This document shows, in pieces, positions 1 through 64,000 of a stretch of DNA of 64,000 nucleotides. How positions within the stretch are numbered: the first letter of the stretch is position 1; every line of letters begins with the position of its first letter. This stretch comes from Marinobacter salsuginis. GTDB lineage: Bacteria > Pseudomonadota > Gammaproteobacteria > Pseudomonadales > Oleiphilaceae. The stretch spans positions 2,418,001 to 2,482,000 of the forward strand of contig NZ_BGZH01000001.1 of NCBI RefSeq assembly GCF_009617755.1, in the 5' to 3' direction. The position numbers and the translations under genes are program-made. Below the pieces are notes generated by a model. That model was not told the DNA's origin. It ran no database searches and worked only from the letters and a program-made list of their open reading frames with translations.

Positions 1-2
1 GC

Positions 3-437
3 AGTAACCTGATCAAACAGTGGCTGGCACCTCTGTCCGAAGAAACCAGTCTGGTGATACTGGATTGCCCGCCGTCGCTGTCCCGGCTTTCGGAGCAGGT
101 GCTAAAAGCGGCAGACGAGGTGTTTGTGCCGGTGATTCCCACCTGGCTGTCCCTGAATAGCTGGAAACAGCTGGCGGAGTTTGCCAAGGACAAGAAGCTG
201 AAGCCGGGTAAGCTGCACCCGTTTTATTCCATGGCCGATCGGCGCAAAGGGCTGCACCGGGAGCTGATCAATGCCCAGGATGAGATCCTGCCCAAAGGCC
301 TGAAAACCATCATCCCGAACGCCAGTGTAGTTGAGAAAATGGGCGAAGAAGGCACGCCGGTGCAGCTGCTCGCGCCCAGCTCCGTGGCCGCCGATGCCTA
401 TCGCAGATTGTGGAAAGAGATCAATCGAATGCTCTGA
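3..437 (+). CDS. ParA-family ATPase, 3' part only
   Basis: The reading frame is open from the left edge of the window, so the N-terminus with the P-loop lies outside. The visible part has the Walker B-like stretch VILDCPPSL around the first 25 residues and then the alpha/beta pattern of the ParA/MinD/Soj family. These ATPases position plasmids, chromosomes or protein cargo on the nucleoid. The tail SSVAADAYRRLWKEI is usual for orphan ParA-like proteins. No parB partner is visible on this side, so the cargo cannot be named. Family assignment is fairly sure; the exact role is not. Confidence 0.75.
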   Translation, partial: SNLIKQWLAPLSEETSLVILDCPPSLSRLSEQVLKAADEVFVPVIPTWLSLNSWKQLAEFAKDKKLKPGKLHPFYSMADRRKGLHRELINAQDEILPKGLKTIIPNASVVEKMGEEGTPVQLLAPSSVAADAYRRLWKEINRML

Positions 438-455
438 GCACCGGCCAGGGCTTGT

Positions 456-1232
456 TCAGGTTCGCGCCAGTTTGTCCCGCCGCAGGGACCGCTCCAGCCG
501 ACGGTTATTCTCGCTCCGTTCCGAGAGCACCTGCTGAACGTACAGAATGTGCTTGCCGGCCAGTTCCCGGGCTTCGTCGGCCCTACCTTCCGTGATGGCC
601 TCGTACAGCATTCGATGCTGCTCCACCAGGCCCTGACGGGTCTCCGCCTCCCTCTGGTACATGCCGCCAATGTTGGTCACTACGTTGCTCTTCAGCATGT
701 TGAAGAGGTTGCGAATGGTATGCAGAAGGATCACGTTGTGGCTGGCCTCGGCAATGGCCAGGTGAAAGCGTGCGTCCGCCGCGCCTTCGGCTTCCAGATC
801 CCGCTCCTTTTCGGTGCTGTAGCAGGCTTGCAGCGCCTCATAGGCGGTTTTCAGGTGGGCGCGGTCCACCTCGGTGGCCCGCAATGCCGCGTAGTAGGCG
901 CAGTCCGCTTCCAGGGTGCGTCGGAACTCCAGCAAATCCCGTTGGGCATCCGGCCGGTTTTCCAGCAAGGGAATCAGCGGGTCACTAAAACTGCCACCCA
1001 GGGACTCGGTGACATAGTTGCCGCCGCCCTGGCGGCTCACCAGCAGGCCCCTGGCCGTCAGTCGCTGGATAGCCTCGCGCAGCGAAGGGCGTGACACTCC
1101 GAATTGCTCTGACAACACCCGTTCTGGCGGCAGGCGCTCGCCTGGCTGCAAGGTGCCCTCCAGAATCATGGTTTCCAGCTGTTCAACAATGGTGTCTGCG
1201 AGTCTTTTCGGCGCGATCTGTCCGATGGCCAT
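456..1232 (-). CDS. lldR: GntR/FadR-family repressor of lactate utilisation (LldR-like)
   Basis: A 258-residue regulator. Residues about 5-75 form the GntR winged helix (LPPERVLSEQFGVSRPSLREA is the recognition region), and residues about 95-235 form the alpha-helical FCD ligand domain of the FadR subfamily. It is transcribed divergently from lldEFG-dld, the usual position of LldR, which releases its DNA when lactate is present. Two identical palindromes with the FadR-family core TGGTA-N-TACCA lie in the shared 220-base gap and are its likely operators. The ATG at 1232 has only a poor Shine-Dalgarno sequence (AGGA abuts it), so low expression is plausible. The ligand is inferred from context, not seen. 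Confidence 0.85.
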   Translation of the reverse strand: MAIGQIAPKRLADTIVEQLETMILEGTLQPGERLPPERVLSEQFGVSRPSLREAIQRLTARGLLVSRQGGGNYVTESLGGSFSDPLIPLLENRPDAQRDLLEFRRTLEADCAYYAALRATEVDRAHLKTAYEALQACYSTEKERDLEAEGAADARFHLAIAEASHNVILLHTIRNLFNMLKSNVVTNIGGMYQREAETRQGLVEQHRMLYEAITEGRADEARELAGKHILYVQQVLSERSENNRRLERSLRRDKLART

Positions 1233-1257
1233 TCCTGATGTACCCGTATCGAAAATT

Positions 1258-1274
1258 TATTGGTAATACCAATA
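1258..1274. promoter_or_regulatory. Operator-like palindrome 1 of the lld divergent promoter
   Basis: A perfect 17-base inverted repeat, TATTGGTAATACCAATA, with one central base. It sits 25 bases upstream of the lldR start. Its 15-base core is the exact reverse complement of the core at 1396-1410. It matches the TGGT-N3-ACCA pattern bound by FadR-subfamily GntR proteins such as LldR and PdhR. Binding is inferred. Confidence 0.8.
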
Positions 1275-1394
1275 TCACAAGTGACTTTCTCGGCCAAGGG
1301 TTAGCATGAAGAAGTCCTTCAAAGTGTGTCTTTTGCACCAAAAACTTTTGACATTGGCGGACATTTTCCCATACCTTGGTTAACTATTGATGTC

Positions 1395-1411
1395 AATTGG
1401 TATTACCAATT
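1395..1411. promoter_or_regulatory. Operator-like palindrome 2 of the lld divergent promoter
   Basis: A perfect 17-base inverted repeat, AATTGGTATTACCAATT, 41 bases upstream of the lldE start. Centre-to-centre distance to palindrome 1 is 137 bases, about 13 helical turns. In E. coli, LldR uses two operators flanking the promoter, so a looped repression complex is a reasonable model here. Confidence 0.8.
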
Positions 1412-1452
1412 TATAAATTGGTCAGTTTGATAGTGTATTGAGGCACCAGCCA

Positions 1453-2292
1453 ATGAGCGACCTGTTTTACGATGCCGCCCCCAATGCCACCCGTGTAGCC
1501 CCGGAGCGGGAGCCGGAGAGGTATTACCCTGAAAAGCCCGAGGCCGTCACCCTGTTTGGCACCTGCGTGGTGGATCTGTTCTTCCCGGAAGCCGGGCTGG
1601 ACGCCATTCGTCTGCTGGAACGTGAAGGCGTCCGCGTGCATTTCCCTCAGGAGCAGAGCTGTTGCGGGCAGCCTGCCTGGACTTCGGGATACCGGGATGA
1701 GGCCAAAGCCGTGGCCCGTGCCCAACTGGAGATCCTGGATCGTTCGGGGCTGCCGGTCGTTGTGCCGTCCGGCTCCTGTGCCGGTATGTTCCGGCATCAT
1801 TACCGGGCGCTGTTTGCCGACGAGCCGGACACACTCAAGCGGGTGGAAGCGCTGGCGGAGCGCACCTTCGAGCTGACCGAGTTCCTGCTGAAAGTCTGCA
1901 AAGTGCAACTGTCGGACCGGGGGGCACCCAGCAAGATCGCCCTGCACACGTCCTGCTCGGCCCGTCGGGAAATGAACACACACCTCCATGCGCGTGAGCT
2001 TCTCCAGCAGCTCGAAGGGGTCGAGCGTGTCGACCATGACCATGAGAGTGAATGCTGCGGGTTCGGCGGCACCTTCTCGGTTCGGATGCCGGAAGTCTCG
2101 GGTGCCATGGTCAAGGACAAGACGCGCTCGCTGATGGATTCCGGCGCGGTGGAAATGGTTACCGCCGATGGCGGCTGCCTGATGAACATCAATGGTTCCC
2201 TCGAGAAACAGAAAGAGCGCTTCCGGGGACGGCATCTGGCCAGCTTCCTGTGGGAGCGAATCAATGGCGCCAGCGAAGGGGAGGTGGCATGA
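1453..2292 (+). CDS. lldE: L-lactate dehydrogenase complex subunit LldE (LutA type)
   Basis: A 279-residue cytoplasmic iron-sulfur protein with two CCG (cysteine-rich) domains: SCCGQPAW in the first half and SECCGFGGTF in the second. It is one of the three subunits of the flavin-free LldEFG/LutABC complex that oxidises L-lactate to pyruvate and passes electrons towards quinone. The start is ATG 1453, with GAGG at 1440-1443, rather than the in-frame TTG at 1438. Its stop overlaps the lldF start (ATGA), so the two are translationally coupled. Expression probably depends on the LldR operators just upstream. Confidence 0.9.
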   Translation: MSDLFYDAAPNATRVAPEREPERYYPEKPEAVTLFGTCVVDLFFPEAGLDAIRLLEREGVRVHFPQEQSCCGQPAWTSGYRDEAKAVARAQLEILDRSGLPVVVPSGSCAGMFRHHYRALFADEPDTLKRVEALAERTFELTEFLLKVCKVQLSDRGAPSKIALHTSCSARREMNTHLHARELLQQLEGVERVDHDHESECCGFGGTFSVRMPEVSGAMVKDKTRSLMDSGAVEMVTADGGCLMNINGSLEKQKERFRGRHLASFLWERINGASEGEVA

Positions 2293-3740
2293 GCCAGCGT
2301 ATTCCGGTGACCGAGCTGACTCCGGGCTTCCGGGGGCGTGCCGAAGAAGCCCTGACGGATGGGCAGCTGCGAAACAATTTCCGGGTGGCCATGGACTCGC
2401 TCATGACCAAGCGGGCCAACGCGTTTCCCGATGCCGATGAGCGTGAGGGGCTGCGGGAACTGGGTAACCGGCTCAAGGCCGGGGCCCTGTCGCGGTTGCC
2501 GGATCTGCTGGAGCAGCTGGAAAAGAAACTCACTGAAAACGGCGTCAAGGTTCACTGGGCGGAGACGGTCGAGGAAGCCAACGAACTGGTGCACGGCATC
2601 ATCGAAGCCCGCAAGGGCAGCCAGGTGGTAAAAGGCAAGTCCATGGTCAGCGAAGAGATGGAGATGAACGACTATCTGGCGGAGCGGGGCATCGAATGCC
2701 TGGAATCCGACATGGGGGAGTACATTGTCCAGCTCGATAATGAAAAGCCGTCCCACATTATCATGCCGGCGATCCATAAGAACGCCCGGCAGGTGTCGAA
2801 GCTGTTTCACGACAAGCTGGGGGAGCCGGAGACCGAAGACGTCAATCAACTGATCCAGATCGGCCGGCGAACCCTTCGTCGGAAATTCATGGACGCGGAT
2901 GTGGGTGTATCCGGAGTGAACTTCGCCATCGCCGAAACTGGCACCCTGTTGCTGGTGGAAAACGAGGGCAACGGTCGCATGAGCACCACGGCACCGCCGG
3001 TTCACATTGCGGTAACGGGCATTGAAAAAGTGGTGCCGAACCTGAGGGATGTGGTGCCGCTGGTTTCCCTGCTCACCCGTTCGGCCCTGGGGCAGCCCAT
3101 TACCACCTATGTGAACCTGATATCCGGTCCCCGCAAACCGGACGAACTGGACGGCCCGGAGGAAGTGCACCTGGTGCTGCTGGATAACGGCCGTACCGGC
3201 GCCTTTGCCGATGCCCAGATGCGTCAGACCCTGAACTGCATCCGCTGCGGCGCCTGTATGAACCACTGCCCGGTGTATACCCGGGTGGGCGGCCACACCT
3301 ACGGTGAGGTATACCCCGGCCCCATCGGCAAGATCATCACACCGCATATGGCTGGCCTCGACAAGGTGCCAGACCACCCAAGCGCCTCCTCCCTGTGCGG
3401 GGCCTGCGGTGAGGTCTGCCCGGTCAAGATTCCGATTCCCGAGCTGCTTCAGCGTTTACGGCAGGAAAATGTGAAGGATCCGGAGCAGCCGCAGCAGGTG
3501 AAAGGTGGCGGCGCCAAGTATTCCCGGACGGAGCGCTGGATCTGGCGCGGCTGGCAGATGCTGAATACCCGGCCGGCGCTGTATCGCAGTTTTCTCTGGG
3601 CAGCGACCCGATTCCGGGCGCTGGCCCCGAAAAAAGCCGGCCCCTGGACCGAAAATCACAGTGCACCGGTGCCCGCCCGCCGCTCCCTGCATGATCTGGC
3701 GGCCCGGCATCTTGACCAGAACGGAGGTCGACCATCATGA
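2289..3740 (+). CDS. lldF: L-lactate dehydrogenase complex subunit LldF (LutB type)
   Basis: A 483-residue iron-sulfur protein. An N-terminal LUD domain is followed by two ferredoxin-type cysteine clusters, CIRCGACMNHCP near residue 317 and LCGACGEVCP near residue 369, giving two [4Fe-4S] sites, and then a C-terminal LutB tail. It is the electron-transfer core of the LldEFG complex. The frame is open further upstream inside lldE, but ATG 2289 is chosen because it overlaps the lldE stop. Its own stop overlaps the lldG start in the same ATGA way. Confidence 0.92.
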   Translation: MSQRIPVTELTPGFRGRAEEALTDGQLRNNFRVAMDSLMTKRANAFPDADEREGLRELGNRLKAGALSRLPDLLEQLEKKLTENGVKVHWAETVEEANELVHGIIEARKGSQVVKGKSMVSEEMEMNDYLAERGIECLESDMGEYIVQLDNEKPSHIIMPAIHKNARQVSKLFHDKLGEPETEDVNQLIQIGRRTLRRKFMDADVGVSGVNFAIAETGTLLLVENEGNGRMSTTAPPVHIAVTGIEKVVPNLRDVVPLVSLLTRSALGQPITTYVNLISGPRKPDELDGPEEVHLVLLDNGRTGAFADAQMRQTLNCIRCGACMNHCPVYTRVGGHTYGEVYPGPIGKIITPHMAGLDKVPDHPSASSLCGACGEVCPVKIPIPELLQRLRQENVKDPEQPQQVKGGGAKYSRTERWIWRGWQMLNTRPALYRSFLWAATRFRALAPKKAGPWTENHSAPVPARRSLHDLAARHLDQNGGRPS

Positions 3741-4408
3741 CTGCCCGCGCAAATATCCTTGGGAAGTTGAGAAGCAGTCTCGTTGGCACGACGCCCCGCC
3801 CCGACGAGTTCGATGAGGCTCTGGTTACGGCCCCCTGGCGGTACGCGCCGGAGGACCGGATCGCCCGGTTGCGTAGCCTGATGGAAGCGGTCCACACGGA
3901 AGTGCATCAGTGCGGCTCTGACAACTGGCCGGAACTGGTGGCCGAACTTCTGAACAAACGCAACCTCACCAACCTGTTGTGCGCCCCGTCGATAGAACAT
4001 GGCCGGGCGCTGCAGGCTTACTTCGAGGCCACGGAGCAGACGATCGAGTTATTGGCCTACGATCAGCCGGTGGAAGCGTGGAAGGAAGAGCTGTTCTGGA
4101 ATGTGGATGCCAGCCTGACCGGCACCCTGGGTGGTATTGCTGCCACCGGTACAGTCGTGCTCTGGCCGGATCGCCACGAACCGCGGTTGATGAGTTTGGT
4201 ACCTCCAGTCCACATTGCCCTGCTCAAGGCCAGCGAGATTCACGACAATCTGTATGACATGATGGTGTCTCAGGACTGGGCAGCCGGGCTGCCCACCAAT
4301 GTCCTGTTGGTGTCCGGCCCGTCCAAGACCGCGGACATCGAACAGGTGCTGGCTTATGGCGCTCACGGGCCTCGTGAGCTCATCGTGCTGGTGTTGGAGG
4401 ACCTATGA
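3737..4408 (+). CDS. lldG: L-lactate dehydrogenase complex subunit LldG (LutC type)
   Basis: A 223-residue LUD-domain (DUF162) protein, third subunit of the LldEFG/LutABC complex. The segment ALTGTLGG-like ASLTGTLGGIAATGT and the closing VSGPSKTADIEQVL are typical of LutC. It has no cysteine cluster, which is normal. It overlaps lldF at its start and the dld gene at its end by four bases each, so all four genes form one tightly coupled operon. Confidence 0.9.
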   Translation: MTARANILGKLRSSLVGTTPRPDEFDEALVTAPWRYAPEDRIARLRSLMEAVHTEVHQCGSDNWPELVAELLNKRNLTNLLCAPSIEHGRALQAYFEATEQTIELLAYDQPVEAWKEELFWNVDASLTGTLGGIAATGTVVLWPDRHEPRLMSLVPPVHIALLKASEIHDNLYDMMVSQDWAAGLPTNVLLVSGPSKTADIEQVLAYGAHGPRELIVLVLEDL

Positions 4409-7224
4409 GCTTTTCCGCAGCGACATTGGCCGATATCCGGCAACGGATTCCGGAAAACCGGGTGTTCAACGATCCGGTGTCCACCCTGGCGTTCGGAACC
4501 GACGCCAGTTTCTACCGGCTGATCCCCAAGGTGGTGGTGCGGGTTCAGGAAGAGGCCGAGGTGGTCGATCTTCTGGCGATTGCCCGCAACCACAAGGTAC
4601 CAGTGACTTTCCGGGCCGCCGGTACCAGCCTTTCCGGGCAGGCCATCAGCGACTCCATCCTGATTGTCCTTGGCGACCAGTGGAACGGCCACGACATCCG
4701 CGCTGAAGGCCGCCAGATTCGCCTCCAGCCGGGTGTGATCGGCGCCCAGGCCAACGCCTGGTTGGCACCCAAGGGCTTCAAGATTGGACCGGATCCGGCG
4801 TCCATCAACGCCTGCAAGATTGGCGGCATTGTTGCCAACAACGCCAGCGGGATGTGCTGTGGTACCGCCCAGAACAGCTACCACACCCTGGCCGGTATGC
4901 GGCTGGTGCTGGCCGACGGAACCGTGCTGGATACCGAGGATCCGACGAGCGTTTCGGCGTTCCGCGAGAGCCACGGAGACCTGTTAGCAGCTCTGAAAAA
5001 GTTGGCCATCAATACCCGTGAAAATCCCGAGCTGGCAGAGCGGATTCGCCACAAATACCGCCTCAAGAACACCACTGGCCTGTCCCTGAACGCCCTGGTG
5101 GATTTTACCTGTCCGATCGACATCCTGACCCACCTGATGGTGGGCTCCGAGGGCACGCTGGGTTTCGTGAGCGCGGTCACCTACAACACCGTTCCCGAGT
5201 ACCCGGACAAGGCCACGGCCCTGTTGGTATTCCGGGATGCGGAGAGCTGCTGTCGGGCCGCGTCGGTGCTGCGTTCACAACCGGTAGCGGCCGTAGAGTT
5301 GCTGGATCGCCGCAGCCTTCGCTCGGTGCAGGACAAGCCCGGCCTGCCTGACCGGATTCATGATCTGTCGGAGGATGCCTGCGCGTTGCTGGTGGAGACC
5401 CGGGCGGCCTCCTCGGAGAGTCTGGATGAACAGCTGGCCCGGATCAGGGCGTCCCTGGCCGAATTCCCGCTTGAGCAGCAGGTGGACTTCACCCGAGACG
5501 CGAAAGTGTCCGATCAGCTCTGGGCCATTCGGAAGGGCACGTTCCCGGCCGTGGGCGCGGTGCGACCGAACGGTACCACCGTGATCATCGAGGATGTGAC
5601 CTTCCCGATCGATCAGCTATCCGAGGGTGTTACCCGTCTCCAGGAACTGTTTGTGAAGCATGGCTATGACGACGCGATCATCTTTGGCCACGCCCTGGAG
5701 GGCAACCTGCACTTCGTGTTCCCCCAGGGCTTTGACGACCCTGCGGAAGTCGCCCGCTACGAGGCCTTCATGCAGGATGTGGCCCAGCTGGTGGCTGGGG
5801 AATTCGGTGGTTCCCTGAAGGCGGAACATGGTACCGGCCGCAACATGGCACCGTTTGTGGAGCTGGAGTGGGGGCACGACGCCTGGCAGCTGATGTGGCA
5901 GATCAAGCGGCTGCTGGACCCGGAGAATCTGCTCAATCCGGATGTGGTGCTCTCTGAGGACCCGCAGATTCATCTCAAGAATCTGAAGCCCTTGCCCGAG
6001 GCCGATCCTCTAGTTGATAAATGCATTGAATGCGGTTTCTGTGAGCCGGTGTGTCCCTCGGAAGGGCTGACCCTTTCGCCTCGCCAGCGCATTGTGATCT
6101 GGCGGGACATCCAGGCCCGCCGCCGTGCCGGTGAAGATACGGCCGAACTGGAGAAGGCCTACCAGTATCACGGCCTGGATACCTGCGCCGCGACCGGTCT
6201 GTGTGCCCAGCGCTGTCCGGTGGGTATCAATACCGGTGATCTGGTGCGTAAGCTGCGTAGCGAGAAAGCCGGCGGCCAGTCCGTGGCCAATCAGCTGGCG
6301 AAGCATTTTGCCGGCGCACTGAAAGCCACCCGTTTTGTCCTTGCCAGCGCCTCCATGGCCGAACGGCTGATGGGCGCGCCAATGCTGACCCGTCTCAGTG
6401 CGGGCGTCCGAAAGGTGTCCGGAGGCAAGGTCGCCCAATGGGATCCGACTCTGCCCCAACCGGTGCGGTTTGTGTCACCAGCAGCACAGGAGGATCCGGC
6501 CGAAGGTCGGCCCCGGGTGGTGTATCTGGCCGCCTGTGTGTCCCGGACCATGGGCCCGGCCCGTAGCGATAAGGCGCAGGAGCCGTTGATCAGCGTGACC
6601 CGGAGGCTGCTGGAGAAAGGTGGTTACCAGGTGGTGTATCCGGAGGCGCTGGACAGTCTGTGCTGCGGCCAGCCATTTGCCTCCAGGGGCTATCCGGACC
6701 AGGCGGCATCCAAAAAAGATGAACTGATTTCGGCGCTGTTGCGGGCCAGCCGCAATGGTGTGGATCCGATCTATTGCGACACCAGCCCCTGCACCCTGCA
6801 GATCCGTGAAGCTGCCGAAGAGGCCGGGCTCACACTGTTCGACCCGGTCCGGTTTATTCGTGATCATCTTTACGAGCGCCTGGATTTCGAGCCGGAGCAG
6901 ACCCCGCTGGCCGTGCACGTCACCTGCAGTACCCAGCACCTTGGGGAATCACAGGGTCTTATCGATATCGCTCGTCGCTGCAGTACCAATGTGGTGATCC
7001 CCGAGGGCATCCACTGCTGCGGCTTTGCCGGGGATAAAGGCTTCAACGTGCCCGAGTTAAATGCCCATTCCCTGAAAACCCTGGCTGAACAGACGGCCGG
7101 CTGCGAGGAAGGTATCTCCACCAGCCGTACCTGCGAGATCGGGCTCAGCCGGCACAGCGGTATCGACTACCATGGCCTGGTGTATCTGGTGGATCGAGTC
7201 ACCAGGCCGAAAGCCAACGCCTAG
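4405..7224 (+). CDS. dld: FAD/Fe-S D-lactate dehydrogenase (Dld-II type)
   Basis: A 939-residue fusion. Residues about 35-480 are a GlcD-like FAD-binding oxidase (GTSLSGQA, HGTGRN). Residues about 538-605 carry two [4Fe-4S] ferredoxin clusters, CIECGFCEPVCP and CAATGLCAQRCP. The C-terminal third has two CCG domains (LCCGQPF near 752, HCCGFAG near 870). This architecture and its linkage to lldEFG match the Shewanella Dld-II enzyme, which oxidises D-lactate to pyruvate. With LldEFG the locus handles both lactate isomers. No lactate permease is present in the operon. A glycolate-type substrate is the main alternative. Confidence 0.87.
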   Translation: MSFSAATLADIRQRIPENRVFNDPVSTLAFGTDASFYRLIPKVVVRVQEEAEVVDLLAIARNHKVPVTFRAAGTSLSGQAISDSILIVLGDQWNGHDIRAEGRQIRLQPGVIGAQANAWLAPKGFKIGPDPASINACKIGGIVANNASGMCCGTAQNSYHTLAGMRLVLADGTVLDTEDPTSVSAFRESHGDLLAALKKLAINTRENPELAERIRHKYRLKNTTGLSLNALVDFTCPIDILTHLMVGSEGTLGFVSAVTYNTVPEYPDKATALLVFRDAESCCRAASVLRSQPVAAVELLDRRSLRSVQDKPGLPDRIHDLSEDACALLVETRAASSESLDEQLARIRASLAEFPLEQQVDFTRDAKVSDQLWAIRKGTFPAVGAVRPNGTTVIIEDVTFPIDQLSEGVTRLQELFVKHGYDDAIIFGHALEGNLHFVFPQGFDDPAEVARYEAFMQDVAQLVAGEFGGSLKAEHGTGRNMAPFVELEWGHDAWQLMWQIKRLLDPENLLNPDVVLSEDPQIHLKNLKPLPEADPLVDKCIECGFCEPVCPSEGLTLSPRQRIVIWRDIQARRRAGEDTAELEKAYQYHGLDTCAATGLCAQRCPVGINTGDLVRKLRSEKAGGQSVANQLAKHFAGALKATRFVLASASMAERLMGAPMLTRLSAGVRKVSGGKVAQWDPTLPQPVRFVSPAAQEDPAEGRPRVVYLAACVSRTMGPARSDKAQEPLISVTRRLLEKGGYQVVYPEALDSLCCGQPFASRGYPDQAASKKDELISALLRASRNGVDPIYCDTSPCTLQIREAAEEAGLTLFDPVRFIRDHLYERLDFEPEQTPLAVHVTCSTQHLGESQGLIDIARRCSTNVVIPEGIHCCGFAGDKGFNVPELNAHSLKTLAEQTAGCEEGISTSRTCEIGLSRHSGIDYHGLVYLVDRVTRPKANA

Positions 7225-7227
7225 TGT

Positions 7228-7965
7228 CTATTTCATCTCGAAGCCGCATTTGCGCAGGAAATCGCGCATGTGTGGCCGCAGTTTCGAGGTGAACAGCGGC
7301 TTTAGTTGCTCGGACCAGGTGGTGTCCTTGTTGCCTCCGGTCCTTTCCCGGTAGTACTCGTTCATGGTGCGATCAAAGCCGGCCACCAGTTCTTCGTCAC
7401 GGGCATCGGAGTAGTAGTCTTCCCTCAGGATGGCCTCCACCGGCAGCCGGGGTTTCACCTCCGGGTTCTGATCCGGGTAGCCCAGACACATGCCGAACAC
7501 CGGATAAACGTGTTCCGGAAGCCTGAGAATCTCGCTGATTTGGGCCGGGTTGTTGCGGATGCCACCGATGTAGCACAGCCCAAGCCCTTCGGATTCCGCG
7601 GAAATCGCCACGTTCTGCGCCATCAGACTGGTGTCGATGGTGGCAACCAGTAACTGTTCCGTCATCCCTCGCACCACGTCAGCCCCGGCCCGTCCTGCGG
7701 CATCGGTTGAGCGCCGCATATCGGCACAGAACACCAGAAAGTCCGAGCAGTCAGCAATGTAGCTCTGGCCCCCGGCAAGTTCCGCGATTTTCCGGCGGTT
7801 GTCGGGGTTGATCACGTGAATGATCGAATAGGCCTGCACATGATTCGAGGTGGCGGCGCACTGGCCGGCCCGAATCAGTTCCCTGAGCAGGTCAGGCGGG
7901 ATCTTTTCACCGGTGAATTTGCGGATGGAGCGGTGGGATTTGAGCAGTTCTATGGTTGGATTCAT
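7228..7965 (-). CDS. NfsA-like oxygen-insensitive nitroreductase
   Basis: A 245-residue flavin reductase of the nitroreductase fold. The N-terminal PTIELLKSHRSIRKFT is the FMN-phosphate-binding HRSIR motif of the NfsA/Frp group, and GLGLCYIGGIRNNP is the second conserved block. These enzymes use NADPH to reduce nitroaromatics, quinones or FMN. Start ATG 7965 is chosen because the HRSIR motif then sits about 10 residues in, as in the family. An in-frame ATG at 7986 would add seven residues. It is convergent with the lld operon, leaving three bases between stops. Confidence 0.85.
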   Translation of the reverse strand: MNPTIELLKSHRSIRKFTGEKIPPDLLRELIRAGQCAATSNHVQAYSIIHVINPDNRRKIAELAGGQSYIADCSDFLVFCADMRRSTDAAGRAGADVVRGMTEQLLVATIDTSLMAQNVAISAESEGLGLCYIGGIRNNPAQISEILRLPEHVYPVFGMCLGYPDQNPEVKPRLPVEAILREDYYSDARDEELVAGFDRTMNEYYRERTGGNKDTTWSEQLKPLFTSKLRPHMRDFLRKCGFEMK

Positions 7966-8106
7966 GGGGTCTCGCAGTGAGTTCATGGATGTCGCGCCAG
8001 TCTGTGACAATTATCATACCAAACGCTACACATTACTCGCGCATGTGCGGAAGCCAAACTGATACGCTGACAGATCATACCGTCTAGCCTGGAACGTTTT
8101 GCCTTT

Positions 8107-9297
8107 ATGGACCTGAACCTGCATCTGCCAACACTGCTGGTCACTTCGGTCATGATCAACCTCCTGATCGGCGGCATGCTCTGGGCGATCTATCACCTCC
8201 GCCATAGGGAGCGCTGTTTTCTGCTCTGGGCCCTAGCCTGCCTGACCTTTGTGTTGGGTACCGCATTCGCAGTAGCCAATGAGTTGCCCGGCGCTCCAGG
8301 GGGGCTGATATTCGTCGCCCACCTGTTTCTTGGTGCTTCACCGCTGTTGGTCCTTGCTGGTATCCACGCACTGATGGGGTTGCCAATAGCGGGCAAGAGA
8401 CGGTCATCCCGTCTTATCCATGGCGCCTTGCTACTCTATCTGTCCGGCCTGGCTGTCAGCGCGGGTTGGGATCCGGTGGTGGCCAGATTCCTGACTGCGC
8501 TGTTCTCGGCATTGATCTTCAGCCTGGCGATCTACCGGCTGGGCTCAATTGGGCACAGGCCCAGACTGCCCCTTCGCATTCTGCAAACACTGTTCGGCAT
8601 CCACGGGACGCTGATGATGACCCAGGTACTGGTAATCGCAGTCTCCATGAGCGGAAGCGTACAGCTGGATCTTCAGGGGCTGTTGAAACTCATTCTGATG
8701 AATCACCTGCTGCTGGTGAGTGCCACGGCCATGGCGCTTCCGTTATTGGCGTTCACCCGTTCCGAACAGGCTTTGGTGGTGCTGGCGGAGCGGGATGGGC
8801 TTACCCAGCTGTACAATCGCCGGGCGTTCTACCGGGAAGGCGAGCTGGCATTTGAAAAAGCCCGGCGGGCCGGGGACCTTGTCACCGTGCTCATGATCGA
8901 TCTGGATCACTTCAAGCAGATCAACGATCGCTGGGGGCATGCCACCGGCGATGAGGTATTGAAGGTCGTTGCCAGTCTGATGAGAGCCGAACTCAGGGAT
9001 GACGACATCGTTGGCCGCGTTGGTGGTGAAGAGTTTGCAGCCGTGCTTCGCAACAATAATCGCGAAGCGATCGAGGCGATAACCGGGCGCCTGTTGCAAA
9101 GAATCGTTGAGACTGGCCGGGAGGTCCATGGTGTTCCGGTGCATCTTTCGGCCAGCATCGGTGGTGCGACTCTTACCCGGGACCATGGCTCTTTTAAAGA
9201 CGTTATGGCGTCGGCAGACAAGGCGCTTTACCGGGCCAAGCACAATGGCCGCAACCGGGCCGAATTTGTTCCGACGTCAGCGGCCGCGAAACTCTGA
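8107..9297 (+). CDS. Membrane-anchored diguanylate cyclase (GGDEF)
   Basis: A 396-residue protein with roughly seven hydrophobic segments in residues 1-210 and a GGDEF domain in about 225-390. The active-site signature is GGEEF near residue 307, so cyclic-di-GMP synthesis should be intact. RxxD of the inhibitory I-site is not evident just before it. The N-terminal sensor is unassigned. The 3' end overlaps the convergent crotonase gene by 21 bases. No EAL domain is fused. Confidence 0.9.
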   Translation: MDLNLHLPTLLVTSVMINLLIGGMLWAIYHLRHRERCFLLWALACLTFVLGTAFAVANELPGAPGGLIFVAHLFLGASPLLVLAGIHALMGLPIAGKRRSSRLIHGALLLYLSGLAVSAGWDPVVARFLTALFSALIFSLAIYRLGSIGHRPRLPLRILQTLFGIHGTLMMTQVLVIAVSMSGSVQLDLQGLLKLILMNHLLLVSATAMALPLLAFTRSEQALVVLAERDGLTQLYNRRAFYREGELAFEKARRAGDLVTVLMIDLDHFKQINDRWGHATGDEVLKVVASLMRAELRDDDIVGRVGGEEFAAVLRNNNREAIEAITGRLLQRIVETGREVHGVPVHLSASIGGATLTRDHGSFKDVMASADKALYRAKHNGRNRAEFVPTSAAAKL

Positions 9298-10071
9298 CGG
9301 CCGTTTGGCCAGAAACGCCGAAACGCCTTCCGCGAAGTCTTCAGTACGGGTCATTTCGAGGAATGCAGCACGTTCCGCTTCCAGATGGTCGGCCAGCCGG
9401 CCGCCGTTGGCCTGATCGATCAGTTTACGAAAGGCACCATAGGCTCGGGTTGGTCCCTGGGCGACTTTCTCGATCATCCGGTTCAGCCGGTTGTCGAATT
9501 CGCTGTCGGGGACAACTTCGTTGACTATGCCCCAGTCCCGGGCTTCATCAGCGCCCAGTGTGCGCCCCAGCAGCATCAGTTCGGCCGCCCGGCCGGCGCC
9601 GAGTTTGTGGGCCAGGGCCCAGCTGCCGCCACAGTCCGGAACCGCGCCAATGCCGTTGTAGGCCACCAGGAATTTTGCCTCTTCATCGGCGATCACCAGA
9701 TCGGCCATCAGGGTGAGACTCAGTCCTGCGCCGGCCGCCACGCCCCTGACTGCGGCAATCACAGGCGCATCCATGCCGCGCAGAAGCAGGACGGCGGGGT
9801 TGACCGCGTCCAGGATGGCGCCGATGGCTGCGCCAGCCTGCTCCGACGTGCCCGCCATACTGGATACATCACCGCCTGCCATAAAGGCTCGCCCCGCGCC
9901 TGTCAGAACGATGCAACGAACACCGGAAAGACCATGGATGTCCCTCACCGCTGCGAGGAGGGCCTCTGCCAGAGGTATATTAATGGCGTTGAGGGCCTCC
10001 GGACGATTGAAGGTCAATCTGGCGACCCCTGTTCCGGCATCAAATGCGGTGGTTACCAGTGAATCTGCCAT
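9277..10071 (-). CDS. Crotonase-fold protein, isomerase-like enoyl-CoA hydratase/isomerase
   Basis: A 264-residue crotonase. The oxyanion-hole region AGGDVSSM is present. The residue equivalent to the first hydratase glutamate is serine (GAGLSLTL), and the second is replaced by the VPDCGGSW block, which resembles the aspartate-containing IPDSGGTW of PaaG-type isomerases. Isomerase activity is therefore more likely than hydration. Start ATG 10071 has GGGAGGG ten bases upstream; the frame extends further but without a better site. It lies divergent from the ABC importer with acyl-CoA synthetase, which fits a role in the same catabolic route. Confidence 0.82.
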   Translation of the reverse strand: MADSLVTTAFDAGTGVARLTFNRPEALNAINIPLAEALLAAVRDIHGLSGVRCIVLTGAGRAFMAGGDVSSMAGTSEQAGAAIGAILDAVNPAVLLLRGMDAPVIAAVRGVAAGAGLSLTLMADLVIADEEAKFLVAYNGIGAVPDCGGSWALAHKLGAGRAAELMLLGRTLGADEARDWGIVNEVVPDSEFDNRLNRMIEKVAQGPTRAYGAFRKLIDQANGGRLADHLEAERAAFLEMTRTEDFAEGVSAFLAKRPSEFRGR

Positions 10072-10198
10072 GGTCAAATGCCCTCCCGGTAATGCAGGTC
10101 TCACGGTCAGAAACCTGCGTACTGATTTCGTGGTCTGTCGGATAACAAGATAGAGCGGTTTGCCTAATGTTGCCCGAATGGACTACTTTAAATCTGAA

Positions 10199-10214
10199 TC
10201 GGGGTTCACCCCGA
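10199..10214. promoter_or_regulatory. Inverted repeat upstream of the liv-type operon
   Basis: TCGGGGTTCACCCCGA is a perfect inverted repeat, seven-base arms around TC, in the 249-base gap between the crotonase gene and livG. No T-run follows on either strand, so an operator or a 5' UTR hairpin is more likely than a terminator. The regulator is unknown; no regulator gene lies next to the operon. Confidence 0.4.
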
Positions 10215-10320
10215 CGACAAGAAAAAACAATGAATACAATCATCTTCGGGCGTGGGATGGGTACTGTCAGGACGTGTTCACGTGTCTGTGTGCCCGGCGC
10301 CAGGGGTGCCGGGAGGAAGT

Positions 10321-11136
10321 TTGAGCATCCTTGAAATCAGTAACCTGTCTCTGTCGTTTGGTGGTGTGAAGGCGCTGCAGGACGTGAGTTTCCGGGTGCC
10401 TGAGAACACCGTAACCACCATTATCGGCCCCAACGGCGCTGGAAAGACGTCGCTGTTCAACTGCATCTCCGGGTTCTACAAACCCCAGCAGGGCACGATT
10501 CACTATCAGGGGCAGCCACTGCCGGGCAGCATCAAGCCACCGAAGCGAGCCGCAATGGGGCTGGCCCGAACCTTCCAGAACATTGCCCTGTTCCGGGGCA
10601 TGACCGTGCTCGATAACATCAAGCTGGGCGCCCACGTGCATATGAAGAGCGGTCTGCTCAGTGCCCTGGCTTATTTCGGGCCGGCCCGACGCGAGGAAAT
10701 GGCCGTTCGTAAAGACGTGGAAGAGCGGATCATCGATTTCCTGGAGATAGACCACATTCGCCGCCAGCCAGTGGCGAGCCTTTCCTACGGTCTTCAGAAG
10801 CGGGTTGAGCTGGCCCGGGCGCTGGCCATGCAGCCGAAAGTGCTGATGCTGGACGAGCCGGTGGCGGGCATGAACCGGGAAGAAAAGGAAGACATGGCCC
10901 GCTTTATTCTCGACATCCGGGAAGAGTGGGGTGTCACCGTGCTGATGGTGGAACACGACATGGGTATGGTGATGGATATTTCCGACCACATTGCGGTACT
11001 CAACTTTGGCCAGGTCATCACCGAGGGCCTGCCCGCGGAGGTTCAGAATAACCCGGAGGTGATCAAGGCCTACCTGGGCAACAGCGATATCGAGAGCCTT
11101 CGCAAGAAGCTCAACGCCGAGGGGGAGGCCGCCTGA
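10321..11136 (+). CDS. livG: ABC importer ATP-binding protein, LivG type
   Basis: A 271-residue ATPase of the branched-chain amino-acid (HAAT) importer class. It shows Walker A GPNGAGKTS, the signature LSYGLQKRVELARAL, Walker B VLMLDEP and the LivG-specific VAGMN. The likely start is TTG 10321 (SILEISNLSLSFGG), preceded by GGGAGG; the frame is open upstream without a good site. It overlaps livH by one base (TGATG). First gene of a six-gene operon. Confidence 0.9.
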   Translation: MSILEISNLSLSFGGVKALQDVSFRVPENTVTTIIGPNGAGKTSLFNCISGFYKPQQGTIHYQGQPLPGSIKPPKRAAMGLARTFQNIALFRGMTVLDNIKLGAHVHMKSGLLSALAYFGPARREEMAVRKDVEERIIDFLEIDHIRRQPVASLSYGLQKRVELARALAMQPKVLMLDEPVAGMNREEKEDMARFILDIREEWGVTVLMVEHDMGMVMDISDHIAVLNFGQVITEGLPAEVQNNPEVIKAYLGNSDIESLRKKLNAEGEAA

Positions 11137-12014
11137 TGGATTGGTTGTTCTTCGGCGAAATCAGCCTGGCGGGCCTGGCCATGGGCGGCCTTTATGCCCT
11201 GATCGCTCTGGGTTTCGTGATCATCTATAAAGCCACGAGGGTCATCAATTTCGCCATCGGCGAAATCATGATGTTCGCGGCCTACCTGTTTCTGGCATTC
11301 GCCGGCGGCATGGAGCTGTCGCCCTGGATTGCCCTGCCGATGGCGGTTATCGGCGGCAGTATTCTCGGGGGTGTGATAGAGAAAACCATGATCCGGCCGA
11401 TGCTGGGGGAATCGCCGATTTCCGTGGTGATGGTCACCATCGGTATCGCCAGCATCCTGGTGGGCCTGGTGGAGTTTATCTGGACTGCTGATCCGCAACT
11501 GCTGCCCAACTTCCTGCCTCGGGAGCCGGTGTTTATCGGGGAACTGTATCTGGCTCCCAAGATCGCTTACGGCTTTCTCATTGGTTCCGCCCTGCTGATC
11601 ATTTACCTGCTGTATTTCCGGTTCTCCCGGGGTGGCGTGGCCCTGAGAGCCACCGCCTCGGATCAGGCGGCTGCCTATTCCATGGGCATCAACGTGCGCC
11701 GGGTCTTCAACATGGCCTGGGTGTTCGGCTCACTGGCCGCATCACTGGCCGGTGTGCTTGTGGCGGCCACCGGTGGGCTGAGCCCGCAATTCGGGATCAT
11801 AGGCCTGAGTGTGCTGGTGGTGGTGATTGTTGGCGGTCTGGACAGCATTCTCGGCGCCCTGGTGGCCGGCGTGTTTATCGGCTGGCTGGAAACCGTGGCG
11901 GGCGCCTATCTGGGCGGCGAGTACCGGATGCCGGCAACCTTCCTGGTGCTGGCAATTATCCTGGTGATCCGCCCCTACGGCCTGTTCGGCACCCACGAAA
12001 TAGAGCGAGTGTAA
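11136..12014 (+). CDS. livH: ABC importer permease, LivH type
   Basis: A 292-residue inner-membrane permease with about eight hydrophobic helices. It contains the family block RVINFAIGEIMM near residue 30 and GGLDSILGALVAG near the end. It pairs with LivM to form the channel of a HAAT-class importer. Start ATG 11136 overlaps the livG stop. One base separates its stop from livM. Confidence 0.92.
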   Translation: MDWLFFGEISLAGLAMGGLYALIALGFVIIYKATRVINFAIGEIMMFAAYLFLAFAGGMELSPWIALPMAVIGGSILGGVIEKTMIRPMLGESPISVVMVTIGIASILVGLVEFIWTADPQLLPNFLPREPVFIGELYLAPKIAYGFLIGSALLIIYLLYFRFSRGGVALRATASDQAAAYSMGINVRRVFNMAWVFGSLAASLAGVLVAATGGLSPQFGIIGLSVLVVVIVGGLDSILGALVAGVFIGWLETVAGAYLGGEYRMPATFLVLAIILVIRPYGLFGTHEIERV

Positions 12015-12015
12015 G

Positions 12016-13059
12016 ATGCGCATCGGTGACGCGAAGCAGAGTTACGAGGCCGATGAGGCAATCTGGACCAGCCAGACCCAGAAGCTGTGGCTGGGGCTGT
12101 TCCTGCTGATTCTGCTGGTTTTCCCGTTTGTGGTGAATTCCTACCTGCTTTACCTGGGGTGCCTCGTGGGGATTGCCGTGATCAGCACCACCGGCCTGAA
12201 CATCCTGACCGGTTTTACCGGCCTGATTTCCCTCGGGCAGGCCGGCTTCATGGGCGTGGGCGCCTATACCGTGGCCTGGTTATCCCTCAATACCGCCCTG
12301 CCGTTTCCGGTTACGCTTCTGATGGCCGGGCTGATGGCCGCCGCCGTGGGCATTCTGGTGGGTCTGCCCTCGCTTCGGGTCAAGGGCCTGTACCTGGCCA
12401 TCGCCACCCTGGCGGCGAGCGTGTTCCTGCATTTCATTTTCGCCGAGTGGGAATCGGTGACCGGCGGGATGGGTGGTTTGAGTCTGGAGCCAGCCCACCT
12501 GTTCGGACTGACCTTCCAGAGCGATTTCAGAATGTATTTCATCATTGTGCCGCTGGCGGTGCTGATGGTGCTGGCTGCCCGCAATGTTTTCAGGACCCGG
12601 ATTGGCCGGGCGTTTATCGCCATTCGTGACCGGGATATTTCCGCCGAGATTCTCGGGATCAACCTCTTGCGTTACAAGCTGATGTCGTTTGCCCTCAGCT
12701 CGTTCTATGCCGGGATCGCCGGTGGCCTGTTCGCCTATTTCTATCGGGTGGTGACGCCGGAAAGCTTCCCGCTTTCCATGTCGATTTTCTATCTGGCGGC
12801 GGTGATCGTCGGGGGCATGGGCAACCTGCTGGGGGGCATTCTCGGCGCCGCCTTCATGACTTTGGTGCCGGAAGCCCTGAAACTGCTGACCGCTGCGCTG
12901 ACGCCTTTTTATCCCAACGCCCCGGTGTTCATGTCGCCGATGCTGGAAATTATCTTCGGTGCCCTGATCGTGGGCTTTCTGATCTTTGAACCCCATGGCC
13001 TGGCGGAGATCTGGCACCGCATCCGCCGGTTTTTCCGGCTGTGGCCATTCAGGAATTAA
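12016..13059 (+). CDS. livM: ABC importer permease, LivM type
   Basis: A 347-residue permease with about nine hydrophobic segments. The GFTGLISLGQAGFMGVGAY block and the later VIVGGMGNLLGGILGA block are hallmarks of LivM. It has a longer N-terminal cytoplasmic segment than LivH, which is usual. The gap to the binding-protein gene is about 70 bases and holds a strong new ribosome binding site, in keeping with higher expression of the periplasmic component. Confidence 0.92.
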   Translation: MRIGDAKQSYEADEAIWTSQTQKLWLGLFLLILLVFPFVVNSYLLYLGCLVGIAVISTTGLNILTGFTGLISLGQAGFMGVGAYTVAWLSLNTALPFPVTLLMAGLMAAAVGILVGLPSLRVKGLYLAIATLAASVFLHFIFAEWESVTGGMGGLSLEPAHLFGLTFQSDFRMYFIIVPLAVLMVLAARNVFRTRIGRAFIAIRDRDISAEILGINLLRYKLMSFALSSFYAGIAGGLFAYFYRVVTPESFPLSMSIFYLAAVIVGGMGNLLGGILGAAFMTLVPEALKLLTAALTPFYPNAPVFMSPMLEIIFGALIVGFLIFEPHGLAEIWHRIRRFFRLWPFRN

Positions 13060-13130
13060 CCGTGTTTCAACGGGCCTGGTACACAGAGCCCATGCACCAC
13101 CAACAACAAGAAGCAGCAAGGAGAAGAAAC

Positions 13131-14339
13131 ATGTTCAGAAACATCCTCGAAAAAGGTCGCCGGCTTGCCGGGCTTGGTAGCCTGGTCGCTGCGCTGACCG
13201 TTGCTGCCCCGGCGATGGCTCAGGACAAAGAGCCCATCGTGTTCGGCGGCTCGATCCCGCTCTCCGGTGTTTTTGCCTTTGCAGGCATTCACCTGCACGC
13301 CGGCCTGACGGATTACACCGACTGGATCAACAGCCAGGGCGGTATCAATGGTCATCCGGTGGAATACGTGATGGAAGACACCGCCTATGAGGTGGACAGG
13401 TCAGTCGCAGCCTTCAAGAAGATTTCCGGCAGCAGCTCCCCGGCCACCTATTACGGGGACAGCACCGGTTTCATGAAAGCCATTGCCTCGGAGCTCAACA
13501 GCCAGGGCGACACACTGATGAGCGGCGCGTCTTTCGCCACCGTACTGACCGACAATGAAACCTATCCGTACCAGTTCATCCCGGGCCCTAACTACAGCCA
13601 GATGTTCGGGATCATCCTGGAGTACATCGCCTCCCAGGGTGAGGATGGCGAGATGCCGAACGTGGCGTTTGTCTACAGCGATACCGAATTTGGCAAGGAC
13701 CCGATCGAGAATGGCAAAGCCCGCGCGGCTGAGCTGGGCATCGAAGTGGTGGAAGAGATCGTCACCAAGCCGGGTAGCGTCGATGTCTCCGCCGAGGTGT
13801 TGAAGTTGCGCCGGGTGCGCCCGGATTACGTGGTATTCCACGGCTATGTGTTGTCACCGATCAACGAGTTCATGGTGCAGATGCGCCAGATGGGACTGGA
13901 CACCCAGTTCATGGGCACCTTCTGGTCCTCGGACAAGCTGATCATCGACAAGATGGGCGCGGATGCCGACGGCTACATGGGTGTGATGCCTTACAACTAC
14001 TACGACAGCGAGGAAAGCGGTCCGATGCTTGATGCCCTGAGGGCTCAGGCAGAGAAAAGTGATCCGGAGGCTGGTTACCGTCCGACCGGCTATATTCAGG
14101 GCTGGTTCAACGCCATGGTCTGGACGGAGGTGATCAAGCGCACCCTCGATGCCGGTAAGGAGCTCAACGCGGACAACATGGCCGAAGCCCTGGCTTCCAT
14201 TGAGGACTGGGACACCGGCGGCATCATCGGCATTCCGGTCACGGTGAAGGATATGTCGTTCCCGGTGGGCCGTATCTGGCGGGTGAATGCCGAGGCCGGC
14301 CGTTATGAGCCGGTATCGGACTGGATCCACCTCGACTGA
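13131..14339 (+). CDS. Periplasmic substrate-binding protein of the HAAT-type importer (LivK-like)
   Basis: A 402-residue type I periplasmic binding protein. Residues 1-31 look like a signal peptide ending in APAMAQD. The fold begins with IVFGGSIPLSGVFAFAG. Start ATG 13131 has AAGGAG seven bases upstream; the longer in-frame start at 13041 lies inside livM and is rejected. The pocket motifs do not match classical LivJ/LivK, and the neighbouring acyl-CoA synthetase suggests an aromatic or aliphatic carboxylate, not an amino acid. Confidence 0.88.
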   Translation: MFRNILEKGRRLAGLGSLVAALTVAAPAMAQDKEPIVFGGSIPLSGVFAFAGIHLHAGLTDYTDWINSQGGINGHPVEYVMEDTAYEVDRSVAAFKKISGSSSPATYYGDSTGFMKAIASELNSQGDTLMSGASFATVLTDNETYPYQFIPGPNYSQMFGIILEYIASQGEDGEMPNVAFVYSDTEFGKDPIENGKARAAELGIEVVEEIVTKPGSVDVSAEVLKLRRVRPDYVVFHGYVLSPINEFMVQMRQMGLDTQFMGTFWSSDKLIIDKMGADADGYMGVMPYNYYDSEESGPMLDALRAQAEKSDPEAGYRPTGYIQGWFNAMVWTEVIKRTLDAGKELNADNMAEALASIEDWDTGGIIGIPVTVKDMSFPVGRIWRVNAEAGRYEPVSDWIHLD

Positions 14340-14347
14340 GGGGCTGT

Positions 14348-15157
14348 ATGGAAGCCTTACTGGAAATCGATAATATCGAGGTGGTCTACAACAAGTCGGT
14401 GCAGGTCCTCCGGGGCCTGTCACTGCGGGTGCCGGAGGGGGCCATTGTGGCGCTCCTCGGCTCCAATGGTGCTGGTAAATCCACCACCCTCAAAAGCGTC
14501 TCGGGGCTGCTGACCCTGGAAGACGGGGAGGTCACGGCCGGCGAAGTACGCTTCAGGGGTAAGGACGTAAAAGGCGTTCCGCCGGAGCGGCTTGTGCGCG
14601 ACGGACTCTTCCATGTCATGGAGGGCCGAAGAGTGTTCGAGGACCTCACGGTGGAGGAAAATCTCATCGCCGCCACTTACGCGCTTAGCGGCAGTAAGCC
14701 TTCCCTGAGTGACAGCTATGAGCTGGTTTATAACTATTTCCCGAGACTGAAGGAGCGCCGTAAGCAGCTGGCCGGTTATCTCTCAGGCGGCGAGCAGCAG
14801 ATGCTGGCCCTGGGTCGGGCGCTGATTGCACAGCCGGACCTGATCATGCTGGATGAGCCCTCGCTTGGTCTGGCGCCGCTGCTGGTGGAAGAGATCTTTA
14901 CCATCGTGGCCAGAATCAACCGGGAGCAGGGCACTGCCATCCTTCTGGTGGAACAGAACGCCGCGGTGTCATTGGCGATCGCATCCTACGGTTACATCAT
15001 GGAAAACGGCAAGATTGTGATCGACGGCCCGGCGGACAAACTCACGGCCAATGAAGACGTTCAGGAATTCTATCTGGGTGTGGGGGGCAAGGAAGGTGAG
15101 GCCCGCAGTTATCGAGACATCAAGCACTACAAACGCCGTAAACGGTGGCTGTCATGA
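14348..15157 (+). CDS. livF: ABC importer ATP-binding protein, LivF type
   Basis: A 269-residue second ATPase of the importer. Walker A GSNGAGKST, signature LSGGEQQMLALGRAL, Walker B LIMLDEPSLGLAP. The C-terminal extension past residue 240 (YRDIKHYKRRKRW) is longer and more basic than in E. coli LivF and is seen in importers linked to acyl-CoA ligases. Its stop overlaps the start of the synthetase gene (ATGA). Confidence 0.9.
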   Translation: MEALLEIDNIEVVYNKSVQVLRGLSLRVPEGAIVALLGSNGAGKSTTLKSVSGLLTLEDGEVTAGEVRFRGKDVKGVPPERLVRDGLFHVMEGRRVFEDLTVEENLIAATYALSGSKPSLSDSYELVYNYFPRLKERRKQLAGYLSGGEQQMLALGRALIAQPDLIMLDEPSLGLAPLLVEEIFTIVARINREQGTAILLVEQNAAVSLAIASYGYIMENGKIVIDGPADKLTANEDVQEFYLGVGGKEGEARSYRDIKHYKRRKRWLS

Positions 15158-16956
15158 CAATGCCTTCCATCCCTGACCTGACGCTGACCCAGATGCTGCG
15201 GGCCCATGCCCGGGAGCGCCCGGACGCCCTGGCCCTGCGCCAGAAGGACTTCGGTATCTGGCAGGCCTATTCCTGGCAGGATTATTACCGGCGGGCCCGG
15301 CACTTCGGGCTGGGGCTTCGTGCCATGGGGCTCGAACCAGGTGGCCATGTGGCCATTATCTCGGAAAACCGGGTGGAGTGGGTCATCGGCCAGATGGGCA
15401 TCGGCCTGGTGCAGGGCATCTGTGTCGGGGTCTATCCCACCAGTCCCTGGAACGAGGTGGCCTATGTTCTTGAGCACAGCGACGCGGAGTTCGTGATCTG
15501 CGAAGACCAGGAACAGACTGACAAGGTGCTGGAAGCCTGGCCAGAACTTCCCAAACTGAAGCACTGCATTGCCATCGATATGAAAGGCCTGCGCTACTAC
15601 CCGGAGCCGCCGGCAGCGTTCGAGGATATCGAGGCCAGGGGCCGGGAATTCGAAAAGCAACATCCCGGGTTGGTGGATGAACTGCTGGACAGCCAGCAAA
15701 TGGATGACACCGCCCTGATGATCTATACATCCGGATCCACCGGTCGACCGAAAGGGGCGATGATCAGTTGGCACAATCTGCACGCCGCGGCGCCGGGGCT
15801 CATCAAGCTTTTACAGGCCGATGAACATGGGTCCACACTCTCTTACCTGCCCCTCTGCCATGTGGCCGAACAGGCCTTTACCAACATCGCACCGGTTTAT
15901 GTGGGCAGTACGGTCAGCTTTGGTGAGAGTCTGCGGACCATTCAGGAGGATCTGCGTGAGATAGCCCCGACCTTTTTCCTGGGCGTGCCGAGGATCTGGG
16001 AGAAACTGCACTCGTCCATCTACATCAAGATTCAGGAGACAGGGCGATTGCGGCAGGCATTGTTCAACTGGGCGATTCGGGTGTGTTCACCCATGGCCAC
16101 CAAACCTCGCTCAACGTGGAACCTGAAGGAAAAATGCCTGTACGGCATCAGCTACTGGCTGGTGTTGCGTGCCTTGCAGAATTTTATCGGCCTGCGCCGA
16201 TGCAGCATTGCCCTCACCGGGGCGGCTCCTATATCAACCGGCATACTGGAGTTCTTCCGGACCATCGGCATTCCCCTGGTAGAGGTTTATGGCCAGACGG
16301 AGAGCACCGGCGTTGCCACGGCGCAACCCGTTGAAGATGTGCGCTTGGGAACGGTGGGGGTCGCTGTGTCCGGGGTTGAGGTAAAACTCGGCGAACACAA
16401 CGAGATCATCATGCGTGGTGGCAGCATGTTCAAAGGCTATTACAAGAACGACGAGGCCACCGCCTCAACCCTGAAAGACGGCTGGCTGCACACCGGCGAC
16501 GTGGGTGAATGGCGGGATGGCCAGCTGAAGATTGTCGACCGCCTGAAAGACATCATGATTACCGCCGGCGGCAAGAACCTGTCACCGACGGAAATCGAGA
16601 ACACCATCAAGGCCAGCCCCTACATCAAGGAATGCATTGTGATCGGTGAGGCCAGAAAGTACGTGTCTGCGCTGATCCAGATTGATTTCGATACGGTGGC
16701 CAAGTGGGCAGAGCAGGAGCGGATTGCCTACACCACCTTCCGGAGCCTGACCGAACAGCCACAGGTGAATGAACTCATACAGGCCGAGGTGAACAAGGGC
16801 AACGAGCAGTTACCGCAGGTGGCGCAGATCAAGCGTTTCCATTTGCTGACCAAGGAGTTGGACCACGACGACGACGAGGTGACAGCGACCATGAAAGTCC
16901 GCCGCAGCAATATCTACGAGAAATACACCGAAGTAATCGAGTCGCTTTACGCCTGA
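15154..16956 (+). CDS. AMP-binding long-chain-type acyl-CoA synthetase
   Basis: A 600-residue adenylate-forming ligase. P-loop YTSGSTGRPKGAM near residue 190, VYGQTEST near 375, HTGDVGEW near 447 and a catalytic GGKNLSPTEIEN block near 475. It should convert a carboxylic acid to its CoA thioester. ATG 15154 overlaps the livF stop; the GTG at 15145 is a weaker choice. Being the last gene of an importer operon suggests vectorial uptake then activation of the same substrate. The substrate cannot be read from sequence. Confidence 0.88.
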   Translation: MTMPSIPDLTLTQMLRAHARERPDALALRQKDFGIWQAYSWQDYYRRARHFGLGLRAMGLEPGGHVAIISENRVEWVIGQMGIGLVQGICVGVYPTSPWNEVAYVLEHSDAEFVICEDQEQTDKVLEAWPELPKLKHCIAIDMKGLRYYPEPPAAFEDIEARGREFEKQHPGLVDELLDSQQMDDTALMIYTSGSTGRPKGAMISWHNLHAAAPGLIKLLQADEHGSTLSYLPLCHVAEQAFTNIAPVYVGSTVSFGESLRTIQEDLREIAPTFFLGVPRIWEKLHSSIYIKIQETGRLRQALFNWAIRVCSPMATKPRSTWNLKEKCLYGISYWLVLRALQNFIGLRRCSIALTGAAPISTGILEFFRTIGIPLVEVYGQTESTGVATAQPVEDVRLGTVGVAVSGVEVKLGEHNEIIMRGGSMFKGYYKNDEATASTLKDGWLHTGDVGEWRDGQLKIVDRLKDIMITAGGKNLSPTEIENTIKASPYIKECIVIGEARKYVSALIQIDFDTVAKWAEQERIAYTTFRSLTEQPQVNELIQAEVNKGNEQLPQVAQIKRFHLLTKELDHDDDEVTATMKVRRSNIYEKYTEVIESLYA

Positions 16957-16959
16957 TGG

Positions 16960-16985
16960 GAAGGCGCCTAGAAACGGGCGCCTTC
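16960..16985 (+). terminator. Hairpin at the end of the liv-type/acyl-CoA synthetase operon
   Basis: Nine-base perfect stem, GAAGGCGCC paired with GGCGCCTTC, around an eight-base loop, starting three bases after the synthetase stop. Only TT-rich sequence of short length follows, so termination strength is uncertain. It overlaps the stop of the convergent small membrane protein gene. Confidence 0.55.
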
Positions 16986-17288
16986 TTCCACCCGGAGACG
17001 TTCCATGTACTGGGTCAGGGCGGCATTGAGTACCGCCAGAACCAGGAACAGCAGGATGCCCTTGGGGACCAGAGCATGAATTTCAGGGTTGGGTGCGGTA
17101 CTGGCGGTTACCAGGATCAGGCCCAGGATATTGCGGGCCAGACGCAGGGTGAGCATGGCGCACAGATACCCGGACTGAAACGCCGATTGCGCGCCCTTGA
17201 GCAAACGGCCGAAAGCCGGCATCAGGTGCACGGTGTTGAGCAACAGAACAGAAAAGATGATTAACTGAACAACACTTAAAATGGTCAT
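16968..17288 (-). CDS. Small hypothetical membrane protein
   Basis: A 106-residue protein with about three hydrophobic segments (residues 3-20, 40-62 and 75-92) and a charged C-terminus (YMERLRVEEGARF). I do not recognise the family. The ribosome binding site is weak. It is convergent with the acyl-CoA synthetase gene. The regular hydrophobic periodicity and the lack of competing frames support a real gene, but no function can be given. Confidence 0.6.
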   Translation of the reverse strand: MTILSVVQLIIFSVLLLNTVHLMPAFGRLLKGAQSAFQSGYLCAMLTLRLARNILGLILVTASTAPNPEIHALVPKGILLFLVLAVLNAALTQYMERLRVEEGARF

Positions 17289-17379
17289 GACCAGAGACTA
17301 CCAAACGACTCAGCTGGTTAAAAAACGGGCCGAATTATCCCCGATTGGGCAAATTTAATCCAGTTCAGGGTCCGGTTGC

Positions 17380-18330
17380 TTAATAACTGCTGTTCAGAAG
17401 GTCGTGATAGTCGCTTCGAAATCGTTGGAAACTCAGATAGTTATTTCGGTGGTCCACCAAACCTGCAGAATTGAACGCTTCCACAAAGGCCCGGGACTCT
17501 CCGGTGCTGACCTCGCCGTAGAAACCGCCGTCCCAGTCCAGCAACTGCACCATTTCCAGCAATACCGTCATCGCCAGGGCGCCGTTGGCTTTTTCCAGGT
17601 ACCGGTACGCCAGTCCGTAATGCTCGAAGCGATACGGTGTGTTTGCAGCGTCGGCGGCGGTGACATCCCAGAGGGGATCGTAGTCATAGTGCTGATACAC
17701 CGGAGCAACGGACTCCCCTGCTGCAACGACGGCCTGTCCCTCCGCGAACCAGTAGGGCAGAAGGCTGTAACCCGCATCATACCGGGACAGGTTTTCCTGG
17801 ACGAAATGGGCCAGCTCGTGGGCAACAAACTGGCCGGTCTCATGGGGCCACTGACCGTAATACGGGTGGAACGCCACGGCGGCCATTGAGGCCGACACAA
17901 ACTCAGTGTGTGGCACCTCTGGGCTAAGGCAGCCGATAACCTGTCTGGGATAGGGAACTGCCGCGCTGCGGTCCTCGACAAAATCGGGCCAACGCAACTG
18001 GAACCGACTCAGCACACCGTCGACCCTGCGTTCAAGCTCCGACGCGGCAGCCCGGAACGAGGTCTCGCTGTAGGCCGGTGAGCCATAGACCCGCACCCGG
18101 CCGCTGTGGGTTTCGAAATACAGAGGTTCGTTCCGACAGGCCTCAGTGTCTCTGCCCAGTGCCCAGGAGCTCGTGGGGTAGTGCCGGCCGGTATCCCGTG
18201 CGTCATAGAAGAGCCCGGATACAAAGCCATCGGAATCCGGGTAATGGAGACTGTCAGAGGTAGTGACCTTGCAACCGGTCAACGTCAGCACAAGAACACT
18301 GAGTACCAGCGTGGCTTTACTGGTTGTCAT
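17380..18330 (-). CDS. Lipoprotein with gluzincin-type metallopeptidase motif
   Basis: A 316-residue protein. Residues 1-20 are a lipoprotein signal with lipobox LTGC (Cys20). HELAH at residues 171-175 is an HExxH zinc site, and WFAEGQA at about 194-200 supplies a glutamate 20 or so residues on, as in gluzincins. The catalytic pieces therefore look complete. It probably sits in the outer membrane facing the periplasm or surface. I do not recognise a named family. GGGAG precedes the start. The substrate is unknown. Confidence 0.72.
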   Translation of the reverse strand: MTTSKATLVLSVLVLTLTGCKVTTSDSLHYPDSDGFVSGLFYDARDTGRHYPTSSWALGRDTEACRNEPLYFETHSGRVRVYGSPAYSETSFRAAASELERRVDGVLSRFQLRWPDFVEDRSAAVPYPRQVIGCLSPEVPHTEFVSASMAAVAFHPYYGQWPHETGQFVAHELAHFVQENLSRYDAGYSLLPYWFAEGQAVVAAGESVAPVYQHYDYDPLWDVTAADAANTPYRFEHYGLAYRYLEKANGALAMTVLLEMVQLLDWDGGFYGEVSTGESRAFVEAFNSAGLVDHRNNYLSFQRFRSDYHDLLNSSY

Positions 18331-18461
18331 AAGAGACTCCCGAAACGATCCTATTGTCCAGAATGATCGCAGGGTTTTCGTGGAGGCTCCGTCAACGGGG
18401 TGTAAAAATCAGGTAAAGCGAGCTAGCGTAGTGATTGATATGGACGAGGGAGAACAGATAG

Positions 18462-19109
18462 ATGGACTACATCGCTCCTGTCAGCAGCGCCATCATGGCA
18501 ATTGTCTGGATTGTTTACTTCCAGCTGTTTTTTCTGCAATACAAACGGAACAACCGTCCCTACCTTGTGATTCACCATGCCCAGAATGAAAACCCGGATG
18601 CCCTGTGTCTGCTGGTGAACATGGGTAAGGAAACGGTGCACGTGCAGTGCGTTCAGGTGGTCCTCCACACCCGTGCGGGTGAAGAGAAAGTCATGACGGT
18701 CACCGAGTATCGCCGGGTCGGAGCGGACGATGCGAACGTGCACCAGGTGTTGCGCCAGGGCCCGTTGCAGCCCGGTGGGTATCTGGTGCTGGGCTCGTTC
18801 AGGAACATCATCCTGGGGCGACGCAGCGAAGAAAGTGACAGCGATTACCTGTTCGAGGACATCACCGGTGTTGAGATCCGGGCCGCGGTGATTCACGGGC
18901 CCACAAAGTATCCGGTGGGTGTGCGGCGGAGTTTTACCCTCAGCCATGAGGGTCGGCCCGAGATTTTTCCGCGCAATATCCACAGTGAACAACTGGTGCG
19001 CCGGAAAGACCGACATCAGGTCAGGCGCTGGGTTGAAGAGGAGCTTCGGCCAGAATGCAAAGGGAGCTCTGAATCTGACAGCTCGGATCAATCTTCACAG
19101 TCGCATTGA
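18462..19109 (+). CDS. Hypothetical membrane-anchored protein
   Basis: A 215-residue protein with one N-terminal transmembrane helix (about residues 5-27, AIMAIVWIVYFQLFFLQYK) followed by a cytoplasmic, beta-rich body and a serine/acid-rich tail (SSESDSSDQSSQS). No catalytic motif is visible. The 131-base gap to the divergent lipoprotein gene presumably holds both promoters. A GGGAG-like site precedes ATG 18462. Function unknown. Confidence 0.65.
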   Translation: MDYIAPVSSAIMAIVWIVYFQLFFLQYKRNNRPYLVIHHAQNENPDALCLLVNMGKETVHVQCVQVVLHTRAGEEKVMTVTEYRRVGADDANVHQVLRQGPLQPGGYLVLGSFRNIILGRRSEESDSDYLFEDITGVEIRAAVIHGPTKYPVGVRRSFTLSHEGRPEIFPRNIHSEQLVRRKDRHQVRRWVEEELRPECKGSSESDSSDQSSQSH

Positions 19110-19202
19110 GTCAGGCAGAGGCGGATGGGGCCGCTTGCGTTTCCGGTTCTATTTCTTGACGATGTGCCGTGACACTCGCCAACGAAGCAAAGGAGGCATT
19201 AC

Positions 19203-19490
19203 ATGTCATTGAAAGACGAACTGATCAGAAAGGCGGAAACGCAGCTGGAGGCATGGGAAAAGCAAGCCGATTCCCTGAAGGCCAAGGCGAAAGCGAAGGA
19301 AGCCGAAGCCGAGAACGAGAAGGCGAGCGCCGATATCCAGCAGAGTGCATCGGACGCGCTGCGCTCGGTAGAGAACAAGATCTCGGATGGCCGTAAAAAA
19401 CTGGATGAGCTCAAGCAGAGCGGTGAAGACAACATCGACAGCCTGCGCAAGCAGCTCTCCGATCTGGTTGGGCCTGACGATAAACGCTAG
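19203..19490 (+). CDS. Small Lys/Glu/Ala-rich coiled-coil protein
   Basis: A 95-residue, highly charged protein that is helical throughout (KAKAKAKEAEAENEKA, then DELKQSGEDNIDSLRKQL). It has no signal peptide or membrane segment. A near-ideal AAGGAGG site five bases before ATG 19203 predicts strong translation. The style resembles small stress-related coiled-coil proteins, but I cannot assign a family. Confidence 0.7.
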   Translation: MSLKDELIRKAETQLEAWEKQADSLKAKAKAKEAEAENEKASADIQQSASDALRSVENKISDGRKKLDELKQSGEDNIDSLRKQLSDLVGPDDKR

Positions 19491-19520
19491 GCCGCCCCTC
19501 TGCGGAACGCCGGGCTGCTT

Positions 19521-19907
19521 TTACTGGAATTGGGTATAGCAGCGCTGCCGTTTCGTCTGCCAGTCCCGCCATTGGGGCTCCCGGTGGTGGAGCTGGTAAC
19601 GTTCCATCACCGCCATAAACCTGCCCATGTAGTCGCATTGACCGGATGTCGGCAGCCACTCGCCGGGACCACGTCCGTTCCGCAGAACACTGTCAGGCTG
19701 ACTCAATCTGATCTGGTTCTTCGGGTCGCTCAGAAAGCGTTCTTTCTGCGAGGTTGGCCACTTATCGGCTCCACGCTTTTCGGCAAATGCCAGGGGTACC
19801 ACCTGAGTCGAGGCCCAGCTTTCCGAAGCAGCCGGGTCCTCCCGTGTCATCGCCGCCAACACAATCAGGATCGCTGCGATCAGTAATGCCAGCCTGGTAT
19901 CCTTCAT
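19521..19907 (-). CDS. Secreted or anchored HNH-nuclease-like (DUF1524-type) protein, active site degenerate
   Basis: A 128-residue protein with an N-terminal hydrophobic segment (residues 5-20). The rest matches by eye the C-terminal half of DUF1524/HNH proteins: VVPLAFAEKRGADKWPTSQK, then GPGEWLPTSGQCDYMGRF. In the family the first block is normally preceded by Asp-His, which carries the catalytic histidine; here it is Thr-Gln (STQVVPL). The Asn-Arg-x-Lys-Gly segment before the EWLP motif is also altered (VLRNGRGP). It is much shorter than typical members. It may be a decaying or non-catalytic nuclease homologue. Confidence 0.6.
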   Translation of the reverse strand: MKDTRLALLIAAILIVLAAMTREDPAASESWASTQVVPLAFAEKRGADKWPTSQKERFLSDPKNQIRLSQPDSVLRNGRGPGEWLPTSGQCDYMGRFMAVMERYQLHHREPQWRDWQTKRQRCYTQFQ

Positions 19908-20077
19908 GCCTCACCTTGTTCGTGCGTTAAATACACCAGAACCTACGAGCAGGATGGGCAAAGGGCTTACCTCGACCCGGGCAAAACTTTGTGACCACGC
20001 AACTCTGAATCGCCGCTCTCAACGTACGGTTAAGCTCACCTGTGATGCACACAGACCGGTCAGCAGCGGAGACGAGT

Positions 20078-20920
20078 ATGCCCGAAGGTCCTGAAATACG
20101 GCGCATGGTGGATGACATTCACAAGGCCGTTGGCGGCAAGAAAGCGCAATCGGTATTTTTTGCCTTTGAACACCTGAAGCCTTTCGAGAGCGCTCTTCGG
20201 GGGCGCAGAGTCGAGAGGGTGGAAGCGCGGAGTAAAGCCGTGTTGGTGTTCTTTGAGGCCACGGATGAAGACGGCCCATGGTGCGTTTACAGCCATAACC
20301 AGCTCTATGGCAAGTGGCGCATGGGCAAACCCGATCGGGAGCCGAGTACCAATCGGCAACTGAGATTTGCGATTATAGGTTCGAAGAAAGCCGCCCGGTT
20401 ATACAGTGCGTCCGATATCCAGCTGGTTCGGCCCGACGAATTGAGTGAGGTGCCCTATCTGTCACGGCTGGGACCAGACCCTCTCAATCAGGATGTCAGT
20501 GTCGATCACCTTCTGGCGGTGTTTGACGACAGGCGTTTCCGGGGCCGCAACCTGGGTGGCTTGCTGCTGGACCAGGGCTTCGTTGCCGGTATTGGCAATT
20601 ATCTGCGCTCGGAAATTCTCTTTGAGGCTCGTATCTCACCGAAGGCCCGGCCTCGCGACCTTGATGTCGATCAGCAGGTGAGATTGGCCGAGGCCATTTT
20701 GACACTGGTGCAGCGGACCTACCGGTTGAAGGGCGTCACCAATTCGCCCGAGCGGGCAGAGCGGCTAAAACAGGAAGGATGGACGTTCGGTCAGCGCCGG
20801 CACATGGTGTTTAACCGCGATGGCCAACGCTGCCACGATTGCGCGTCGCCGCTTGTCAAAACCATGATGGCCAGCCGGCGGCTGTACTATTGCCCCGGTT
20901 GCCAGGGTGTGCCAGCTTAA
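20078..20920 (+). CDS. nei: Endonuclease VIII (Nei), base-excision DNA glycosylase
   Basis: A 280-residue glycosylase/AP lyase that removes oxidised pyrimidines. MPEGPEIRR at the N-terminus places the catalytic proline at position 2 and glutamate at 3, so start ATG 20078 is certain; the frame opens 36 bases earlier but would hide the proline. C-terminal zinc finger: CHDC ... CPGC. The helix-two-turns-helix precedes it. GGAGACGAG serves as ribosome binding site. It is convergent with the Sua5 gene and overlaps it by four bases. Confidence 0.93.
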   Translation: MPEGPEIRRMVDDIHKAVGGKKAQSVFFAFEHLKPFESALRGRRVERVEARSKAVLVFFEATDEDGPWCVYSHNQLYGKWRMGKPDREPSTNRQLRFAIIGSKKAARLYSASDIQLVRPDELSEVPYLSRLGPDPLNQDVSVDHLLAVFDDRRFRGRNLGGLLLDQGFVAGIGNYLRSEILFEARISPKARPRDLDVDQQVRLAEAILTLVQRTYRLKGVTNSPERAERLKQEGWTFGQRRHMVFNRDGQRCHDCASPLVKTMMASRRLYYCPGCQGVPA

Positions 20921-21906
20921 CCGAACTGTTCGGTACAGGCCCGTCCCAGCCGATCGTGGACGGCCAGCCACCGGCTTTCCCTTGGCGGGAGCTCGATGAC
21001 GATTCGATCGACATTCGCCTGGTCCATTGAGTGCATCGCGGTGTAGAGCATGCGGGAATACTCGTTCGGATCGGCGCTGAGCATGATGGACTCGGAGGCC
21101 AACTCGCCCGGTGCTGACTGCCACCAGATCACGCCAATCCTTTCGCCTGACGGCGTGATTTCTGGTAGAAGCCGCGCGAATTGATCCGTTGCTACGCCAA
21201 CGGTGGGCGTGACCGGTTGGTAGTGGCGCTTTACGCTTCCCGGTACCACCTGGCTGGCGCCTTTGCCCGGTGCCAGTGTGATTCCGAGGCAGGCTTCGAT
21301 GTCGCTCTGGCTGATCTGCCCCGGTCGCGCGATGACCGGGGTTTCGCCGGTCAGGTCGACAATGGTGGATTCAATGCCCACCGAACAGTCGCCACCATCC
21401 AGAACCGCCGCGATTTTTCCGGACAGCCCCCCGAGCACGTGCTCTGCGGTAGTCGGACTGATCCGGCCATAGGGATTGGCGGATGGGGCTACCAGATCCC
21501 GACCAAGCTTCTCCATGGTTGCCACCGTGGCCGGGTGCGCCGGCATCCTGACCGCCACGCCGGGATTGCCGCCGGTGATGAAATCGCTTACGTCGCTTTT
21601 CTTTGGAAGTAGCAACGTGAGCGGCCCTGGCCAGAAGGTGTTGATCAGCTTTTCGGCCGCCTCTGGCACCCGATCGACCCAGTATCTGATGCGTTCGGGC
21701 GAGGCTACGTGCACGATCAGCGGATGTCCGACAGGGCGCTGCTTTGCCTCAAACACTTTTCTGACCGCCTGTTCGTTGCTGGCATCGGCCGCCAGTCCAT
21801 ATACTGTTTCGGTTGGCATAGCCACGAGGTGGCCGGCAAGAAGCAGCGAGGCGGCTTTCTCGATGTCAGTCGTTTGTGTTGCGTCTAGTTTGATGGTTTC
21901 GGGCAT
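20917..21906 (-). CDS. L-threonylcarbamoyladenylate synthase (Sua5 type)
   Basis: A 329-residue protein. YrdC domain in residues about 10-200 (MPTETVYGLAADA, GNPGVAVRMPAHP, ESTIVDLTGE) and a C-terminal Sua5 domain beyond about 215. It makes threonylcarbamoyl-AMP for the t6A37 modification of ANN-decoding tRNAs. It begins six bases after dabA and is probably co-transcribed with dabBA. Gammaproteobacteria usually also have a short TsaC; this may be a second copy. Confidence 0.9.
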   Translation of the reverse strand: MPETIKLDATQTTDIEKAASLLLAGHLVAMPTETVYGLAADASNEQAVRKVFEAKQRPVGHPLIVHVASPERIRYWVDRVPEAAEKLINTFWPGPLTLLLPKKSDVSDFITGGNPGVAVRMPAHPATVATMEKLGRDLVAPSANPYGRISPTTAEHVLGGLSGKIAAVLDGGDCSVGIESTIVDLTGETPVIARPGQISQSDIEACLGITLAPGKGASQVVPGSVKRHYQPVTPTVGVATDQFARLLPEITPSGERIGVIWWQSAPGELASESIMLSADPNEYSRMLYTAMHSMDQANVDRIVIELPPRESRWLAVHDRLGRACTEQFG

Positions 21907-21912
21907 AGGGTC

Positions 21913-24282
21913 TCACGGGTTGCTGGTCGGGCTGACCGCAATGGCGTGCCATTGATTCTTGTAAAAACGCTCGATCGAGGTTTGCTCATCGTCAATCCGG
22001 AACAGATACAGCCAGTCGTTGTCGATGAGGTCCTGAACGACCTGGTGCTTCTGGGCAATCTCGGCAATGGCTTCTTTCGGTGCGGCCAGATACACGCTCA
22101 AGCGCAGGGGTTCGTGAACCCAGCGTTCGCCATCGTGTACGGACTGCAGCGGCAAACCGATGCGCAGATCACCACCGTTGCCTTCAAACACACCCAGGTG
22201 ACCGCCAACCACGTTGTGCAGCACTTTATTGCCGCTGCCGTAATGCAGGTTGTCGGTGACCGACATGAAGTACTGCAGGTTGATCCAGTGGGTGACCACC
22301 ATGGGCGCGGTCATGATCAGCTCAAGAATCTTGAACCCTTCATCGTTCTGCCAGCGGTAATCGTGCAGGAAGCTGCGTCCACCCAGATCCAGGTGCCGGG
22401 TGGCCGAGCGAGGCGCCACGATAAAGCTGGCGTTGCCGGCCAGGCCCCATTCCGGGCGTACTTCGGACCAGTCCTGGCTGCGTTTTCTGATGGCGCTGTC
22501 CACGTCGTTGTCGCTTGCGACACCCAGACGAACGGCGCGTTCGCGACGGGCCTGGGCTCCGGCCTTGGCCAGGAATTTCCGGATGTCGTCGGGAACCTCA
22601 CCGGCGCACTCGACCTCGTCGGTAGTGGTGTTATGCAGTGCTCCCACGAAGCGGGTTTCGGGAGGAATCGAGAGACCCTGTTCCGCCAGGGCCGCACGTA
22701 CGTCCTTGTCGTTCAGCATGTCGGCAAGCACACGAACATTCACCGAGCCGGTCTGGCCGCCGCAGGCGCCGCAGTCCAGGCCGGCGGCGTGGGGGTTGTT
22801 GCGGGTGCTGCTGCCGTGCCCGACCAGCAATACTGTCGGGGCAAACCGGTCGGTCAGGGTCATGGCCCTGAGGATACCGCCAGCCAGTTCCGTTTTCTCT
22901 TTAGCTCCCAAAAGGGTGCCATTCTGGCGGATCTCGAAGTTGGTATGTCCTTTATGGAGCTGGTCCACGGGCTTGGCCGATGACTTGCCAAAAAAGGTCT
23001 TGCGAACCATACGCCCCAGACCTGCCAGCCCCATACTTTCTATAAAGCTAAAACTGGCCGGACCCGCGTTGGAAAACTGTGACCAGTGGGTATGGTTAGC
23101 CAACGATTGCTGGCTGAAGCGGCCGGAGGATTCGGCCTCTGTGACTTCAAGCGCGGGTGCCAGCAGTCCCGGCAGTTGGGGCCGGGAAAATTCAGTGCCC
23201 TTGGGGCGATACGAAATCGGCAGCCCGAAGAAACCGGCGAACCCGAGTGTCTGGATCGCAGGGTCCTGGGCTTCCAGTGCACGGCGAAAGACCTCCGAGC
23301 GAACATCAATGCAGAATGCGGCCTGCAGTTTGAGGGGCTCGTCGCCCGGCAACGGTTTTTCCGGCTTTGACAGAAGCTTGTCAGCCAGCTGTAACTGATA
23401 GGCGGCCTCCGCTTCTCTCAGCTGGTGCCAACCTGTGGTTTGAGACTGCTCATGGATTTCCTGCATTTCCGGCCAGGCGTCCCACTGTTTCAGCCAGTCC
23501 CGTTTCAGCTCAGCGAAGATGGCGCCGCCAACGTGCTGGACATGCCGCCAGATGGCCAGCTCCCAGGCCAGCCGGATGGCCAGAAGGCCCGGGAGAAGGT
23601 CCTCCTCGCTGCCTCGCAGCCGTGCCTGCCAGCGCAGGTAAGCGGCCCAGGATGACCACCCGTTGATATCCAACAGTAGCGCGTGGGCATAATCGGCAGT
23701 GTAGGAGGGTTGCGCCGCGAGAGCGTTGAACGCGTCGGTGATCAGTTTTTCATGATCATTGGGCAGAACCTGAAATTGGGAAGGCAGGGATGGCTCTTCC
23801 ATAACAATGGCAATGCCACGGTCCGCGCGGGTCATCTCCAGCCAGCTGTGATACAGATCCTGTGCATCCGCTTTGAAATCTCCCGCATCCAGGCGCTGGA
23901 AGTAGTCGCCGCAGAACTGGCTGATCTGGTGTACAACCTCATCCTGCCAACCCACGTGATGAGCGGTATCGCGGTTGCGATCCAGTTGCGCGCTGAGGTT
24001 CTGCCAGTGCTCCGGCATGCTGGCGGTCTCGGCGTCGACTACGCCATTACCCTGATGATCAAGCGCTGCCTGATTCTGGCAGCAGGTGCCATTGAGTGCC
24101 GCCATACGAGAGGCGACTCTGGAAAAGGGCAAGTCCCGCATTTCCCAGAACGGGTTGACCGCGATCATCTGATCCAGGGGCCAGGACGGTGCGATTCGCC
24201 GGCAGGCATCCGAGACAGCTGCCTGCCACTCCGGTGTCTGTCTGTTCTGTTCAATCGATGGATCGAGTTGCCTTGCTTGCAT
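21913..24282 (-). CDS. dabA: DabA, inorganic carbon transporter subunit (UPF0753/DUF2309)
   Basis: A 789-residue protein of the DabA family, the carbonic-anhydrase-like half of an energy-coupled CO2/bicarbonate uptake system. The zinc ligands expected from the characterised family are present: Cys324 and Asp326 in FCIDVRSE, His489 in VGHGSSTRNNP, and Cys504 in GLDCGACGGQTG. It acts on the cytoplasmic face in complex with DabB. Its start overlaps the dabB stop by one base, so dabB-dabA form one unit. In a heterotroph it would supply bicarbonate for carboxylases. Confidence 0.93.
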   Translation of the reverse strand: MQARQLDPSIEQNRQTPEWQAAVSDACRRIAPSWPLDQMIAVNPFWEMRDLPFSRVASRMAALNGTCCQNQAALDHQGNGVVDAETASMPEHWQNLSAQLDRNRDTAHHVGWQDEVVHQISQFCGDYFQRLDAGDFKADAQDLYHSWLEMTRADRGIAIVMEEPSLPSQFQVLPNDHEKLITDAFNALAAQPSYTADYAHALLLDINGWSSWAAYLRWQARLRGSEEDLLPGLLAIRLAWELAIWRHVQHVGGAIFAELKRDWLKQWDAWPEMQEIHEQSQTTGWHQLREAEAAYQLQLADKLLSKPEKPLPGDEPLKLQAAFCIDVRSEVFRRALEAQDPAIQTLGFAGFFGLPISYRPKGTEFSRPQLPGLLAPALEVTEAESSGRFSQQSLANHTHWSQFSNAGPASFSFIESMGLAGLGRMVRKTFFGKSSAKPVDQLHKGHTNFEIRQNGTLLGAKEKTELAGGILRAMTLTDRFAPTVLLVGHGSSTRNNPHAAGLDCGACGGQTGSVNVRVLADMLNDKDVRAALAEQGLSIPPETRFVGALHNTTTDEVECAGEVPDDIRKFLAKAGAQARRERAVRLGVASDNDVDSAIRKRSQDWSEVRPEWGLAGNASFIVAPRSATRHLDLGGRSFLHDYRWQNDEGFKILELIMTAPMVVTHWINLQYFMSVTDNLHYGSGNKVLHNVVGGHLGVFEGNGGDLRIGLPLQSVHDGERWVHEPLRLSVYLAAPKEAIAEIAQKHQVVQDLIDNDWLYLFRIDDEQTSIERFYKNQWHAIAVSPTSNP

Positions 24283-25856
24283 TATGCAGACTCCCTGGAA
24301 CCGGAAGTTGAAGAAACGCTGACCATGGCCCTGGGACGCACCACATCAGGCAGTTTTGCTGGCCAGATTTTCAGGGTCAGGCGTGTGGACCACTCATCAA
24401 GGTAGCCCGCGGCAAACAGAAATCGGTAAAGCCTGGCGCCTGCGGAGGTGAACCGGTGATAGCGGATCTGGTAATAGCCGCGCACGAGCAGAGCGATAAG
24501 AACAACGACAAACCCCACGGCTTCCAGGCCCGCCTGACTATGGGGTGGTGTCAGCACCAGACCAAAGAAGGTTTTCTGCAGCCAGTACAACGCCCAGAAA
24601 ACCGCTCCAAGGAGTAAGCCCCTGCCAAGGGTAAGAACGCCGCCTGATGCAGACAGGAACTCTGAAAGCAGAATCGTCAACGCGATGCCCGGCACGACCC
24701 ATGAAAACAGATCCGCCGGCGCTGACTCGTTGGCCAGGAAAATCGTCGGCAGCATGAACAGGGCCGCAAAAGAAGCAGCTGTTAGCCACTGCCGCGGCCC
24801 GGGCTCGTTGATCGCAACCAGTCGTTTCTTCATCGACAACTCAACCGTGTTGCCGGCATTGAGGAAGGTGTGGGCTTTGTAGGCGGAATGGGCCACCAGG
24901 TGCAGGAGTGCCAGCTCGTATAGACCCAGAGCGCATTCAACCAGCATCCAGCCCATCTGGGCGCAAGTCGACCAGGCCAGTTTCACCTTGATGGAAATGC
25001 GCGTCATCATGACAAGGCTGGCAAAGACCGCCGTGGGGCCCGCTACCAACAGCAAAAGCCATTGGGCAGCGCTTGCCTGGACAATCAGAGGCGCCATCAG
25101 AATCATCAGGAAACCACCCAGGTTCACAACGCCAGCGTGAAGCAGGGCGGAGACCGGCGTGGGCGATTCAACCACCTGGATCAACCAACCGTGGAAAGGC
25201 ATTTGCGCGCATTTGAAGAGGGCCGCCGCCGCCATCAGGATCGCGGCAGCGTGCGCTGCGGCGGGCAATTCTGGTGACGCTGAAACCTGTGCCAGGATTC
25301 GATCAATGAACGGCGTGTCGTACTGAACATAAAGCAGCAGGAACCCCGCGCCCAGGCAGAGCTCCGCAATGCGCGCAAAAATGAACTTCTTGTGGGCGGC
25401 GAGGGCGGCACGCGGACGATCGGGGAAAAACATCAACAACTGATGCAGGCTGATGCTGATGGCGATCCAACTGATGAGGAACACCAGCAAATGGTTGGTG
25501 ATCGCGATGAAGGCAACACTGGCAAGGATCACCTGCAGCCAGACCATAAAGCTGCGCTGGCCCGGATCCCCCGCAAGATACCGTTCCGAGAAACGCCCCA
25601 GCACCATTCCCAGCAGAGTGATCAGCAACAACATGATAGAGGCCAGTGGCCCGTGGCTGAACCAGACGCCAGCTACGGGCCACAACCAACTTGTAATGGC
25701 GGCGGCCACAGCGGAAACGAAGGCGAGTTTGAAGGTCAGCGATCGTACGAGAAGGTTGTTCGGTTTGGTTGCAAACCCCGTCGCCACGGCCCCGGCGCCG
25801 TAAAGCAGCGGGACCAGCAGGTAGAACAAGGATTCGATCGCCTGAACGTCGAACAT
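24282..25856 (-). CDS. dabB: DabB, proton-conducting membrane subunit (NuoL-like)
   Basis: A 524-residue multi-pass protein of the NuoL/MrpA proton channel family, with about 13 hydrophobic segments. Conserved antiporter features include FHGWLIQVVESPTPVSALLHAG and a lysine-bearing helix after MTRISIKVKLAW. With DabA it is thought to couple cation flow to CO2 hydration. GAGG about seven bases before ATG 25856. It is divergent from an unknown gene across 255 bases. Confidence 0.92.
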   Translation of the reverse strand: MFDVQAIESLFYLLVPLLYGAGAVATGFATKPNNLLVRSLTFKLAFVSAVAAAITSWLWPVAGVWFSHGPLASIMLLLITLLGMVLGRFSERYLAGDPGQRSFMVWLQVILASVAFIAITNHLLVFLISWIAISISLHQLLMFFPDRPRAALAAHKKFIFARIAELCLGAGFLLLYVQYDTPFIDRILAQVSASPELPAAAHAAAILMAAAALFKCAQMPFHGWLIQVVESPTPVSALLHAGVVNLGGFLMILMAPLIVQASAAQWLLLLVAGPTAVFASLVMMTRISIKVKLAWSTCAQMGWMLVECALGLYELALLHLVAHSAYKAHTFLNAGNTVELSMKKRLVAINEPGPRQWLTAASFAALFMLPTIFLANESAPADLFSWVVPGIALTILLSEFLSASGGVLTLGRGLLLGAVFWALYWLQKTFFGLVLTPPHSQAGLEAVGFVVVLIALLVRGYYQIRYHRFTSAGARLYRFLFAAGYLDEWSTRLTLKIWPAKLPDVVRPRAMVSVSSTSGSRESA

Positions 25857-25941
25857 GTGAGGGCCTCGGAATCAAACGTGTGTGTACGCGTAGTATCCGA
25901 AAGTTTTTATGTGAACAAAAATATATATATCCGATCGAAGC

Positions 25942-25958
25942 GTTCTAAATTAAAGAAC
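25942..25958. promoter_or_regulatory. Inverted repeat in the dabB divergent gap
   Basis: GTTCT-N7-AGAAC within an A/T-rich stretch (about 25905-25965) between dabB and the divergent 184-residue gene. The A/T-richness contrasts with the coding DNA and suggests promoters. Arms are only five bases, so this is a weak operator candidate. Confidence 0.3.
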
Positions 25959-26111
25959 AATTGGCCTGTGGTTTGTAAAACCTTTCTTCAAACACCATCT
26001 TTTGGCCTCGTTAAAAGAGACAGCCACAGGGGGTTGGCGGCAGTAACCCGGTCGCCGTTCCTCGAAAAGGCGTTTTAGCAGTGACAACCGGAAAAGACCG
26101 AGGCAAAAGAA

Positions 26112-26666
26112 GTGGATCGTGAAAACAAGGGGGCATTCCTGGCTCGAAGGAAAAAGCACTCCACATTGACGGCCGGGCTATACCACCCCACGCCCGAAGC
26201 CATGATGACCGAATACTGGGGTGTGTTCGTGGATAATACGCCATACATCCTACTGCTATCTGACAACCAGCGGAGCGCTCGCGAGAAAGCTGAGCGGCTG
26301 GCCGAATCTGCGAATTTCCGGACGCTCCTTGAAGCAACGCTGACAGCCTGCAAGGCAATCGAGGCGAGGGCTATTGACGGCCGCACCGTAAATTGGGGGG
26401 AGCAACTCACCGTGATCAGCGCCAGTCGCTCTGGCGATGTGGAAACGGGGACCAGGGAAATCGGCGAGATCAGGGCGATCCTGATGCCAGGTTGTCATCA
26501 GGCCATAGCGGATACCCTCTGCATAGACACCACCCTCGCGACCATCATTGATGCGGATTTTCCCCAGGTGTCAGATTTTGAAGAGTTGCCAGAACTGTCC
26601 GAGCGTGATGTGCAGATGTCGCTGGGGAATCTGGAGGCCCGCAAACATCCCCGTGGGGGCCATTAA
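26112..26666 (+). CDS. Hypothetical protein between dabB and the formate dehydrogenase operon
   Basis: A 184-residue protein if it starts at GTG 26112; ATG 26202 or 26205 (MTEYWGVFVDNTPYILLL) is a serious alternative and gives about 154 residues. No membrane segment or motif is recognised. The C-terminal half is acidic. It is convergent with the TusA-like gene. The gene is unlike a shadow ORF, as no other frame here is coding. Function unknown; position suggests it could belong with either dab or fdh. Confidence 0.55.
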   Translation: MDRENKGAFLARRKKHSTLTAGLYHPTPEAMMTEYWGVFVDNTPYILLLSDNQRSAREKAERLAESANFRTLLEATLTACKAIEARAIDGRTVNWGEQLTVISASRSGDVETGTREIGEIRAILMPGCHQAIADTLCIDTTLATIIDADFPQVSDFEELPELSERDVQMSLGNLEARKHPRGGH

Positions 26667-26712
26667 AGATGCGTTCTTTCTACGGGCTTGAGGTGTCTTC
26701 CGAAATCGGCCA

Positions 26713-26952
26713 TCAGGCGAGGCGAATTCGATAGCGGGTAACGCCGTGGCTTTCTTCCCGAGTCCACTCAATCCGGTGGCCAGTGATCTCACACAGGGCT
26801 TGCAGGTCTTTGCGGCCGGTGGGGTCGTCCGCCAGAAAATCTACCTGTGTACCGCTGGGCAGGTCTTTGACCCGTTTTTTGAAGCGCAGGACGGGAAGGG
26901 GGCATACCAGACCGACGGCGTCGATCTGGTATACCTCAGACTGATCAGTCAA
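26713..26952 (-). CDS. TusA/SirA-like sulfur-carrier protein
   Basis: A 79-residue protein with the TusA signature: DAVGLVCPLPVLRFKK (sulfur-carrying Cys-Pro), then the FLADDPTGRKDL block. The likely start is TTG 26952, which overlaps the stop of the 41-residue gene upstream; the longer frame to 27030 is probably not translated. It is the last gene of the fdh operon. A sulfur-relay role for formate dehydrogenase maturation (towards FdhD or the Mo/W-sulfido ligand) is inferred from position. Confidence 0.75.
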   Translation of the reverse strand: MTDQSEVYQIDAVGLVCPLPVLRFKKRVKDLPSGTQVDFLADDPTGRKDLQALCEITGHRIEWTREESHGVTRYRIRLA

Positions 26953-27070
26953 GGCGAACGCTCTCGGCGCTGGTTTGTGCGGCCGACGACCAGCCAAACT
27001 GGTTAAGCACCAGCGGTGCCGCCGTAGCAATCAGCAGAGCTGCGACAAACGCGGAAATCATGACCTTCAC
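26945..27070 (-). CDS. 41-residue single-helix membrane protein of the fdh operon
   Basis: A short gene found by reading the gap. GTG 27070 overlaps the fdhC stop (GTGA) and has an excellent AAAGGAGG six bases upstream. The product begins MKVMISAFVAALLIATAA and has one hydrophobic helix (about residues 4-22), then a polar tail ending SAESVRLD. It overlaps the start of the TusA-like gene. Coupling on both sides plus the strong ribosome binding site argue that it is real. It may be a small accessory subunit of the membrane-bound dehydrogenase. Confidence 0.65.
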   Translation of the reverse strand: MKVMISAFVAALLIATAAPLVLNQFGWSSAAQTSAESVRLD

Positions 27071-28239
27071 GATGATCCTCCTTTGCCTTGTTTGGCCTCA
27101 ACTTCAGCTACCCACAGGTCGTGGTGCTGGCGAGCCCACTCGAGATCAACCTGCCCGTTGCCCATGGCGTCGAACGCGCCTTCCATACCGACAGAGCCGA
27201 TGTAGATATGGGCAATGATGGCCAGCATCATCACAAACGCTACAATCGAATGCCAGATGTTCGCGTATTGCATCTCTTCATGGGGTGCGAGATCGGTCGG
27301 GAAGCTGGTTCCCAGAATGCTGTTGATCACCGCGAATGTGTCGGCAAACATCGGCATCTGGAACGGAAACAGCAGTGACAGACCTGACAGGGATACCGAG
27401 ACGCCCAGAATCATCACCGTCCAGAAAATGATCTTCTGGCCAGCATTGAACTTCTTGGCGGAAGGGTGGCCTTTGGTAAAGATACCGCCGCCAGCCTTGA
27501 TCCACTGCCAATCGAGTTTGTTGGGTATGTTGTGGGCAACCCACATCACGAAGGTCATCACCAGGCCGAGCATAAATGCCCAGGCCACGTTGTTATGCAG
27601 CCATTTGGAACCGGCTGCCAACGTGGCAAACGCGTCCGGCCCCATAACCGGAATCAGGAAGCTGCGTCCCATCAAGGTGATCAGCCCGGTCAGGCCGAGT
27701 GCGATGAACGAGCCGGCCAGCAACCAGTGACCAAAGCGCTCGACAGCCTTGAACCGCTCAATGGTGGTACCCGCAGGCCCGCCATCAATCATGATTTTGC
27801 CGCGAACGAAATAGAACACCACCAGCAGGCCGATGATCGCGAGCAGTGCGCCGCCGCCATAGGTGATCATCGGGCCTTCCCGAAGCTTCCACCAGGGCAT
27901 GCCGCCGTCCTGAATCAGCACATCGGCGGCTGGGCCGCGTACCTGAGTGGTTGGCTCAATTTCGTTGTAGCGGATAGCCCGCCAGTTTTCCGAATCGGAG
28001 ACGCCGCCCCGGGTTCCCAAAGGCGCCGAGACAGAGGGTGCGTTCTCCGGATTACCAAGATTCTGAGAGCGGAAACTGTCGTCGACTTCCAGCTGCTTTT
28101 GGCGTCGCAGGATGTCTTCGAGGGTTTGAGCCCCACCGGTTGCGCTTCGTTCCGGTTCGGGAATGTCCTGCGCCCAGGCAGGATTGAATAACAGCGTCGC
28201 TAGCACCAGGGCGACGACGCCTATCAGTTTTTTGTTCAT
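27067..28239 (-). CDS. fdhC: Formate dehydrogenase gamma subunit (cytochrome b)
   Basis: A 390-residue inner-membrane cytochrome b. A signal peptide (ending PAWAQD) and a periplasmic extension of about 100 residues precede the first core helix. Then come about five transmembrane helices with histidines suited to haem binding: ERFGHWLLAG, KWLHNNVAW, NIWHSIVAF and AIIAHIYIG. It takes electrons from the iron-sulfur subunit and reduces quinone. The long N-terminal extension is typical of the Pseudomonas/Marinobacter-type FDH and not of E. coli FdnI. Confidence 0.9.
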   Translation of the reverse strand: MNKKLIGVVALVLATLLFNPAWAQDIPEPERSATGGAQTLEDILRRQKQLEVDDSFRSQNLGNPENAPSVSAPLGTRGGVSDSENWRAIRYNEIEPTTQVRGPAADVLIQDGGMPWWKLREGPMITYGGGALLAIIGLLVVFYFVRGKIMIDGGPAGTTIERFKAVERFGHWLLAGSFIALGLTGLITLMGRSFLIPVMGPDAFATLAAGSKWLHNNVAWAFMLGLVMTFVMWVAHNIPNKLDWQWIKAGGGIFTKGHPSAKKFNAGQKIIFWTVMILGVSVSLSGLSLLFPFQMPMFADTFAVINSILGTSFPTDLAPHEEMQYANIWHSIVAFVMMLAIIAHIYIGSVGMEGAFDAMGNGQVDLEWARQHHDLWVAEVEAKQGKGGSS

Positions 28240-28292
28240 CTAGAGCACTCCAGCGGAATCAGCAAGAAGAAATCTATGCCGTAACCGAATTC

Positions 28293-28310
28293 GGGGCTCC
28301 GAAGAGCCCC
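28293..28310 (-). promoter_or_regulatory. Intercistronic hairpin with TTCG tetraloop between fdhB and fdhC
   Basis: On the transcribed strand the sequence is GGGGCTC-TTCG-GAGCCCC, a seven-base GC-rich stem closed by C(UUCG)G, an unusually stable loop. It lies in the 88-base gap between fdhB and fdhC. No T-run follows, so it is more likely an mRNA stability or processing element than a terminator. Confidence 0.6.
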
Positions 28311-28327
28311 AAATCCGTCAGGCCAGT

Positions 28328-28936
28328 TTATGCACCCTTCTTCTCGTAGGCAGTGCCCCATCCCCACGCACCGGAACCGAAACCACGGTTCACAATACGC
28401 TGGCGATAGATATCCGCAACCTCGTCGCCGTCACCGGCCAACAGGGCTTTGGTTGAGCACATTTCCGCACAGATCGGCAGTTTGCCCTCAGCAATACGGT
28501 TACGACCGTACTTCTGGAACTCAACAGTGGAATTGTCTTCTTCCGGACCGCCTGCACAGAACGTGCATTTGTCCATCTTGCCCCGGCTGCCAAAGTTGCC
28601 CGCTTGCGGGAACTGGGGCGCACCGAACGGGCATGCGTAGAAGCAATAGCCACAACCGATACACAGGTCCTTGGAGTGGAGCACGACACCGTCTTCGGTC
28701 TGGTAGAAGCAATCCACCGGACAGACAGCCATGCAAGGCGCATCTGAACAGTGCATGCATGCTACAGAGATCGAACGCTCTCCCGGCTTGCCATCTTCGA
28801 TGGTTACCACCCGGCGACGGTTGATGCCCCAGGGAACCTCGTGCTCGTTCTTACAGGCCGTTACGCATGCATTACATTCGATGCAGCGCTCGGCGTCGCA
28901 AAGGAATTTTGCTCTTGCTTGTCCTTCAAGTGCCAT
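28328..28936 (-). CDS. fdhB: Formate dehydrogenase beta subunit, four-cluster ferredoxin
   Basis: A 202-residue iron-sulfur protein with four cysteine groups for [4Fe-4S] clusters: CIECNACVTACKNEH, CMHCSDAPCMAVCP, CIGCGYCFYACPFG and the pair CTFC/CAEMC. It wires the catalytic subunit to the cytochrome b. It has no membrane helix of its own, unlike E. coli FdnH, which agrees with the different gamma subunit. Sixteen bases separate it from fdhA. Confidence 0.93.
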   Translation of the reverse strand: MALEGQARAKFLCDAERCIECNACVTACKNEHEVPWGINRRRVVTIEDGKPGERSISVACMHCSDAPCMAVCPVDCFYQTEDGVVLHSKDLCIGCGYCFYACPFGAPQFPQAGNFGSRGKMDKCTFCAGGPEEDNSTVEFQKYGRNRIAEGKLPICAEMCSTKALLAGDGDEVADIYRQRIVNRGFGSGAWGWGTAYEKKGA

Positions 28937-28951
28937 GGTCTACACCTCTTG

Positions 28952-31837
28952 TTATGCCGGCATGATCGAACACAGGGTGGCTTTGGTCTCTTGCATCTGC
29001 GTGACCGAGTCGTACCCGTATGTTTGAACCGTGTTGGTGGATTCGCCCAGAACGATGGGGTCGGCGCCCTTGGGATACTTGTCCCGCAGGTCCTTGCCCT
29101 GATAATGACCGCCGAAGTGGAATGGCATGAACGCCACGCCTTCTCCGACCCGTTCTGTGACCATGGCCTTGACCTTGATCTTGGCTCCTTCTGGACCGTG
29201 CACCCAGACGTCGCTGCCATCACGGACGTTCAGATTGTTGGCGTCGCGCGGATTGATCTCGATGAACATATCCTGCTGAAGTTCCGCCAGCCAGGGGTTC
29301 GAGCGGGTTTCGTCACCACCACCCTCGTACTCAACCAGACGACCGGAGGTGAGGATGATCGGGAACTCCTTGCTGAAGTCCTTCTGCTGGATGGATTCAT
29401 ACATGGTCGGAACCCGCCAGAAGGTCTTGTCTTCGTAGGTCGGGTAGTCGGCCACGAGGTCGCGACGGTTGGTGTACAGGGGCTCGCGGTGCAGCGGTAC
29501 CGGGTCCGGGAAGTTCCAGACGATGGCACGGGCCTTGGCATTGCCGAACGGCGCGCACTCGTGCTTGATGGCCACTCGCTGGATACCGCCGGAGAGATCG
29601 GTTTTCCAGTTGGTGGAGGGGCCTGCCACTGCTTCGATGCTGGCTCGCTCTTCGGCGGTCAAATCGCCGTCCCAGCCCAGGTCCATCAGCATCTGCATGG
29701 TGAACTCGGGGTAGCCATCCTTGATTTCCGAGTTCTTGGAGTAAACACCGTCTGCCAGAATGTTCTGGCCGTTGTGTTCAACACCGAAACGGGCCCGGAA
29801 CGTCAGGCCGCCCTCGGAGACTGGCAAGGACATGTCGTACAGGTTGGCGGTGCCCGGATGGTTCATCTCGGGGGTGCCCCAGCACGGCCACGGCATGCCA
29901 TAGAAATCACCATCGCAAGGTCCACCCACGGCACGCAGTGTGGTCTTGTCGAAGTGATGCTGATACTGCATGTGCTTCTTGAGGCGCTCTGGAGACTGGC
30001 CGGTATAGCCGATGGTCCACATGCCGCGGTTGAATTCGCGGGTGATGTCTTCAATCGACGGCTCATCTCCGTCAATGGCGATGTTGCGGAACATGCGATC
30101 GGTAAAGCCGAACTTGTCCGCAAACAGCTTCATGATTTCGTGGTCGACCTTGGAGTCGAACAGCGGTTCAACCACCTTCTCCCGCCACTGAAGTGAGCGG
30201 TTGGAAGCGGTCACCGAGCCGTAAGTCTCGAACTGGGTCGTGGTGGGCAACAGGTATGCGCCCTCCTTACGATCATGCAACACCGCAGAGACAGTGGGGA
30301 AGGGGTCAACCACGACCAGCAGGTCGAGCTTCTCCATGGCTTCCTTCATTTCTGTCATCCGGGTCTGCGAGTTGGGCGCGTGGCCCCACAGAACCATGGC
30401 GCGGGTGTTATCCGGCTGCTCAAGGTTTTCCTTGGCTTCCAGAACACCGTCAATCCAGCGGGAGACCGGAATGCCCTTCTCGTTCATCATGGCCCGGGAC
30501 TTGCCGTCTTTATCCATAACGGCAAAGCGGCCTTTCAGCCAGTCGAGGTCCTCTTCCCAGACTCGAGCCCAGTGGGCCCAGGAACCAGCAGACAGTCCGT
30601 AATAGCCCGGCAGTGTATCGGCGAGCACGCCCAGATCCGTTGCGCCCTGAACGTTGTCGTGGCCGCGGAAGATGTTCGTACCGCCGCCTGCTACGCCCAT
30701 GTTGCCGAGGGCCAGCTGCAGCACGCAGTAGGCGCGGGTATTGTTGTTACCGTTGGTGTGCTGGGTACCACCCATGCACCAGATGACAGTGCCGGGCCGA
30801 TTGTTGGCGAGAGTGCGAGCTACACGCTCAAGCTGTGCGCCAGGCGCACCGGTAACACGCTCCACTTCTTCGGGGTTCCAGCGCTTCACTTCCTCGCGGA
30901 TGTCCTCCATGCCGTATACACGGGTACGGATGAACTCTTTGTCTTCCCAGCCGTTCTCGAAGATGTGCCAGAGAATGCCCCACACCAGCGCAACGTCTGA
31001 GCCCGGACGGAAACGCACAAACTCGTCGGCATGGGCTGCTGTGCGAGTGAAGCGCGGATCGCAGACGATCAGCGGAGCGTTGTTCTCTTCCTTCGCCTTC
31101 AGTACGTGCAACAGCGACACCGGGTGCGCTTCAGCGGGGTTGCCCCCGATGATGAAGATCGCCTTGGACTTGTGGATGTCGTTGTAGGAGTTGGTCATCG
31201 CGCCGTAGCCCCAGGTGTTGGCTACGCCGGCAACCGTGGTCGAGTGACAGATACGGGCCTGGTGATCAACGTTGTTGGTGCCCCAGTAGCCGGCAAACTT
31301 CCGGAACAGGTAGGCCTGCTCGTTGTTGAACTTGGCACTGCCGAGCCAGTAAACGGAATCGGGACCACTCTCCTCGCGGATTTGCAGCATCTTGTCGCCG
31401 ATTTCGTTGATGGCCTGGTCCCAGGGAATCTTCTGCCACTGGCCGTTGACCATCTTCATGGGACTCTTCAGACGGCGCTCGCCGTGGGCGTGCTCCCGAA
31501 CCGATGCGCCCTTGGCGCAGTGAGCGCCCATGTTGAAGGGGCTGTCCCAGCCCGGTTCCTGGCCGGTCCAGACGCCGTTCTGTACTTCCGCCTCGACGGT
31601 ACAGCCGACCGAGCAGTGCGTACACACCGATTTCTTGACGACCACTTCACCGCCACCGGTGGCTGGAGCTGCCGCTTCAACCCGACCCGATGTCAGCGAC
31701 AGTGCCGCCAGACCACCCACTGCGACACCAGACGTTGTCAGGAATTGACGACGATCCAGCGTTTTCGCAGCGAGAGAAGAAAGCAAAGAGCCTGCACGGG
31801 GGCCTTTCGCTACCCCGTTGGTCTTCTTCCTTAACAT
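28952..31837 (-). CDS. fdhA: Formate dehydrogenase catalytic subunit (Mo/W-bisMGD)
   Basis: A 961-residue molybdopterin oxidoreductase. A twin-arginine signal (DRRQFLTTSG, about residues 28-37) directs it to the periplasm. The [4Fe-4S] site is CTHCSVGC with a later HCAKG. The metal ligand is cysteine in RICHS (near residue 197), where E. coli FdnG has selenocysteine; the following His is kept. The C-terminal bisMGD-binding domain is intact. It oxidises formate to CO2. The tungstate importer nearby makes tungsten a possible metal. AGAGG precedes ATG 31837. Confidence 0.95.
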   Translation of the reverse strand: MLRKKTNGVAKGPRAGSLLSSLAAKTLDRRQFLTTSGVAVGGLAALSLTSGRVEAAAPATGGGEVVVKKSVCTHCSVGCTVEAEVQNGVWTGQEPGWDSPFNMGAHCAKGASVREHAHGERRLKSPMKMVNGQWQKIPWDQAINEIGDKMLQIREESGPDSVYWLGSAKFNNEQAYLFRKFAGYWGTNNVDHQARICHSTTVAGVANTWGYGAMTNSYNDIHKSKAIFIIGGNPAEAHPVSLLHVLKAKEENNAPLIVCDPRFTRTAAHADEFVRFRPGSDVALVWGILWHIFENGWEDKEFIRTRVYGMEDIREEVKRWNPEEVERVTGAPGAQLERVARTLANNRPGTVIWCMGGTQHTNGNNNTRAYCVLQLALGNMGVAGGGTNIFRGHDNVQGATDLGVLADTLPGYYGLSAGSWAHWARVWEEDLDWLKGRFAVMDKDGKSRAMMNEKGIPVSRWIDGVLEAKENLEQPDNTRAMVLWGHAPNSQTRMTEMKEAMEKLDLLVVVDPFPTVSAVLHDRKEGAYLLPTTTQFETYGSVTASNRSLQWREKVVEPLFDSKVDHEIMKLFADKFGFTDRMFRNIAIDGDEPSIEDITREFNRGMWTIGYTGQSPERLKKHMQYQHHFDKTTLRAVGGPCDGDFYGMPWPCWGTPEMNHPGTANLYDMSLPVSEGGLTFRARFGVEHNGQNILADGVYSKNSEIKDGYPEFTMQMLMDLGWDGDLTAEERASIEAVAGPSTNWKTDLSGGIQRVAIKHECAPFGNAKARAIVWNFPDPVPLHREPLYTNRRDLVADYPTYEDKTFWRVPTMYESIQQKDFSKEFPIILTSGRLVEYEGGGDETRSNPWLAELQQDMFIEINPRDANNLNVRDGSDVWVHGPEGAKIKVKAMVTERVGEGVAFMPFHFGGHYQGKDLRDKYPKGADPIVLGESTNTVQTYGYDSVTQMQETKATLCSIMPA

Positions 31838-31928
31838 GTCGTATACCTCTCTCTTTTATTATTCTCGTTTTTCCGGAAAGCTCAGTCTCTCAAGGGCCTT
31901 TCGCAACCTTGATCAACTCAGACCACCG

Positions 31929-32120
31929 TTAAAAGCGAGCCGATTCGAAATATTTACGTGTGTGTTCGGTATCACGTAATCCGCGGCTTTTCGGTGCGTC
32001 TGTTCTGACGACCTCGGCTGCGGCGTTCGGTGCAACCGTCGCTGCCACCGCAGCCGGAGCTGCGAAAGCGGCCATTTTCAGGAAATGGCGACGGCTGTTT
32101 TCACGCTTCGGGTTGTCCAT
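31929..32120 (-). CDS. Small Tat-signal protein of the fdh region (FdhX-like)
   Basis: A 63-residue protein with a twin-arginine motif (NSRRHFLKMA) and a hydrophobic stretch, ending in a short tail with RDTEHTRKYFESARF. Small proteins of this kind regularly precede fdhA genes and are annotated as formate dehydrogenase region Tat targets. GGAGG six bases before ATG 32120. The HTRKYFESARF tail is the conserved part of the family. Exact role unknown; it may be a small FDH subunit or an assembly factor. Confidence 0.8.
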   Translation of the reverse strand: MDNPKRENSRRHFLKMAAFAAPAAVAATVAPNAAAEVVRTDAPKSRGLRDTEHTRKYFESARF

Positions 32121-32160
32121 TGGACACCTCCCCCTGGGTTAAGGGACCTGTCGGTCCCGG

Positions 32161-32772
32161 TTACTGAATTGCAAAGGCTTCGGCTTCCACTGCCATGAAG
32201 GCTCGGCCAAGCGAGCCCACCGGCGCGTAGAAGATGGCACTTTGCGCTTCTTCCAAGTCGGTAAAAAACAGTTCTGCCCACTTCGCCAAATGGGCATCAA
32301 AAAAAGCTTTCTGGGAGGCCACACCGCTGTCGCAGGGAAATTCGCCGGTGATAATCCCGGCCATGATTTCACACAGGGTGCAGATGTGGTCTTCCGGTTC
32401 CTTGACGTCGCTGCGGGCTTTGATACCACGTGACCGCAAATCGCTTCTGAGCTCGGCCAGGGGCTTTTCGTTCAGGAAGCCGGTGAGGTAGTAGCTGGCA
32501 TAGGGAAGGAGCTCCCCCCTGCCCAGACCGACAAACAGGTTGTTGAACTCCCGCTCGAGATCGTAGGGGTTGGTGCGCTCTGCGAGCTTGGCCAGGTTCT
32601 TCGAGGCGGTGCCCAGGGGTGTGTCGTCCCCCTGCAACGAGGCCAGACCTTGCAGCAATTCCGCCGAGGGTGGTCGGTCAAGCAGGACGCCCAGCAGCTG
32701 ATAGATTTGGGCCCGCGCTCTATCTTCGTCAGTGATTGAGCGCGGGCACTGGATTTCGGCCGTGTCAGTCAA
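32161..32772 (-). CDS. TorD/DmsD-family maturation chaperone for formate dehydrogenase
   Basis: A 203-residue all-helical protein. The family features LYQLLGVLLDRPP-like (QIYQLLGVLLDRPP) near residue 18, the FNNLFVGLGRGELLPYASYYL block and EDHICTLCEIM are typical of cytoplasmic redox-enzyme maturation proteins. It should hold the Tat signal of FdhA until its cofactor is inserted. The start is TTG 32772 with AAGGAAAA upstream. Confidence 0.85.
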   Translation of the reverse strand: MTDTAEIQCPRSITDEDRARAQIYQLLGVLLDRPPSAELLQGLASLQGDDTPLGTASKNLAKLAERTNPYDLEREFNNLFVGLGRGELLPYASYYLTGFLNEKPLAELRSDLRSRGIKARSDVKEPEDHICTLCEIMAGIITGEFPCDSGVASQKAFFDAHLAKWAELFFTDLEEAQSAIFYAPVGSLGRAFMAVEAEAFAIQ

Positions 32773-32881
32773 GTCGTTTTCCTTCTAATTATTATGTGCG
32801 CTCTCTCACACTATCTTAGTGCACAAACGAGAATAGTGGGGTAAGCCACGTTTATTTCGCCAATAGGTGAAATGCATTCTG

Positions 32882-33529
32882 CTAATAGTCAAAACGCATG
32901 CGAGGGCGGAATCGCGGTTCCGGCACCTCTTCTGATTGGCTGTTCTCCGGTTGTGCGGTCACTCGGTTGGTCAGCTCCGCCTGCCCGGTATGGTCGTCCT
33001 GCTCAATGGCTGCCTGTTCATCCCCATGCCCGTCAGCTTCCGACTGACCGGTGACCGGGGATTCGGCATCGGCCGGGGAGGGTTGAGCCAACGACTGCAC
33101 TGGTTCATCAATGACATCCGCCGCTTTCTTGGCTTTATCCACCAGCCCTTCGCCGACCCGATAGAGTGATTTCACGGTTTGCCCGGCCGTCGACGCCAGG
33201 GTGTAATCCTCGTCGTAGTCATTCAGCCCATCGAGAACAGCCAGCACCGGATTGGATTTCCAGAGGCTTCTCAGGGCCTTTCGGCGCAGGAACTCGGGTA
33301 TTTCCTTGCGCATGAAACCGGTGATATCCGTTCCGATCTCAATGGACGAGGGATCTGGCAGTCCGTACTTCTCCAGAAGCTCCGGTTCAGACAGGCTCTC
33401 GTTAACGGCGAGTTCCTGTTCCTCCGGGGCCGGTTCGGCTTGCTCCGGCGCCGGAGGCGGCGTGGGTTCTACCGTTCTGTTGGCTTCGGCCTTTTTGCGC
33501 GCCCAGCGCTGCCAGCGTGATTCAACCAT
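32882..33529 (-). CDS. DUF3306 protein
   Basis: A 215-residue soluble protein. MVESRWQRWARKKAEA at the start and the block FLRRKALRSLWKSNPVLAVL near residue 80 mark DUF3306. The region between and the C-terminal half are rich in Pro, Glu and Gln and look disordered. It overlaps the DUF3305 stop by one base. These two families travel with Fdh clusters, but their biochemical role is not established; maturation or stability of the enzyme is the natural guess. Confidence 0.8.
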   Translation of the reverse strand: MVESRWQRWARKKAEANRTVEPTPPPAPEQAEPAPEEQELAVNESLSEPELLEKYGLPDPSSIEIGTDITGFMRKEIPEFLRRKALRSLWKSNPVLAVLDGLNDYDEDYTLASTAGQTVKSLYRVGEGLVDKAKKAADVIDEPVQSLAQPSPADAESPVTGQSEADGHGDEQAAIEQDDHTGQAELTNRVTAQPENSQSEEVPEPRFRPRMRFDY

Positions 33530-34107
33530 TACTGTAACCTGGGTTTCTTGATGTTGGCGGGAGCCCGGTACACATCGCTTTCCTGCCGAATACGTGGATC
33601 ACCCTTGGCGTCTTCCACAGCGTCCACGCGCACCTCATCCCGGCGCCGTTTCTTGAACGGCTCCTCGATGTAATGCATGTCGACAAATTCCTTGATCCAG
33701 GCGGCCAGGGATTCCGGAATAGGCACGGCCTCAACAATGCTTTCGCCGCTGTCCAGGGAGTCCAGAGCCTCGTGGGCGCTGGCGGTAACGGTGCTGACCG
33801 CCCAGCCTGAGGGCGACTGACCGGTGACGTCACGGTCCAGGATGATCCAGACGGAAGGCGTGCTCATGTTGAGGGAGACGAGATAACCTTCGACATCGGC
33901 ACGGAACAGCTCCATAGTGACCGTGCCGGCGTGGTAATCGACCACCTCGCCCTCGCGTACCAGTTCTTTCCAGAAGGCGTCCGGTGCCCCGGGGATGACA
34001 GCAACAGGTTTCCAGACGTGTTTCGCCCACCGCGTTACCCCCGGCGATCGGCGAACAACGGCACCCACCTGCAATGCTCGTTTCCAGTGATCGGTTCTAC
34101 TGCTCAT
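33529..34107 (-). CDS. DUF3305 protein
   Basis: A 192-residue soluble protein of the DUF3305 family: WKPVAVIPGAP near residue 30, FHAGT-like DYHAGTVTMEL, then ALDSLDSGESIVEAVPIP and VDMHYIEEPFKKRRR. Start ATG 34107 is chosen because the family begins here; the frame extends upstream to 34305 across the promoter region without a usable site. It is the first gene of the fdh operon and divergent from the polyferredoxin gene. Function unknown. Confidence 0.8.
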   Translation of the reverse strand: MSSRTDHWKRALQVGAVVRRSPGVTRWAKHVWKPVAVIPGAPDAFWKELVREGEVVDYHAGTVTMELFRADVEGYLVSLNMSTPSVWIILDRDVTGQSPSGWAVSTVTASAHEALDSLDSGESIVEAVPIPESLAAWIKEFVDMHYIEEPFKKRRRDEVRVDAVEDAKGDPRIRQESDVYRAPANIKKPRLQ

Positions 34108-34249
34108 GATGTGTCTCTTTTTGTTATAGATAAAAGCTAGCAGGGCTCCAACAATTATCCAATTGTCCGAAAGTAGATGGCTGTGGCATGCTCGAAATAA
34201 GAGAGTGATTCGTATACGTATAACAACAACGAACAGAGTAAAGTTCCTG

Positions 34250-36229
34250 ATGACATCAAAAAAATCTCTATTGCTGTGCACCTGCGACAAGAGCCAGGGC
34301 TTCAATTCCGAGGCCCTTCAGGCGGTTGCGGGTGCCGAGCAGGTCGTCGCGGTAGACCAGCTGTGCGGCAACGATATGAAAGTCGCAGCCGAGCACCTGG
34401 GCGCCAGCAACGACGTGCTTATCGCCTGTGGCCAGCAGGCAGCGCTGTTCGAGCGCCTGGCCGAGGACATTCACGCCGAGATCCAGCATGTAGCGCCACT
34501 GCACACCATCGATATACGTGACCGGGCGGGTTGGAGTTCTGCCGATGCCAACCCCAAGCGGTTGGAAGCCAAACAGGCGGCCCTGGTGGCCGCAGCCCAG
34601 TTGCCAGGGCCCACCGCCCCGGCGAAAAGCATTCAGTCCAACGGCGTCTGTTGCATCGTAGGCCCCACCGAGCAAGCCATTCGCATGGCCGGGTTGGTAC
34701 AGGATGAGCTGGGCGTTACCTGTGTGGTCAACGATGCCGGCCCCATCCAGTTGCCATCGGCCGCCTACGACGTGGCCAAGGGTCAACTGACTAGCGCTTA
34801 TGGCGCCCTCGGCAACTTCAAGCTGGAGTTCGCCGGGTTGCAGACCCTGCATCCGGCCGGTCGGGGTGAGCTGGGTTACACGCCGGCGCAGACAACGGCT
34901 CGCAGCGAGTGCGACGTGTTTATTGATCTGCGCGGTGGCGCGCAGGCCTTCCCCAGCCACGAGAAGCGCAATGGGTATTTCTGGGCCGATCCGAACAAAG
35001 CCGGCGAGCTGGAACGCATTGCCCTCACAGCCAGGGAAATGGTGGGCGAGTTCGAAAAAACCGTCTTTTTCCGGCTGGAAGAGTCCCTGTGTGCCCATTC
35101 CCGGGCTAACAAGCCGGGCTGTACCCGGTGCCTGGACGTTTGCCCCACGGAAGCGATCTTCTCTGCCGGCGACCACATCCAGATCGATTCTGACATCTGC
35201 GCAGGTTGTGGCTCATGCGCGGCGGTTTGCCCCACATCCGCAGTCACCATGAACGAAACGCCCTACGAGGCGATAGTCAAAGTCATGGACGTGATGGCGA
35301 AGACCTATCGCGAGCACACTCACGAATCGCCACGCCTGGTATTCCATACCCTGGGCGCCGGCTCGGAAGCCATCACCTACCTGGCTCGCTACGACGATGG
35401 CCTGGCCGACGATCTGATCCCACTCGGACTGGAACATGTGGACCGTATTGGCCACGCCGAGATCATGGCGGCGTTCGGTGCCGGTTATGCCGAAGTGCTG
35501 ATTCTGGCAGACAACGAACTGGATCGTCGGGCCCTGGCGGCCGAAGTAGAATTGGCCCAGGCCATGCTCAAAGGCACCCATAACTCGCCAAGCCGGGTTC
35601 GGGTGATTGATGCCATAGAGTTGTCCGCGCCGGGCGACAACGCGGGACGGGTCAGTGAGCCGGTGCTGCTGGTGGGCGGCCGTCGCGACATTACCCGGGT
35701 GACCGCCACAGCCATGGCGGAGAAGGTGGACGAGCCGATCCCGCTGCCCAAGGGTGCGCCGTACGGTGCCATCGAGATCGATTCAGACAAATGCACTCTG
35801 TGCCTTGCCTGCGTTTCCCTGTGCCCCACCGGCGCACTGGGGGATCACCCGGACCGGCCGGAAGTGCAATTTACCGAGAACGCCTGTGTGCAGTGTGGTA
35901 TCTGCGACAGCACCTGCCCCGAAACGGCGATTACGCTCAAGCCGCAGCTGGATCTGTCAAAGGCTGCGCTCAGCCCGAGGGCTTTGCATGGCGAAGAACC
36001 GTTCGAGTGCATCCAGTGCGGCAAACCGTTTGGTGTGGCCAGTACCATCAACCGGATTGTCGAAAAGCTGGAGAACCAGCACTGGATGTACACCAAATCT
36101 GATAATGTCCAGCTCATCAAGATGTGCGACGACTGCCGGGTGAAGGCACAGTTCCATGGCGACACGGCGCCCATGGCTGGCGCCGCCAGACCCAGGGTCC
36201 GTACCAGTGATGACTACCGGGACAATTGA
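34250..36229 (+). CDS. Polyferredoxin-type protein of the fdh region
   Basis: A 659-residue cytoplasmic protein. The N-terminal 290 residues have no recognised fold but conserved cysteines (LLCTCDKSQGF, LCGND). Then come ferredoxin pairs CTRCLDVCPTEAI and CAGCGSCAAVCPTSA near residue 290-330, and CTLCLACVSLCPTGAL and CVQCGICDSTCPETAI near 510-560, with further cysteines CIQCGKPFG and CDDC near the end. Four [4Fe-4S] clusters are expected. It resembles proteins found beside Fdh operons in other Proteobacteria. Start ATG 34250 is preferred, though its ribosome binding site is weak. Confidence 0.82.
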   Translation: MTSKKSLLLCTCDKSQGFNSEALQAVAGAEQVVAVDQLCGNDMKVAAEHLGASNDVLIACGQQAALFERLAEDIHAEIQHVAPLHTIDIRDRAGWSSADANPKRLEAKQAALVAAAQLPGPTAPAKSIQSNGVCCIVGPTEQAIRMAGLVQDELGVTCVVNDAGPIQLPSAAYDVAKGQLTSAYGALGNFKLEFAGLQTLHPAGRGELGYTPAQTTARSECDVFIDLRGGAQAFPSHEKRNGYFWADPNKAGELERIALTAREMVGEFEKTVFFRLEESLCAHSRANKPGCTRCLDVCPTEAIFSAGDHIQIDSDICAGCGSCAAVCPTSAVTMNETPYEAIVKVMDVMAKTYREHTHESPRLVFHTLGAGSEAITYLARYDDGLADDLIPLGLEHVDRIGHAEIMAAFGAGYAEVLILADNELDRRALAAEVELAQAMLKGTHNSPSRVRVIDAIELSAPGDNAGRVSEPVLLVGGRRDITRVTATAMAEKVDEPIPLPKGAPYGAIEIDSDKCTLCLACVSLCPTGALGDHPDRPEVQFTENACVQCGICDSTCPETAITLKPQLDLSKAALSPRALHGEEPFECIQCGKPFGVASTINRIVEKLENQHWMYTKSDNVQLIKMCDDCRVKAQFHGDTAPMAGAARPRVRTSDDYRDN

Positions 36230-36248
36230 TTGATAGACAGGAATTTCC

Positions 36249-37094
36249 ATGGTCCAGTACACCGAAGTAGGAAAAAGTAACCTGATTGGCACCGATGCGC
36301 CCCGGCCACAGGACAAGAACCCCAGGGGCGTGGATCGTATTATTGCGGTTGCCTCAGGCAAGGGCGGGGTGGGGAAATCCACCGTGTCCTCCAATCTGGC
36401 CGTGGCCATGGCGTCCAAGGGCCTGAAAGTCGGCCTGCTGGATGCCGACGTCTATGGCCCCAGCCAGCCGAGGATGCTGGGTGTGTCTGGCCGACCTTCC
36501 AGCCCGGACGGCAACACCATCCTGCCGCTTCGCAACCACGGCGTGACCCTGATGTCACTCGGGCTGATGACCTCCGAAGAGGAAGCCATTGTCTGGCGCG
36601 GACCCATGCTGATGGGCGCTCTGCAGCAAATGATGAACCAAGTGGACTGGGGAAGGCTGGACGTGTTGCTGGTGGATCTGCCGCCGGGCACTGGCGATGT
36701 CCAGATGACCCTGAGCCAGAAGTTTTTCGTGGCCGGCGCCATCGTGGTGTCGACGCCCCAGGACATTGCCCTGATGGATGCACGCAAAGGCATCGACATG
36801 TTCAAGCGCATGGACGTGCCATTGTTCGGCCTGGTGGAGAACATGGCTTCTTTCATCTGCGATGGCTGCGGCAAGGAGCATCATCCCTTCGGCCACGGTG
36901 GTGCCCGGGCTGAGGCCGAGAAGCTGGGGGCACCGTTCCTCGGTGAAATTCCTCTGGATCTCGATATCAGGATCGGCTCCGATGGCGGGGTGCCCATTGT
37001 GGTGTCCAAGCCCGACAGTCCGCAGGCCCAGGCTTTCCAGCGGCTGGCCGATCAAATCATTGCCTCCGAACAATACGCCCGGGCCGTCCAATGA
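36249..37094 (+). CDS. Mrp/ApbC-type P-loop ATPase for Fe-S cluster delivery
   Basis: A 281-residue ATPase. ASGKGGVGKST is the deviant Walker A, DADVYGPSQPRMLG follows, VLLVDLPPGTGD is Walker B, and CDGC near residue 207 is the CxxC that bridges a [4Fe-4S] cluster in Mrp/Nbp35 dimers. Twenty bases after the polyferredoxin and overlapping the next gene by four. It is probably a dedicated cluster carrier for the FDH machinery, next to a housekeeping Mrp elsewhere. Confidence 0.88.
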   Translation: MVQYTEVGKSNLIGTDAPRPQDKNPRGVDRIIAVASGKGGVGKSTVSSNLAVAMASKGLKVGLLDADVYGPSQPRMLGVSGRPSSPDGNTILPLRNHGVTLMSLGLMTSEEEAIVWRGPMLMGALQQMMNQVDWGRLDVLLVDLPPGTGDVQMTLSQKFFVAGAIVVSTPQDIALMDARKGIDMFKRMDVPLFGLVENMASFICDGCGKEHHPFGHGGARAEAEKLGAPFLGEIPLDLDIRIGSDGGVPIVVSKPDSPQAQAFQRLADQIIASEQYARAVQ

Positions 37095-37798
37095 TCATTG
37101 AGTCTCCCCGTTTCCCACCGCTACTGAGCGGCGAGGTTGTGCCCCCGCATACGGATCCTTTCGATAAGGCCGTCAGCCGTGCCATCGCCGGCGTGGATTC
37201 CGGCACCATTTTCTATTCCGAGGCCGTGGATACCCTGCGCGCGGCACTGGTGCTGGCACCCGAGACGCCGCTGGAAGAGGCTATTCAGGCGGTGTACGTG
37301 GCCCAGATTGGCCTGGCCGAGAGCCTCGGGGCCCTGGCGCCGCCCGAGGTGCCGGTGCAGTTCCAGTGGCCTGACCGCATCAAGGTCAACGGGGCCCTGT
37401 GTGGCAGTGTCCGGTTTGCGGCCGATGTGTCCGACCCCAAAGAAACGCCGAACTGGCTGGTGATCGGTATCGTGGTGCCCTTCACCCATCCTGGCGGCGA
37501 GCCGGGTGAAACGCCGGATCAGACCTGTCTGTACGAAGAGGGCTGTGTAGAGATAATGCCCATGGCGTTGCTGGAGAGCTGGTCCAAGCATACGCTGTTA
37601 TGGCTGACCTATTTTCTGGACAGCGGGTTCGAGCGGGTCCACAACGAGTGGCGTCCGCGCTGCGATACCATTGGCAAGCGCATCGAGGAGCCCAGAGCCG
37701 GCCTGTTCGTGGGTCTGGATGAAAAGGGGCGCATGCTGTTGCGCCAGGATGTGATGACCGAAACTGTTAGCCTGATTGATTATGCGGAGCACCTATGA
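37091..37798 (+). CDS. Biotin/lipoate ligase-fold protein without visible catalytic residues
   Basis: A 235-residue protein of the biotin/lipoate A/B ligase-like family with a C-terminal DUF4444-like part. The block QFQWPDRIKVNGALCGSVRF corresponds to WPND...RKLAGI of BirA, but the catalytic lysine position is occupied by a small residue, and the GRGRRG substrate loop near the N-terminus is missing (DSGTIFYSEAVDTLRAAL). Activity as a ligase therefore looks unlikely. Overlaps mrp by four bases and the DUF6505 gene by four, so the trio is coupled. Confidence 0.75.
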   Translation: MIIESPRFPPLLSGEVVPPHTDPFDKAVSRAIAGVDSGTIFYSEAVDTLRAALVLAPETPLEEAIQAVYVAQIGLAESLGALAPPEVPVQFQWPDRIKVNGALCGSVRFAADVSDPKETPNWLVIGIVVPFTHPGGEPGETPDQTCLYEEGCVEIMPMALLESWSKHTLLWLTYFLDSGFERVHNEWRPRCDTIGKRIEEPRAGLFVGLDEKGRMLLRQDVMTETVSLIDYAEHL

Positions 37799-38271
37799 AA
37801 CTGGCCCGAACCCTGAGACTGGACATTTCCGATGAAAACGTCTTCGAGCGGCCGGCACCCAGTGGGGAGTGGGCCATTTCTGGCGGCTTCGAGTTTTCCA
37901 ACTGGACCGAGGCGGACCTGACAGGCAAAGCCCGGCAAGCCTTCACCAATGGCTGGTACAGCATTGAGTCGGGTGGTCGTGCCAGCTTTGTTGGCGTGTG
38001 CGACATTACCGAGCCGGAGCTGGAGCGGCTACGCCAGACGCTCGCGCAGACTTTTGTGGAGATCTATGGCGCGCCGGACATCGAGGCCGCTTACCCGGTG
38101 GCCTGTGAAGAAATCGACCAGATGCGCAGCATGTGCGAAGACTTTGAGGACAACACCCTGCTGATGGTCAGCCGCACCCTGACCGACCTGGGCGTTGAGG
38201 AAACCTACCGCTCCCGTGGCCCGCAGGATGCCTCACTGGAGGCCTTTGCGGTCCACGGCAGCGTTGACTGA
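37795..38271 (+). CDS. DUF6505 protein
   Basis: A 158-residue acidic soluble protein. MKLARTLRLDISDENVFERPA and the later WYSIESGGRASFVGVCDI match by eye the DUF6505 family seen near formate dehydrogenase accessory genes. No catalytic motif. Its ATG overlaps the previous stop (ATGA). It is convergent with moeA; the stop codons abut at 38271/38272. Function unknown. Confidence 0.7.
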   Translation: MKLARTLRLDISDENVFERPAPSGEWAISGGFEFSNWTEADLTGKARQAFTNGWYSIESGGRASFVGVCDITEPELERLRQTLAQTFVEIYGAPDIEAAYPVACEEIDQMRSMCEDFEDNTLLMVSRTLTDLGVEETYRSRGPQDASLEAFAVHGSVD

Positions 38272-39519
38272 TTACAGGCCGAAGCTGCCGTAGGGAATAA
38301 ATCGGACGGGGGTGCCGGGCTCGATCTGCTGGGCGCTCTCATCCAGTTCCACCAGACCCTCGGACCAGGCCAGACCGGTCACCCGGCCAGAGCCTTCCGA
38401 CCCGAATACCTCGACCTTCCCATCGCGAACCCGTGCCCGCAGCATCTCGCTGCGCCCGGGTTTTTTGTTCTTCGAGAAGTCAGCCGGCATGGTATACGCT
38501 TGGGGCTCGAACCATTCGGCCCCTGCCAACAATGCCATGGCAGGCGCACCAAACCTCAGCGCACAGACCCAGGCGGCCACCGGATTACCCGGCAGACCGA
38601 CTACCGGCGTGCCCCGGAACATGGCAAGCGCCAGAGGACGGCCGGGTTTGATGGCAATGCGCCAGTTACTGATGTCACCGTGTTCTTTCAGGGTTTTCGA
38701 CACATGATCCTCGTCGCCGGCGGACACGCCGCCGCTGGTCAGGATCAGGTCACACTGCTCCGCGCCGCGCTCCAGGGCCGCCTTCACCTCTTCGGCCCGG
38801 TCCAGCACATGGCCAAGATCCACGAGCTCGTAGCCGAGTTGTGATACCAGGGCGCTGAGCATAGGGCGATTGGCGTCGTATATCTGCCAGTCTGTGACGG
38901 GTGCGCCCACCGGCTTCACCTCATCACCGGTGGACAGCACGCCCACCCTTAGTCTCTGATAAACATCAACGGCTTCCACGCCCACGCTGGCAAGCACCGA
39001 AATCTGGGTCGGACTGAGCCGCGTTCCGGCCGTAAGAATCCGGTCCTCGACTTTGATGTCTTCACCGGCTTTGCGGGCATTGGCGCCTGCTTTTAGCGTA
39101 CCGTTCAAATGCAACTGGCCATCCCGGACTTCGCAGTCTTCCTCCAGAACCACGGTATCCGTGCCGGCGGGAATAACCGCGCCTGTCAGAATCCGGATTG
39201 CGTATCCCTTGGGCACCTGCCCCTTGTAAGGCTCACCGGCGGCGCTGCGGCCATCCACCAGAGGCAGGGTGCAGGGCACGTCCGTTAACGGCCCGGCAAG
39301 AGCATAGCCATCCACGGCGGAATTGGTGCTTGGGGGATGAGCCCGGGGCGCATAGACATCACTTGCCAGGATTCGGCCGTTCACCTGTGACAGCGGAACC
39401 TCACGCTCCACCTCCACCACGGGATGCAACCTTGAACGCAACCGCTCAAGGGCTTCTTCGACCGGCGTCCAGTTCACGCCCGGGGGAAGGGCAAAACAGT
39501 CATTGCGAAGCGGCTTCAT
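38272..39519 (-). CDS. moeA: Molybdopterin molybdenumtransferase MoeA
   Basis: A 415-residue enzyme that inserts molybdate (or tungstate) into adenylylated molybdopterin. SAVDGYA near residue 70, GVEAVDVYQRLRVGVLSTGDE near 180, LTSGGVSAGDEDHV near 260 and GLPGNPVAAWV near 305 are the MoeA landmarks. It overlaps mobB by four bases, in an operon fdhD-mobA-mobB-moeA. Since Mo-enzymes need this function generally, it may be the only copy or a cluster-dedicated one. Confidence 0.92.
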   Translation of the reverse strand: MKPLRNDCFALPPGVNWTPVEEALERLRSRLHPVVEVEREVPLSQVNGRILASDVYAPRAHPPSTNSAVDGYALAGPLTDVPCTLPLVDGRSAAGEPYKGQVPKGYAIRILTGAVIPAGTDTVVLEEDCEVRDGQLHLNGTLKAGANARKAGEDIKVEDRILTAGTRLSPTQISVLASVGVEAVDVYQRLRVGVLSTGDEVKPVGAPVTDWQIYDANRPMLSALVSQLGYELVDLGHVLDRAEEVKAALERGAEQCDLILTSGGVSAGDEDHVSKTLKEHGDISNWRIAIKPGRPLALAMFRGTPVVGLPGNPVAAWVCALRFGAPAMALLAGAEWFEPQAYTMPADFSKNKKPGRSEMLRARVRDGKVEVFGSEGSGRVTGLAWSEGLVELDESAQQIEPGTPVRFIPYGSFGL

Positions 39520-40022
39520 GACTCTCTCGCTGGTGGCTGTACATGATCAATAATAAAATCGGCAATGCCGGTGACGTCATTGATATCGAACAAAGGCCCG
39601 GAAAAATCGGCGGCATAGTCGCTGGCAACGGCGATGATGTTGGCGTCTTCCCGGTAAAGGGGCGATCGGCCCGATTCCTGCCGGTGTACTTCAATCTTCG
39701 GGTGCGCGTGGGTTTTGTAACCCTCCACCACGACCCAGTCGCAGGGCGACAGGCGGGCCAGCAAATCCTCCAGTGAGGGCTCACCTGCGCCCCGCAGCTC
39801 GTGCATGATGGCAATGCGCTGGCCCCCGGCCAGAATCACTTCGCGGGCACCGGCTTCACGGTGTTTGTAGCTGTCCGTTCCGGGCTGATCCACGTCCACC
39901 ATGTGGTGGGCGTGCTTGATCGAGCTGACCGTTAAACCCCGGCCGGAAAGTTCGCGAATCAGAGCGGCTGCCAGTGTGGTCTTGCCGGAGTTTTTCCAAC
40001 CTACGATGCCTATAACGTTCAC
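39516..40022 (-). CDS. mobB: MobB, GTP-binding partner of MobA
   Basis: A 168-residue P-loop protein. GWKNSGKTTL near residue 8 is Walker A, and WVVVEGYKTHAHPKIEVHR near 95 is the MobB signature. It assists bis-MGD synthesis. Overlaps both neighbours by four bases (ATGA-type junctions). Confidence 0.92.
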   Translation of the reverse strand: MNVIGIVGWKNSGKTTLAAALIRELSGRGLTVSSIKHAHHMVDVDQPGTDSYKHREAGAREVILAGGQRIAIMHELRGAGEPSLEDLLARLSPCDWVVVEGYKTHAHPKIEVHRQESGRSPLYREDANIIAVASDYAADFSGPLFDINDVTGIADFIIDHVQPPARES

Positions 40023-40606
40023 TTCAGATGCTGCTCCGCCCAGGCCAGATCGTCCGGGGTGTTGATGTTGAAAAAATCGCCCTCGTCAAAAACCACCAGA
40101 GTTTCGCCCTGGGCCTGTGTCCACTGGCGGATCTTGCGTACGCCCTCGTTCAGGGCGGCTCTCAAATCGTCCCTCAAAGCGACCCGCCAGCGCCCGAAGG
40201 TTGGCTGTGGCAGTCGGCCGCGCTCGGGGTCTGGCGTGGCTGCCAGCACCACCGGAGTGTCATGTTCCGCCAGTTTGGCAGCCAGATCCCTGGGAAAGAA
40301 CGGTGTGTCGGCGGCCACGCTGATGAGCCATTCGTGGCCCTGTTCGGCGGCCCAGTCCATGCCCGCGAGCACGCCGGCAAGCGGGCCGGGGAAGCCTTCG
40401 ATGGAGTCCGCCACCACCGGCAGATCCAGGTCGTCGAACCGGCTTAAATCCCCGTTGGCATTCAATACCACGGCATCGACCTGAGGTGTGATCCGTTCGA
40501 TTACCCGCTGGATCAACGACTGGTCGCCGAGCATGAGCCTGCCTTTGTCGCCACCACCCATGCGGTTTGCCTGGCCGCCGGCCAGGATAACTGCACATTG
40601 GCTCAT
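40019..40606 (-). CDS. mobA: MobA, molybdenum cofactor guanylyltransferase
   Basis: A 195-residue nucleotidyltransferase. LAGGQANRMGGGDKG near residue 8 is the GTP/Mg site, and VAADTPFFPRDL near 98 carries the catalytic aspartate. It adds GMP to Mo-molybdopterin, giving the bis-MGD needed by FdhA. Twelve bases after fdhD. Confidence 0.93.
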   Translation of the reverse strand: MSQCAVILAGGQANRMGGGDKGRLMLGDQSLIQRVIERITPQVDAVVLNANGDLSRFDDLDLPVVADSIEGFPGPLAGVLAGMDWAAEQGHEWLISVAADTPFFPRDLAAKLAEHDTPVVLAATPDPERGRLPQPTFGRWRVALRDDLRAALNEGVRKIRQWTQAQGETLVVFDEGDFFNINTPDDLAWAEQHLK

Positions 40607-40618
40607 GCAGTGCCTCCG

Positions 40619-41488
40619 TCAATCATGTTGAGCGCCTTTTCGACGTAGCTTCTTGTCTTCATCGGGTACCTGCGACAAGTCCTGATCGAACACCAGGCGG
40701 TGCTGGCCGCTCAGGCAGGTGAATTTCTTGCCACGCATCCGGCCGATCAGGGTCAGCCCGACCTGACGAGCAATGTCGACTCCCCAGGCGGTGAAGCCCG
40801 AGCGGCTGATCAGAGTGGGAATGCCCATCAGGGATGTTTTTATCACCATCTCCGAGGTCAGGCGGCCGGTGGTATACAGAACCTTGTCTGCGGCCGGAAT
40901 GTTATTCAGGTGCATCCAGCCGGCAATTTTATCGACCGCGTTGTGCCTTCCAACATCCTCCATGTACGCCAGGATTGTTTGTCCCTGGCAAAGCGCTGTG
41001 CCGTGGATGGCGCCGGTTTCCATATACAGGCTAGGCGTATGGTTGATCTGGTAGGAGAGATCGTAAAAGGTGCTGGTGTGCACTGGCGTATCCGGCAGTG
41101 ACAGACCTTCCAGCCCGGCCATCATGTCACCGAACACGGTGCCCACGGCGCAACCGGAGGTGCGGGTTTTCTTTTCCAGCTTGTCCTCGACATCGGTAAC
41201 GCCTGACGTGCGCACCACCGCAACCTCGAGTTCTTCGTCAAAATCGATCCCGGTGACCGTGTCTGTTTCTTTCAGCATGCCCTGGTTGAGCAGGAAGCCG
41301 AGGGCCAGATACTCCGGATGGTCGCCGATGGTCATGGCTGTGACGATCTCCTGGCTGTTCAGGTAGATGGTCAGGGGGCGTTCCTCGATCACGCTGATCG
41401 ATTTGGCCTCACCGTTCTCGTCCACGCCCTCCACTGGGCGAGACAGACGGGGATCCTTGGGATCGGGAAGTATGGGATCAATCGTCAT
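40619..41488 (-). CDS. fdhD: FdhD sulfurtransferase, single-cysteine variant
   Basis: A 289-residue protein that passes sulfur from IscS to the bis-MGD cofactor of formate dehydrogenase. EDVGRHNAVDKIAG and SRSGFTAWGVDIARQVGL are the FdhD signatures. Where E. coli has a CxxC pair (Cys121, Cys124), this protein has TSGCAVGT, so only one cysteine is kept. First gene of the fdhD-mobA-mobB-moeA operon. The ribosome binding site before ATG 41488 is poor. Confidence 0.9.
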   Translation of the reverse strand: MTIDPILPDPKDPRLSRPVEGVDENGEAKSISVIEERPLTIYLNSQEIVTAMTIGDHPEYLALGFLLNQGMLKETDTVTGIDFDEELEVAVVRTSGVTDVEDKLEKKTRTSGCAVGTVFGDMMAGLEGLSLPDTPVHTSTFYDLSYQINHTPSLYMETGAIHGTALCQGQTILAYMEDVGRHNAVDKIAGWMHLNNIPAADKVLYTTGRLTSEMVIKTSLMGIPTLISRSGFTAWGVDIARQVGLTLIGRMRGKKFTCLSGQHRLVFDQDLSQVPDEDKKLRRKGAQHD

Positions 41489-41592
41489 TTTTGTTATAGC
41501 CGTTTCCTGGTCGTACTGGAATGGATGTTGTACGGAGATTGCCAGAGATTAGCCTATTTGGCATTGAGGAAAAACAGCTGCTTTTTGTCAAT

Positions 41593-41617
41593 AAAAAACC
41601 CCGGCAATGCCGGGGTT
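41593..41617 (-). terminator. Rho-independent terminator after tupA
   Basis: On the minus strand a stem of ten or so base pairs, AACCCCGGCA against its complement with a minimal loop, runs straight into TTTTTTATTG. It lies 55 bases after the tupA stop, ends the tupBCA unit and insulates fdhD. Confidence 0.85.
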
Positions 41618-41671
41618 CGATCTGGGCAGGGTAAACAGACGCTCAGTTCAGTCGCCCTTGATCCTTTTGCC

Positions 41672-42478
41672 TCACTGGGCGTTCGGGAAGAACAGTTGCT
41701 GCCCGTCCACTTTGAAGTCGGCAATCGCCTGCTGGCCTTCTTCCGACAGCAGCCAGTTGTGCCACTGGGCTGCCAGGTCGTGTTTGAGGTGTGGGTGCTT
41801 TTCTTCGGAGAGCAGCAAGCTGCCGTACTGGTTAAAAAGTACTTTGTCGCCTGAGAACAGCAGCTCGAGATTCTGGCGATTTTCGAACGCGACCCAGGTA
41901 GCACGGTCGGACATCACATAGGCGTCCATCCCGGCGGCGGTGTTCAGGGTCGGACCCATGCCGCTACCCAGTTCCCGGTACCAGCTGCCGCCCGGTTCCA
42001 CGCCGGCGTTTTCCCAAAGCCTGAGCTCGGCCCGGTTGGTGCCGCTGTCATCGCCTCGCGATGCAAACGGTGCCTCTGCTTCGGCGATGGCCGAGAAGGC
42101 TTCGGCGGCGCTTTCCGCGTCACGGATATTGGCGGGATCGTCTTTCGGGCCGATCAGCACGAAGTCATTGTACATAACGTCTGCCCGCTCGGTGGCAAAG
42201 CCGTTTTCGACAAACCGCTTTTCCCCGGCGGTGTCATGTACCAGCAGGCTGTCGGCGTCGCCCCGGCGGGCAAGCTCAAACGCCTGGCCGGTGCCGACGG
42301 CAACAACGCGGACTTCGATGCCGGTTTTTTCCTCAAACTTGGGCAGGATCGAGTCGAACAGGCCGGAGTTCTGGGTGGACGTGGTTGAGGCCAGCGTTAT
42401 GTAGTCGTCGGCTTGGGCACTGAAGGTCAGGCCCATGGTCGTCACGGCAGCCAGAACCAGATTCAGGGTTTTCTTCAT
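41672..42478 (-). CDS. tupA: Tungstate ABC importer, periplasmic binding protein TupA
   Basis: A 268-residue binding protein. Signal peptide to about residue 23 (TFSAQAD), then LASTTSTQNSGLFD, the TTTSxxxSG-like oxyanion site that separates TupA/WtpA-type proteins from ModA, and SRGDDSGTNRAELRLW. It binds tungstate with high selectivity in characterised relatives. Last gene of tupB-tupC-tupA, with a separate gap of 68 bases that fits extra translation of the binding protein. Confidence 0.92.
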   Translation of the reverse strand: MKKTLNLVLAAVTTMGLTFSAQADDYITLASTTSTQNSGLFDSILPKFEEKTGIEVRVVAVGTGQAFELARRGDADSLLVHDTAGEKRFVENGFATERADVMYNDFVLIGPKDDPANIRDAESAAEAFSAIAEAEAPFASRGDDSGTNRAELRLWENAGVEPGGSWYRELGSGMGPTLNTAAGMDAYVMSDRATWVAFENRQNLELLFSGDKVLFNQYGSLLLSEEKHPHLKHDLAAQWHNWLLSEEGQQAIADFKVDGQQLFFPNAQ

Positions 42479-42546
42479 CTTGTTTTCTCCTTGTTGTGTC
42501 TCATTTGTAGAGCGAGCGATGGTTCGATACGTTTTGCGGTGAGTGA

Positions 42547-43290
42547 TCAGGCCACGAGTTCTCCGCTCAGGAAGGCCTGGGCCTGGCGTGAAACCGGGGC
42601 GTTGAAAAAAACGTTAGCCGGTGTGTGCTCCTGCACTTTGCCTCCAGCCAGAAACAGCACATCTCCGGCAAGCCGCTTGGCCTGGTGCAGGTCATGAGTC
42701 GTCATTACGATGCGTGTACCTCTCTCGTGAAATTCCTGAACGGCGGCTTCCACGTCCTTTATGGCAGCAGGGTCCAGTGCAGAGGTGGGCTCGTCCAGAA
42801 ACAGTACCGAGGGTGAAAGTGCCCAGGCCCGGGCCAGTGCCAAGCGTTGCTTCTCGCCACCCGATAACACCCGGGCGGGCGTGTCGGCACAGGCGGACAG
42901 GCCGAAGCGTGCCAAGGCTTCCCGTGCCAGTTCTGCACGCCGCTTGCGTGGGATGTTATTGACAGCCAGCGCGTGGGTGAGGTTGGCCAGTGCGGAACGG
43001 CGCAGAAGAACTGGGGTCTGAAATACCATGGCCTGACGGGGTTTTTTGTCACCGGACCAGGTTATGACTCCCTCCGTTGCCGCGAGCAGCCCGTGGGCCA
43101 GGCGGAGCATCAGGCTCTTGCCCGCGCCATTGGGGCCCATCACCAGTGTGGGGCCGGGGCCGTCCAGCGTGAATGAGCAGGGTCCGAAAAGCTGGTGGCC
43201 GAGAAGGTTGAACTCGACGTTGTCAAAGCGCAGCGACGGCGGTGCATTGAGTTCGATTTGTCTGTTAACGGGCACGTTCAACGATGTCAT
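42547..43290 (-). CDS. tupC: Tungstate ABC importer ATPase TupC
   Basis: A 247-residue ATPase. Walker A GPNGAGKSL, signature LSGGEKQRLALARA, Walker B VLFLDEPTSALDP. No C-terminal TOBE domain is present, unlike ModC; regulation by oxyanion must come from elsewhere. Overlaps tupB by four bases. Confidence 0.88.
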   Translation of the reverse strand: MTSLNVPVNRQIELNAPPSLRFDNVEFNLLGHQLFGPCSFTLDGPGPTLVMGPNGAGKSLMLRLAHGLLAATEGVITWSGDKKPRQAMVFQTPVLLRRSALANLTHALAVNNIPRKRRAELAREALARFGLSACADTPARVLSGGEKQRLALARAWALSPSVLFLDEPTSALDPAAIKDVEAAVQEFHERGTRIVMTTHDLHQAKRLAGDVLFLAGGKVQEHTPANVFFNAPVSRQAQAFLSGELVA

Positions 43291-43985
43291 CCCATGCGCC
43301 TCTTGGCCGTTTCACTCAAAATGTACGCAGTCGCGTTGATCACCATGACAAGCGTAAGCAGTACAATGCCGAGGCCCAACGCCAGGGGCAGGGCGCCCTT
43401 GCTGGTCTCAAGCACAATGGCCGTTGTCATGACCCGGGTGACGCCGTCAATGTTGCCGCCAACCATCATGACCGCGCCGACTTCCGCGCTGGCCCGGCCG
43501 AACCCTGCGAGCAGAACGGTCAGCAGGGCAAAGCGGGCGTCCCACAGCAGCGTGGGCATCATGCGGGCCTTCGACATGCCCAGCGAAACGAACTGTTCCC
43601 GGTACTCGACCAGCAACTCCTCCACTTTCTGGCGCGAGAGCGCAGCGAGAATGGGTAACACCAGTATCACCTGCGCAATCACCATGGCCCCGGGCGTGAA
43701 CAGAAGACCCAGTTCGCCAAGCGGTCCGGCCCTCGATAGCAGCAGGTAAACGCCAAGCCCTGCCACAACCGGCGGCAGTCCCATCAGCGCATTCAGCGCC
43801 ACAATGACCCCGCCGCGTCCGGGGAACTGCCATAACGCAACCGCAGCGCCCAGTGGAAAACCCAAAAGCGCAGCTATCAGGACTGCAACGAGCGAAACCT
43901 GCAGCGATAGCACCACGATCTGGTACAGCGAAGCATCGAGATTCACCAGCAGCGACAGCGCCACGTAAAACGCATTTTCTTCCAC
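43287..43985 (-). CDS. tupB: Tungstate ABC importer permease TupB
   Basis: A 232-residue permease with five or so transmembrane helices and the EAA-like loop LVEYREQFVSLGMSKARMMPTL replaced in part by the TupB form. GFGRASAEVGAVMMVGGNIDG is conserved in tungstate permeases. First gene of the tup unit, divergent from the oxyanion-binding-like regulator across 116 bases. Confidence 0.88.
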   Translation of the reverse strand: MEENAFYVALSLLVNLDASLYQIVVLSLQVSLVAVLIAALLGFPLGAAVALWQFPGRGGVIVALNALMGLPPVVAGLGVYLLLSRAGPLGELGLLFTPGAMVIAQVILVLPILAALSRQKVEELLVEYREQFVSLGMSKARMMPTLLWDARFALLTVLLAGFGRASAEVGAVMMVGGNIDGVTRVMTTAIVLETSKGALPLALGLGIVLLTLVMVINATAYILSETAKRRMG

Positions 43986-44039
43986 AGCAGCGTCTCCTTA
44001 ATATTGAGCATCGTGGCGTTTTTAACTACGCTTTGCGAT

Positions 44040-44080
44040 GCATTGCGTAAATAATGCAGCTAGAAACAGCATTATGCGTA
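44040..44080. promoter_or_regulatory. Repeat cluster in the tupB/regulator divergent gap
   Basis: Two direct copies of GCATT(AT)GCGTA, at 44040-44049 and 44069-44080, and an inverted pair ATAATGC (44051-44057) / GCATTAT (44069-44075), all in the 116-base divergent promoter region. This looks like the binding site of the neighbouring regulator and would let it control both tup and itself. Confidence 0.55.
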
Positions 44081-44101
44081 TCAACTGACTCCGGAGGTCC
44101 G

Positions 44102-44986
44102 ATGTCTCTGCCTGACTATCTCACTACGGCCGAGGCTGCCGAGTATCTGCGCCTGAAAGAACGAAAGGTCTACGATCTGGTGGGCCAGGGCGTGATTCCC
44201 TGCGTGCGGGTGACGGGAAAGCTTTTATTTCCCCGCCAGCGTATAGACCTCTGGCTGATGAATCATTTGGAGGGTGACGAAGGCGTCAGTGCGCCAACGC
44301 CACCCGTGCTGGTGGGTAGCCAGGATCCGCTGCTGGAGTGGGCGGTGAAGGAGAGCAATGCCGAGCTGGCGATGCTGTGCCAGGGCAGCGGAGACGGGGT
44401 GCAACGCCTGGTCGACGGGCGCGCCATGGTTGCTGGCATGCATATCTGGCACGCGCAGACTGAGCGTTACAATGATCCGGTGACCCTGGGCTTGAGCGGC
44501 ATGCGTGACCTGGTATTGATCCGCTGGGCAAAACGCCGGCAGGGCCTGCTTCTTGCGCCGGATAATCCCCACGGAATTGTGCAACTGGAAGACATCGCCC
44601 GGTCGGGCCTGCGTCTGGCCCACCGCCAGCCCGAGGCCGGTGTTAGTCATCTGCTGCAGAGCCTGCTCGCCAGCTACCGAATCGATGGCAGCCAGCTTGC
44701 CTGGGCCGCACATCCCTCGCTCAGTGAGGACGATCTGGCTCTGGCCATTCGTCAGGGAGAAGCGGATGTCGGTGTGGGTATTGAAGCGGCGGCCAGGCGC
44801 CAGGGCTTGGCATTTATCCCCCTGCAGCAGGAGCACTTCGACCTGGCCATGCGCCGGCGCCATTATTTCGAGCCGGCCATGCAGCGTTTGCTGGCCTTTG
44901 CCGGTAGCGAACGATTCGCGCATAGGGCCGAGACATTGGGCGGGTATGATGTGAGTGAACTTGGTAAAGTAGTGTATAACGCTTGA
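44102..44986 (+). CDS. One-component regulator: excisionase-type HTH fused to a periplasmic-binding-protein-like domain
   Basis: A 294-residue cytoplasmic protein. Residues about 5-55 are a MerR/excisionase-type helix-turn-helix (YLTTAEAAEYLRLKERKVYDL, then FPRQRIDLWL). Residues about 75-290 resemble the PBP-like domain of molybdate-binding proteins (SGDGVQRLVDGRAMVAGMHI, HRQPEAGVSHLLQSLL, GEADVGVGIEAAAR). It lies between the tungstate importer and a molybdate/sulfate permease, so Mo/W oxyanion sensing is the likely role; no ModE is present here. GGAGG precedes ATG 44102. Confidence 0.8.
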   Translation: MSLPDYLTTAEAAEYLRLKERKVYDLVGQGVIPCVRVTGKLLFPRQRIDLWLMNHLEGDEGVSAPTPPVLVGSQDPLLEWAVKESNAELAMLCQGSGDGVQRLVDGRAMVAGMHIWHAQTERYNDPVTLGLSGMRDLVLIRWAKRRQGLLLAPDNPHGIVQLEDIARSGLRLAHRQPEAGVSHLLQSLLASYRIDGSQLAWAAHPSLSEDDLALAIRQGEADVGVGIEAAARRQGLAFIPLQQEHFDLAMRRRHYFEPAMQRLLAFAGSERFAHRAETLGGYDVSELGKVVYNA

Positions 44987-45024
44987 ACGACAACAATAAG
45001 CAGACCATTCAGGCAGGAGCCCTC

Positions 45025-46158
45025 ATGGGTTCGACCATGAAGAAGGTGATCAGTGAAAGCAGCGGCGCGCTGGGTGACATTGGCACATTGCTGCCCTTGA
45101 CTCTCGGTGCCATCGGCGTGGCCGGACTTGCTCCAGTACCGGTACTCCTGGGTTTTGCCGTGTTTTACATCGCGACAGGTCTGTATTACCGCCTTCCTGT
45201 CCCGGTGCAGCCCATGAAAGCCGTGGCCGCGTTGCTGTTGACCACCCAGGTCAGTGCCCAGAGCCTGATCGCCAGTGGCGTTCTGATCGGTGCCATCCTG
45301 TTGCTTCTGGGGTCAATCGGATGGATCAACCGGGCGGCCCGCCTGGTGCCGGGGTCGGTATTGAGCGGCCTGCAACTGGGGCTGGGTTTGTTGTTGGCCA
45401 GCATGAGCCTGGAATTGATGGCTACCTCCCTGCCGCTGGGCCTGGTCGTGCTGGGGTTGCTGGTGGTTACCCTGAAACTGTTCCCCAGCTGGCCGGCGGC
45501 GCTGATGGGGCTGGCGTTGGCCATGGTCCTCGGTGCGCTGCTGGGTTCACCCGGGCTGCCATTGCCGGCGGATCCCGCCATCTTCTCGATGCCCACATTG
45601 CCCTCGATGGATGAGTGGCAGCAGGGGTTCTCTATCCTGGTGTTGCCGCAACTGGCGTTGACTATCACCAACGCCATCGTTCTGACAGCTCTGGTGGTGG
45701 GGGATTATTTCGGAGATCAGTCCCACCGGGTCTCACCGGCACGGCTGTCCGTCACTACTGGCCTGGCCAACCTGTTTCTGGTGCCATTCGGCGCCTTGCC
45801 CATGTGCCACGGCGCCGGGGGTGTTGCGGCCCACTATCGCTTTGGCGCCCGCACCGGTCTGGCGCCGGTCCTGCTGGGCACGGGATTACTCCTGGTGGCG
45901 ATCGTGCCCGGTGGTCTCTCGTTCATTGCCGCCGTGCCCGCGGCGGGTCTTGGCGCTCTGCTCATGGTTGCTGCTGTTGAACTGGGCCTCACCAAACGTC
46001 TCTGGACCGCCAAACCCTCTTGCTGGCCGGTGATTGGCATCACGGCTCTGATCACCTTCTGGGCCGACCCGTTTTTCGGCTTCCTCATCGGGGTGGCCGC
46101 GGAGACGTTCCGGTCAGCCTGGTTGCGTGGACGTTTCAACGGTGTGCATCAAGACTGA
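45025..46158 (+). CDS. Putative sulfate/molybdate permease (MOT1-like)
   Basis: A 377-residue permease with about 10-11 transmembrane helices. ESSGALGDIGTLLPLTLGAIGV at the N-terminus and PMCHGAGGVAAHYRFGARTG near residue 270 are signatures of the SulP-related MOT1 group of molybdate/sulfate transporters. ATG 45025 with GGAG is preferred over a TTG at 44983 that overlaps the regulator stop. Co-transcription with the regulator is likely. Confidence 0.85.
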   Translation: MGSTMKKVISESSGALGDIGTLLPLTLGAIGVAGLAPVPVLLGFAVFYIATGLYYRLPVPVQPMKAVAALLLTTQVSAQSLIASGVLIGAILLLLGSIGWINRAARLVPGSVLSGLQLGLGLLLASMSLELMATSLPLGLVVLGLLVVTLKLFPSWPAALMGLALAMVLGALLGSPGLPLPADPAIFSMPTLPSMDEWQQGFSILVLPQLALTITNAIVLTALVVGDYFGDQSHRVSPARLSVTTGLANLFLVPFGALPMCHGAGGVAAHYRFGARTGLAPVLLGTGLLLVAIVPGGLSFIAAVPAAGLGALLMVAAVELGLTKRLWTAKPSCWPVIGITALITFWADPFFGFLIGVAAETFRSAWLRGRFNGVHQD

Positions 46159-46190
46159 GGATATTGTCCGATTCGGCTGATACACTCTCC

Positions 46191-46217
46191 CTACCACACC
46201 TACCACACCTACCACAC
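46191..46217 (+). repeat. Three tandem copies of CTACCACAC
   Basis: Three perfect 9-base units directly after the MOT1-like gene, in a 207-base gap before the glutaredoxin gene. The rest of the gap shows no clear terminator or promoter. Likely slippage-prone. Confidence 0.8.
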
Positions 46218-46365
46218 CCAGTGAGGGTTCAGCACCCGTTATTCTGAACACTTCATCTTTTGAAATGATATCCTCGTACACCGCTATGAGGGACGCAAAT
46301 CAATCCTGAGTGCCGACCTCTTTGAAGCAATCGTTAACTGGAAACCCGGAGCTTTAACCGTACCC

Positions 46366-46758
46366 ATGAGAGTTGTTATTCGTTATTTTTTCCGAACGCT
46401 GCGCCTGATACTGACACCATTCATGCTGCTCAGTGAAAAACTCAGCACGCCGGAAAGCGTCAGCCGTAGCGCTGATGAGCAGGCCCGCGCTAACGAGGCC
46501 AGCAAGGATCTGGCTCTTTACCAGTTCAAAGCCTGTCCGTTTTGTATCAAGGTAAGGAAAGAAATCGCCCGGCTCGGCCTCAATATCGAAACCCGGGACG
46601 CCCAGCATAACCCGGAGCATCGTGCAGAGCTGGAGGCTGGCGGCGGTCAGGTCAAAGTGCCCTGCCTGAAGATTCAGCAAGAAGATGGCAGTGTCCGCTG
46701 GCTGTATGAGTCTGACGATATCAAGGCGTGGCTGCAGGAGCGGTTTGAGCCGGCCTGA
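46366..46758 (+). CDS. Membrane-anchored glutaredoxin-like protein
   Basis: A 130-residue protein. Residues 5-22 are hydrophobic and may anchor it; residues about 48-128 are a thioredoxin fold with active site CPFC (57-60) and the cis-Pro loop KVPCLKI. The CPFC pair is glutaredoxin-like. It probably reduces disulfides or glutathionylated proteins at the membrane. It stands alone between the two metabolic blocks. Confidence 0.85.
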   Translation: MRVVIRYFFRTLRLILTPFMLLSEKLSTPESVSRSADEQARANEASKDLALYQFKACPFCIKVRKEIARLGLNIETRDAQHNPEHRAELEAGGGQVKVPCLKIQQEDGSVRWLYESDDIKAWLQERFEPA

Positions 46759-46799
46759 TCGCCGGTACTGGTTGGATCGTCCTCGTCATTTATCCCGCA

Positions 46800-47270
46800 T
46801 TATTTCTCTGGGGTGGCAGAGTCCAGGGAAATATCGATAAGTTCATGCTGCAGCTTTTTCAGAAGGTGCAGCAGGCTGACGCTGTCATCAAAACTCATCC
46901 CCTGCATGGCCTGCCGGTAAAACTCGGCAATCGAGTCCTGCAGCCGATCCCAGAAAGTCCGGCCAGATTCGGTCAATACCACCAGTCTGGCCCGCCGATC
47001 CTGGGGGTCCGGTACCCGAACAACGTGCCCGTCCCGTTCCATTCGTTTGAGCACGCCGTCGAGGTTCTGGCGACTGACGTACAGGTACTCTTTGAGCTGA
47101 TTGAACGAGGTGCCTTCCTCGAAACCCTCCCGTGACAGCGCCCCGAGCACCGCCCATTGCACGGCGCTGATGCCCATTTCATTCTGAACCTGACGCTGGA
47201 GAATGTTTCCGGTCTGGAACAGGCGGAAAAACAGGCGGTTGGGAATGCCTCCGGATTCGTTGACGATCAT
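46800..47270 (-). CDS. badR: MarR-family regulator of the cyclohexanecarboxylate genes (BadR-like)
   Basis: A 156-residue MarR protein. Winged helix at about residues 30-115: ISAVQWAVLGALSRE, SFNQLKEYLYVSRQNLDGVLKRM and the wing DPQDRRARLVVLTE. ATG 47270 has AAAGGAG six bases upstream; the frame extends to 47357 but into the previous gene. It is the last gene after aliA-badH-badI-aliB. In Rhodopseudomonas palustris, BadR represses this pathway and is released by 2-ketocyclohexanecarboxyl-CoA. Ortholog status is inferred from context. Confidence 0.8.
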   Translation of the reverse strand: MIVNESGGIPNRLFFRLFQTGNILQRQVQNEMGISAVQWAVLGALSREGFEEGTSFNQLKEYLYVSRQNLDGVLKRMERDGHVVRVPDPQDRRARLVVLTESGRTFWDRLQDSIAEFYRQAMQGMSFDDSVSLLHLLKKLQHELIDISLDSATPEK

Positions 47271-47353
47271 CTGTGCTCCTTTGGTGCCCCGCTGGCGGTT
47301 GGGCCGGCGAGGGCGGTTCTCGGCGTCCTGAATCACGGAAGGCATGGGACGCG

Positions 47354-48493
47354 TCACTTCGGCAGGTACTCGCGGGCGATAATGTTCTTCATGATCTGCG
47401 CTGTACCGTCACCAATCTGCAGCCCCAGGACATCCCGCAAGCGCTGGGCGAACGGTAAATCCTCTCCCCACCCGGTGTGGCCATGGGCCAGCAGGCACTG
47501 TTTCACCACATCGAAAGCGAGCTTCGGGCCCCACCACTTGTTCATCGCCGCCTCGGCGTTATGGGGCAGGTTGTTGTCCTTGAGCCAGAGCGCATGGTAG
47601 CACTGCATGCGCGCGGCATGAACGTAGGTCTGGTATTCCGCCAGCGGATGAGTCAGGCCCTGGAAGGCGGACAGGTTCTGGCCAAAGGCAGTACGCTCGG
47701 TCAGCCACTGCCAGGTTTCTTCCAGGGACTGCTGGGCCACCGCCAGGCACTGCAGGCCGATCAGGGCGCGGCTGTAGTCGAAACCCTGCATGACCTGTTT
47801 GAAGCCTTTCCCTTCCTCCCCCATCATGTGGCTCGCGGGTACTTCCACGTTATCGAAGAAGATCGAACCGCGGCCGATGGCACGTTGGCCATTGTCCTCA
47901 AAGCGGGTGGTGGTGATGCCCGGCGTGTTCATGGGCACCAGGAACGCGCTGATCCCGGAGGCGCGCTGTTCCACCGTGCCGGTGCGGGCGAACACCACCG
48001 CCACGTCAGCCTGGTCGGCCATGGAGATGGAGGTTTTCTCGCCGTTGAGCACGTAGACATCGCCCTTTTTCTCGGCTTTCAGGCGCAGGTTGGCAGCGTC
48101 CGAGCCACCATGGGGTTCGGTCAGTGCGATGCAAGCCACTCTCTGACCGGTAGTCATGCCGTGCAGCCATTCCTTTGCCAGGTCCGGCGCGGCGTGGCTG
48201 GCGATGATCTGGCCGTTCAGGGAGGTCAGTAGGGGAATGTAACCCACGTTGAAATCCCCTTTCGAGATCTCCTCGATGATCAGGCCGCTAGTGACGCAAT
48301 CCATGCCGCTGCCACCGAACTCCTCAGGCAGTTCACCACCGAGCAGGCCCATCTCGCCGAGCTGGCGGATCACGTCCCGCTCGATCACGCCTTCCTGGTC
48401 CCGCTTGCGATAGCCCGGGGCCAGCACCTCGGCGCTGAAGCGGGCCACAACCTCGCGGATCGCGTTTTGTTCTTCATTGAATCCGAAATTCAT
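47354..48493 (-). CDS. aliB: Cyclohexanecarboxyl-CoA dehydrogenase (AliB-like)
   Basis: A 379-residue acyl-CoA dehydrogenase. ALTEPHGGSDAA is the FAD/substrate block, and LGLQIGDGTAQIMKNIIARE is the C-terminal region, where Asp stands in the place of the usual catalytic Glu of YEGT. This variant and the adjacent badI/badH genes point to the alicyclic dehydrogenase that forms cyclohex-1-ene-carboxyl-CoA. Part of a minus-strand operon, 24 bases after badI. Confidence 0.83.
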   Translation of the reverse strand: MNFGFNEEQNAIREVVARFSAEVLAPGYRKRDQEGVIERDVIRQLGEMGLLGGELPEEFGGSGMDCVTSGLIIEEISKGDFNVGYIPLLTSLNGQIIASHAAPDLAKEWLHGMTTGQRVACIALTEPHGGSDAANLRLKAEKKGDVYVLNGEKTSISMADQADVAVVFARTGTVEQRASGISAFLVPMNTPGITTTRFEDNGQRAIGRGSIFFDNVEVPASHMMGEEGKGFKQVMQGFDYSRALIGLQCLAVAQQSLEETWQWLTERTAFGQNLSAFQGLTHPLAEYQTYVHAARMQCYHALWLKDNNLPHNAEAAMNKWWGPKLAFDVVKQCLLAHGHTGWGEDLPFAQRLRDVLGLQIGDGTAQIMKNIIAREYLPK

Positions 48494-48517
48494 GGTGTTC
48501 TCCGGGCTATCGGGCCG

Positions 48518-49300
48518 TTACTTGTAGTACTTGCGGAATTCCGGCTTGCGCTTTTCCTTGAAGGCGTTGACGCCCTCTTTGGATTCGTCGGTGTCGTAGT
48601 ACAGGCTCAGGGCCTGCATGCCGAGGGCACCGATGCCGGCGATGTTGTCGCTGTCGGCGTTGAACGAGCGCTTGGCGATGGAAATGGCGGTCGGACTCTT
48701 CTCGAGGATCTCGTCACACCACTTGCGTACTTCCTCGTCCAGCTGCTCCGGGGGTACAACGGCGTTTACCAGGCCCCATTCCAGTGCCTGTTGGGCGGAA
48801 TACTTGCGGCACAGGTACCAGATTTCCCGGGCCCGTTTCTCGCCCACAACCCGCGCCAGGTAGGCGGTGCCGAAACCGGGATCGACGGAGCCGACCTTGG
48901 GGCCAACCTGACCGAAAATGGCGGTTTCCGAGGCGATGCTCAGGTCACAGATCACGTGCAGCACGTGGCCGCCGCCGATGGCGAAGCCGTTGACCCGGGC
49001 AATCACCGGCTTGGGTACTTCCCGGATCAGGCGCTGCAGTTCTTCCACCGGCAGGCCGATCAGGCCGCGACCGTCGTACTGGCCCTCGTGGGCGCCCTGG
49101 TCGCCACCGGTGCAGAAGGCCTTCTCGCCGGCGCCGGTGAACACGATCACGCCGATGTCCTTGTTCCAGCCGGCACGGTGGAAGGCGTCGATCAGTTCCA
49201 TGCAGGTCTGGCCGCGGAAGGCGTTGTAGCGGTCCGGGCGGTTGATGGTGATGGTGGCGACGCCATCGGTTTCGTCGTACAGGATGTCTTCGTAATTCAT
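48518..49300 (-). CDS. badI: 2-ketocyclohexanecarboxyl-CoA hydrolase (BadI)
   Basis: A 260-residue crotonase that opens the six-membered ring of 2-ketocyclohexanecarboxyl-CoA by hydrolytic C-C cleavage to pimeloyl-CoA. The sequence is very close to what I know of R. palustris BadI: RPDRYNAFRG, FCTGGDQGAHEGQYDGRG, FGQVGPKVGSVDPGFGTAYL and the C-terminus KEKRKPEFRKYYK. This family relates to MenB. It is the diagnostic gene of the cluster. Confidence 0.93.
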   Translation of the reverse strand: MNYEDILYDETDGVATITINRPDRYNAFRGQTCMELIDAFHRAGWNKDIGVIVFTGAGEKAFCTGGDQGAHEGQYDGRGLIGLPVEELQRLIREVPKPVIARVNGFAIGGGHVLHVICDLSIASETAIFGQVGPKVGSVDPGFGTAYLARVVGEKRAREIWYLCRKYSAQQALEWGLVNAVVPPEQLDEEVRKWCDEILEKSPTAISIAKRSFNADSDNIAGIGALGMQALSLYYDTDESKEGVNAFKEKRKPEFRKYYK

Positions 49301-49331
49301 GCTGTGTTCTCCGTTTTCGTGAAAGTGGGCG

Positions 49332-50099
49332 TTAGCCGGCCATGGTCAGGCCGCCGGACACGCTGATTACCTGGCCGGTGATGAAGTTGGCGTCGTCACT
49401 GGCGAGCAGGGCGATGATGCCGGGGTAATCCTCGGGCTGAGCCAGGCGTTTCATGGGCACGGCGTTGCGGAAGGCTTCCAGCAGCTTTTCCGGGTTGGGC
49501 GCGGATTCCGCGACACCCTTGAGCAGGGCGGTGTCGGTGGGGCCGGGACAGACCACGTTCAGGCACACGTTCTTGGTGGCCAGTTCCCGGGCCACCGTCT
49601 TGCTGAAGCCCACCAGCCCGGCCTTGCAGGCGGCGTAGACGGACTCGCCGGAGGAACCGACCCGGGCGGCATCGGAAGCCACATTGATGACCTTGCCGCC
49701 ACCGGCGGCCACCATCTTCGGCAGCACCACGTGGTGCATGTTCAGGGCGCCGGTGAGGTTTACCGCAATCAGTTGGTCCCAGAGTTTTGGTTCGGTCTTC
49801 AGGAATGGCATGAAGCGGTCGAAACCGGCGTTGTTGACCAGCACCGTGGGCACACCCAGATCGCTTTCCATCGCAGCCACGGTCTCAGTGATCGCGGCAT
49901 AATCGGTGATGTCTGCGGCGTAGGCCTTGGCCTCGCCGCCTGCCTCGGTAATCAGGTCTACCGTGGCCTGGGCCGCGTTTTCGTCACGGTCCAGTACGGC
50001 CACCAGGCTGCCTTCCTCGGCAAAGCGCTGGCACACGGCGCGTCCGATGCCGCCGCCACCACCGGTGACGATGACTGTTTTTCTGTTCAGGCCTCTCAT
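49332..50099 (-). CDS. badH: 2-hydroxycyclohexanecarboxyl-CoA dehydrogenase (BadH)
   Basis: A 255-residue short-chain dehydrogenase. TGGGGGIGRA is the NAD site, NNAGFDRFMPF follows, and ASDAARVGSSGESVYAACK contains the Ser-Tyr-Lys centre. CPGPTDTALLKGV and the ending TGQVISVSGGLTMAG match BadH. It oxidises the 2-hydroxy to the 2-keto thioester, the substrate of BadI directly downstream. Confidence 0.9.
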   Translation of the reverse strand: MRGLNRKTVIVTGGGGGIGRAVCQRFAEEGSLVAVLDRDENAAQATVDLITEAGGEAKAYAADITDYAAITETVAAMESDLGVPTVLVNNAGFDRFMPFLKTEPKLWDQLIAVNLTGALNMHHVVLPKMVAAGGGKVINVASDAARVGSSGESVYAACKAGLVGFSKTVARELATKNVCLNVVCPGPTDTALLKGVAESAPNPEKLLEAFRNAVPMKRLAQPEDYPGIIALLASDDANFITGQVISVSGGLTMAG

Positions 50100-50134
50100 G
50101 ATGACTTGCTCCTGTTGTTGTTAAATCAAATGGA

Positions 50135-51799
50135 TCAACTGCGCTTGGCCGGTTCGAGGCGCACCTCTTTGGCTTGCTCACGCAGCTTGAATTTCTGGAT
50201 CTTGCCGGAGGCAGTGCGGGGCATGGCCTCAATCACTTCCAGGTATTCCGGCAGGTAGTTTTTGGACAGTTGCTGTTCGGTCAGGTAGGCCTTGATCTGG
50301 TCCAGGGTCAGGTCGGTGGCGTTCTCGTCCAGGGTCACGTAGGCACACAGGCGCTCACCCAGGCGTTCGTCGGGGCAGCCCACCAGGGCAACATCGACGA
50401 TGCCCGGGTACTTGTAGAGCAGGTTCTCTACCTCCACCACCGGGATGTTCTCGCCGCCCCGGATAACCACGTCTTTGCTGCGACCGGTGATGCGGATGTA
50501 ACCGTCCTTGTCCATGCGGGCGAGGTCACCGGTGTTGAACCAGCCGTCCTCGTCCACGCCATAGAGTTCCGGGCGCTTCAGGTAACCGATAAACAGGCTG
50601 GAGCCGCGAACCAGCAGGCTGCCCTCTTCTCCGGCCGGTAACTCGTTACCCTGGAAGTCGGTGACTTTCACTTCCATCCAGGGCAGTGCCTTGCCGTCGG
50701 ACTGGCTGGCCCGCTCGGCCGGATCTTCCGGGCAGGTCATGGTGACCGCGCCGTTTTCGGTCATGCCCCAGGCTGAGACAATTTTGGCTTTCAGCACCTT
50801 GCCGGCCTGCTCGACCACAGCGCTGGGGATCGGTGCGCCGGCGGAAACGAAGATGCGCAGCGAATCCAGTTCGCCCTCGTGCTTGGGCGCGGTCTTGACC
50901 AGGTCGGCCAGGAAAGGTGTGGCGGCCATGGTGAAGGCCGGTTTCTCGGCACCTATTACCTTGCAGACGTAGTCCGCGTCCCAGATGTCCTGCAGGATGG
51001 CGGTCGTGCCCAGGTAAATGGGCATCATGATGCCGTACATGAAGCCGGTCTGGTGGGCCAGCGGGGAGGCCATCAGTACCTTGTCATCCGGGGTCAGGTG
51101 CAGGCGCTCGGCGTAGGGTCGCACATTGGAAAACAGTGTGTTGGAGCTGTGCATGACGCCTTTAGGCTCACCGGTGGTGCCGGAGGTGTAGAGGATCTGA
51201 ATGGCGTCGTCGGCGGTGAGCTGGCGCTCGGCAAATAGGGCCCGGGTGTCCTGCTGTTCTTCCCAGGCGGTCTCTATCAGGCGCTGCTCGAAGCTGCGTT
51301 CGCCTTCGCCGCCGATCACCAGCAGGGTTTCAAGATTGGGCAGTCCGTTGCGGATTCCGTCGATCATGGCCTCGTAGTCAAAGTCCCGGAAGACCTTTGG
51401 AATCACCAGCAGTTTGGCTTCGCCATGTTTGAGCATGAAGCGCAGTTCGCGCTCCCGGAAGATCGGCATGAGCGGATTCAGGATGGCGCCGATACGAATG
51501 CAGGCCAGGTGCAGGGCTGTGGTCTGCCACCAGTTCGGCAACTGGCAGGCCACCACCTCGCCTTTGCCGATACCCATGGCCACCAGGCCCGCTGCCATAC
51601 GGGTGACCTTGTTATTGAGTTCCCGATAGGTGAGAGCGGTACGGGTGTCATCTGTGACCTGGTAACCGACGATGGCTTCCCGGTCTGGCGTGCTGGCCAC
51701 GGCCTGGTCCAGGTAGTCGGTGATGAGTTTGTCGTTCCATCCGCCAATCTCGACCATGGCGGCACGGCGTTCCGGATTAAGAGTGATGCCTGTATCCAT
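50135..51799 (-). CDS. aliA: Cyclohexanecarboxylate-CoA ligase (AliA)
   Basis: A 554-residue adenylate-forming ligase. YTSGTTGEPKGVMHSS near residue 195, AWGMTENG near 320, FNTGDLARMD near 425 and a C-terminal TASGKIQKFKLRE with the catalytic lysine. First gene of aliA-badH-badI-aliB-badR, which fits activation of cyclohexanecarboxylate. ATG 51799 is taken over a GTG at 51808 because AGGTG is then seven bases upstream. Related aromatic or fatty acids are possible side substrates. Confidence 0.86.
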   Translation of the reverse strand: MDTGITLNPERRAAMVEIGGWNDKLITDYLDQAVASTPDREAIVGYQVTDDTRTALTYRELNNKVTRMAAGLVAMGIGKGEVVACQLPNWWQTTALHLACIRIGAILNPLMPIFRERELRFMLKHGEAKLLVIPKVFRDFDYEAMIDGIRNGLPNLETLLVIGGEGERSFEQRLIETAWEEQQDTRALFAERQLTADDAIQILYTSGTTGEPKGVMHSSNTLFSNVRPYAERLHLTPDDKVLMASPLAHQTGFMYGIMMPIYLGTTAILQDIWDADYVCKVIGAEKPAFTMAATPFLADLVKTAPKHEGELDSLRIFVSAGAPIPSAVVEQAGKVLKAKIVSAWGMTENGAVTMTCPEDPAERASQSDGKALPWMEVKVTDFQGNELPAGEEGSLLVRGSSLFIGYLKRPELYGVDEDGWFNTGDLARMDKDGYIRITGRSKDVVIRGGENIPVVEVENLLYKYPGIVDVALVGCPDERLGERLCAYVTLDENATDLTLDQIKAYLTEQQLSKNYLPEYLEVIEAMPRTASGKIQKFKLREQAKEVRLEPAKRS

Positions 51800-51903
51800 C
51801 TGATTCACCTGTTGTGTCCGGTTTGTTGTTGTTGGGAGGTCTGACCTAATAAGCGGGTCGTTAACTTGTCAGTTTCAAGATACGCCTTCTCAAATTAATA
51901 TGT

Positions 51904-51913
51904 CAACATGTTG
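51904..51913. promoter_or_regulatory. Palindrome in the aliA/badK divergent promoter region
   Basis: CAACATGTTG within an A/T-rich stretch (about 51890-51990) of the 215-base gap between the divergent aliA and badK genes. MarR proteins often bind such short palindromes. It is a reasonable BadR operator candidate but only ten bases long. Confidence 0.35.
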
Positions 51914-52014
51914 CCTTAAAAAATATTCGGGTGTAGTCTTTTTTAAATCGGAGTGGTCAATACAAGGGCTTTAATAGACTAATTATAAGAAATCGCCTCT
52001 TAGTGGAGATGGTT

Positions 52015-52791
52015 ATGAACTACAGCAACATATTGCTTGAAAAGTGCGAGGCTGTGGCCGTCATCCGGCTCAACCGTCCGAAGGTGCACAATGCGCTGAA
52101 CAATGAACTGATGAACGAACTGACGTCGGCTCTGGAAGCCCTCGAGGCGGATAACGCCATCCGCGCCATCGTCATCACCGGCAATGACAAGGCGTTTGCA
52201 GCCGGTGCGGACATTTCCGAAGTCCATGCCCTGGATTTCTCCCGGGCCTACCGTGAGCGCTTCATCTCGGCGAACTGGGAAACCGTGACCCGCTGCCGAA
52301 AACCTGTGATAGCGGCAGTGGCCGGCCTGGCACTGGGTGGCGGCTGCGAGCTGGCGATGATGTGCGATTTGCTGATCGCGGCCGATAACGCGCGTTTCGG
52401 ACAGCCGGAGGTGAAGATTGGCACCCTGCCCGGGGCCGGGGGCACCCAGCGTTTGGCCCGGGCCATCGGCAAGGCGAAGACTATGGACCTGTGCCTGACC
52501 GGGCGGATGATGGATGCGGAGGAGGCCGAACGCAGTGGCCTGGTGAGTCGGGTAGTACCGGCAGAGCGGCTGTTGGAGGAGGCGCTGGCCGTGGCCAATG
52601 ACATCGCCGGTTACTCGCAGATGGCCACCATGATCAACAAAGAGGCTGTGAACCAGGCCTTCGAGACCTCACTGCGCGCCGGGGTGGAATACGAGCGCCG
52701 TCTGCTGTGGTCCAGTTTTGCCAGTGAGGATCGCAACGAGGGTATGACTGCCTTTCTCGAAAAACGTCAGCCCGAGTGGAAGCACCGGTAA
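52015..52791 (+). CDS. badK: Cyclohex-1-ene-carboxyl-CoA hydratase (BadK-like enoyl-CoA hydratase)
   Basis: A 258-residue crotonase with both hydratase glutamates in place: [11 protein letters not shown] and [18 protein letters not shown] 52015 has GGAG six bases upstream; GTG 52003 is rejected. It is divergent from aliA and would hydrate cyclohexene-carboxyl-CoA to the 2-hydroxy thioester, filling the step between AliB and BadH. A general enoyl-CoA hydratase (PaaF-like) role in pimeloyl-CoA beta-oxidation is also possible. Confidence 0.82.
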
Positions 52792-52814
52792 CCTTTAAAA
52801 GCTCAGGAGCGATT

Positions 52815-53086
52815 ATGGATATTCATTTCACCCCCGAAGAGCAGGCTTTCCGCAGTGAGGTCCGGGCATTTCCTCCCTGCTACTAGACATGGATACGCCT
52901 GGGATTACCGTGCGACCGATCATCACTCTGGATGGTGAACACGAGGTCAACGAAGTGTTTTCCGACAGCCGCCGGCTGGCAGCCGCCAAATTTGTAGTCT
53001 CCCGGGCGTCGGAGCTGATTGCGGAGCAATCCCCACAGTTGCATGGAGGCATCGGCATGACCCGGGAATATTCACAGGTGGCCTGA
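52815..53086 (+). pseudogene. Deletion relic of an acyl-CoA dehydrogenase (pair)
   Basis: A ribosome binding site and ATG 52815 begin an acyl-CoA dehydrogenase N-terminus (MDIHFTPEEQAFRSEVRAF). The frame then stops at TAG 52884. From about 52873 another frame gives SLLLDMDTPGITVRP and GEHEVNEVFSD, the middle of such an enzyme. At about 52970 this jumps in frame to a C-terminal region, FVVSRASELIAEQS then [12 protein letters not shown], ending TGA 53086. Some 900 bases or more are missing. A pimC/pimD-type pimeloyl-CoA dehydrogenase pair collapsed by deletions is a good guess from the neighbours. Confidence 0.82.
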
Positions 53087-53129
53087 AAGCCAACCAACAA
53101 GACAAGATCCACAAACGGAGACAAACGAC

Positions 53130-54311
53130 ATGGCCAACCAAGCAAGTTTCAACTGGGAAGACCCGCTGTTGCTGGACCAGCAACTGACCGAAGAAGAGCG
53201 CATGGTGCGCGACAGTGCCCGCCAGTTTGCCGAAAGCAAGCTCCGCCCCCGGGTGCTGGAAGCCTTCCGTAACGAACAGACTGATCCGGCGATTTTCCGG
53301 GAAATGGGTGAGACCGGTCTGCTGGGTTGCACCATTCCTGAGCAATACGGCGGCAGTGGTCTGAACTACGTATGCTATGGCCTGATCGCCCGGGAAGTGG
53401 AGCGCGTGGATTCCGGGTACCGCTCCATGATGAGCGTGCAGTCGTCTCTGGTGATGGTCCCCATCTACGAATTCGGTAACGAGGAGACCCGCCAGAAGTA
53501 CCTGCCGAAACTGGCCTCCGGCGAGTGGATCGGCTGCTTCGGCCTGACTGAGCCGGATCACGGCTCTGATCCCGGCAGCATGGCGACCCGGGCGCGCAAG
53601 GTGGACGGCGGCTACCGCCTGACCGGCAGCAAGATGTGGATCACCAACAGCCCGATCGCCGATGTATTCGTGGTCTGGGCCAAGGACGACGACGGCCAGA
53701 TTCGCGGCTTTGTGCTGGAGAAAGGCTGGGAAGGCCTGAGTGCCCCGGCCATTCACGGCAAGGTGGGCCTGCGTGCCTCGCTCACCGGTGAGACCGTGAT
53801 GGATGGGGTGTTTGTGCCGGAAGAAAACGCGTTTCCCGAAGTACGGGGCCTCAAGGGACCATTCACCTGCCTGAACTCGGCTCGTTACGGCATTTCCTGG
53901 GGAGCGCTCGGGGCCGCCGAAGATTGCTGGCACACGGCCCGCCAGTACGTGCTGGACCGCAAACAGTTTGGCCGGCCGCTGGCGGCCAACCAGCTGATCC
54001 AGAAGAAGCTGGCGGACATGCAGACCGACATCACCCTGGCTCTGCAAGGTTGCCTGCGGCTTGGACGAATGAAGGACGATGGTACAGCCGCCGTTGAGAT
54101 TACATCCATCATGAAGCGCAATTCCTGTGGCAAGGCTCTGGATGTTGCCCGTCTGGCCAGGGATATGCTCGGGGGTAACGGCATCAGCGATGAATTCGGG
54201 GTGGCTCGCCACCTGGTCAATCTGGAGGTGGTGAATACCTATGAGGGTACCCACGATGTCCATGCCCTGATTCTTGGCCGGGCTCAGACGGGAATTCAGG
54301 CGTTTTTTTAA
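53130..54311 (+). CDS. gcdH: Glutaryl-CoA dehydrogenase
   Basis: A 393-residue acyl-CoA dehydrogenase that oxidises and decarboxylates glutaryl-CoA to crotonyl-Co[14 protein letters not shown] and [22 protein letters not shown] (catalytic Glu in YEGT) are characteristic, and the start [17 protein letters not shown] is typical GcdH. GGAG lies nine bases before ATG 53130. Follows the relic in the badK operon and would complete pimeloyl-CoA breakdown via glutaryl-CoA; it also serves lysine and aromatic catabolism. Confidence 0.93.
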
Positions 54312-54374
54312 CATTGCTGGACGTTAAAGCACTGAATCCCGGTCTTTTTGGCAACCGTTCTACTTGTGCGTGCT

Positions 54375-55232
54375 TTATGCGGCCGACAAAGGTACGCACT
54401 CCAAATGCCCGCCATGAAACCGCAGATGCTGGTCGATAAAACTCGCGATGAAGAAGTAGCTGTGGTCGTAGCCTTCCCGGAAATTCAGCTCTAGCGGGTA
54501 ATTGCTGATGCTGGCTGCGGCCTCAAGCGCCTCTGGCTGAAGCTGCTCACTCAGGAAGTTGTCGGCGTCCCCCTGGTCGACCAGGGCTGGTACGAACTGT
54601 GTTGCATCCCGCATCAGCAGGCTGGCGTCGTATTCGGCCCAACGCGCGGTGTCCTTGCCCAGGTAGGCGGTGAAGGCCTTTTTGCCCCAGGGGCAATTTG
54701 CCGGGTTGCTGATCGGGCTGAAGGCCGATACGGACTGGAATCGTTCAGGGTTGCGCAGAGCCAGAACCAGGGCGCCGTGACCACCCATTGAATGACCTGC
54801 AATCGAGCGTTGATCCGTTACCGGGAAAACCGACTCGATCAGTGAAGGCAGCTCATTCAGCACATAGTCGTACATGCGGTAGTGGGGATACCATGGGCTT
54901 TCGGTAGCGTTTACATAGAACCCCGCCCCCTGGCCAAGATCGTAGCGTTCATCGTCGGCAACGTCATCGCCACGTGGGCTAGTGTCCGGTGCCACAATGG
55001 CAATGCCTAGCTCTGCAGCCACACGATGGGCGCCGGCTTTCTGCATGAAGTTTTCATCGGTACAGGTCAGGCCGGACAGCCAATAGAGCACCGGTACTTT
55101 TTCCCCGTTGGCTACTCCTGGCGGAAGATAGATCGCAAATCGCATTCTGCAACCCAGGGTTTCAGAACGGTGACTGTACTGCTTGTGCCAGCCACCGAAA
55201 CTCTTGTTGCTGCTCAGGTTTTCGATTGTCAT
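54375..55232 (-). CDS. fghA: S-formylglutathione hydrolase
   Basis: A 285-residue alpha/beta hydrolase (esterase D). Nucleophile elbow GHSMGGHGAL near residue 148; LSGLTCTDENFMQKAGA near 50 forms the oxyanion region; the catalytic His is in YDHSYFFIASFIDQH. It hydrolyses S-formylglutathione to formate and glutathione. ATG 55232 with GGAGG upstream is chosen over ATG 55244. Downstream of adhC in one unit; its product formate links to the formate dehydrogenase locus of this window. Confidence 0.93.
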   Translation of the reverse strand: MTIENLSSNKSFGGWHKQYSHRSETLGCRMRFAIYLPPGVANGEKVPVLYWLSGLTCTDENFMQKAGAHRVAAELGIAIVAPDTSPRGDDVADDERYDLGQGAGFYVNATESPWYPHYRMYDYVLNELPSLIESVFPVTDQRSIAGHSMGGHGALVLALRNPERFQSVSAFSPISNPANCPWGKKAFTAYLGKDTARWAEYDASLLMRDATQFVPALVDQGDADNFLSEQLQPEALEAAASISNYPLELNFREGYDHSYFFIASFIDQHLRFHGGHLECVPLSAA

Positions 55233-55248
55233 CGGGACCTCCATCGGT

Positions 55249-55273
55249 CGGCCACCTGCCGGGCAGGTGGCCG
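55249..55273 (-). promoter_or_regulatory. 25-base perfect inverted repeat between adhC and fghA
   Basis: Twelve-base arms (CGGCCACCTGCC and its complement) around one central base, seven bases after the adhC stop and ending about 17 bases before the fghA start. No T-run follows. As RNA it folds into a very stable hairpin that could limit read-through or protect the adhC message. Confidence 0.7.
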
Positions 55274-55279
55274 TCGCGA

Positions 55280-56467
<1,188 letters not shown>

Positions 56468-56498
56468 TTATAGTGATCTGATTGATAATGGCCACTCT

Positions 56499-56517
56499 CA
56501 GTAAATAACTTTTACTG
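56499..56517. promoter_or_regulatory. Palindrome in the adhC/LysR divergent gap
   Basis: CAGTAAA-TAACT-TTTACTG, seven-base arms with a five-base centre, 43 bases before the LysR start. Typical form and place of a LysR autoregulatory site that may also govern adhC-fghA. Confidence 0.55.
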
Positions 56518-56559
56518 TTGTGCAATAATCAAGATGACAAACCATGAACGGGGACAGTC

Positions 56560-57429
56560 ATGCATCGCTGGGAAGGGGTAGATGAGTTCGTGGCGGTAGC
56601 CGAAACCGGGAGCTTCACCCGTGCCGCGAAGCAACTGGGCGTCTCGACCGCACAAGTGAGCCGACAGGTCAGTGCCCTGGAGGCCCGCTTATCAACCCGC
56701 CTGTTTTATCGAACCACGCGTCGCGTGTCTGCCACCGAGGCCGGGCAACTTTATTACCAGCACTGTCGCCAGGTGCTTGATGCCCTTGAGCAAGCGGAGC
56801 GTTCTATCACCAATATGCAACTGGTCCCCCGAGGCAGGCTGAGACTCACGGCGCCGGTGACCTATGGAGAAAAGTCGATTACGCCACTGGTCAATGACTT
56901 CGTTGTGCGTTACCCCGAACTTGATGTGGAGATGCATCTTACCAATCAGACCCTGGACCTGGTGGCTGAAGGCTACGATCTTGCGGTTCGCATGGGTAAG
57001 CTGAAGGACTCTACTCTGATGGCGCGGCGGCTTGCATCCCGAACCCTGTACGTGTGTGCGTCGCCCGATTACCTTGCGACGCATGGCACGCCGCACTCGC
57101 TCTCCGAGTTGGCGAATCATAACTGTCTGCTGGGCAACCTCGATTACTGGCGCTTCCAGGAAGCAGGGCAGCCCCGAAATGTCCGGGTCAATGGCAATAT
57201 TCGCTGTGACAGCGGCAGGGCTCTGCTCGATGCCGCCCTCAAGGGCATTGGTATTGTTCAGTTGCCGGATTATTACGTTCAGGCTGCAGTGGACTCCAGG
57301 CGGTTGATCCCGGTGCTGACTCACTATCAGGAAGACGATGACGGTATCTGGGCGGTGTATCCCCATAACCGTCATCTGTCGCCAAAGGTACGCCTGCTTC
57401 TGGATTTTTTTGCAGAATCGCTCGCATAG
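56560..57429 (+). CDS. LysR-family regulator next to the formaldehyde oxidation genes
   Basis: A 289-residue LysR protein. HTH in residues about 5-65 (GSFTRAAKQLGVSTAQVSRQVSALE) and a substrate-binding domain from about 90. The effector domain belongs to the large AaeR/DmlR-like subgroup (LTAPVTYGEKSITPLV). Divergent from adhC, so it is a good candidate activator of adhC-fghA. Confidence 0.88.
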   Translation: MHRWEGVDEFVAVAETGSFTRAAKQLGVSTAQVSRQVSALEARLSTRLFYRTTRRVSATEAGQLYYQHCRQVLDALEQAERSITNMQLVPRGRLRLTAPVTYGEKSITPLVNDFVVRYPELDVEMHLTNQTLDLVAEGYDLAVRMGKLKDSTLMARRLASRTLYVCASPDYLATHGTPHSLSELANHNCLLGNLDYWRFQEAGQPRNVRVNGNIRCDSGRALLDAALKGIGIVQLPDYYVQAAVDSRRLIPVLTHYQEDDDGIWAVYPHNRHLSPKVRLLLDFFAESLA

Positions 57430-57461
57430 CGCCGGACAGCAGCGGGCCCGTTTGGCTTAGT

Positions 57462-57980
57462 TCAGACCATCCGGCTCAGGGTGCCGTCGCCTTTCACATG
57501 CTGGTGGAACAGCGCCATACCGATATGACCAATCACCAGAACCGCCAGAGCCCAGGCGAGGGTGGAATGGATGCCGCCAATGGTCGATGCCCAGGCGATC
57601 TTGTCACCCTTTGCAATCAGCTGCACGCCAAAGGCGTTCAGACCATAACCGCCACCCAGCAGAATCAGAATTCCGGTGAAGGGCAGCAACAGCATGGCCG
57701 CATAGAGCAAACCATGACCGATTTTCACCAGGCGTCCCTGCGGGTCCTCATGTTGGGGCCTTTGGCCGCGCTGACTGAAAGCCCAAACCATGCGCAGCAC
57801 GATAAATGCGAGTAGTAGTGTTCCGATCGACACATGCCAGGGCACAAGGGTTTCGCCAACCCAGTGCTCGCCGTCGGCAATCCGGTCGCCAAACTTCAGA
57901 AACTGCCAGCCGATCAACACGGCCATCAGCCAGTGCAGGCTTTTGCTGAGCGTTCCGTAACTTTCCCTGGAGTCTTTCAT
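57462..57980 (-). CDS. Cytochrome b561-type membrane protein
   Basis: A 172-residue di-haem b561 protein with four transmembrane helices. Haem-ligand histidines are visible in SLHWLMAV, PWHVSIG, IGHGLLYA and IGHIGMALFHQHV. Such proteins move electrons between the quinone pool and small acceptors such as superoxide (CybB). ATG 57980 is preferred over TTG 57986. Confidence 0.88.
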   Translation of the reverse strand: MKDSRESYGTLSKSLHWLMAVLIGWQFLKFGDRIADGEHWVGETLVPWHVSIGTLLLAFIVLRMVWAFSQRGQRPQHEDPQGRLVKIGHGLLYAAMLLLPFTGILILLGGGYGLNAFGVQLIAKGDKIAWASTIGGIHSTLAWALAVLVIGHIGMALFHQHVKGDGTLSRMV

Positions 57981-58034
57981 GGTCAAGAGATGTCCTCTGG
58001 TTTCGGTTTTTGGTAATCGATGCAGCGCCCTGTG

Positions 58035-58829
58035 TCAGGCGATGCTTTCAACAATGCCGCCTTCCACTCGCAGGGCTGAACCGGTGGTAGCACTGGCCTG
58101 GGGTGAGGCCGCGTAGACACACAGGCTGGCTACTTCCACCGGATCGGCGAACCGCTTGATCAGCGTTGACGGTCGGTTTTCTTCAAGGAAGAGCGTTTCC
58201 ATCTCTGCCATCGATACGCCCCGTTCGGAAGCCATCTCCTGAAGCATGGCTACGGCGCCCTCGGTGCGAGTAGGGCCGGGCAGAATGGTGTTGACGGTTA
58301 CGCCGGTGCCGGCGAGCACTTTTGCAAGGCCACGGGAAAGCCCCTGCAGGGCCGCCTTGCTGACGCCGTAGTGCACCATTTCGGATGGAATGTTCAGGGC
58401 CGACTCACTGGAAATAAACTGGATCCTGCCCCAACCCCGGTCCGCCATGCCTCGGGAGTAGTGCCTGGCGAGCCGGACAGCACTCATGACATTGACCTCA
58501 AGTATGTGGTTCCAATCGTCGTCCGCAATATCGAAGAACGGCTGTGCACCGTAGATACCCAGATTGTTGACGAGAATATCGACGTCCGGACAGGCCTCAG
58601 TCAGGGCCTGGCAACCTTCGGCCGTGCCGGGGTCGGCCACGATCCCCCGGATATCGGTGCGTCCGGAGGTCTGTTCGATACTCGCTAGGGCGTTGTCCAG
58701 TTTGTCCTGACGACGGCCTGTGATCGTGACCTGTGCGCCGGCGTTTGCCAGGCCGCTGGCAATGGCCAGCCCGATACCGGCGGTTGAACCCGTTACCAGT
58801 GAGGTTTTGCCGCTGAGATCAATCTGCAT
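58035..58829 (-). CDS. Short-chain dehydrogenase/reductase
   Basis: A 264-residue SDR. TGSTAGIGLAIA is the nucleotide site, NNLGIYG follows, and ISSESALN...YGVSK holds the catalytic Ser, Tyr and Lys. A longer insert (MASERGVSMAEMETLFLEENRPSTL) is found in the oxidoreductase group that contains many NAD-dependent uncharacterised SDRs. AGGAG before ATG 58829. Likely in one unit with the downstream-oriented neighbours but substrate unknown. Confidence 0.88.
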   Translation of the reverse strand: MQIDLSGKTSLVTGSTAGIGLAIASGLANAGAQVTITGRRQDKLDNALASIEQTSGRTDIRGIVADPGTAEGCQALTEACPDVDILVNNLGIYGAQPFFDIADDDWNHILEVNVMSAVRLARHYSRGMADRGWGRIQFISSESALNIPSEMVHYGVSKAALQGLSRGLAKVLAGTGVTVNTILPGPTRTEGAVAMLQEMASERGVSMAEMETLFLEENRPSTLIKRFADPVEVASLCVYAASPQASATTGSALRVEGGIVESIA

Positions 58830-58873
58830 CTGGAATCTCCTGAAGGTTTTTTGAATTTGCTTTCACGCCATCG

Positions 58874-59683
58874 TCATCCGAAACGGAATCCCGAAAGCCG
58901 TGTTTTCAAAACGTTTTCGGTGTAGACGGTGCGCCCCTGGTCCGCGTCTGCGGCACCTGCCGCTACCATCAGTGGTATCAGGTGCTCCTCTGCGCGGGGT
59001 GGATGGCAATCCCGGGCGTGGGGTGCCGTGGTCCAGTTGCCCAACGCCCGTTTCCGTTCAGCGGGTGTGTCGTGGACGGCATTGACCAGCCAATCGTTGA
59101 ACGTTTCCGATGGTTGGGTGTAGCGGGCATCGCCGTAACCTCGCATGTTGTGGAAACTCATGCCGCTGCCGATGATCAGCACGCCTTCTTCGCGAAGACC
59201 GGTCAGGGCCTCGCCCGCTTCAAGGTGAGAAACCGGGTCCATATCGGCCTTCAGCGACAGTTGGACCACCGGGATGTCGGCCTCCGGAAACATCAGCTTC
59301 AGTGGAATAAACATACCGTGGTCAAACCCGCGGTGGGCGTCTTCATGGGCTTCAATGCCGGCAGCTTTGAGCCTTGAGACAACCTCACTGGCCAACGAAG
59401 GCATGCCCTCTGCGGGGTAACTGAGCTGGTATGTGTGTTCGGGAAAACCGTAGTAGTCGTAAATCAGATCCGGCTGCTGGCCCGACGTCACCGTGAACTC
59501 GGGGGCAAGCCAGTGGGCGGATACCATGAGAATGGCCCTGGGTGGTTCCGGCAATGAGGTGCTTACGTTGGCCAGAAACTCAGCCATGCCATTCCAGGTG
59601 GTCGGCGGGTTCCAGTCCATAAAAAAGCAGGGCCCCGCGCCGTGAGGAATAAAGAGTACTGGCTGTGTTGCTTTATGGTGCAT
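58874..59683 (-). CDS. DODA-type (LigB-family) extradiol dioxygenase
   Basis: A 269-residue class III extradiol ring-cleavage dioxygenase like E. coli YgiD. FIPHGAGPCFF near the N-terminus, SAHWLAPEFTV, HEDAHRGFDHGMFIPLKLMFP and GSGMSFHNMRGYG carry the metal-binding and catalytic histidines. It should cleave a catechol-like or DOPA-like substrate. GGAGAGG upstream of ATG 59683. Divergent from a LysR gene that probably controls it. Confidence 0.88.
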   Translation of the reverse strand: MHHKATQPVLFIPHGAGPCFFMDWNPPTTWNGMAEFLANVSTSLPEPPRAILMVSAHWLAPEFTVTSGQQPDLIYDYYGFPEHTYQLSYPAEGMPSLASEVVSRLKAAGIEAHEDAHRGFDHGMFIPLKLMFPEADIPVVQLSLKADMDPVSHLEAGEALTGLREEGVLIIGSGMSFHNMRGYGDARYTQPSETFNDWLVNAVHDTPAERKRALGNWTTAPHARDCHPPRAEEHLIPLMVAAGAADADQGRTVYTENVLKTRLSGFRFG

Positions 59684-59781
59684 CGGAACTACCTCTCCTG
59701 ACCGCAGTCTGTGGAAACAGCGTTGCCAAGCAACGATAACTATCCACCTTTAGAAAGAGAACCTGTTAAATTTAGGATCAG

Positions 59782-59800
59782 TTTTAACTGAGAGTTAAAA
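59782..59800. promoter_or_regulatory. Palindrome immediately upstream of the LysR gene
   Basis: TTTTAACT-GAG-AGTTAAAA, 19 bases, perfect eight-base arms, ending three bases before the ATG of the LysR gene. It overlaps the place of the ribosome binding site, so binding there should repress the regulator itself; it may also act on the divergent dioxygenase gene 98 bases away. Confidence 0.65.
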
Positions 59801-59803
59801 ATA

Positions 59804-60706
59804 ATGTTGGACCGTTTTACCGGCATGCGAGTGTTTGTTCAGGCCGCAACGCTGGGTAGTCTCTCTGCAGCCGGCCGTGATCTGGGGATCTCGCCGGCGA
59901 TGGCCACCAAGCATCTGGACGCACTTGAGCAACGGCTGGGCGTGCGCCTGTGTCATCGCACCACCCGTCGCCTGACGCTGACCAATGCGGGGCTGGACTA
60001 CCTCGCCACCTGCCAGAGAATCCTCCTGGATCTCGAAGAATCCGAGTCGCAGCTGGCGGCCCAGGGTAATCAGGCCGTTGGCCTGCTACGGATGAACGTG
60101 CCCCTGTCTTTTGGCACTCACTATATCGCCCCCCTGTTGCCGGCATTCAGTCGCCGCTATCCGCACGTTCACATAGAACTCGGATTGAGCGATGCGCAGC
60201 AGGATCTGATTGCGGAGGGATGGGATCTCGCGATTCGAATCGGGCACCTGGCCGACAGTGATCTGAAAGTGAGGCATTTGGGAGACTACCCGATGCGGGT
60301 GTGTGCCGCGCCAGATTATCTGGAGCGCTGTGGTACCCCTCGCAAAGTCTCTGAACTGAGTAGTCACCAGTGCCTAAGCTATTCGTTGTCTTCCCAGCAG
60401 GGCGATGGAACCTGGTCGTTTGGCCGCAACGGTGAGGTAAAAGTCCCGATACAGGGTCCGCTCAAGGCGAATAACGGCGATGCACTGCTGGCAGCCGCCG
60501 TGGGCGGTCAGGGCGTGATCTACCAGCCCGACTTTATTGTTGCCGACGCGCTGCGCGATGGAACCCTCGTGGAACTGGTGCTGGATGTTCCGGTGGTGCA
60601 GCTTGGCGGCCTGCACGTACTGTTTCCGCCCGATCGACGCCTCCCGGCCAAGGTCCGCGCGATGATTGATTTCCTGGTGGAGGCGTTCTCGGTCAGTTCC
60701 AGGTGA
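59804..60706 (+). CDS. LysR-family regulator divergent from the dioxygenase gene
   Basis: A 300-residue LysR protein: HTH in residues about 5-65 (GSLSAAGRDLGISPAMATKHLDALE), effector domain from about 90 (LLRMNVPLSFGTHYIAPLLP). The ATKHLDALEQRLGVRLCHR variation places it in the same large subgroup as the adhC neighbour. Probably regulates the divergent DODA-type dioxygenase and the SDR. Confidence 0.88.
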   Translation: MLDRFTGMRVFVQAATLGSLSAAGRDLGISPAMATKHLDALEQRLGVRLCHRTTRRLTLTNAGLDYLATCQRILLDLEESESQLAAQGNQAVGLLRMNVPLSFGTHYIAPLLPAFSRRYPHVHIELGLSDAQQDLIAEGWDLAIRIGHLADSDLKVRHLGDYPMRVCAAPDYLERCGTPRKVSELSSHQCLSYSLSSQQGDGTWSFGRNGEVKVPIQGPLKANNGDALLAAAVGGQGVIYQPDFIVADALRDGTLVELVLDVPVVQLGGLHVLFPPDRRLPAKVRAMIDFLVEAFSVSSR

Positions 60707-60712
60707 CAACCA

Positions 60713-60741
60713 CAGCTCCGACCCGGCAAGCGGCGGAGCTG
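60713..60741 (+). terminator. Probable terminator after the LysR gene
   Basis: Eight-base stem, CAGCTCCG paired with CGGAGCTG across a 13-base loop, seven bases after the LysR stop and followed by GAGTTTTA. The T-run is short, so efficiency is uncertain. Confidence 0.55.
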
Positions 60742-60903
60742 GAGTTTTAGGCAATCAACCGACCGGATCGTGTATCTAAGCGCCCATGCTTTCAGAGCAA
60801 ACTTTACAGCATGAGGCCATGGTCCCATCCCTGAACGCCTCATTTCCGAAACTCGTGCCATCACGTTCGGAAAATCAAGGCTGAATAAAGGAGAGCGATC
60901 GCT

Positions 60904-61782
60904 ATGATTCTCAAAGAGACCTATACACTGTCGAACGGTATTACGATTCCGAAGCTTGCCCTCGGAACCTGGATGATTGAGGGCGAATCCGCCACAAATG
61001 CCGTCAAAAAAGCCATCGAGCTTGGCTACAGGCACATCGACACGGCCCAGGATTACGGTAACGAAGCCGAGGTGGCGGACGGTGTGCGCGCCAGTTCTCT
61101 GGAGCGTGAGCAAGTGTTTGTCACGAGCAAACTGGCTGCCCGTCACAAGACCTATAATGAGGCCGCTGCTAAGATAGAGGAATCGCTCGAGAAAATGGGT
61201 TTCGAGTACCTCGATCTGATGATCATCCACAGCCCGCAACCCTGGGATCACTTCGGGTCCGAGGACCGTTTCCCTGAGGGCAATCAGGAAGCCTGGCGTG
61301 CCCTGGAAGACGCCTACAAGGCCGGAAAGCTGAAGGCCATCGGTCTGTCGAATTTTCAGGAACGGGACATCGATACTATTCTTGAAAGCTGCAACGTGGC
61401 GCCCATGGTTCATCAGATCCTGGCGCACGTCACCAATGTGCCGAGTGCGCTGATCGACTACTCACGCAATAAAGGCATGCTGGTTGAGGCCTATTCCCCG
61501 GTCGGTCATGGAGAGTTGTTCAAGAACGAAGCGATTGTCAAAATGGCAGAGAAGTACAACGTCTCCGTGCCGCAGCTTTGTATTCGCTATGACCTGCAAC
61601 TGGGCCTCTTGCAGTTGCCGAAAACCGCCAACCCGGACCACATGGCGAACAACGCCGCGGTGGATTTCGAGATCGCACAGGCCGACATGGACGCGCTGAG
61701 TGCCGGATTTTTCCAACTCTGGGTGGACCTAATACGGGGTCAGGGTCAAGTAACGGACATTACTAGGAAGCAGTTGGATTAA
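60904..61782 (+). CDS. Aldo/keto reductase with an aberrant C-terminus
   Basis: A 292-residue AKR. The tetrad is present: Asp and Tyr in DTAQDYGNE, Lys in VTSKLAARH, His in IIHSPQP. NADPH-binding C-terminal block LPKTANPDHMANNA follows. After ADMDALSAG the ending FFQLWVDLIRGQGQV... does not look like a family C-terminus, as if the original last 15 or so residues were replaced by sequence read from a downstream insertion or deletion. AAGGAGAG before ATG 60904. Substrate unknown. Confidence 0.85.
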   Translation: MILKETYTLSNGITIPKLALGTWMIEGESATNAVKKAIELGYRHIDTAQDYGNEAEVADGVRASSLEREQVFVTSKLAARHKTYNEAAAKIEESLEKMGFEYLDLMIIHSPQPWDHFGSEDRFPEGNQEAWRALEDAYKAGKLKAIGLSNFQERDIDTILESCNVAPMVHQILAHVTNVPSALIDYSRNKGMLVEAYSPVGHGELFKNEAIVKMAEKYNVSVPQLCIRYDLQLGLLQLPKTANPDHMANNAAVDFEIAQADMDALSAGFFQLWVDLIRGQGQVTDITRKQLD

Positions 61783-61980
61783 AGACTGGGGGCAGGTCAC
61801 TAGAGCCCGTTTCTTTATCTTTGGCTTTGGGCTATCTTATTCGGACATGATTCTTTTAATAGGTTTGTTATCTGTGACATTCTCCAGCACTGGAATTCGT
61901 CAAGTTTTCCCGAGGATCTCGTTCACGGATTCGTTGTGCCTCATCGCTTTCCATTCCTCTCGCTGAATTCGCCGTACTAA

Positions 61981-61996
61981 TCGCCGAATTCGGCGA
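61981..61996. repeat. Perfect 16-base palindrome in the gap before rnk
   Basis: TCGCCGAATTCGGCGA, with a near-repeat GAATTCGCCG at 61965-61974. The 271-base gap between the aldo/keto reductase and rnk genes contains no gene I can support and no clear terminator. The palindrome could be an operator or part of a decayed repeat element. Confidence 0.5.
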
Positions 61997-62053
61997 GACC
62001 CTCTGAAATTCTTCCCAAACTGAACTTTGCCACCAGGGCCTTGAGGAGTCGGT

Positions 62054-62440
62054 ATGTCCGATCGTCCGAATATTTTTGTTTTAGAGCATGATTTTGATCG
62101 TTTGTCCGCCATGTTGGAAAAACAACCACACGGCAACGAGACAGCAGAAGCGCTTTCGTTGGAGCTTGATCGAGCGACGCTGGTTGACGTTGAGAAGCTG
62201 CCATCAGGCACCGTGACTATGAATTCTCTGGTTCACTTCAAAAATGAGGGTAACGATGAAGAGCACACGTTAAGGCTCGTTTACCCGACTCGGCGAGAGG
62301 CGGGCGAGAAGTGCGTTTCCGTGTTGGCTCCGGCGGGTGCGGCCCTGCTGGGTCTTCGCGTAGGAGACCGTATCGATTGGCCTTTGGCGGGCAAAAAGCC
62401 TCTAAGTCTGAAAATTATCCATGTGACTCACGCCAACTGA
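62054..62440 (+). CDS. rnk: Rnk-like nucleoside diphosphate kinase regulator (GreA/GreB C-terminal fold)
   Basis: A 128-residue protein with a short helical N-terminus and a GreA/GreB-type C-terminal domain (VHFKNEGNDEEHTLRLVYP, SVLAPAGAALLGLRVGD). Rnk proteins bind RNA polymerase near the secondary channel but lack the long Gre coiled coil. GAGGAG upstream of ATG 62054. Thirteen bases before gdhA, so the two may share a transcript. Confidence 0.88.
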   Translation: MSDRPNIFVLEHDFDRLSAMLEKQPHGNETAEALSLELDRATLVDVEKLPSGTVTMNSLVHFKNEGNDEEHTLRLVYPTRREAGEKCVSVLAPAGAALLGLRVGDRIDWPLAGKKPLSLKIIHVTHAN

Positions 62441-62444
62441 ATAA

Positions 62445-63800
<1,356 letters not shown>

Positions 63801-64000
63801 CGATTCCACCTGGATATTCCAGTTGGGTGGAAGTGACAGTCTAGTGCTATCAGCTTTTCATTGGAGGGGCCTTGGTGGCCGTTTATCGGCTTGCGATTTG
63901 ATAATAGATCCAGGACCCTTCGCTCCCACCTTATTGTTCGTGATTGATAAGATGACAATTCCGCTTTCCTCACCACCTATGCTCAGCTTTATGTAGTCAC

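Follow-up and report, generated by a model that had tools for sequence, protein, structure and literature searches.

A formate dehydrogenase locus of Marinobacter salsuginis with a candidate FdhE-independent maturation module

Results

The window, that is, the whole 64,000-nucleotide stretch of DNA that was analysed, originates from Marinobacter salsuginis. The genes that a preliminary description had named between positions 21913 and 46158 are found there, at or near the places it had assigned to them; they do not form the single run it had proposed, as they are spread over several blocks on both strands, with at least five strand changes when the 184-aa ORF is counted.

21913–24282, minus strand: DabA
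24282–25856, minus strand: DabB
26112–26666, plus strand: 184-aa ORF of no assigned family, on the strand opposite to both neighbours
~26713–26946, minus strand: TusA-like small sulfurtransferase (PF01206, 4.6e-16; start codon uncertain)
26945–27070, minus strand: 41-aa single-TM protein, overlapping the fdhC stop
27067–28239, minus strand: FdhC, cytochrome b subunit (TIGR01583, 130.7 bits, cut-off 115.85)
28328–28936, minus strand: FdhB, FDH3-type beta subunit (NF038355, 347.3 bits, cut-off 240)
28952–31837, minus strand: FdhA, molybdopterin catalytic subunit (PF00384, PF01568, PF04879)
31929–32120, minus strand: 63-aa Tat-signal protein, formate_TAT-like (TIGR02811, 44.0 bits, below the cut-off of 48.45)
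32161–32772, minus strand: TorD-type chaperone (PF02613, 4.6e-32)
32882–33529, minus strand: DUF3306 protein (PF11748, 6.7e-22)
~33529–34107, minus strand: DUF3305 protein (PF11749, 3.6e-36)
~34250–36229, plus strand: polyferredoxin-type Fe-S scaffold (taking ATG 34250 as the start; model pLDDT 91.2; structural matches to HdrA, HycF and MvhD)
36249–37094, plus strand: Mrp/ApbC-type Fe-S carrier ATPase, optional (PF10609, 4.4e-99)
37091–37798, plus strand: BirA-like pseudo-ligase (PF16917, 1.7e-70)
37795–38271, plus strand: DUF6505 protein (PF20115, 3.9e-66)
38272–41488, minus strand: MoeA, MobB, MobA and FdhD (Pfam and NCBIfam; FdhD at 40619–41488)
41672–43985, minus strand: TupABC-like oxyanion importer, optional (TupA and TupB models matched below cut-off)
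44054–46158, plus strand: HTH_17 + PBP_like regulator and MOT1-like permease, optional (PF12728, PF12727, PF16983)

Judged from its sequence, FdhABC is an FDH3-type formate dehydrogenase (FDH) with a predicted role in formate oxidation: FdhB exceeds the NF038355 cut-off and is accompanied by a molybdopterin subunit with a Tat leader and by a cytochrome b subunit. Reading the FdhA translation by eye, we found the twin-arginine leader DRRQFL and an ARICHS motif, the Cys of which we take to be a metal ligand. The small protein described earlier as Tat-tagged is present and resembles formate_TAT, with a TIGR02811 score that stays under the family cut-off. Our searches found no Rfam or tRNA features. 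Scans for promoters (9 found versus 5.3 in shuffled sequence) and terminators (17 versus 17.5) were not used as evidence.

Which of these genes accompany FDH3 elsewhere? DUF3305 and FDH3_beta occur in the identical 61 of 398 sampled genomes, at most 12 kb apart, a pairing that exceeds chance; the 61 genomes span 35 genera and are not independent of each other. Among 52 named loci, TorD is present in 49 and DUF3306 in 47, and DUF3306 and DUF3305 are each absent from five in the stretches examined. Near-constant companions of FDH3 are only DUF3305, DUF3306, TorD and the polyferredoxin. The second FDH3 copies of two genomes (G488, locus L067; G414, locus L079) have neither TorD, DUF3305, DUF3306 nor the scaffold nearby. 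A check proposed with the preliminary description was whether the families occur independently of Fdh genes: across the 398 genomes DUF3305, DUF6505 and the FDH-type ligase were confined to FDH3 genomes, and all 18 genomes with a strong polyferredoxin match, among 150 searched, were FDH3 genomes too. FdhE was found in 2 of 63 FDH3 genomes, both of which retain DUF3305, and had no match in genome G000; for S. oneidensis it is listed as SO0104.

The predicted model of DUF3305 (pLDDT 88.5) is compact alpha/beta and gave no clear match to a solved structure in a PDB structural comparison; profile searches of PDB sequences with DUF3305 and DUF6505 returned nothing credible. DUF3306 is fused to the polyferredoxin in locus L129. 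The link between DUF3305 and MobA is based on the name of NCBI family NF011058, and no MobA–DUF3305 fusion was seen in the 148 loci scanned.

What the earlier description called a polyferredoxin is predicted to be a larger mosaic of HdrA-like, MvhD-like and HycF-like parts without a clear flavin motif. Residues 2–351 of the model match HdrA and residues 358–476 MvhD, the best structural matches including 7bkb_A, a subunit of an FDH-Hdr complex, while the C-terminal part has the HycF fold, with 26% identity to 7z0t_F and two clusters (CxxC..CxxC). Of the 16 Cys positions assigned as [4Fe-4S] ligands, 15 are kept in 35/35 members and the sixteenth (C320) in 28/35. The N-terminal domain of HdrA has a four-Cys pattern; C10, C12, C39 and C60 of the scaffold are each Cys in 22/35 members, the window's protein included, and 13 gammaproteobacterial short forms lack this region. 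The HdrA fold is there but the FAD motif is not, since even by a relaxed pattern GxGxx[GA] occurs in only 4/35 members, the window's protein not among them. In the MvhD-like part (357–476) no position is Cys in at least 20 of the 35 members.

The pseudo-ligase and DUF6505 are a subset layer on the FDH3 core: DUF6505 occurs in 27 and the FDH-type ligase in 28 of the 398 genomes, all within the 61 FDH3 genomes, and DUF6505 is absent from 34 of these 61. Linkage of DUF6505 to FDH3 is not obligatory, because it lies ~378 kb away in G198 and on another contig in G488 and G093. Mrp is present in 14 of 28 DUF6505 loci and in 4 of the 52 named loci. FdhB served as the probe for the named genomes, the DUF6505 alignment being too variable. 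Our literature search, which subscription journals mostly lay outside, found no publication on DUF6505.

BirA-type ligases are marked by a GRGRxG loop and a catalytic Lys after WPND, both of which the genome's own BirA carries. The pseudo-ligase, earlier labelled a ligase-fold protein, is BirA-like (hhalign probability 99.7 against the BirA profile), but the catalytic motifs are gone: the GRGRxGR loop is missing from all 47 members, with no loop insertion, and none of the 47 has the Lys after WPND, 15 having Arg. Stray GQGR and GRG strings in L059 and L060 lie outside the loop position. Rechecking the 21 ligase matches in named loci revealed no GRGR motif, and two of them score low (L115, 174 bits; L118, 154 bits). 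Ligase matches of ~95 bits in G198 and G488 were rejected as BirA and are excluded from the count of 28, since they contain GRGR and lie behind three antiporter-type ORFs that we read as nuoLMN. A solved close relative, 3bfm (7e-63), is annotated as a "biotin protein ligase-like protein of unknown function".

At the low-coordinate end, all three same-genus genomes examined carry tusA and the 41-aa gene side by side downstream of fdhC (69–76% and 71–78% identity, respectively). On this conservation the TusA-like protein is a genus-level member of the fdh block, TusA being present in 1/52 named loci. Of 155 loci searched with a profile HMM of the 41-aa protein, 41 contained relatives, and in 5/5 genomes the HMM gave a single significant match, at the FDH3 locus; no Pfam or NCBIfam family matched more than 1 of 18 members at E 0.1. 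By these searches it is a conserved, unannotated small-protein family of FDH3 loci. In the same three genomes, the ~14 kb following fdhC contain no match to DabA, DabB or the 184-aa ORF; a Dab–FDH link, unsupported there and in the named loci, was dropped.

At the other end, MoeA, MobB, MobA and FdhD are bis-MGD genes of general use that this lineage has attached to the locus. The regulator and MOT1-like permease occur in 2/3 same-genus loci, and, in the stretches examined of the 52 named loci, Mrp, MoeA, MobA, MobB and the Tup genes are likewise optional. The importer had been described as carrying tungstate; TupA (201 versus 400 bits) and TupB (158 versus 320 bits) are both under the curated cut-offs, and the label is therefore a guess.

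In trees of FdhA and of the polyferredoxin, the window groups with Roseobacteraceae-like sequences, and its FdhD and MobA group with alphaproteobacterial-type rows. The Roseobacteraceae-like grouping indicates that the module was probably acquired laterally. The layer of ligase, DUF6505 and 41-aa protein is found mainly in alphaproteobacterial-type loci and the window's own Marinobacter-like genus, and the island apparently travels as one unit.

Discussion

We interpret the locus as an FDH3-type FDH together with its own FdhE-independent module for maturation before export, received laterally from an alphaproteobacterium, a reading to which we assign a probability of roughly 0.6. The helper set travelling with FDH3 suggests that exported FDHs can be assembled by a second route. 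Apo-FdhA would be made in the cytoplasm and kept there by TorD, and sulfurated bis-MGD would come from MobA, MobB and MoeA with FdhD. DUF3305 may aid placement of this cofactor, as the name of NF011058, that of a MobA–DUF3305 fusion, hints. The scaffold, possibly anchored through DUF3306 (compare the fusion in L129), would dock on FdhA–FdhB and give Fe-S clusters or electrons, after which Tat export would follow. Pseudo-ligase and DUF6505 may act as non-catalytic binding partners, and the 41-aa protein might partner FdhC in the membrane. More speculatively, maturation without FdhE could be redox-gated, with the flavin-less, HdrA/MvhD-derived scaffold docking cytoplasmic FdhAB in the manner of HdrA-MvhD with methanogen FDH, reducing or loading its metal centres and, with DUF3305, licensing Tat export; we regard this version as tentative.

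What else could the genes around FDH3 do? The Fe-S scaffold might just as well serve as a redox partner. Taken further, the scaffold and its partners would not be assembly factors and would instead form a cytoplasmic electron-transfer branch with an unexported or pre-export pool of FdhAB, like methanogen HdrA/MvhD–FDH. HdrA, MvhD and HycF are all subunits of redox complexes, and both the 16 conserved [4Fe-4S] Cys positions and the match to 7bkb_A fit such a branch. However, the Tat leader of FdhA and the membrane cytochrome FdhC lead us to expect the active enzyme in the periplasm, the flavin motif is rare and the MvhD-like part is without widespread Cys, the window's module has no recognisable acceptor gene, and DUF3305, DUF3306 and TorD do not match redox families, so that we consider this unlikely. 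Somewhat less probable still is that TorD, DUF3305, DUF3306 and the scaffold alone serve FDH3, and that pseudo-ligase, DUF6505, DUF6352, DUF6494, Mrp and the 41-aa protein are clade additions, regulatory or unrelated, that are carried along laterally. Such additions would be in line with the many FDH3 genomes that are missing DUF6505 and with an island that apparently moves as a block, but DUF6505 is confined to FDH3 genomes even where it is unlinked, and the ligase likewise.

On the reading tied to the preliminary description, all genes from DabBA to MOT1 would make up a single assembly line, with CO2 import at one end and tungstate import at the other. The genes are contiguous in the M. salsuginis window, the order from tusA to MOT1 is kept in 2/3 same-genus genomes, and FdhD and MobA share an alphaproteobacterial-type origin. 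Nonetheless, DabA and DabB are unlinked, being absent near fdhC in the same-genus genomes and from all 52 named loci, Mrp, MoeA, MobA, MobB, importer, regulator and MOT1 are optional, with G247 having neither regulator nor MOT1 at the fetched locus, and the metal of the importer is a guess; we consider a single line very improbable.

The maturation module that we favour resembles known systems in part. FdhD and FdhE of E. coli FDH-N and FDH-O likewise serve Tat-exported bis-MGD FDHs, and FdhD is kept in the window; in contrast, no FdhE was found in 61 of the 63 FDH3 genomes, and DUF3305, DUF3306 and the HdrA-like scaffold are there instead. A passage of a 2023 review describes fdhE as systematically associated with periplasmic FDHs and regards FdhE as dedicated to them (PMC10609526). 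The same neighbourhood was reported in 2015 (PMC4464133), with DUF3305, DUF3306, ferredoxin and fdh-tat near chaperone and FDH genes. The sections concerned term DUF3305/3306 putative membrane proteins, present in 60% of the fdh operons linked to dmsD; they also put the share of TorD-fdh species with FdhD/E in trans at 97%, a figure that merges FdhD and FdhE and speaks against our reading. Set against the TorD/DmsD/NarJ fdhGHI operons in those sections, our analysis gives a one-to-one genome pairing, a count for FdhE alone that disagrees with theirs, and a DUF3305 model that is compact alpha/beta. Two parts of the scaffold match HdrA and MvhD as known from methanogen heterodisulfide reductase and from the FDH-Hdr complex 7bkb, but the scaffold is a single bacterial chain with a HycF-like C-terminus, encoded beside an exported FDH, and differs in its flavin motif and MvhD-like Cys as described above. 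HycF, subunit 6 of formate hydrogenlyase, shares fold and sequence with this C-terminus, which however sits in a larger scaffold in a module where no hydrogenase genes were recognised.

A whole class of exported FDHs would thus be mostly without FdhE and have a one-to-one partner set in its place, and DUF3305, DUF3306 and the HdrA-like scaffold, mostly unstudied so far like the other helper genes, are therefore direct genetic targets. If the proposal is true, it tells which helpers to co-express for active Tat-type FDHs in CO2 reduction, and it offers a candidate function to test for 3bfm, a structure solved without a function.

Association with FDH3

Across 398 genomes of the phylum, in which several families were searched together, DUF3305 occurs exactly where the FDH3 type of formate dehydrogenase does. 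FDH3_beta, the model for FdhB, was found at E 1e-50 or better in 61 genomes (35 of 212 genera), and DUF3305, at E 0.001 or better, in an identical list of 61. The two share a contig in all 61, at distances of 3.8 to 12.0 kb (median 6.5 kb; start positions, one copy of each per genome). DUF6505 (27 genomes) and the FDH-type ligase, a BirA-like pseudo-ligase (28 genomes), fall wholly within these 61 (hypergeometric 2.7e-25 and 2.5e-26, respectively, shared ancestry being ignored). The ligase count comprises matches of 151.9 bits or more; two matches at about 95 bits were discarded as BirA. In a separate draw of 185 genomes from the class, DUF6505 was found in three, namely the window's own and two that are also FDH3-positive (G093, G155). 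A search of 150 genomes with the profile of the scaffold, the window's polyferredoxin, gave strong matches (E 1e-40 or better) in 18, all of them FDH3-positive.

The genes that the preliminary description had placed in one run are all present in the window (C1:2418001-2482000 of a 4.15-Mb genome) by gene calls and family scans, but they are spread over both strands:

DabA-DabB, minus strand
26112-26666, plus strand, 184-aa open reading frame
tusA to DUF3305, minus strand
polyferredoxin (scaffold) to DUF6505, plus strand
moeA to fdhD, plus ABC importer, minus strand
regulator plus MOT1, plus strand

The nearest relative of the DUF6505 protein is from Marinobacter (92%). Family scans assign no family to the 184-aa frame, which is unmatched near fdhC in three same-genus genomes.

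Around DUF6505 (28 loci, window excluded), FdhA, TorD, DUF3305, DUF3306 and the scaffold lie together within 20 kb in 25. Of the same 28, the ligase (240 bits or more) is present in 24, Mrp in 14, MoeA in 8, TupA in 6, and FdhD and MobA in 4 each. DUF6505 is unlinked in the exceptions L050 (G198), L053 (G488) and L062 (G093); G198 retains both scaffold and DUF6505, 38 kb and about 378 kb from fdhB on the same contig. For FDH3 genomes without DUF6505, we examined 33 of 34 (G505 left out), adding extra FDH3 loci from G198, G488 and G375. These 38 loci hold TorD in 35, the scaffold in 34, DUF3305 in 32 and DUF3306 in 31; of the six stretches missing DUF3305, four (L075, L084, L086, L091) have the gene about 1 kb or less beyond their edge. 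Second FDH3 operons in L067 (G488) and L079 (G414) have no TorD, DUF3305, DUF3306 or scaffold nearby, and may borrow helpers from the other copy.

A DUF6352 protein of ~340 aa, of a type not found in the window, sits between DUF6505 and DUF3305 at L056:10318-11316, and one resembling it by eye at L047:10237-11319. Frames with WD40-like repeats lie close to FDH3 operons (L047:19013, L056:5154, L069:1), and two of them, judged by eye, terminate in a CxxCH cytochrome-like segment; a role as electron acceptor is possible. In five loci (L052, L054, L092, L131, L145) MoeA and the PBP-like domain known from the window's regulator family form a single fused protein, suggesting that the domain senses a molybdenum-cofactor-related ligand.

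FdhE and a proposed maturation module

FdhE (PF04216) was found in 2 of 63 FDH3 genomes (G093 and G155 being added to the 61), with a positive E. coli control. A 2023 review describes fdhE as systematically associated with periplasmic FDH operons (PMC10609526), and a 2015 survey reports that 97% of species having a TorD-fdh operon carry "FdhD/E" in trans (PMC4464133). However, that survey pools FdhD with FdhE, whereas in FDH3 genomes here FdhD is common and FdhE is not. S. oneidensis differs in having a listed FdhE (SO0104). Within this sample, therefore, FDH3 is a class outside the fdhE rule.

The analysis establishes which genes are present, how exclusive they are to FDH3 within the sample, that FdhE is mostly missing, the loss of motifs, one fusion and the position in the trees; folds are predicted. 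The gene set would mature FdhA before export, with the scaffold docking on FdhAB and DUF3305 perhaps helping to place the cofactor. Expression data are thin: a regulator-mutant table lists S. oneidensis SO4503 (FdhD), SO4504-SO4506 and SO4509 together (PMC2535785), and a RyhB table lists SO_4506, SO_4507 (FdhT), SO_4509 and SO_4510 (PMC5826389). SO4504 and SO4505 are here assumed to be the DUF3305/DUF3306 pair.

A new small protein

The 41-aa protein, whose gene overlaps fdhC, is a new small protein. Among 18 members of its family, no Pfam or NCBIfam family matches more than one (best 0.011). With a seven-seed HMM, 41 of 155 loci proved to contain relatives, which come either directly behind fdhC, behind a c-type cytochrome that follows fdhC, or elsewhere in the stretch. 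Whole-genome searches of five genomes, three of which had supplied members to the model, each gave one significant match (4e-12 to 4e-20, against 0.03 for the next best), and in all five it lay no more than about 12 kb from fdhB.

Distribution and probable origin of the island

From an FdhB scan of named loci, the best 80 of 574 were kept (FDH genes are there by construction); their titles are nearly all alpha-, beta- or gammaproteobacterial. Counts over the 52 loci that span at least 20 kb are lower bounds, as each stretch covers 10 kb either side of fdhB: at least 49 hold TorD, 48 the scaffold, 47 DUF3305, 47 DUF3306, 26 FdhD, 21 the ligase, 20 DUF6505, 11 MobA, 8 MoeA, 7 TupA, 5 MobB, 4 Mrp and 1 TusA. 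DabA and DabB were found in none of the 52 within that range. Two Roseobacteraceae plasmids carry fdhC to DUF6505 together in the window's gene order, both with DUF6494 between scaffold and Mrp (L193:13741-13932, L194:12978-13181). The scaffold occurs on 80 plasmid records, 47 from one genus.

In a quick-method FdhA tree of 55 rows and a scaffold tree of 53 rows, built from copies near FDH loci only, the window and three same-genus genomes group with seven rows of f210, a family of another class (SH-aLRT 99 for FdhA; bootstrap/SH-aLRT 100/100 for scaffold), separate from 16 other gammaproteobacterial rows. L070 and L071, likewise f210 rows, diverge one fork outside this group, and another f210 row, L048, falls on a separate branch. 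We infer from sequence identity that f210 is alphaproteobacterial, because its seven FdhA proteins share 75-84% identity with those of the two Roseobacteraceae plasmids (window 78-81%), versus 62-65% for three gammaproteobacterial loci. Among copies near FDH loci, FdhD and MobA also cluster with alphaproteobacterial-type rows, and MoeA is of mixed placement. Lateral acquisition of the island is the parsimonious reading, with transfer presumably into the window lineage.

At L129:3872-5992 (plus strand) DUF3306 signatures are naturally fused to a short-form scaffold, the sole such fusion seen, and at G263:C1:155445-157193 two in-frame stops lie inside the scaffold match, reflecting either assembly error or decay.
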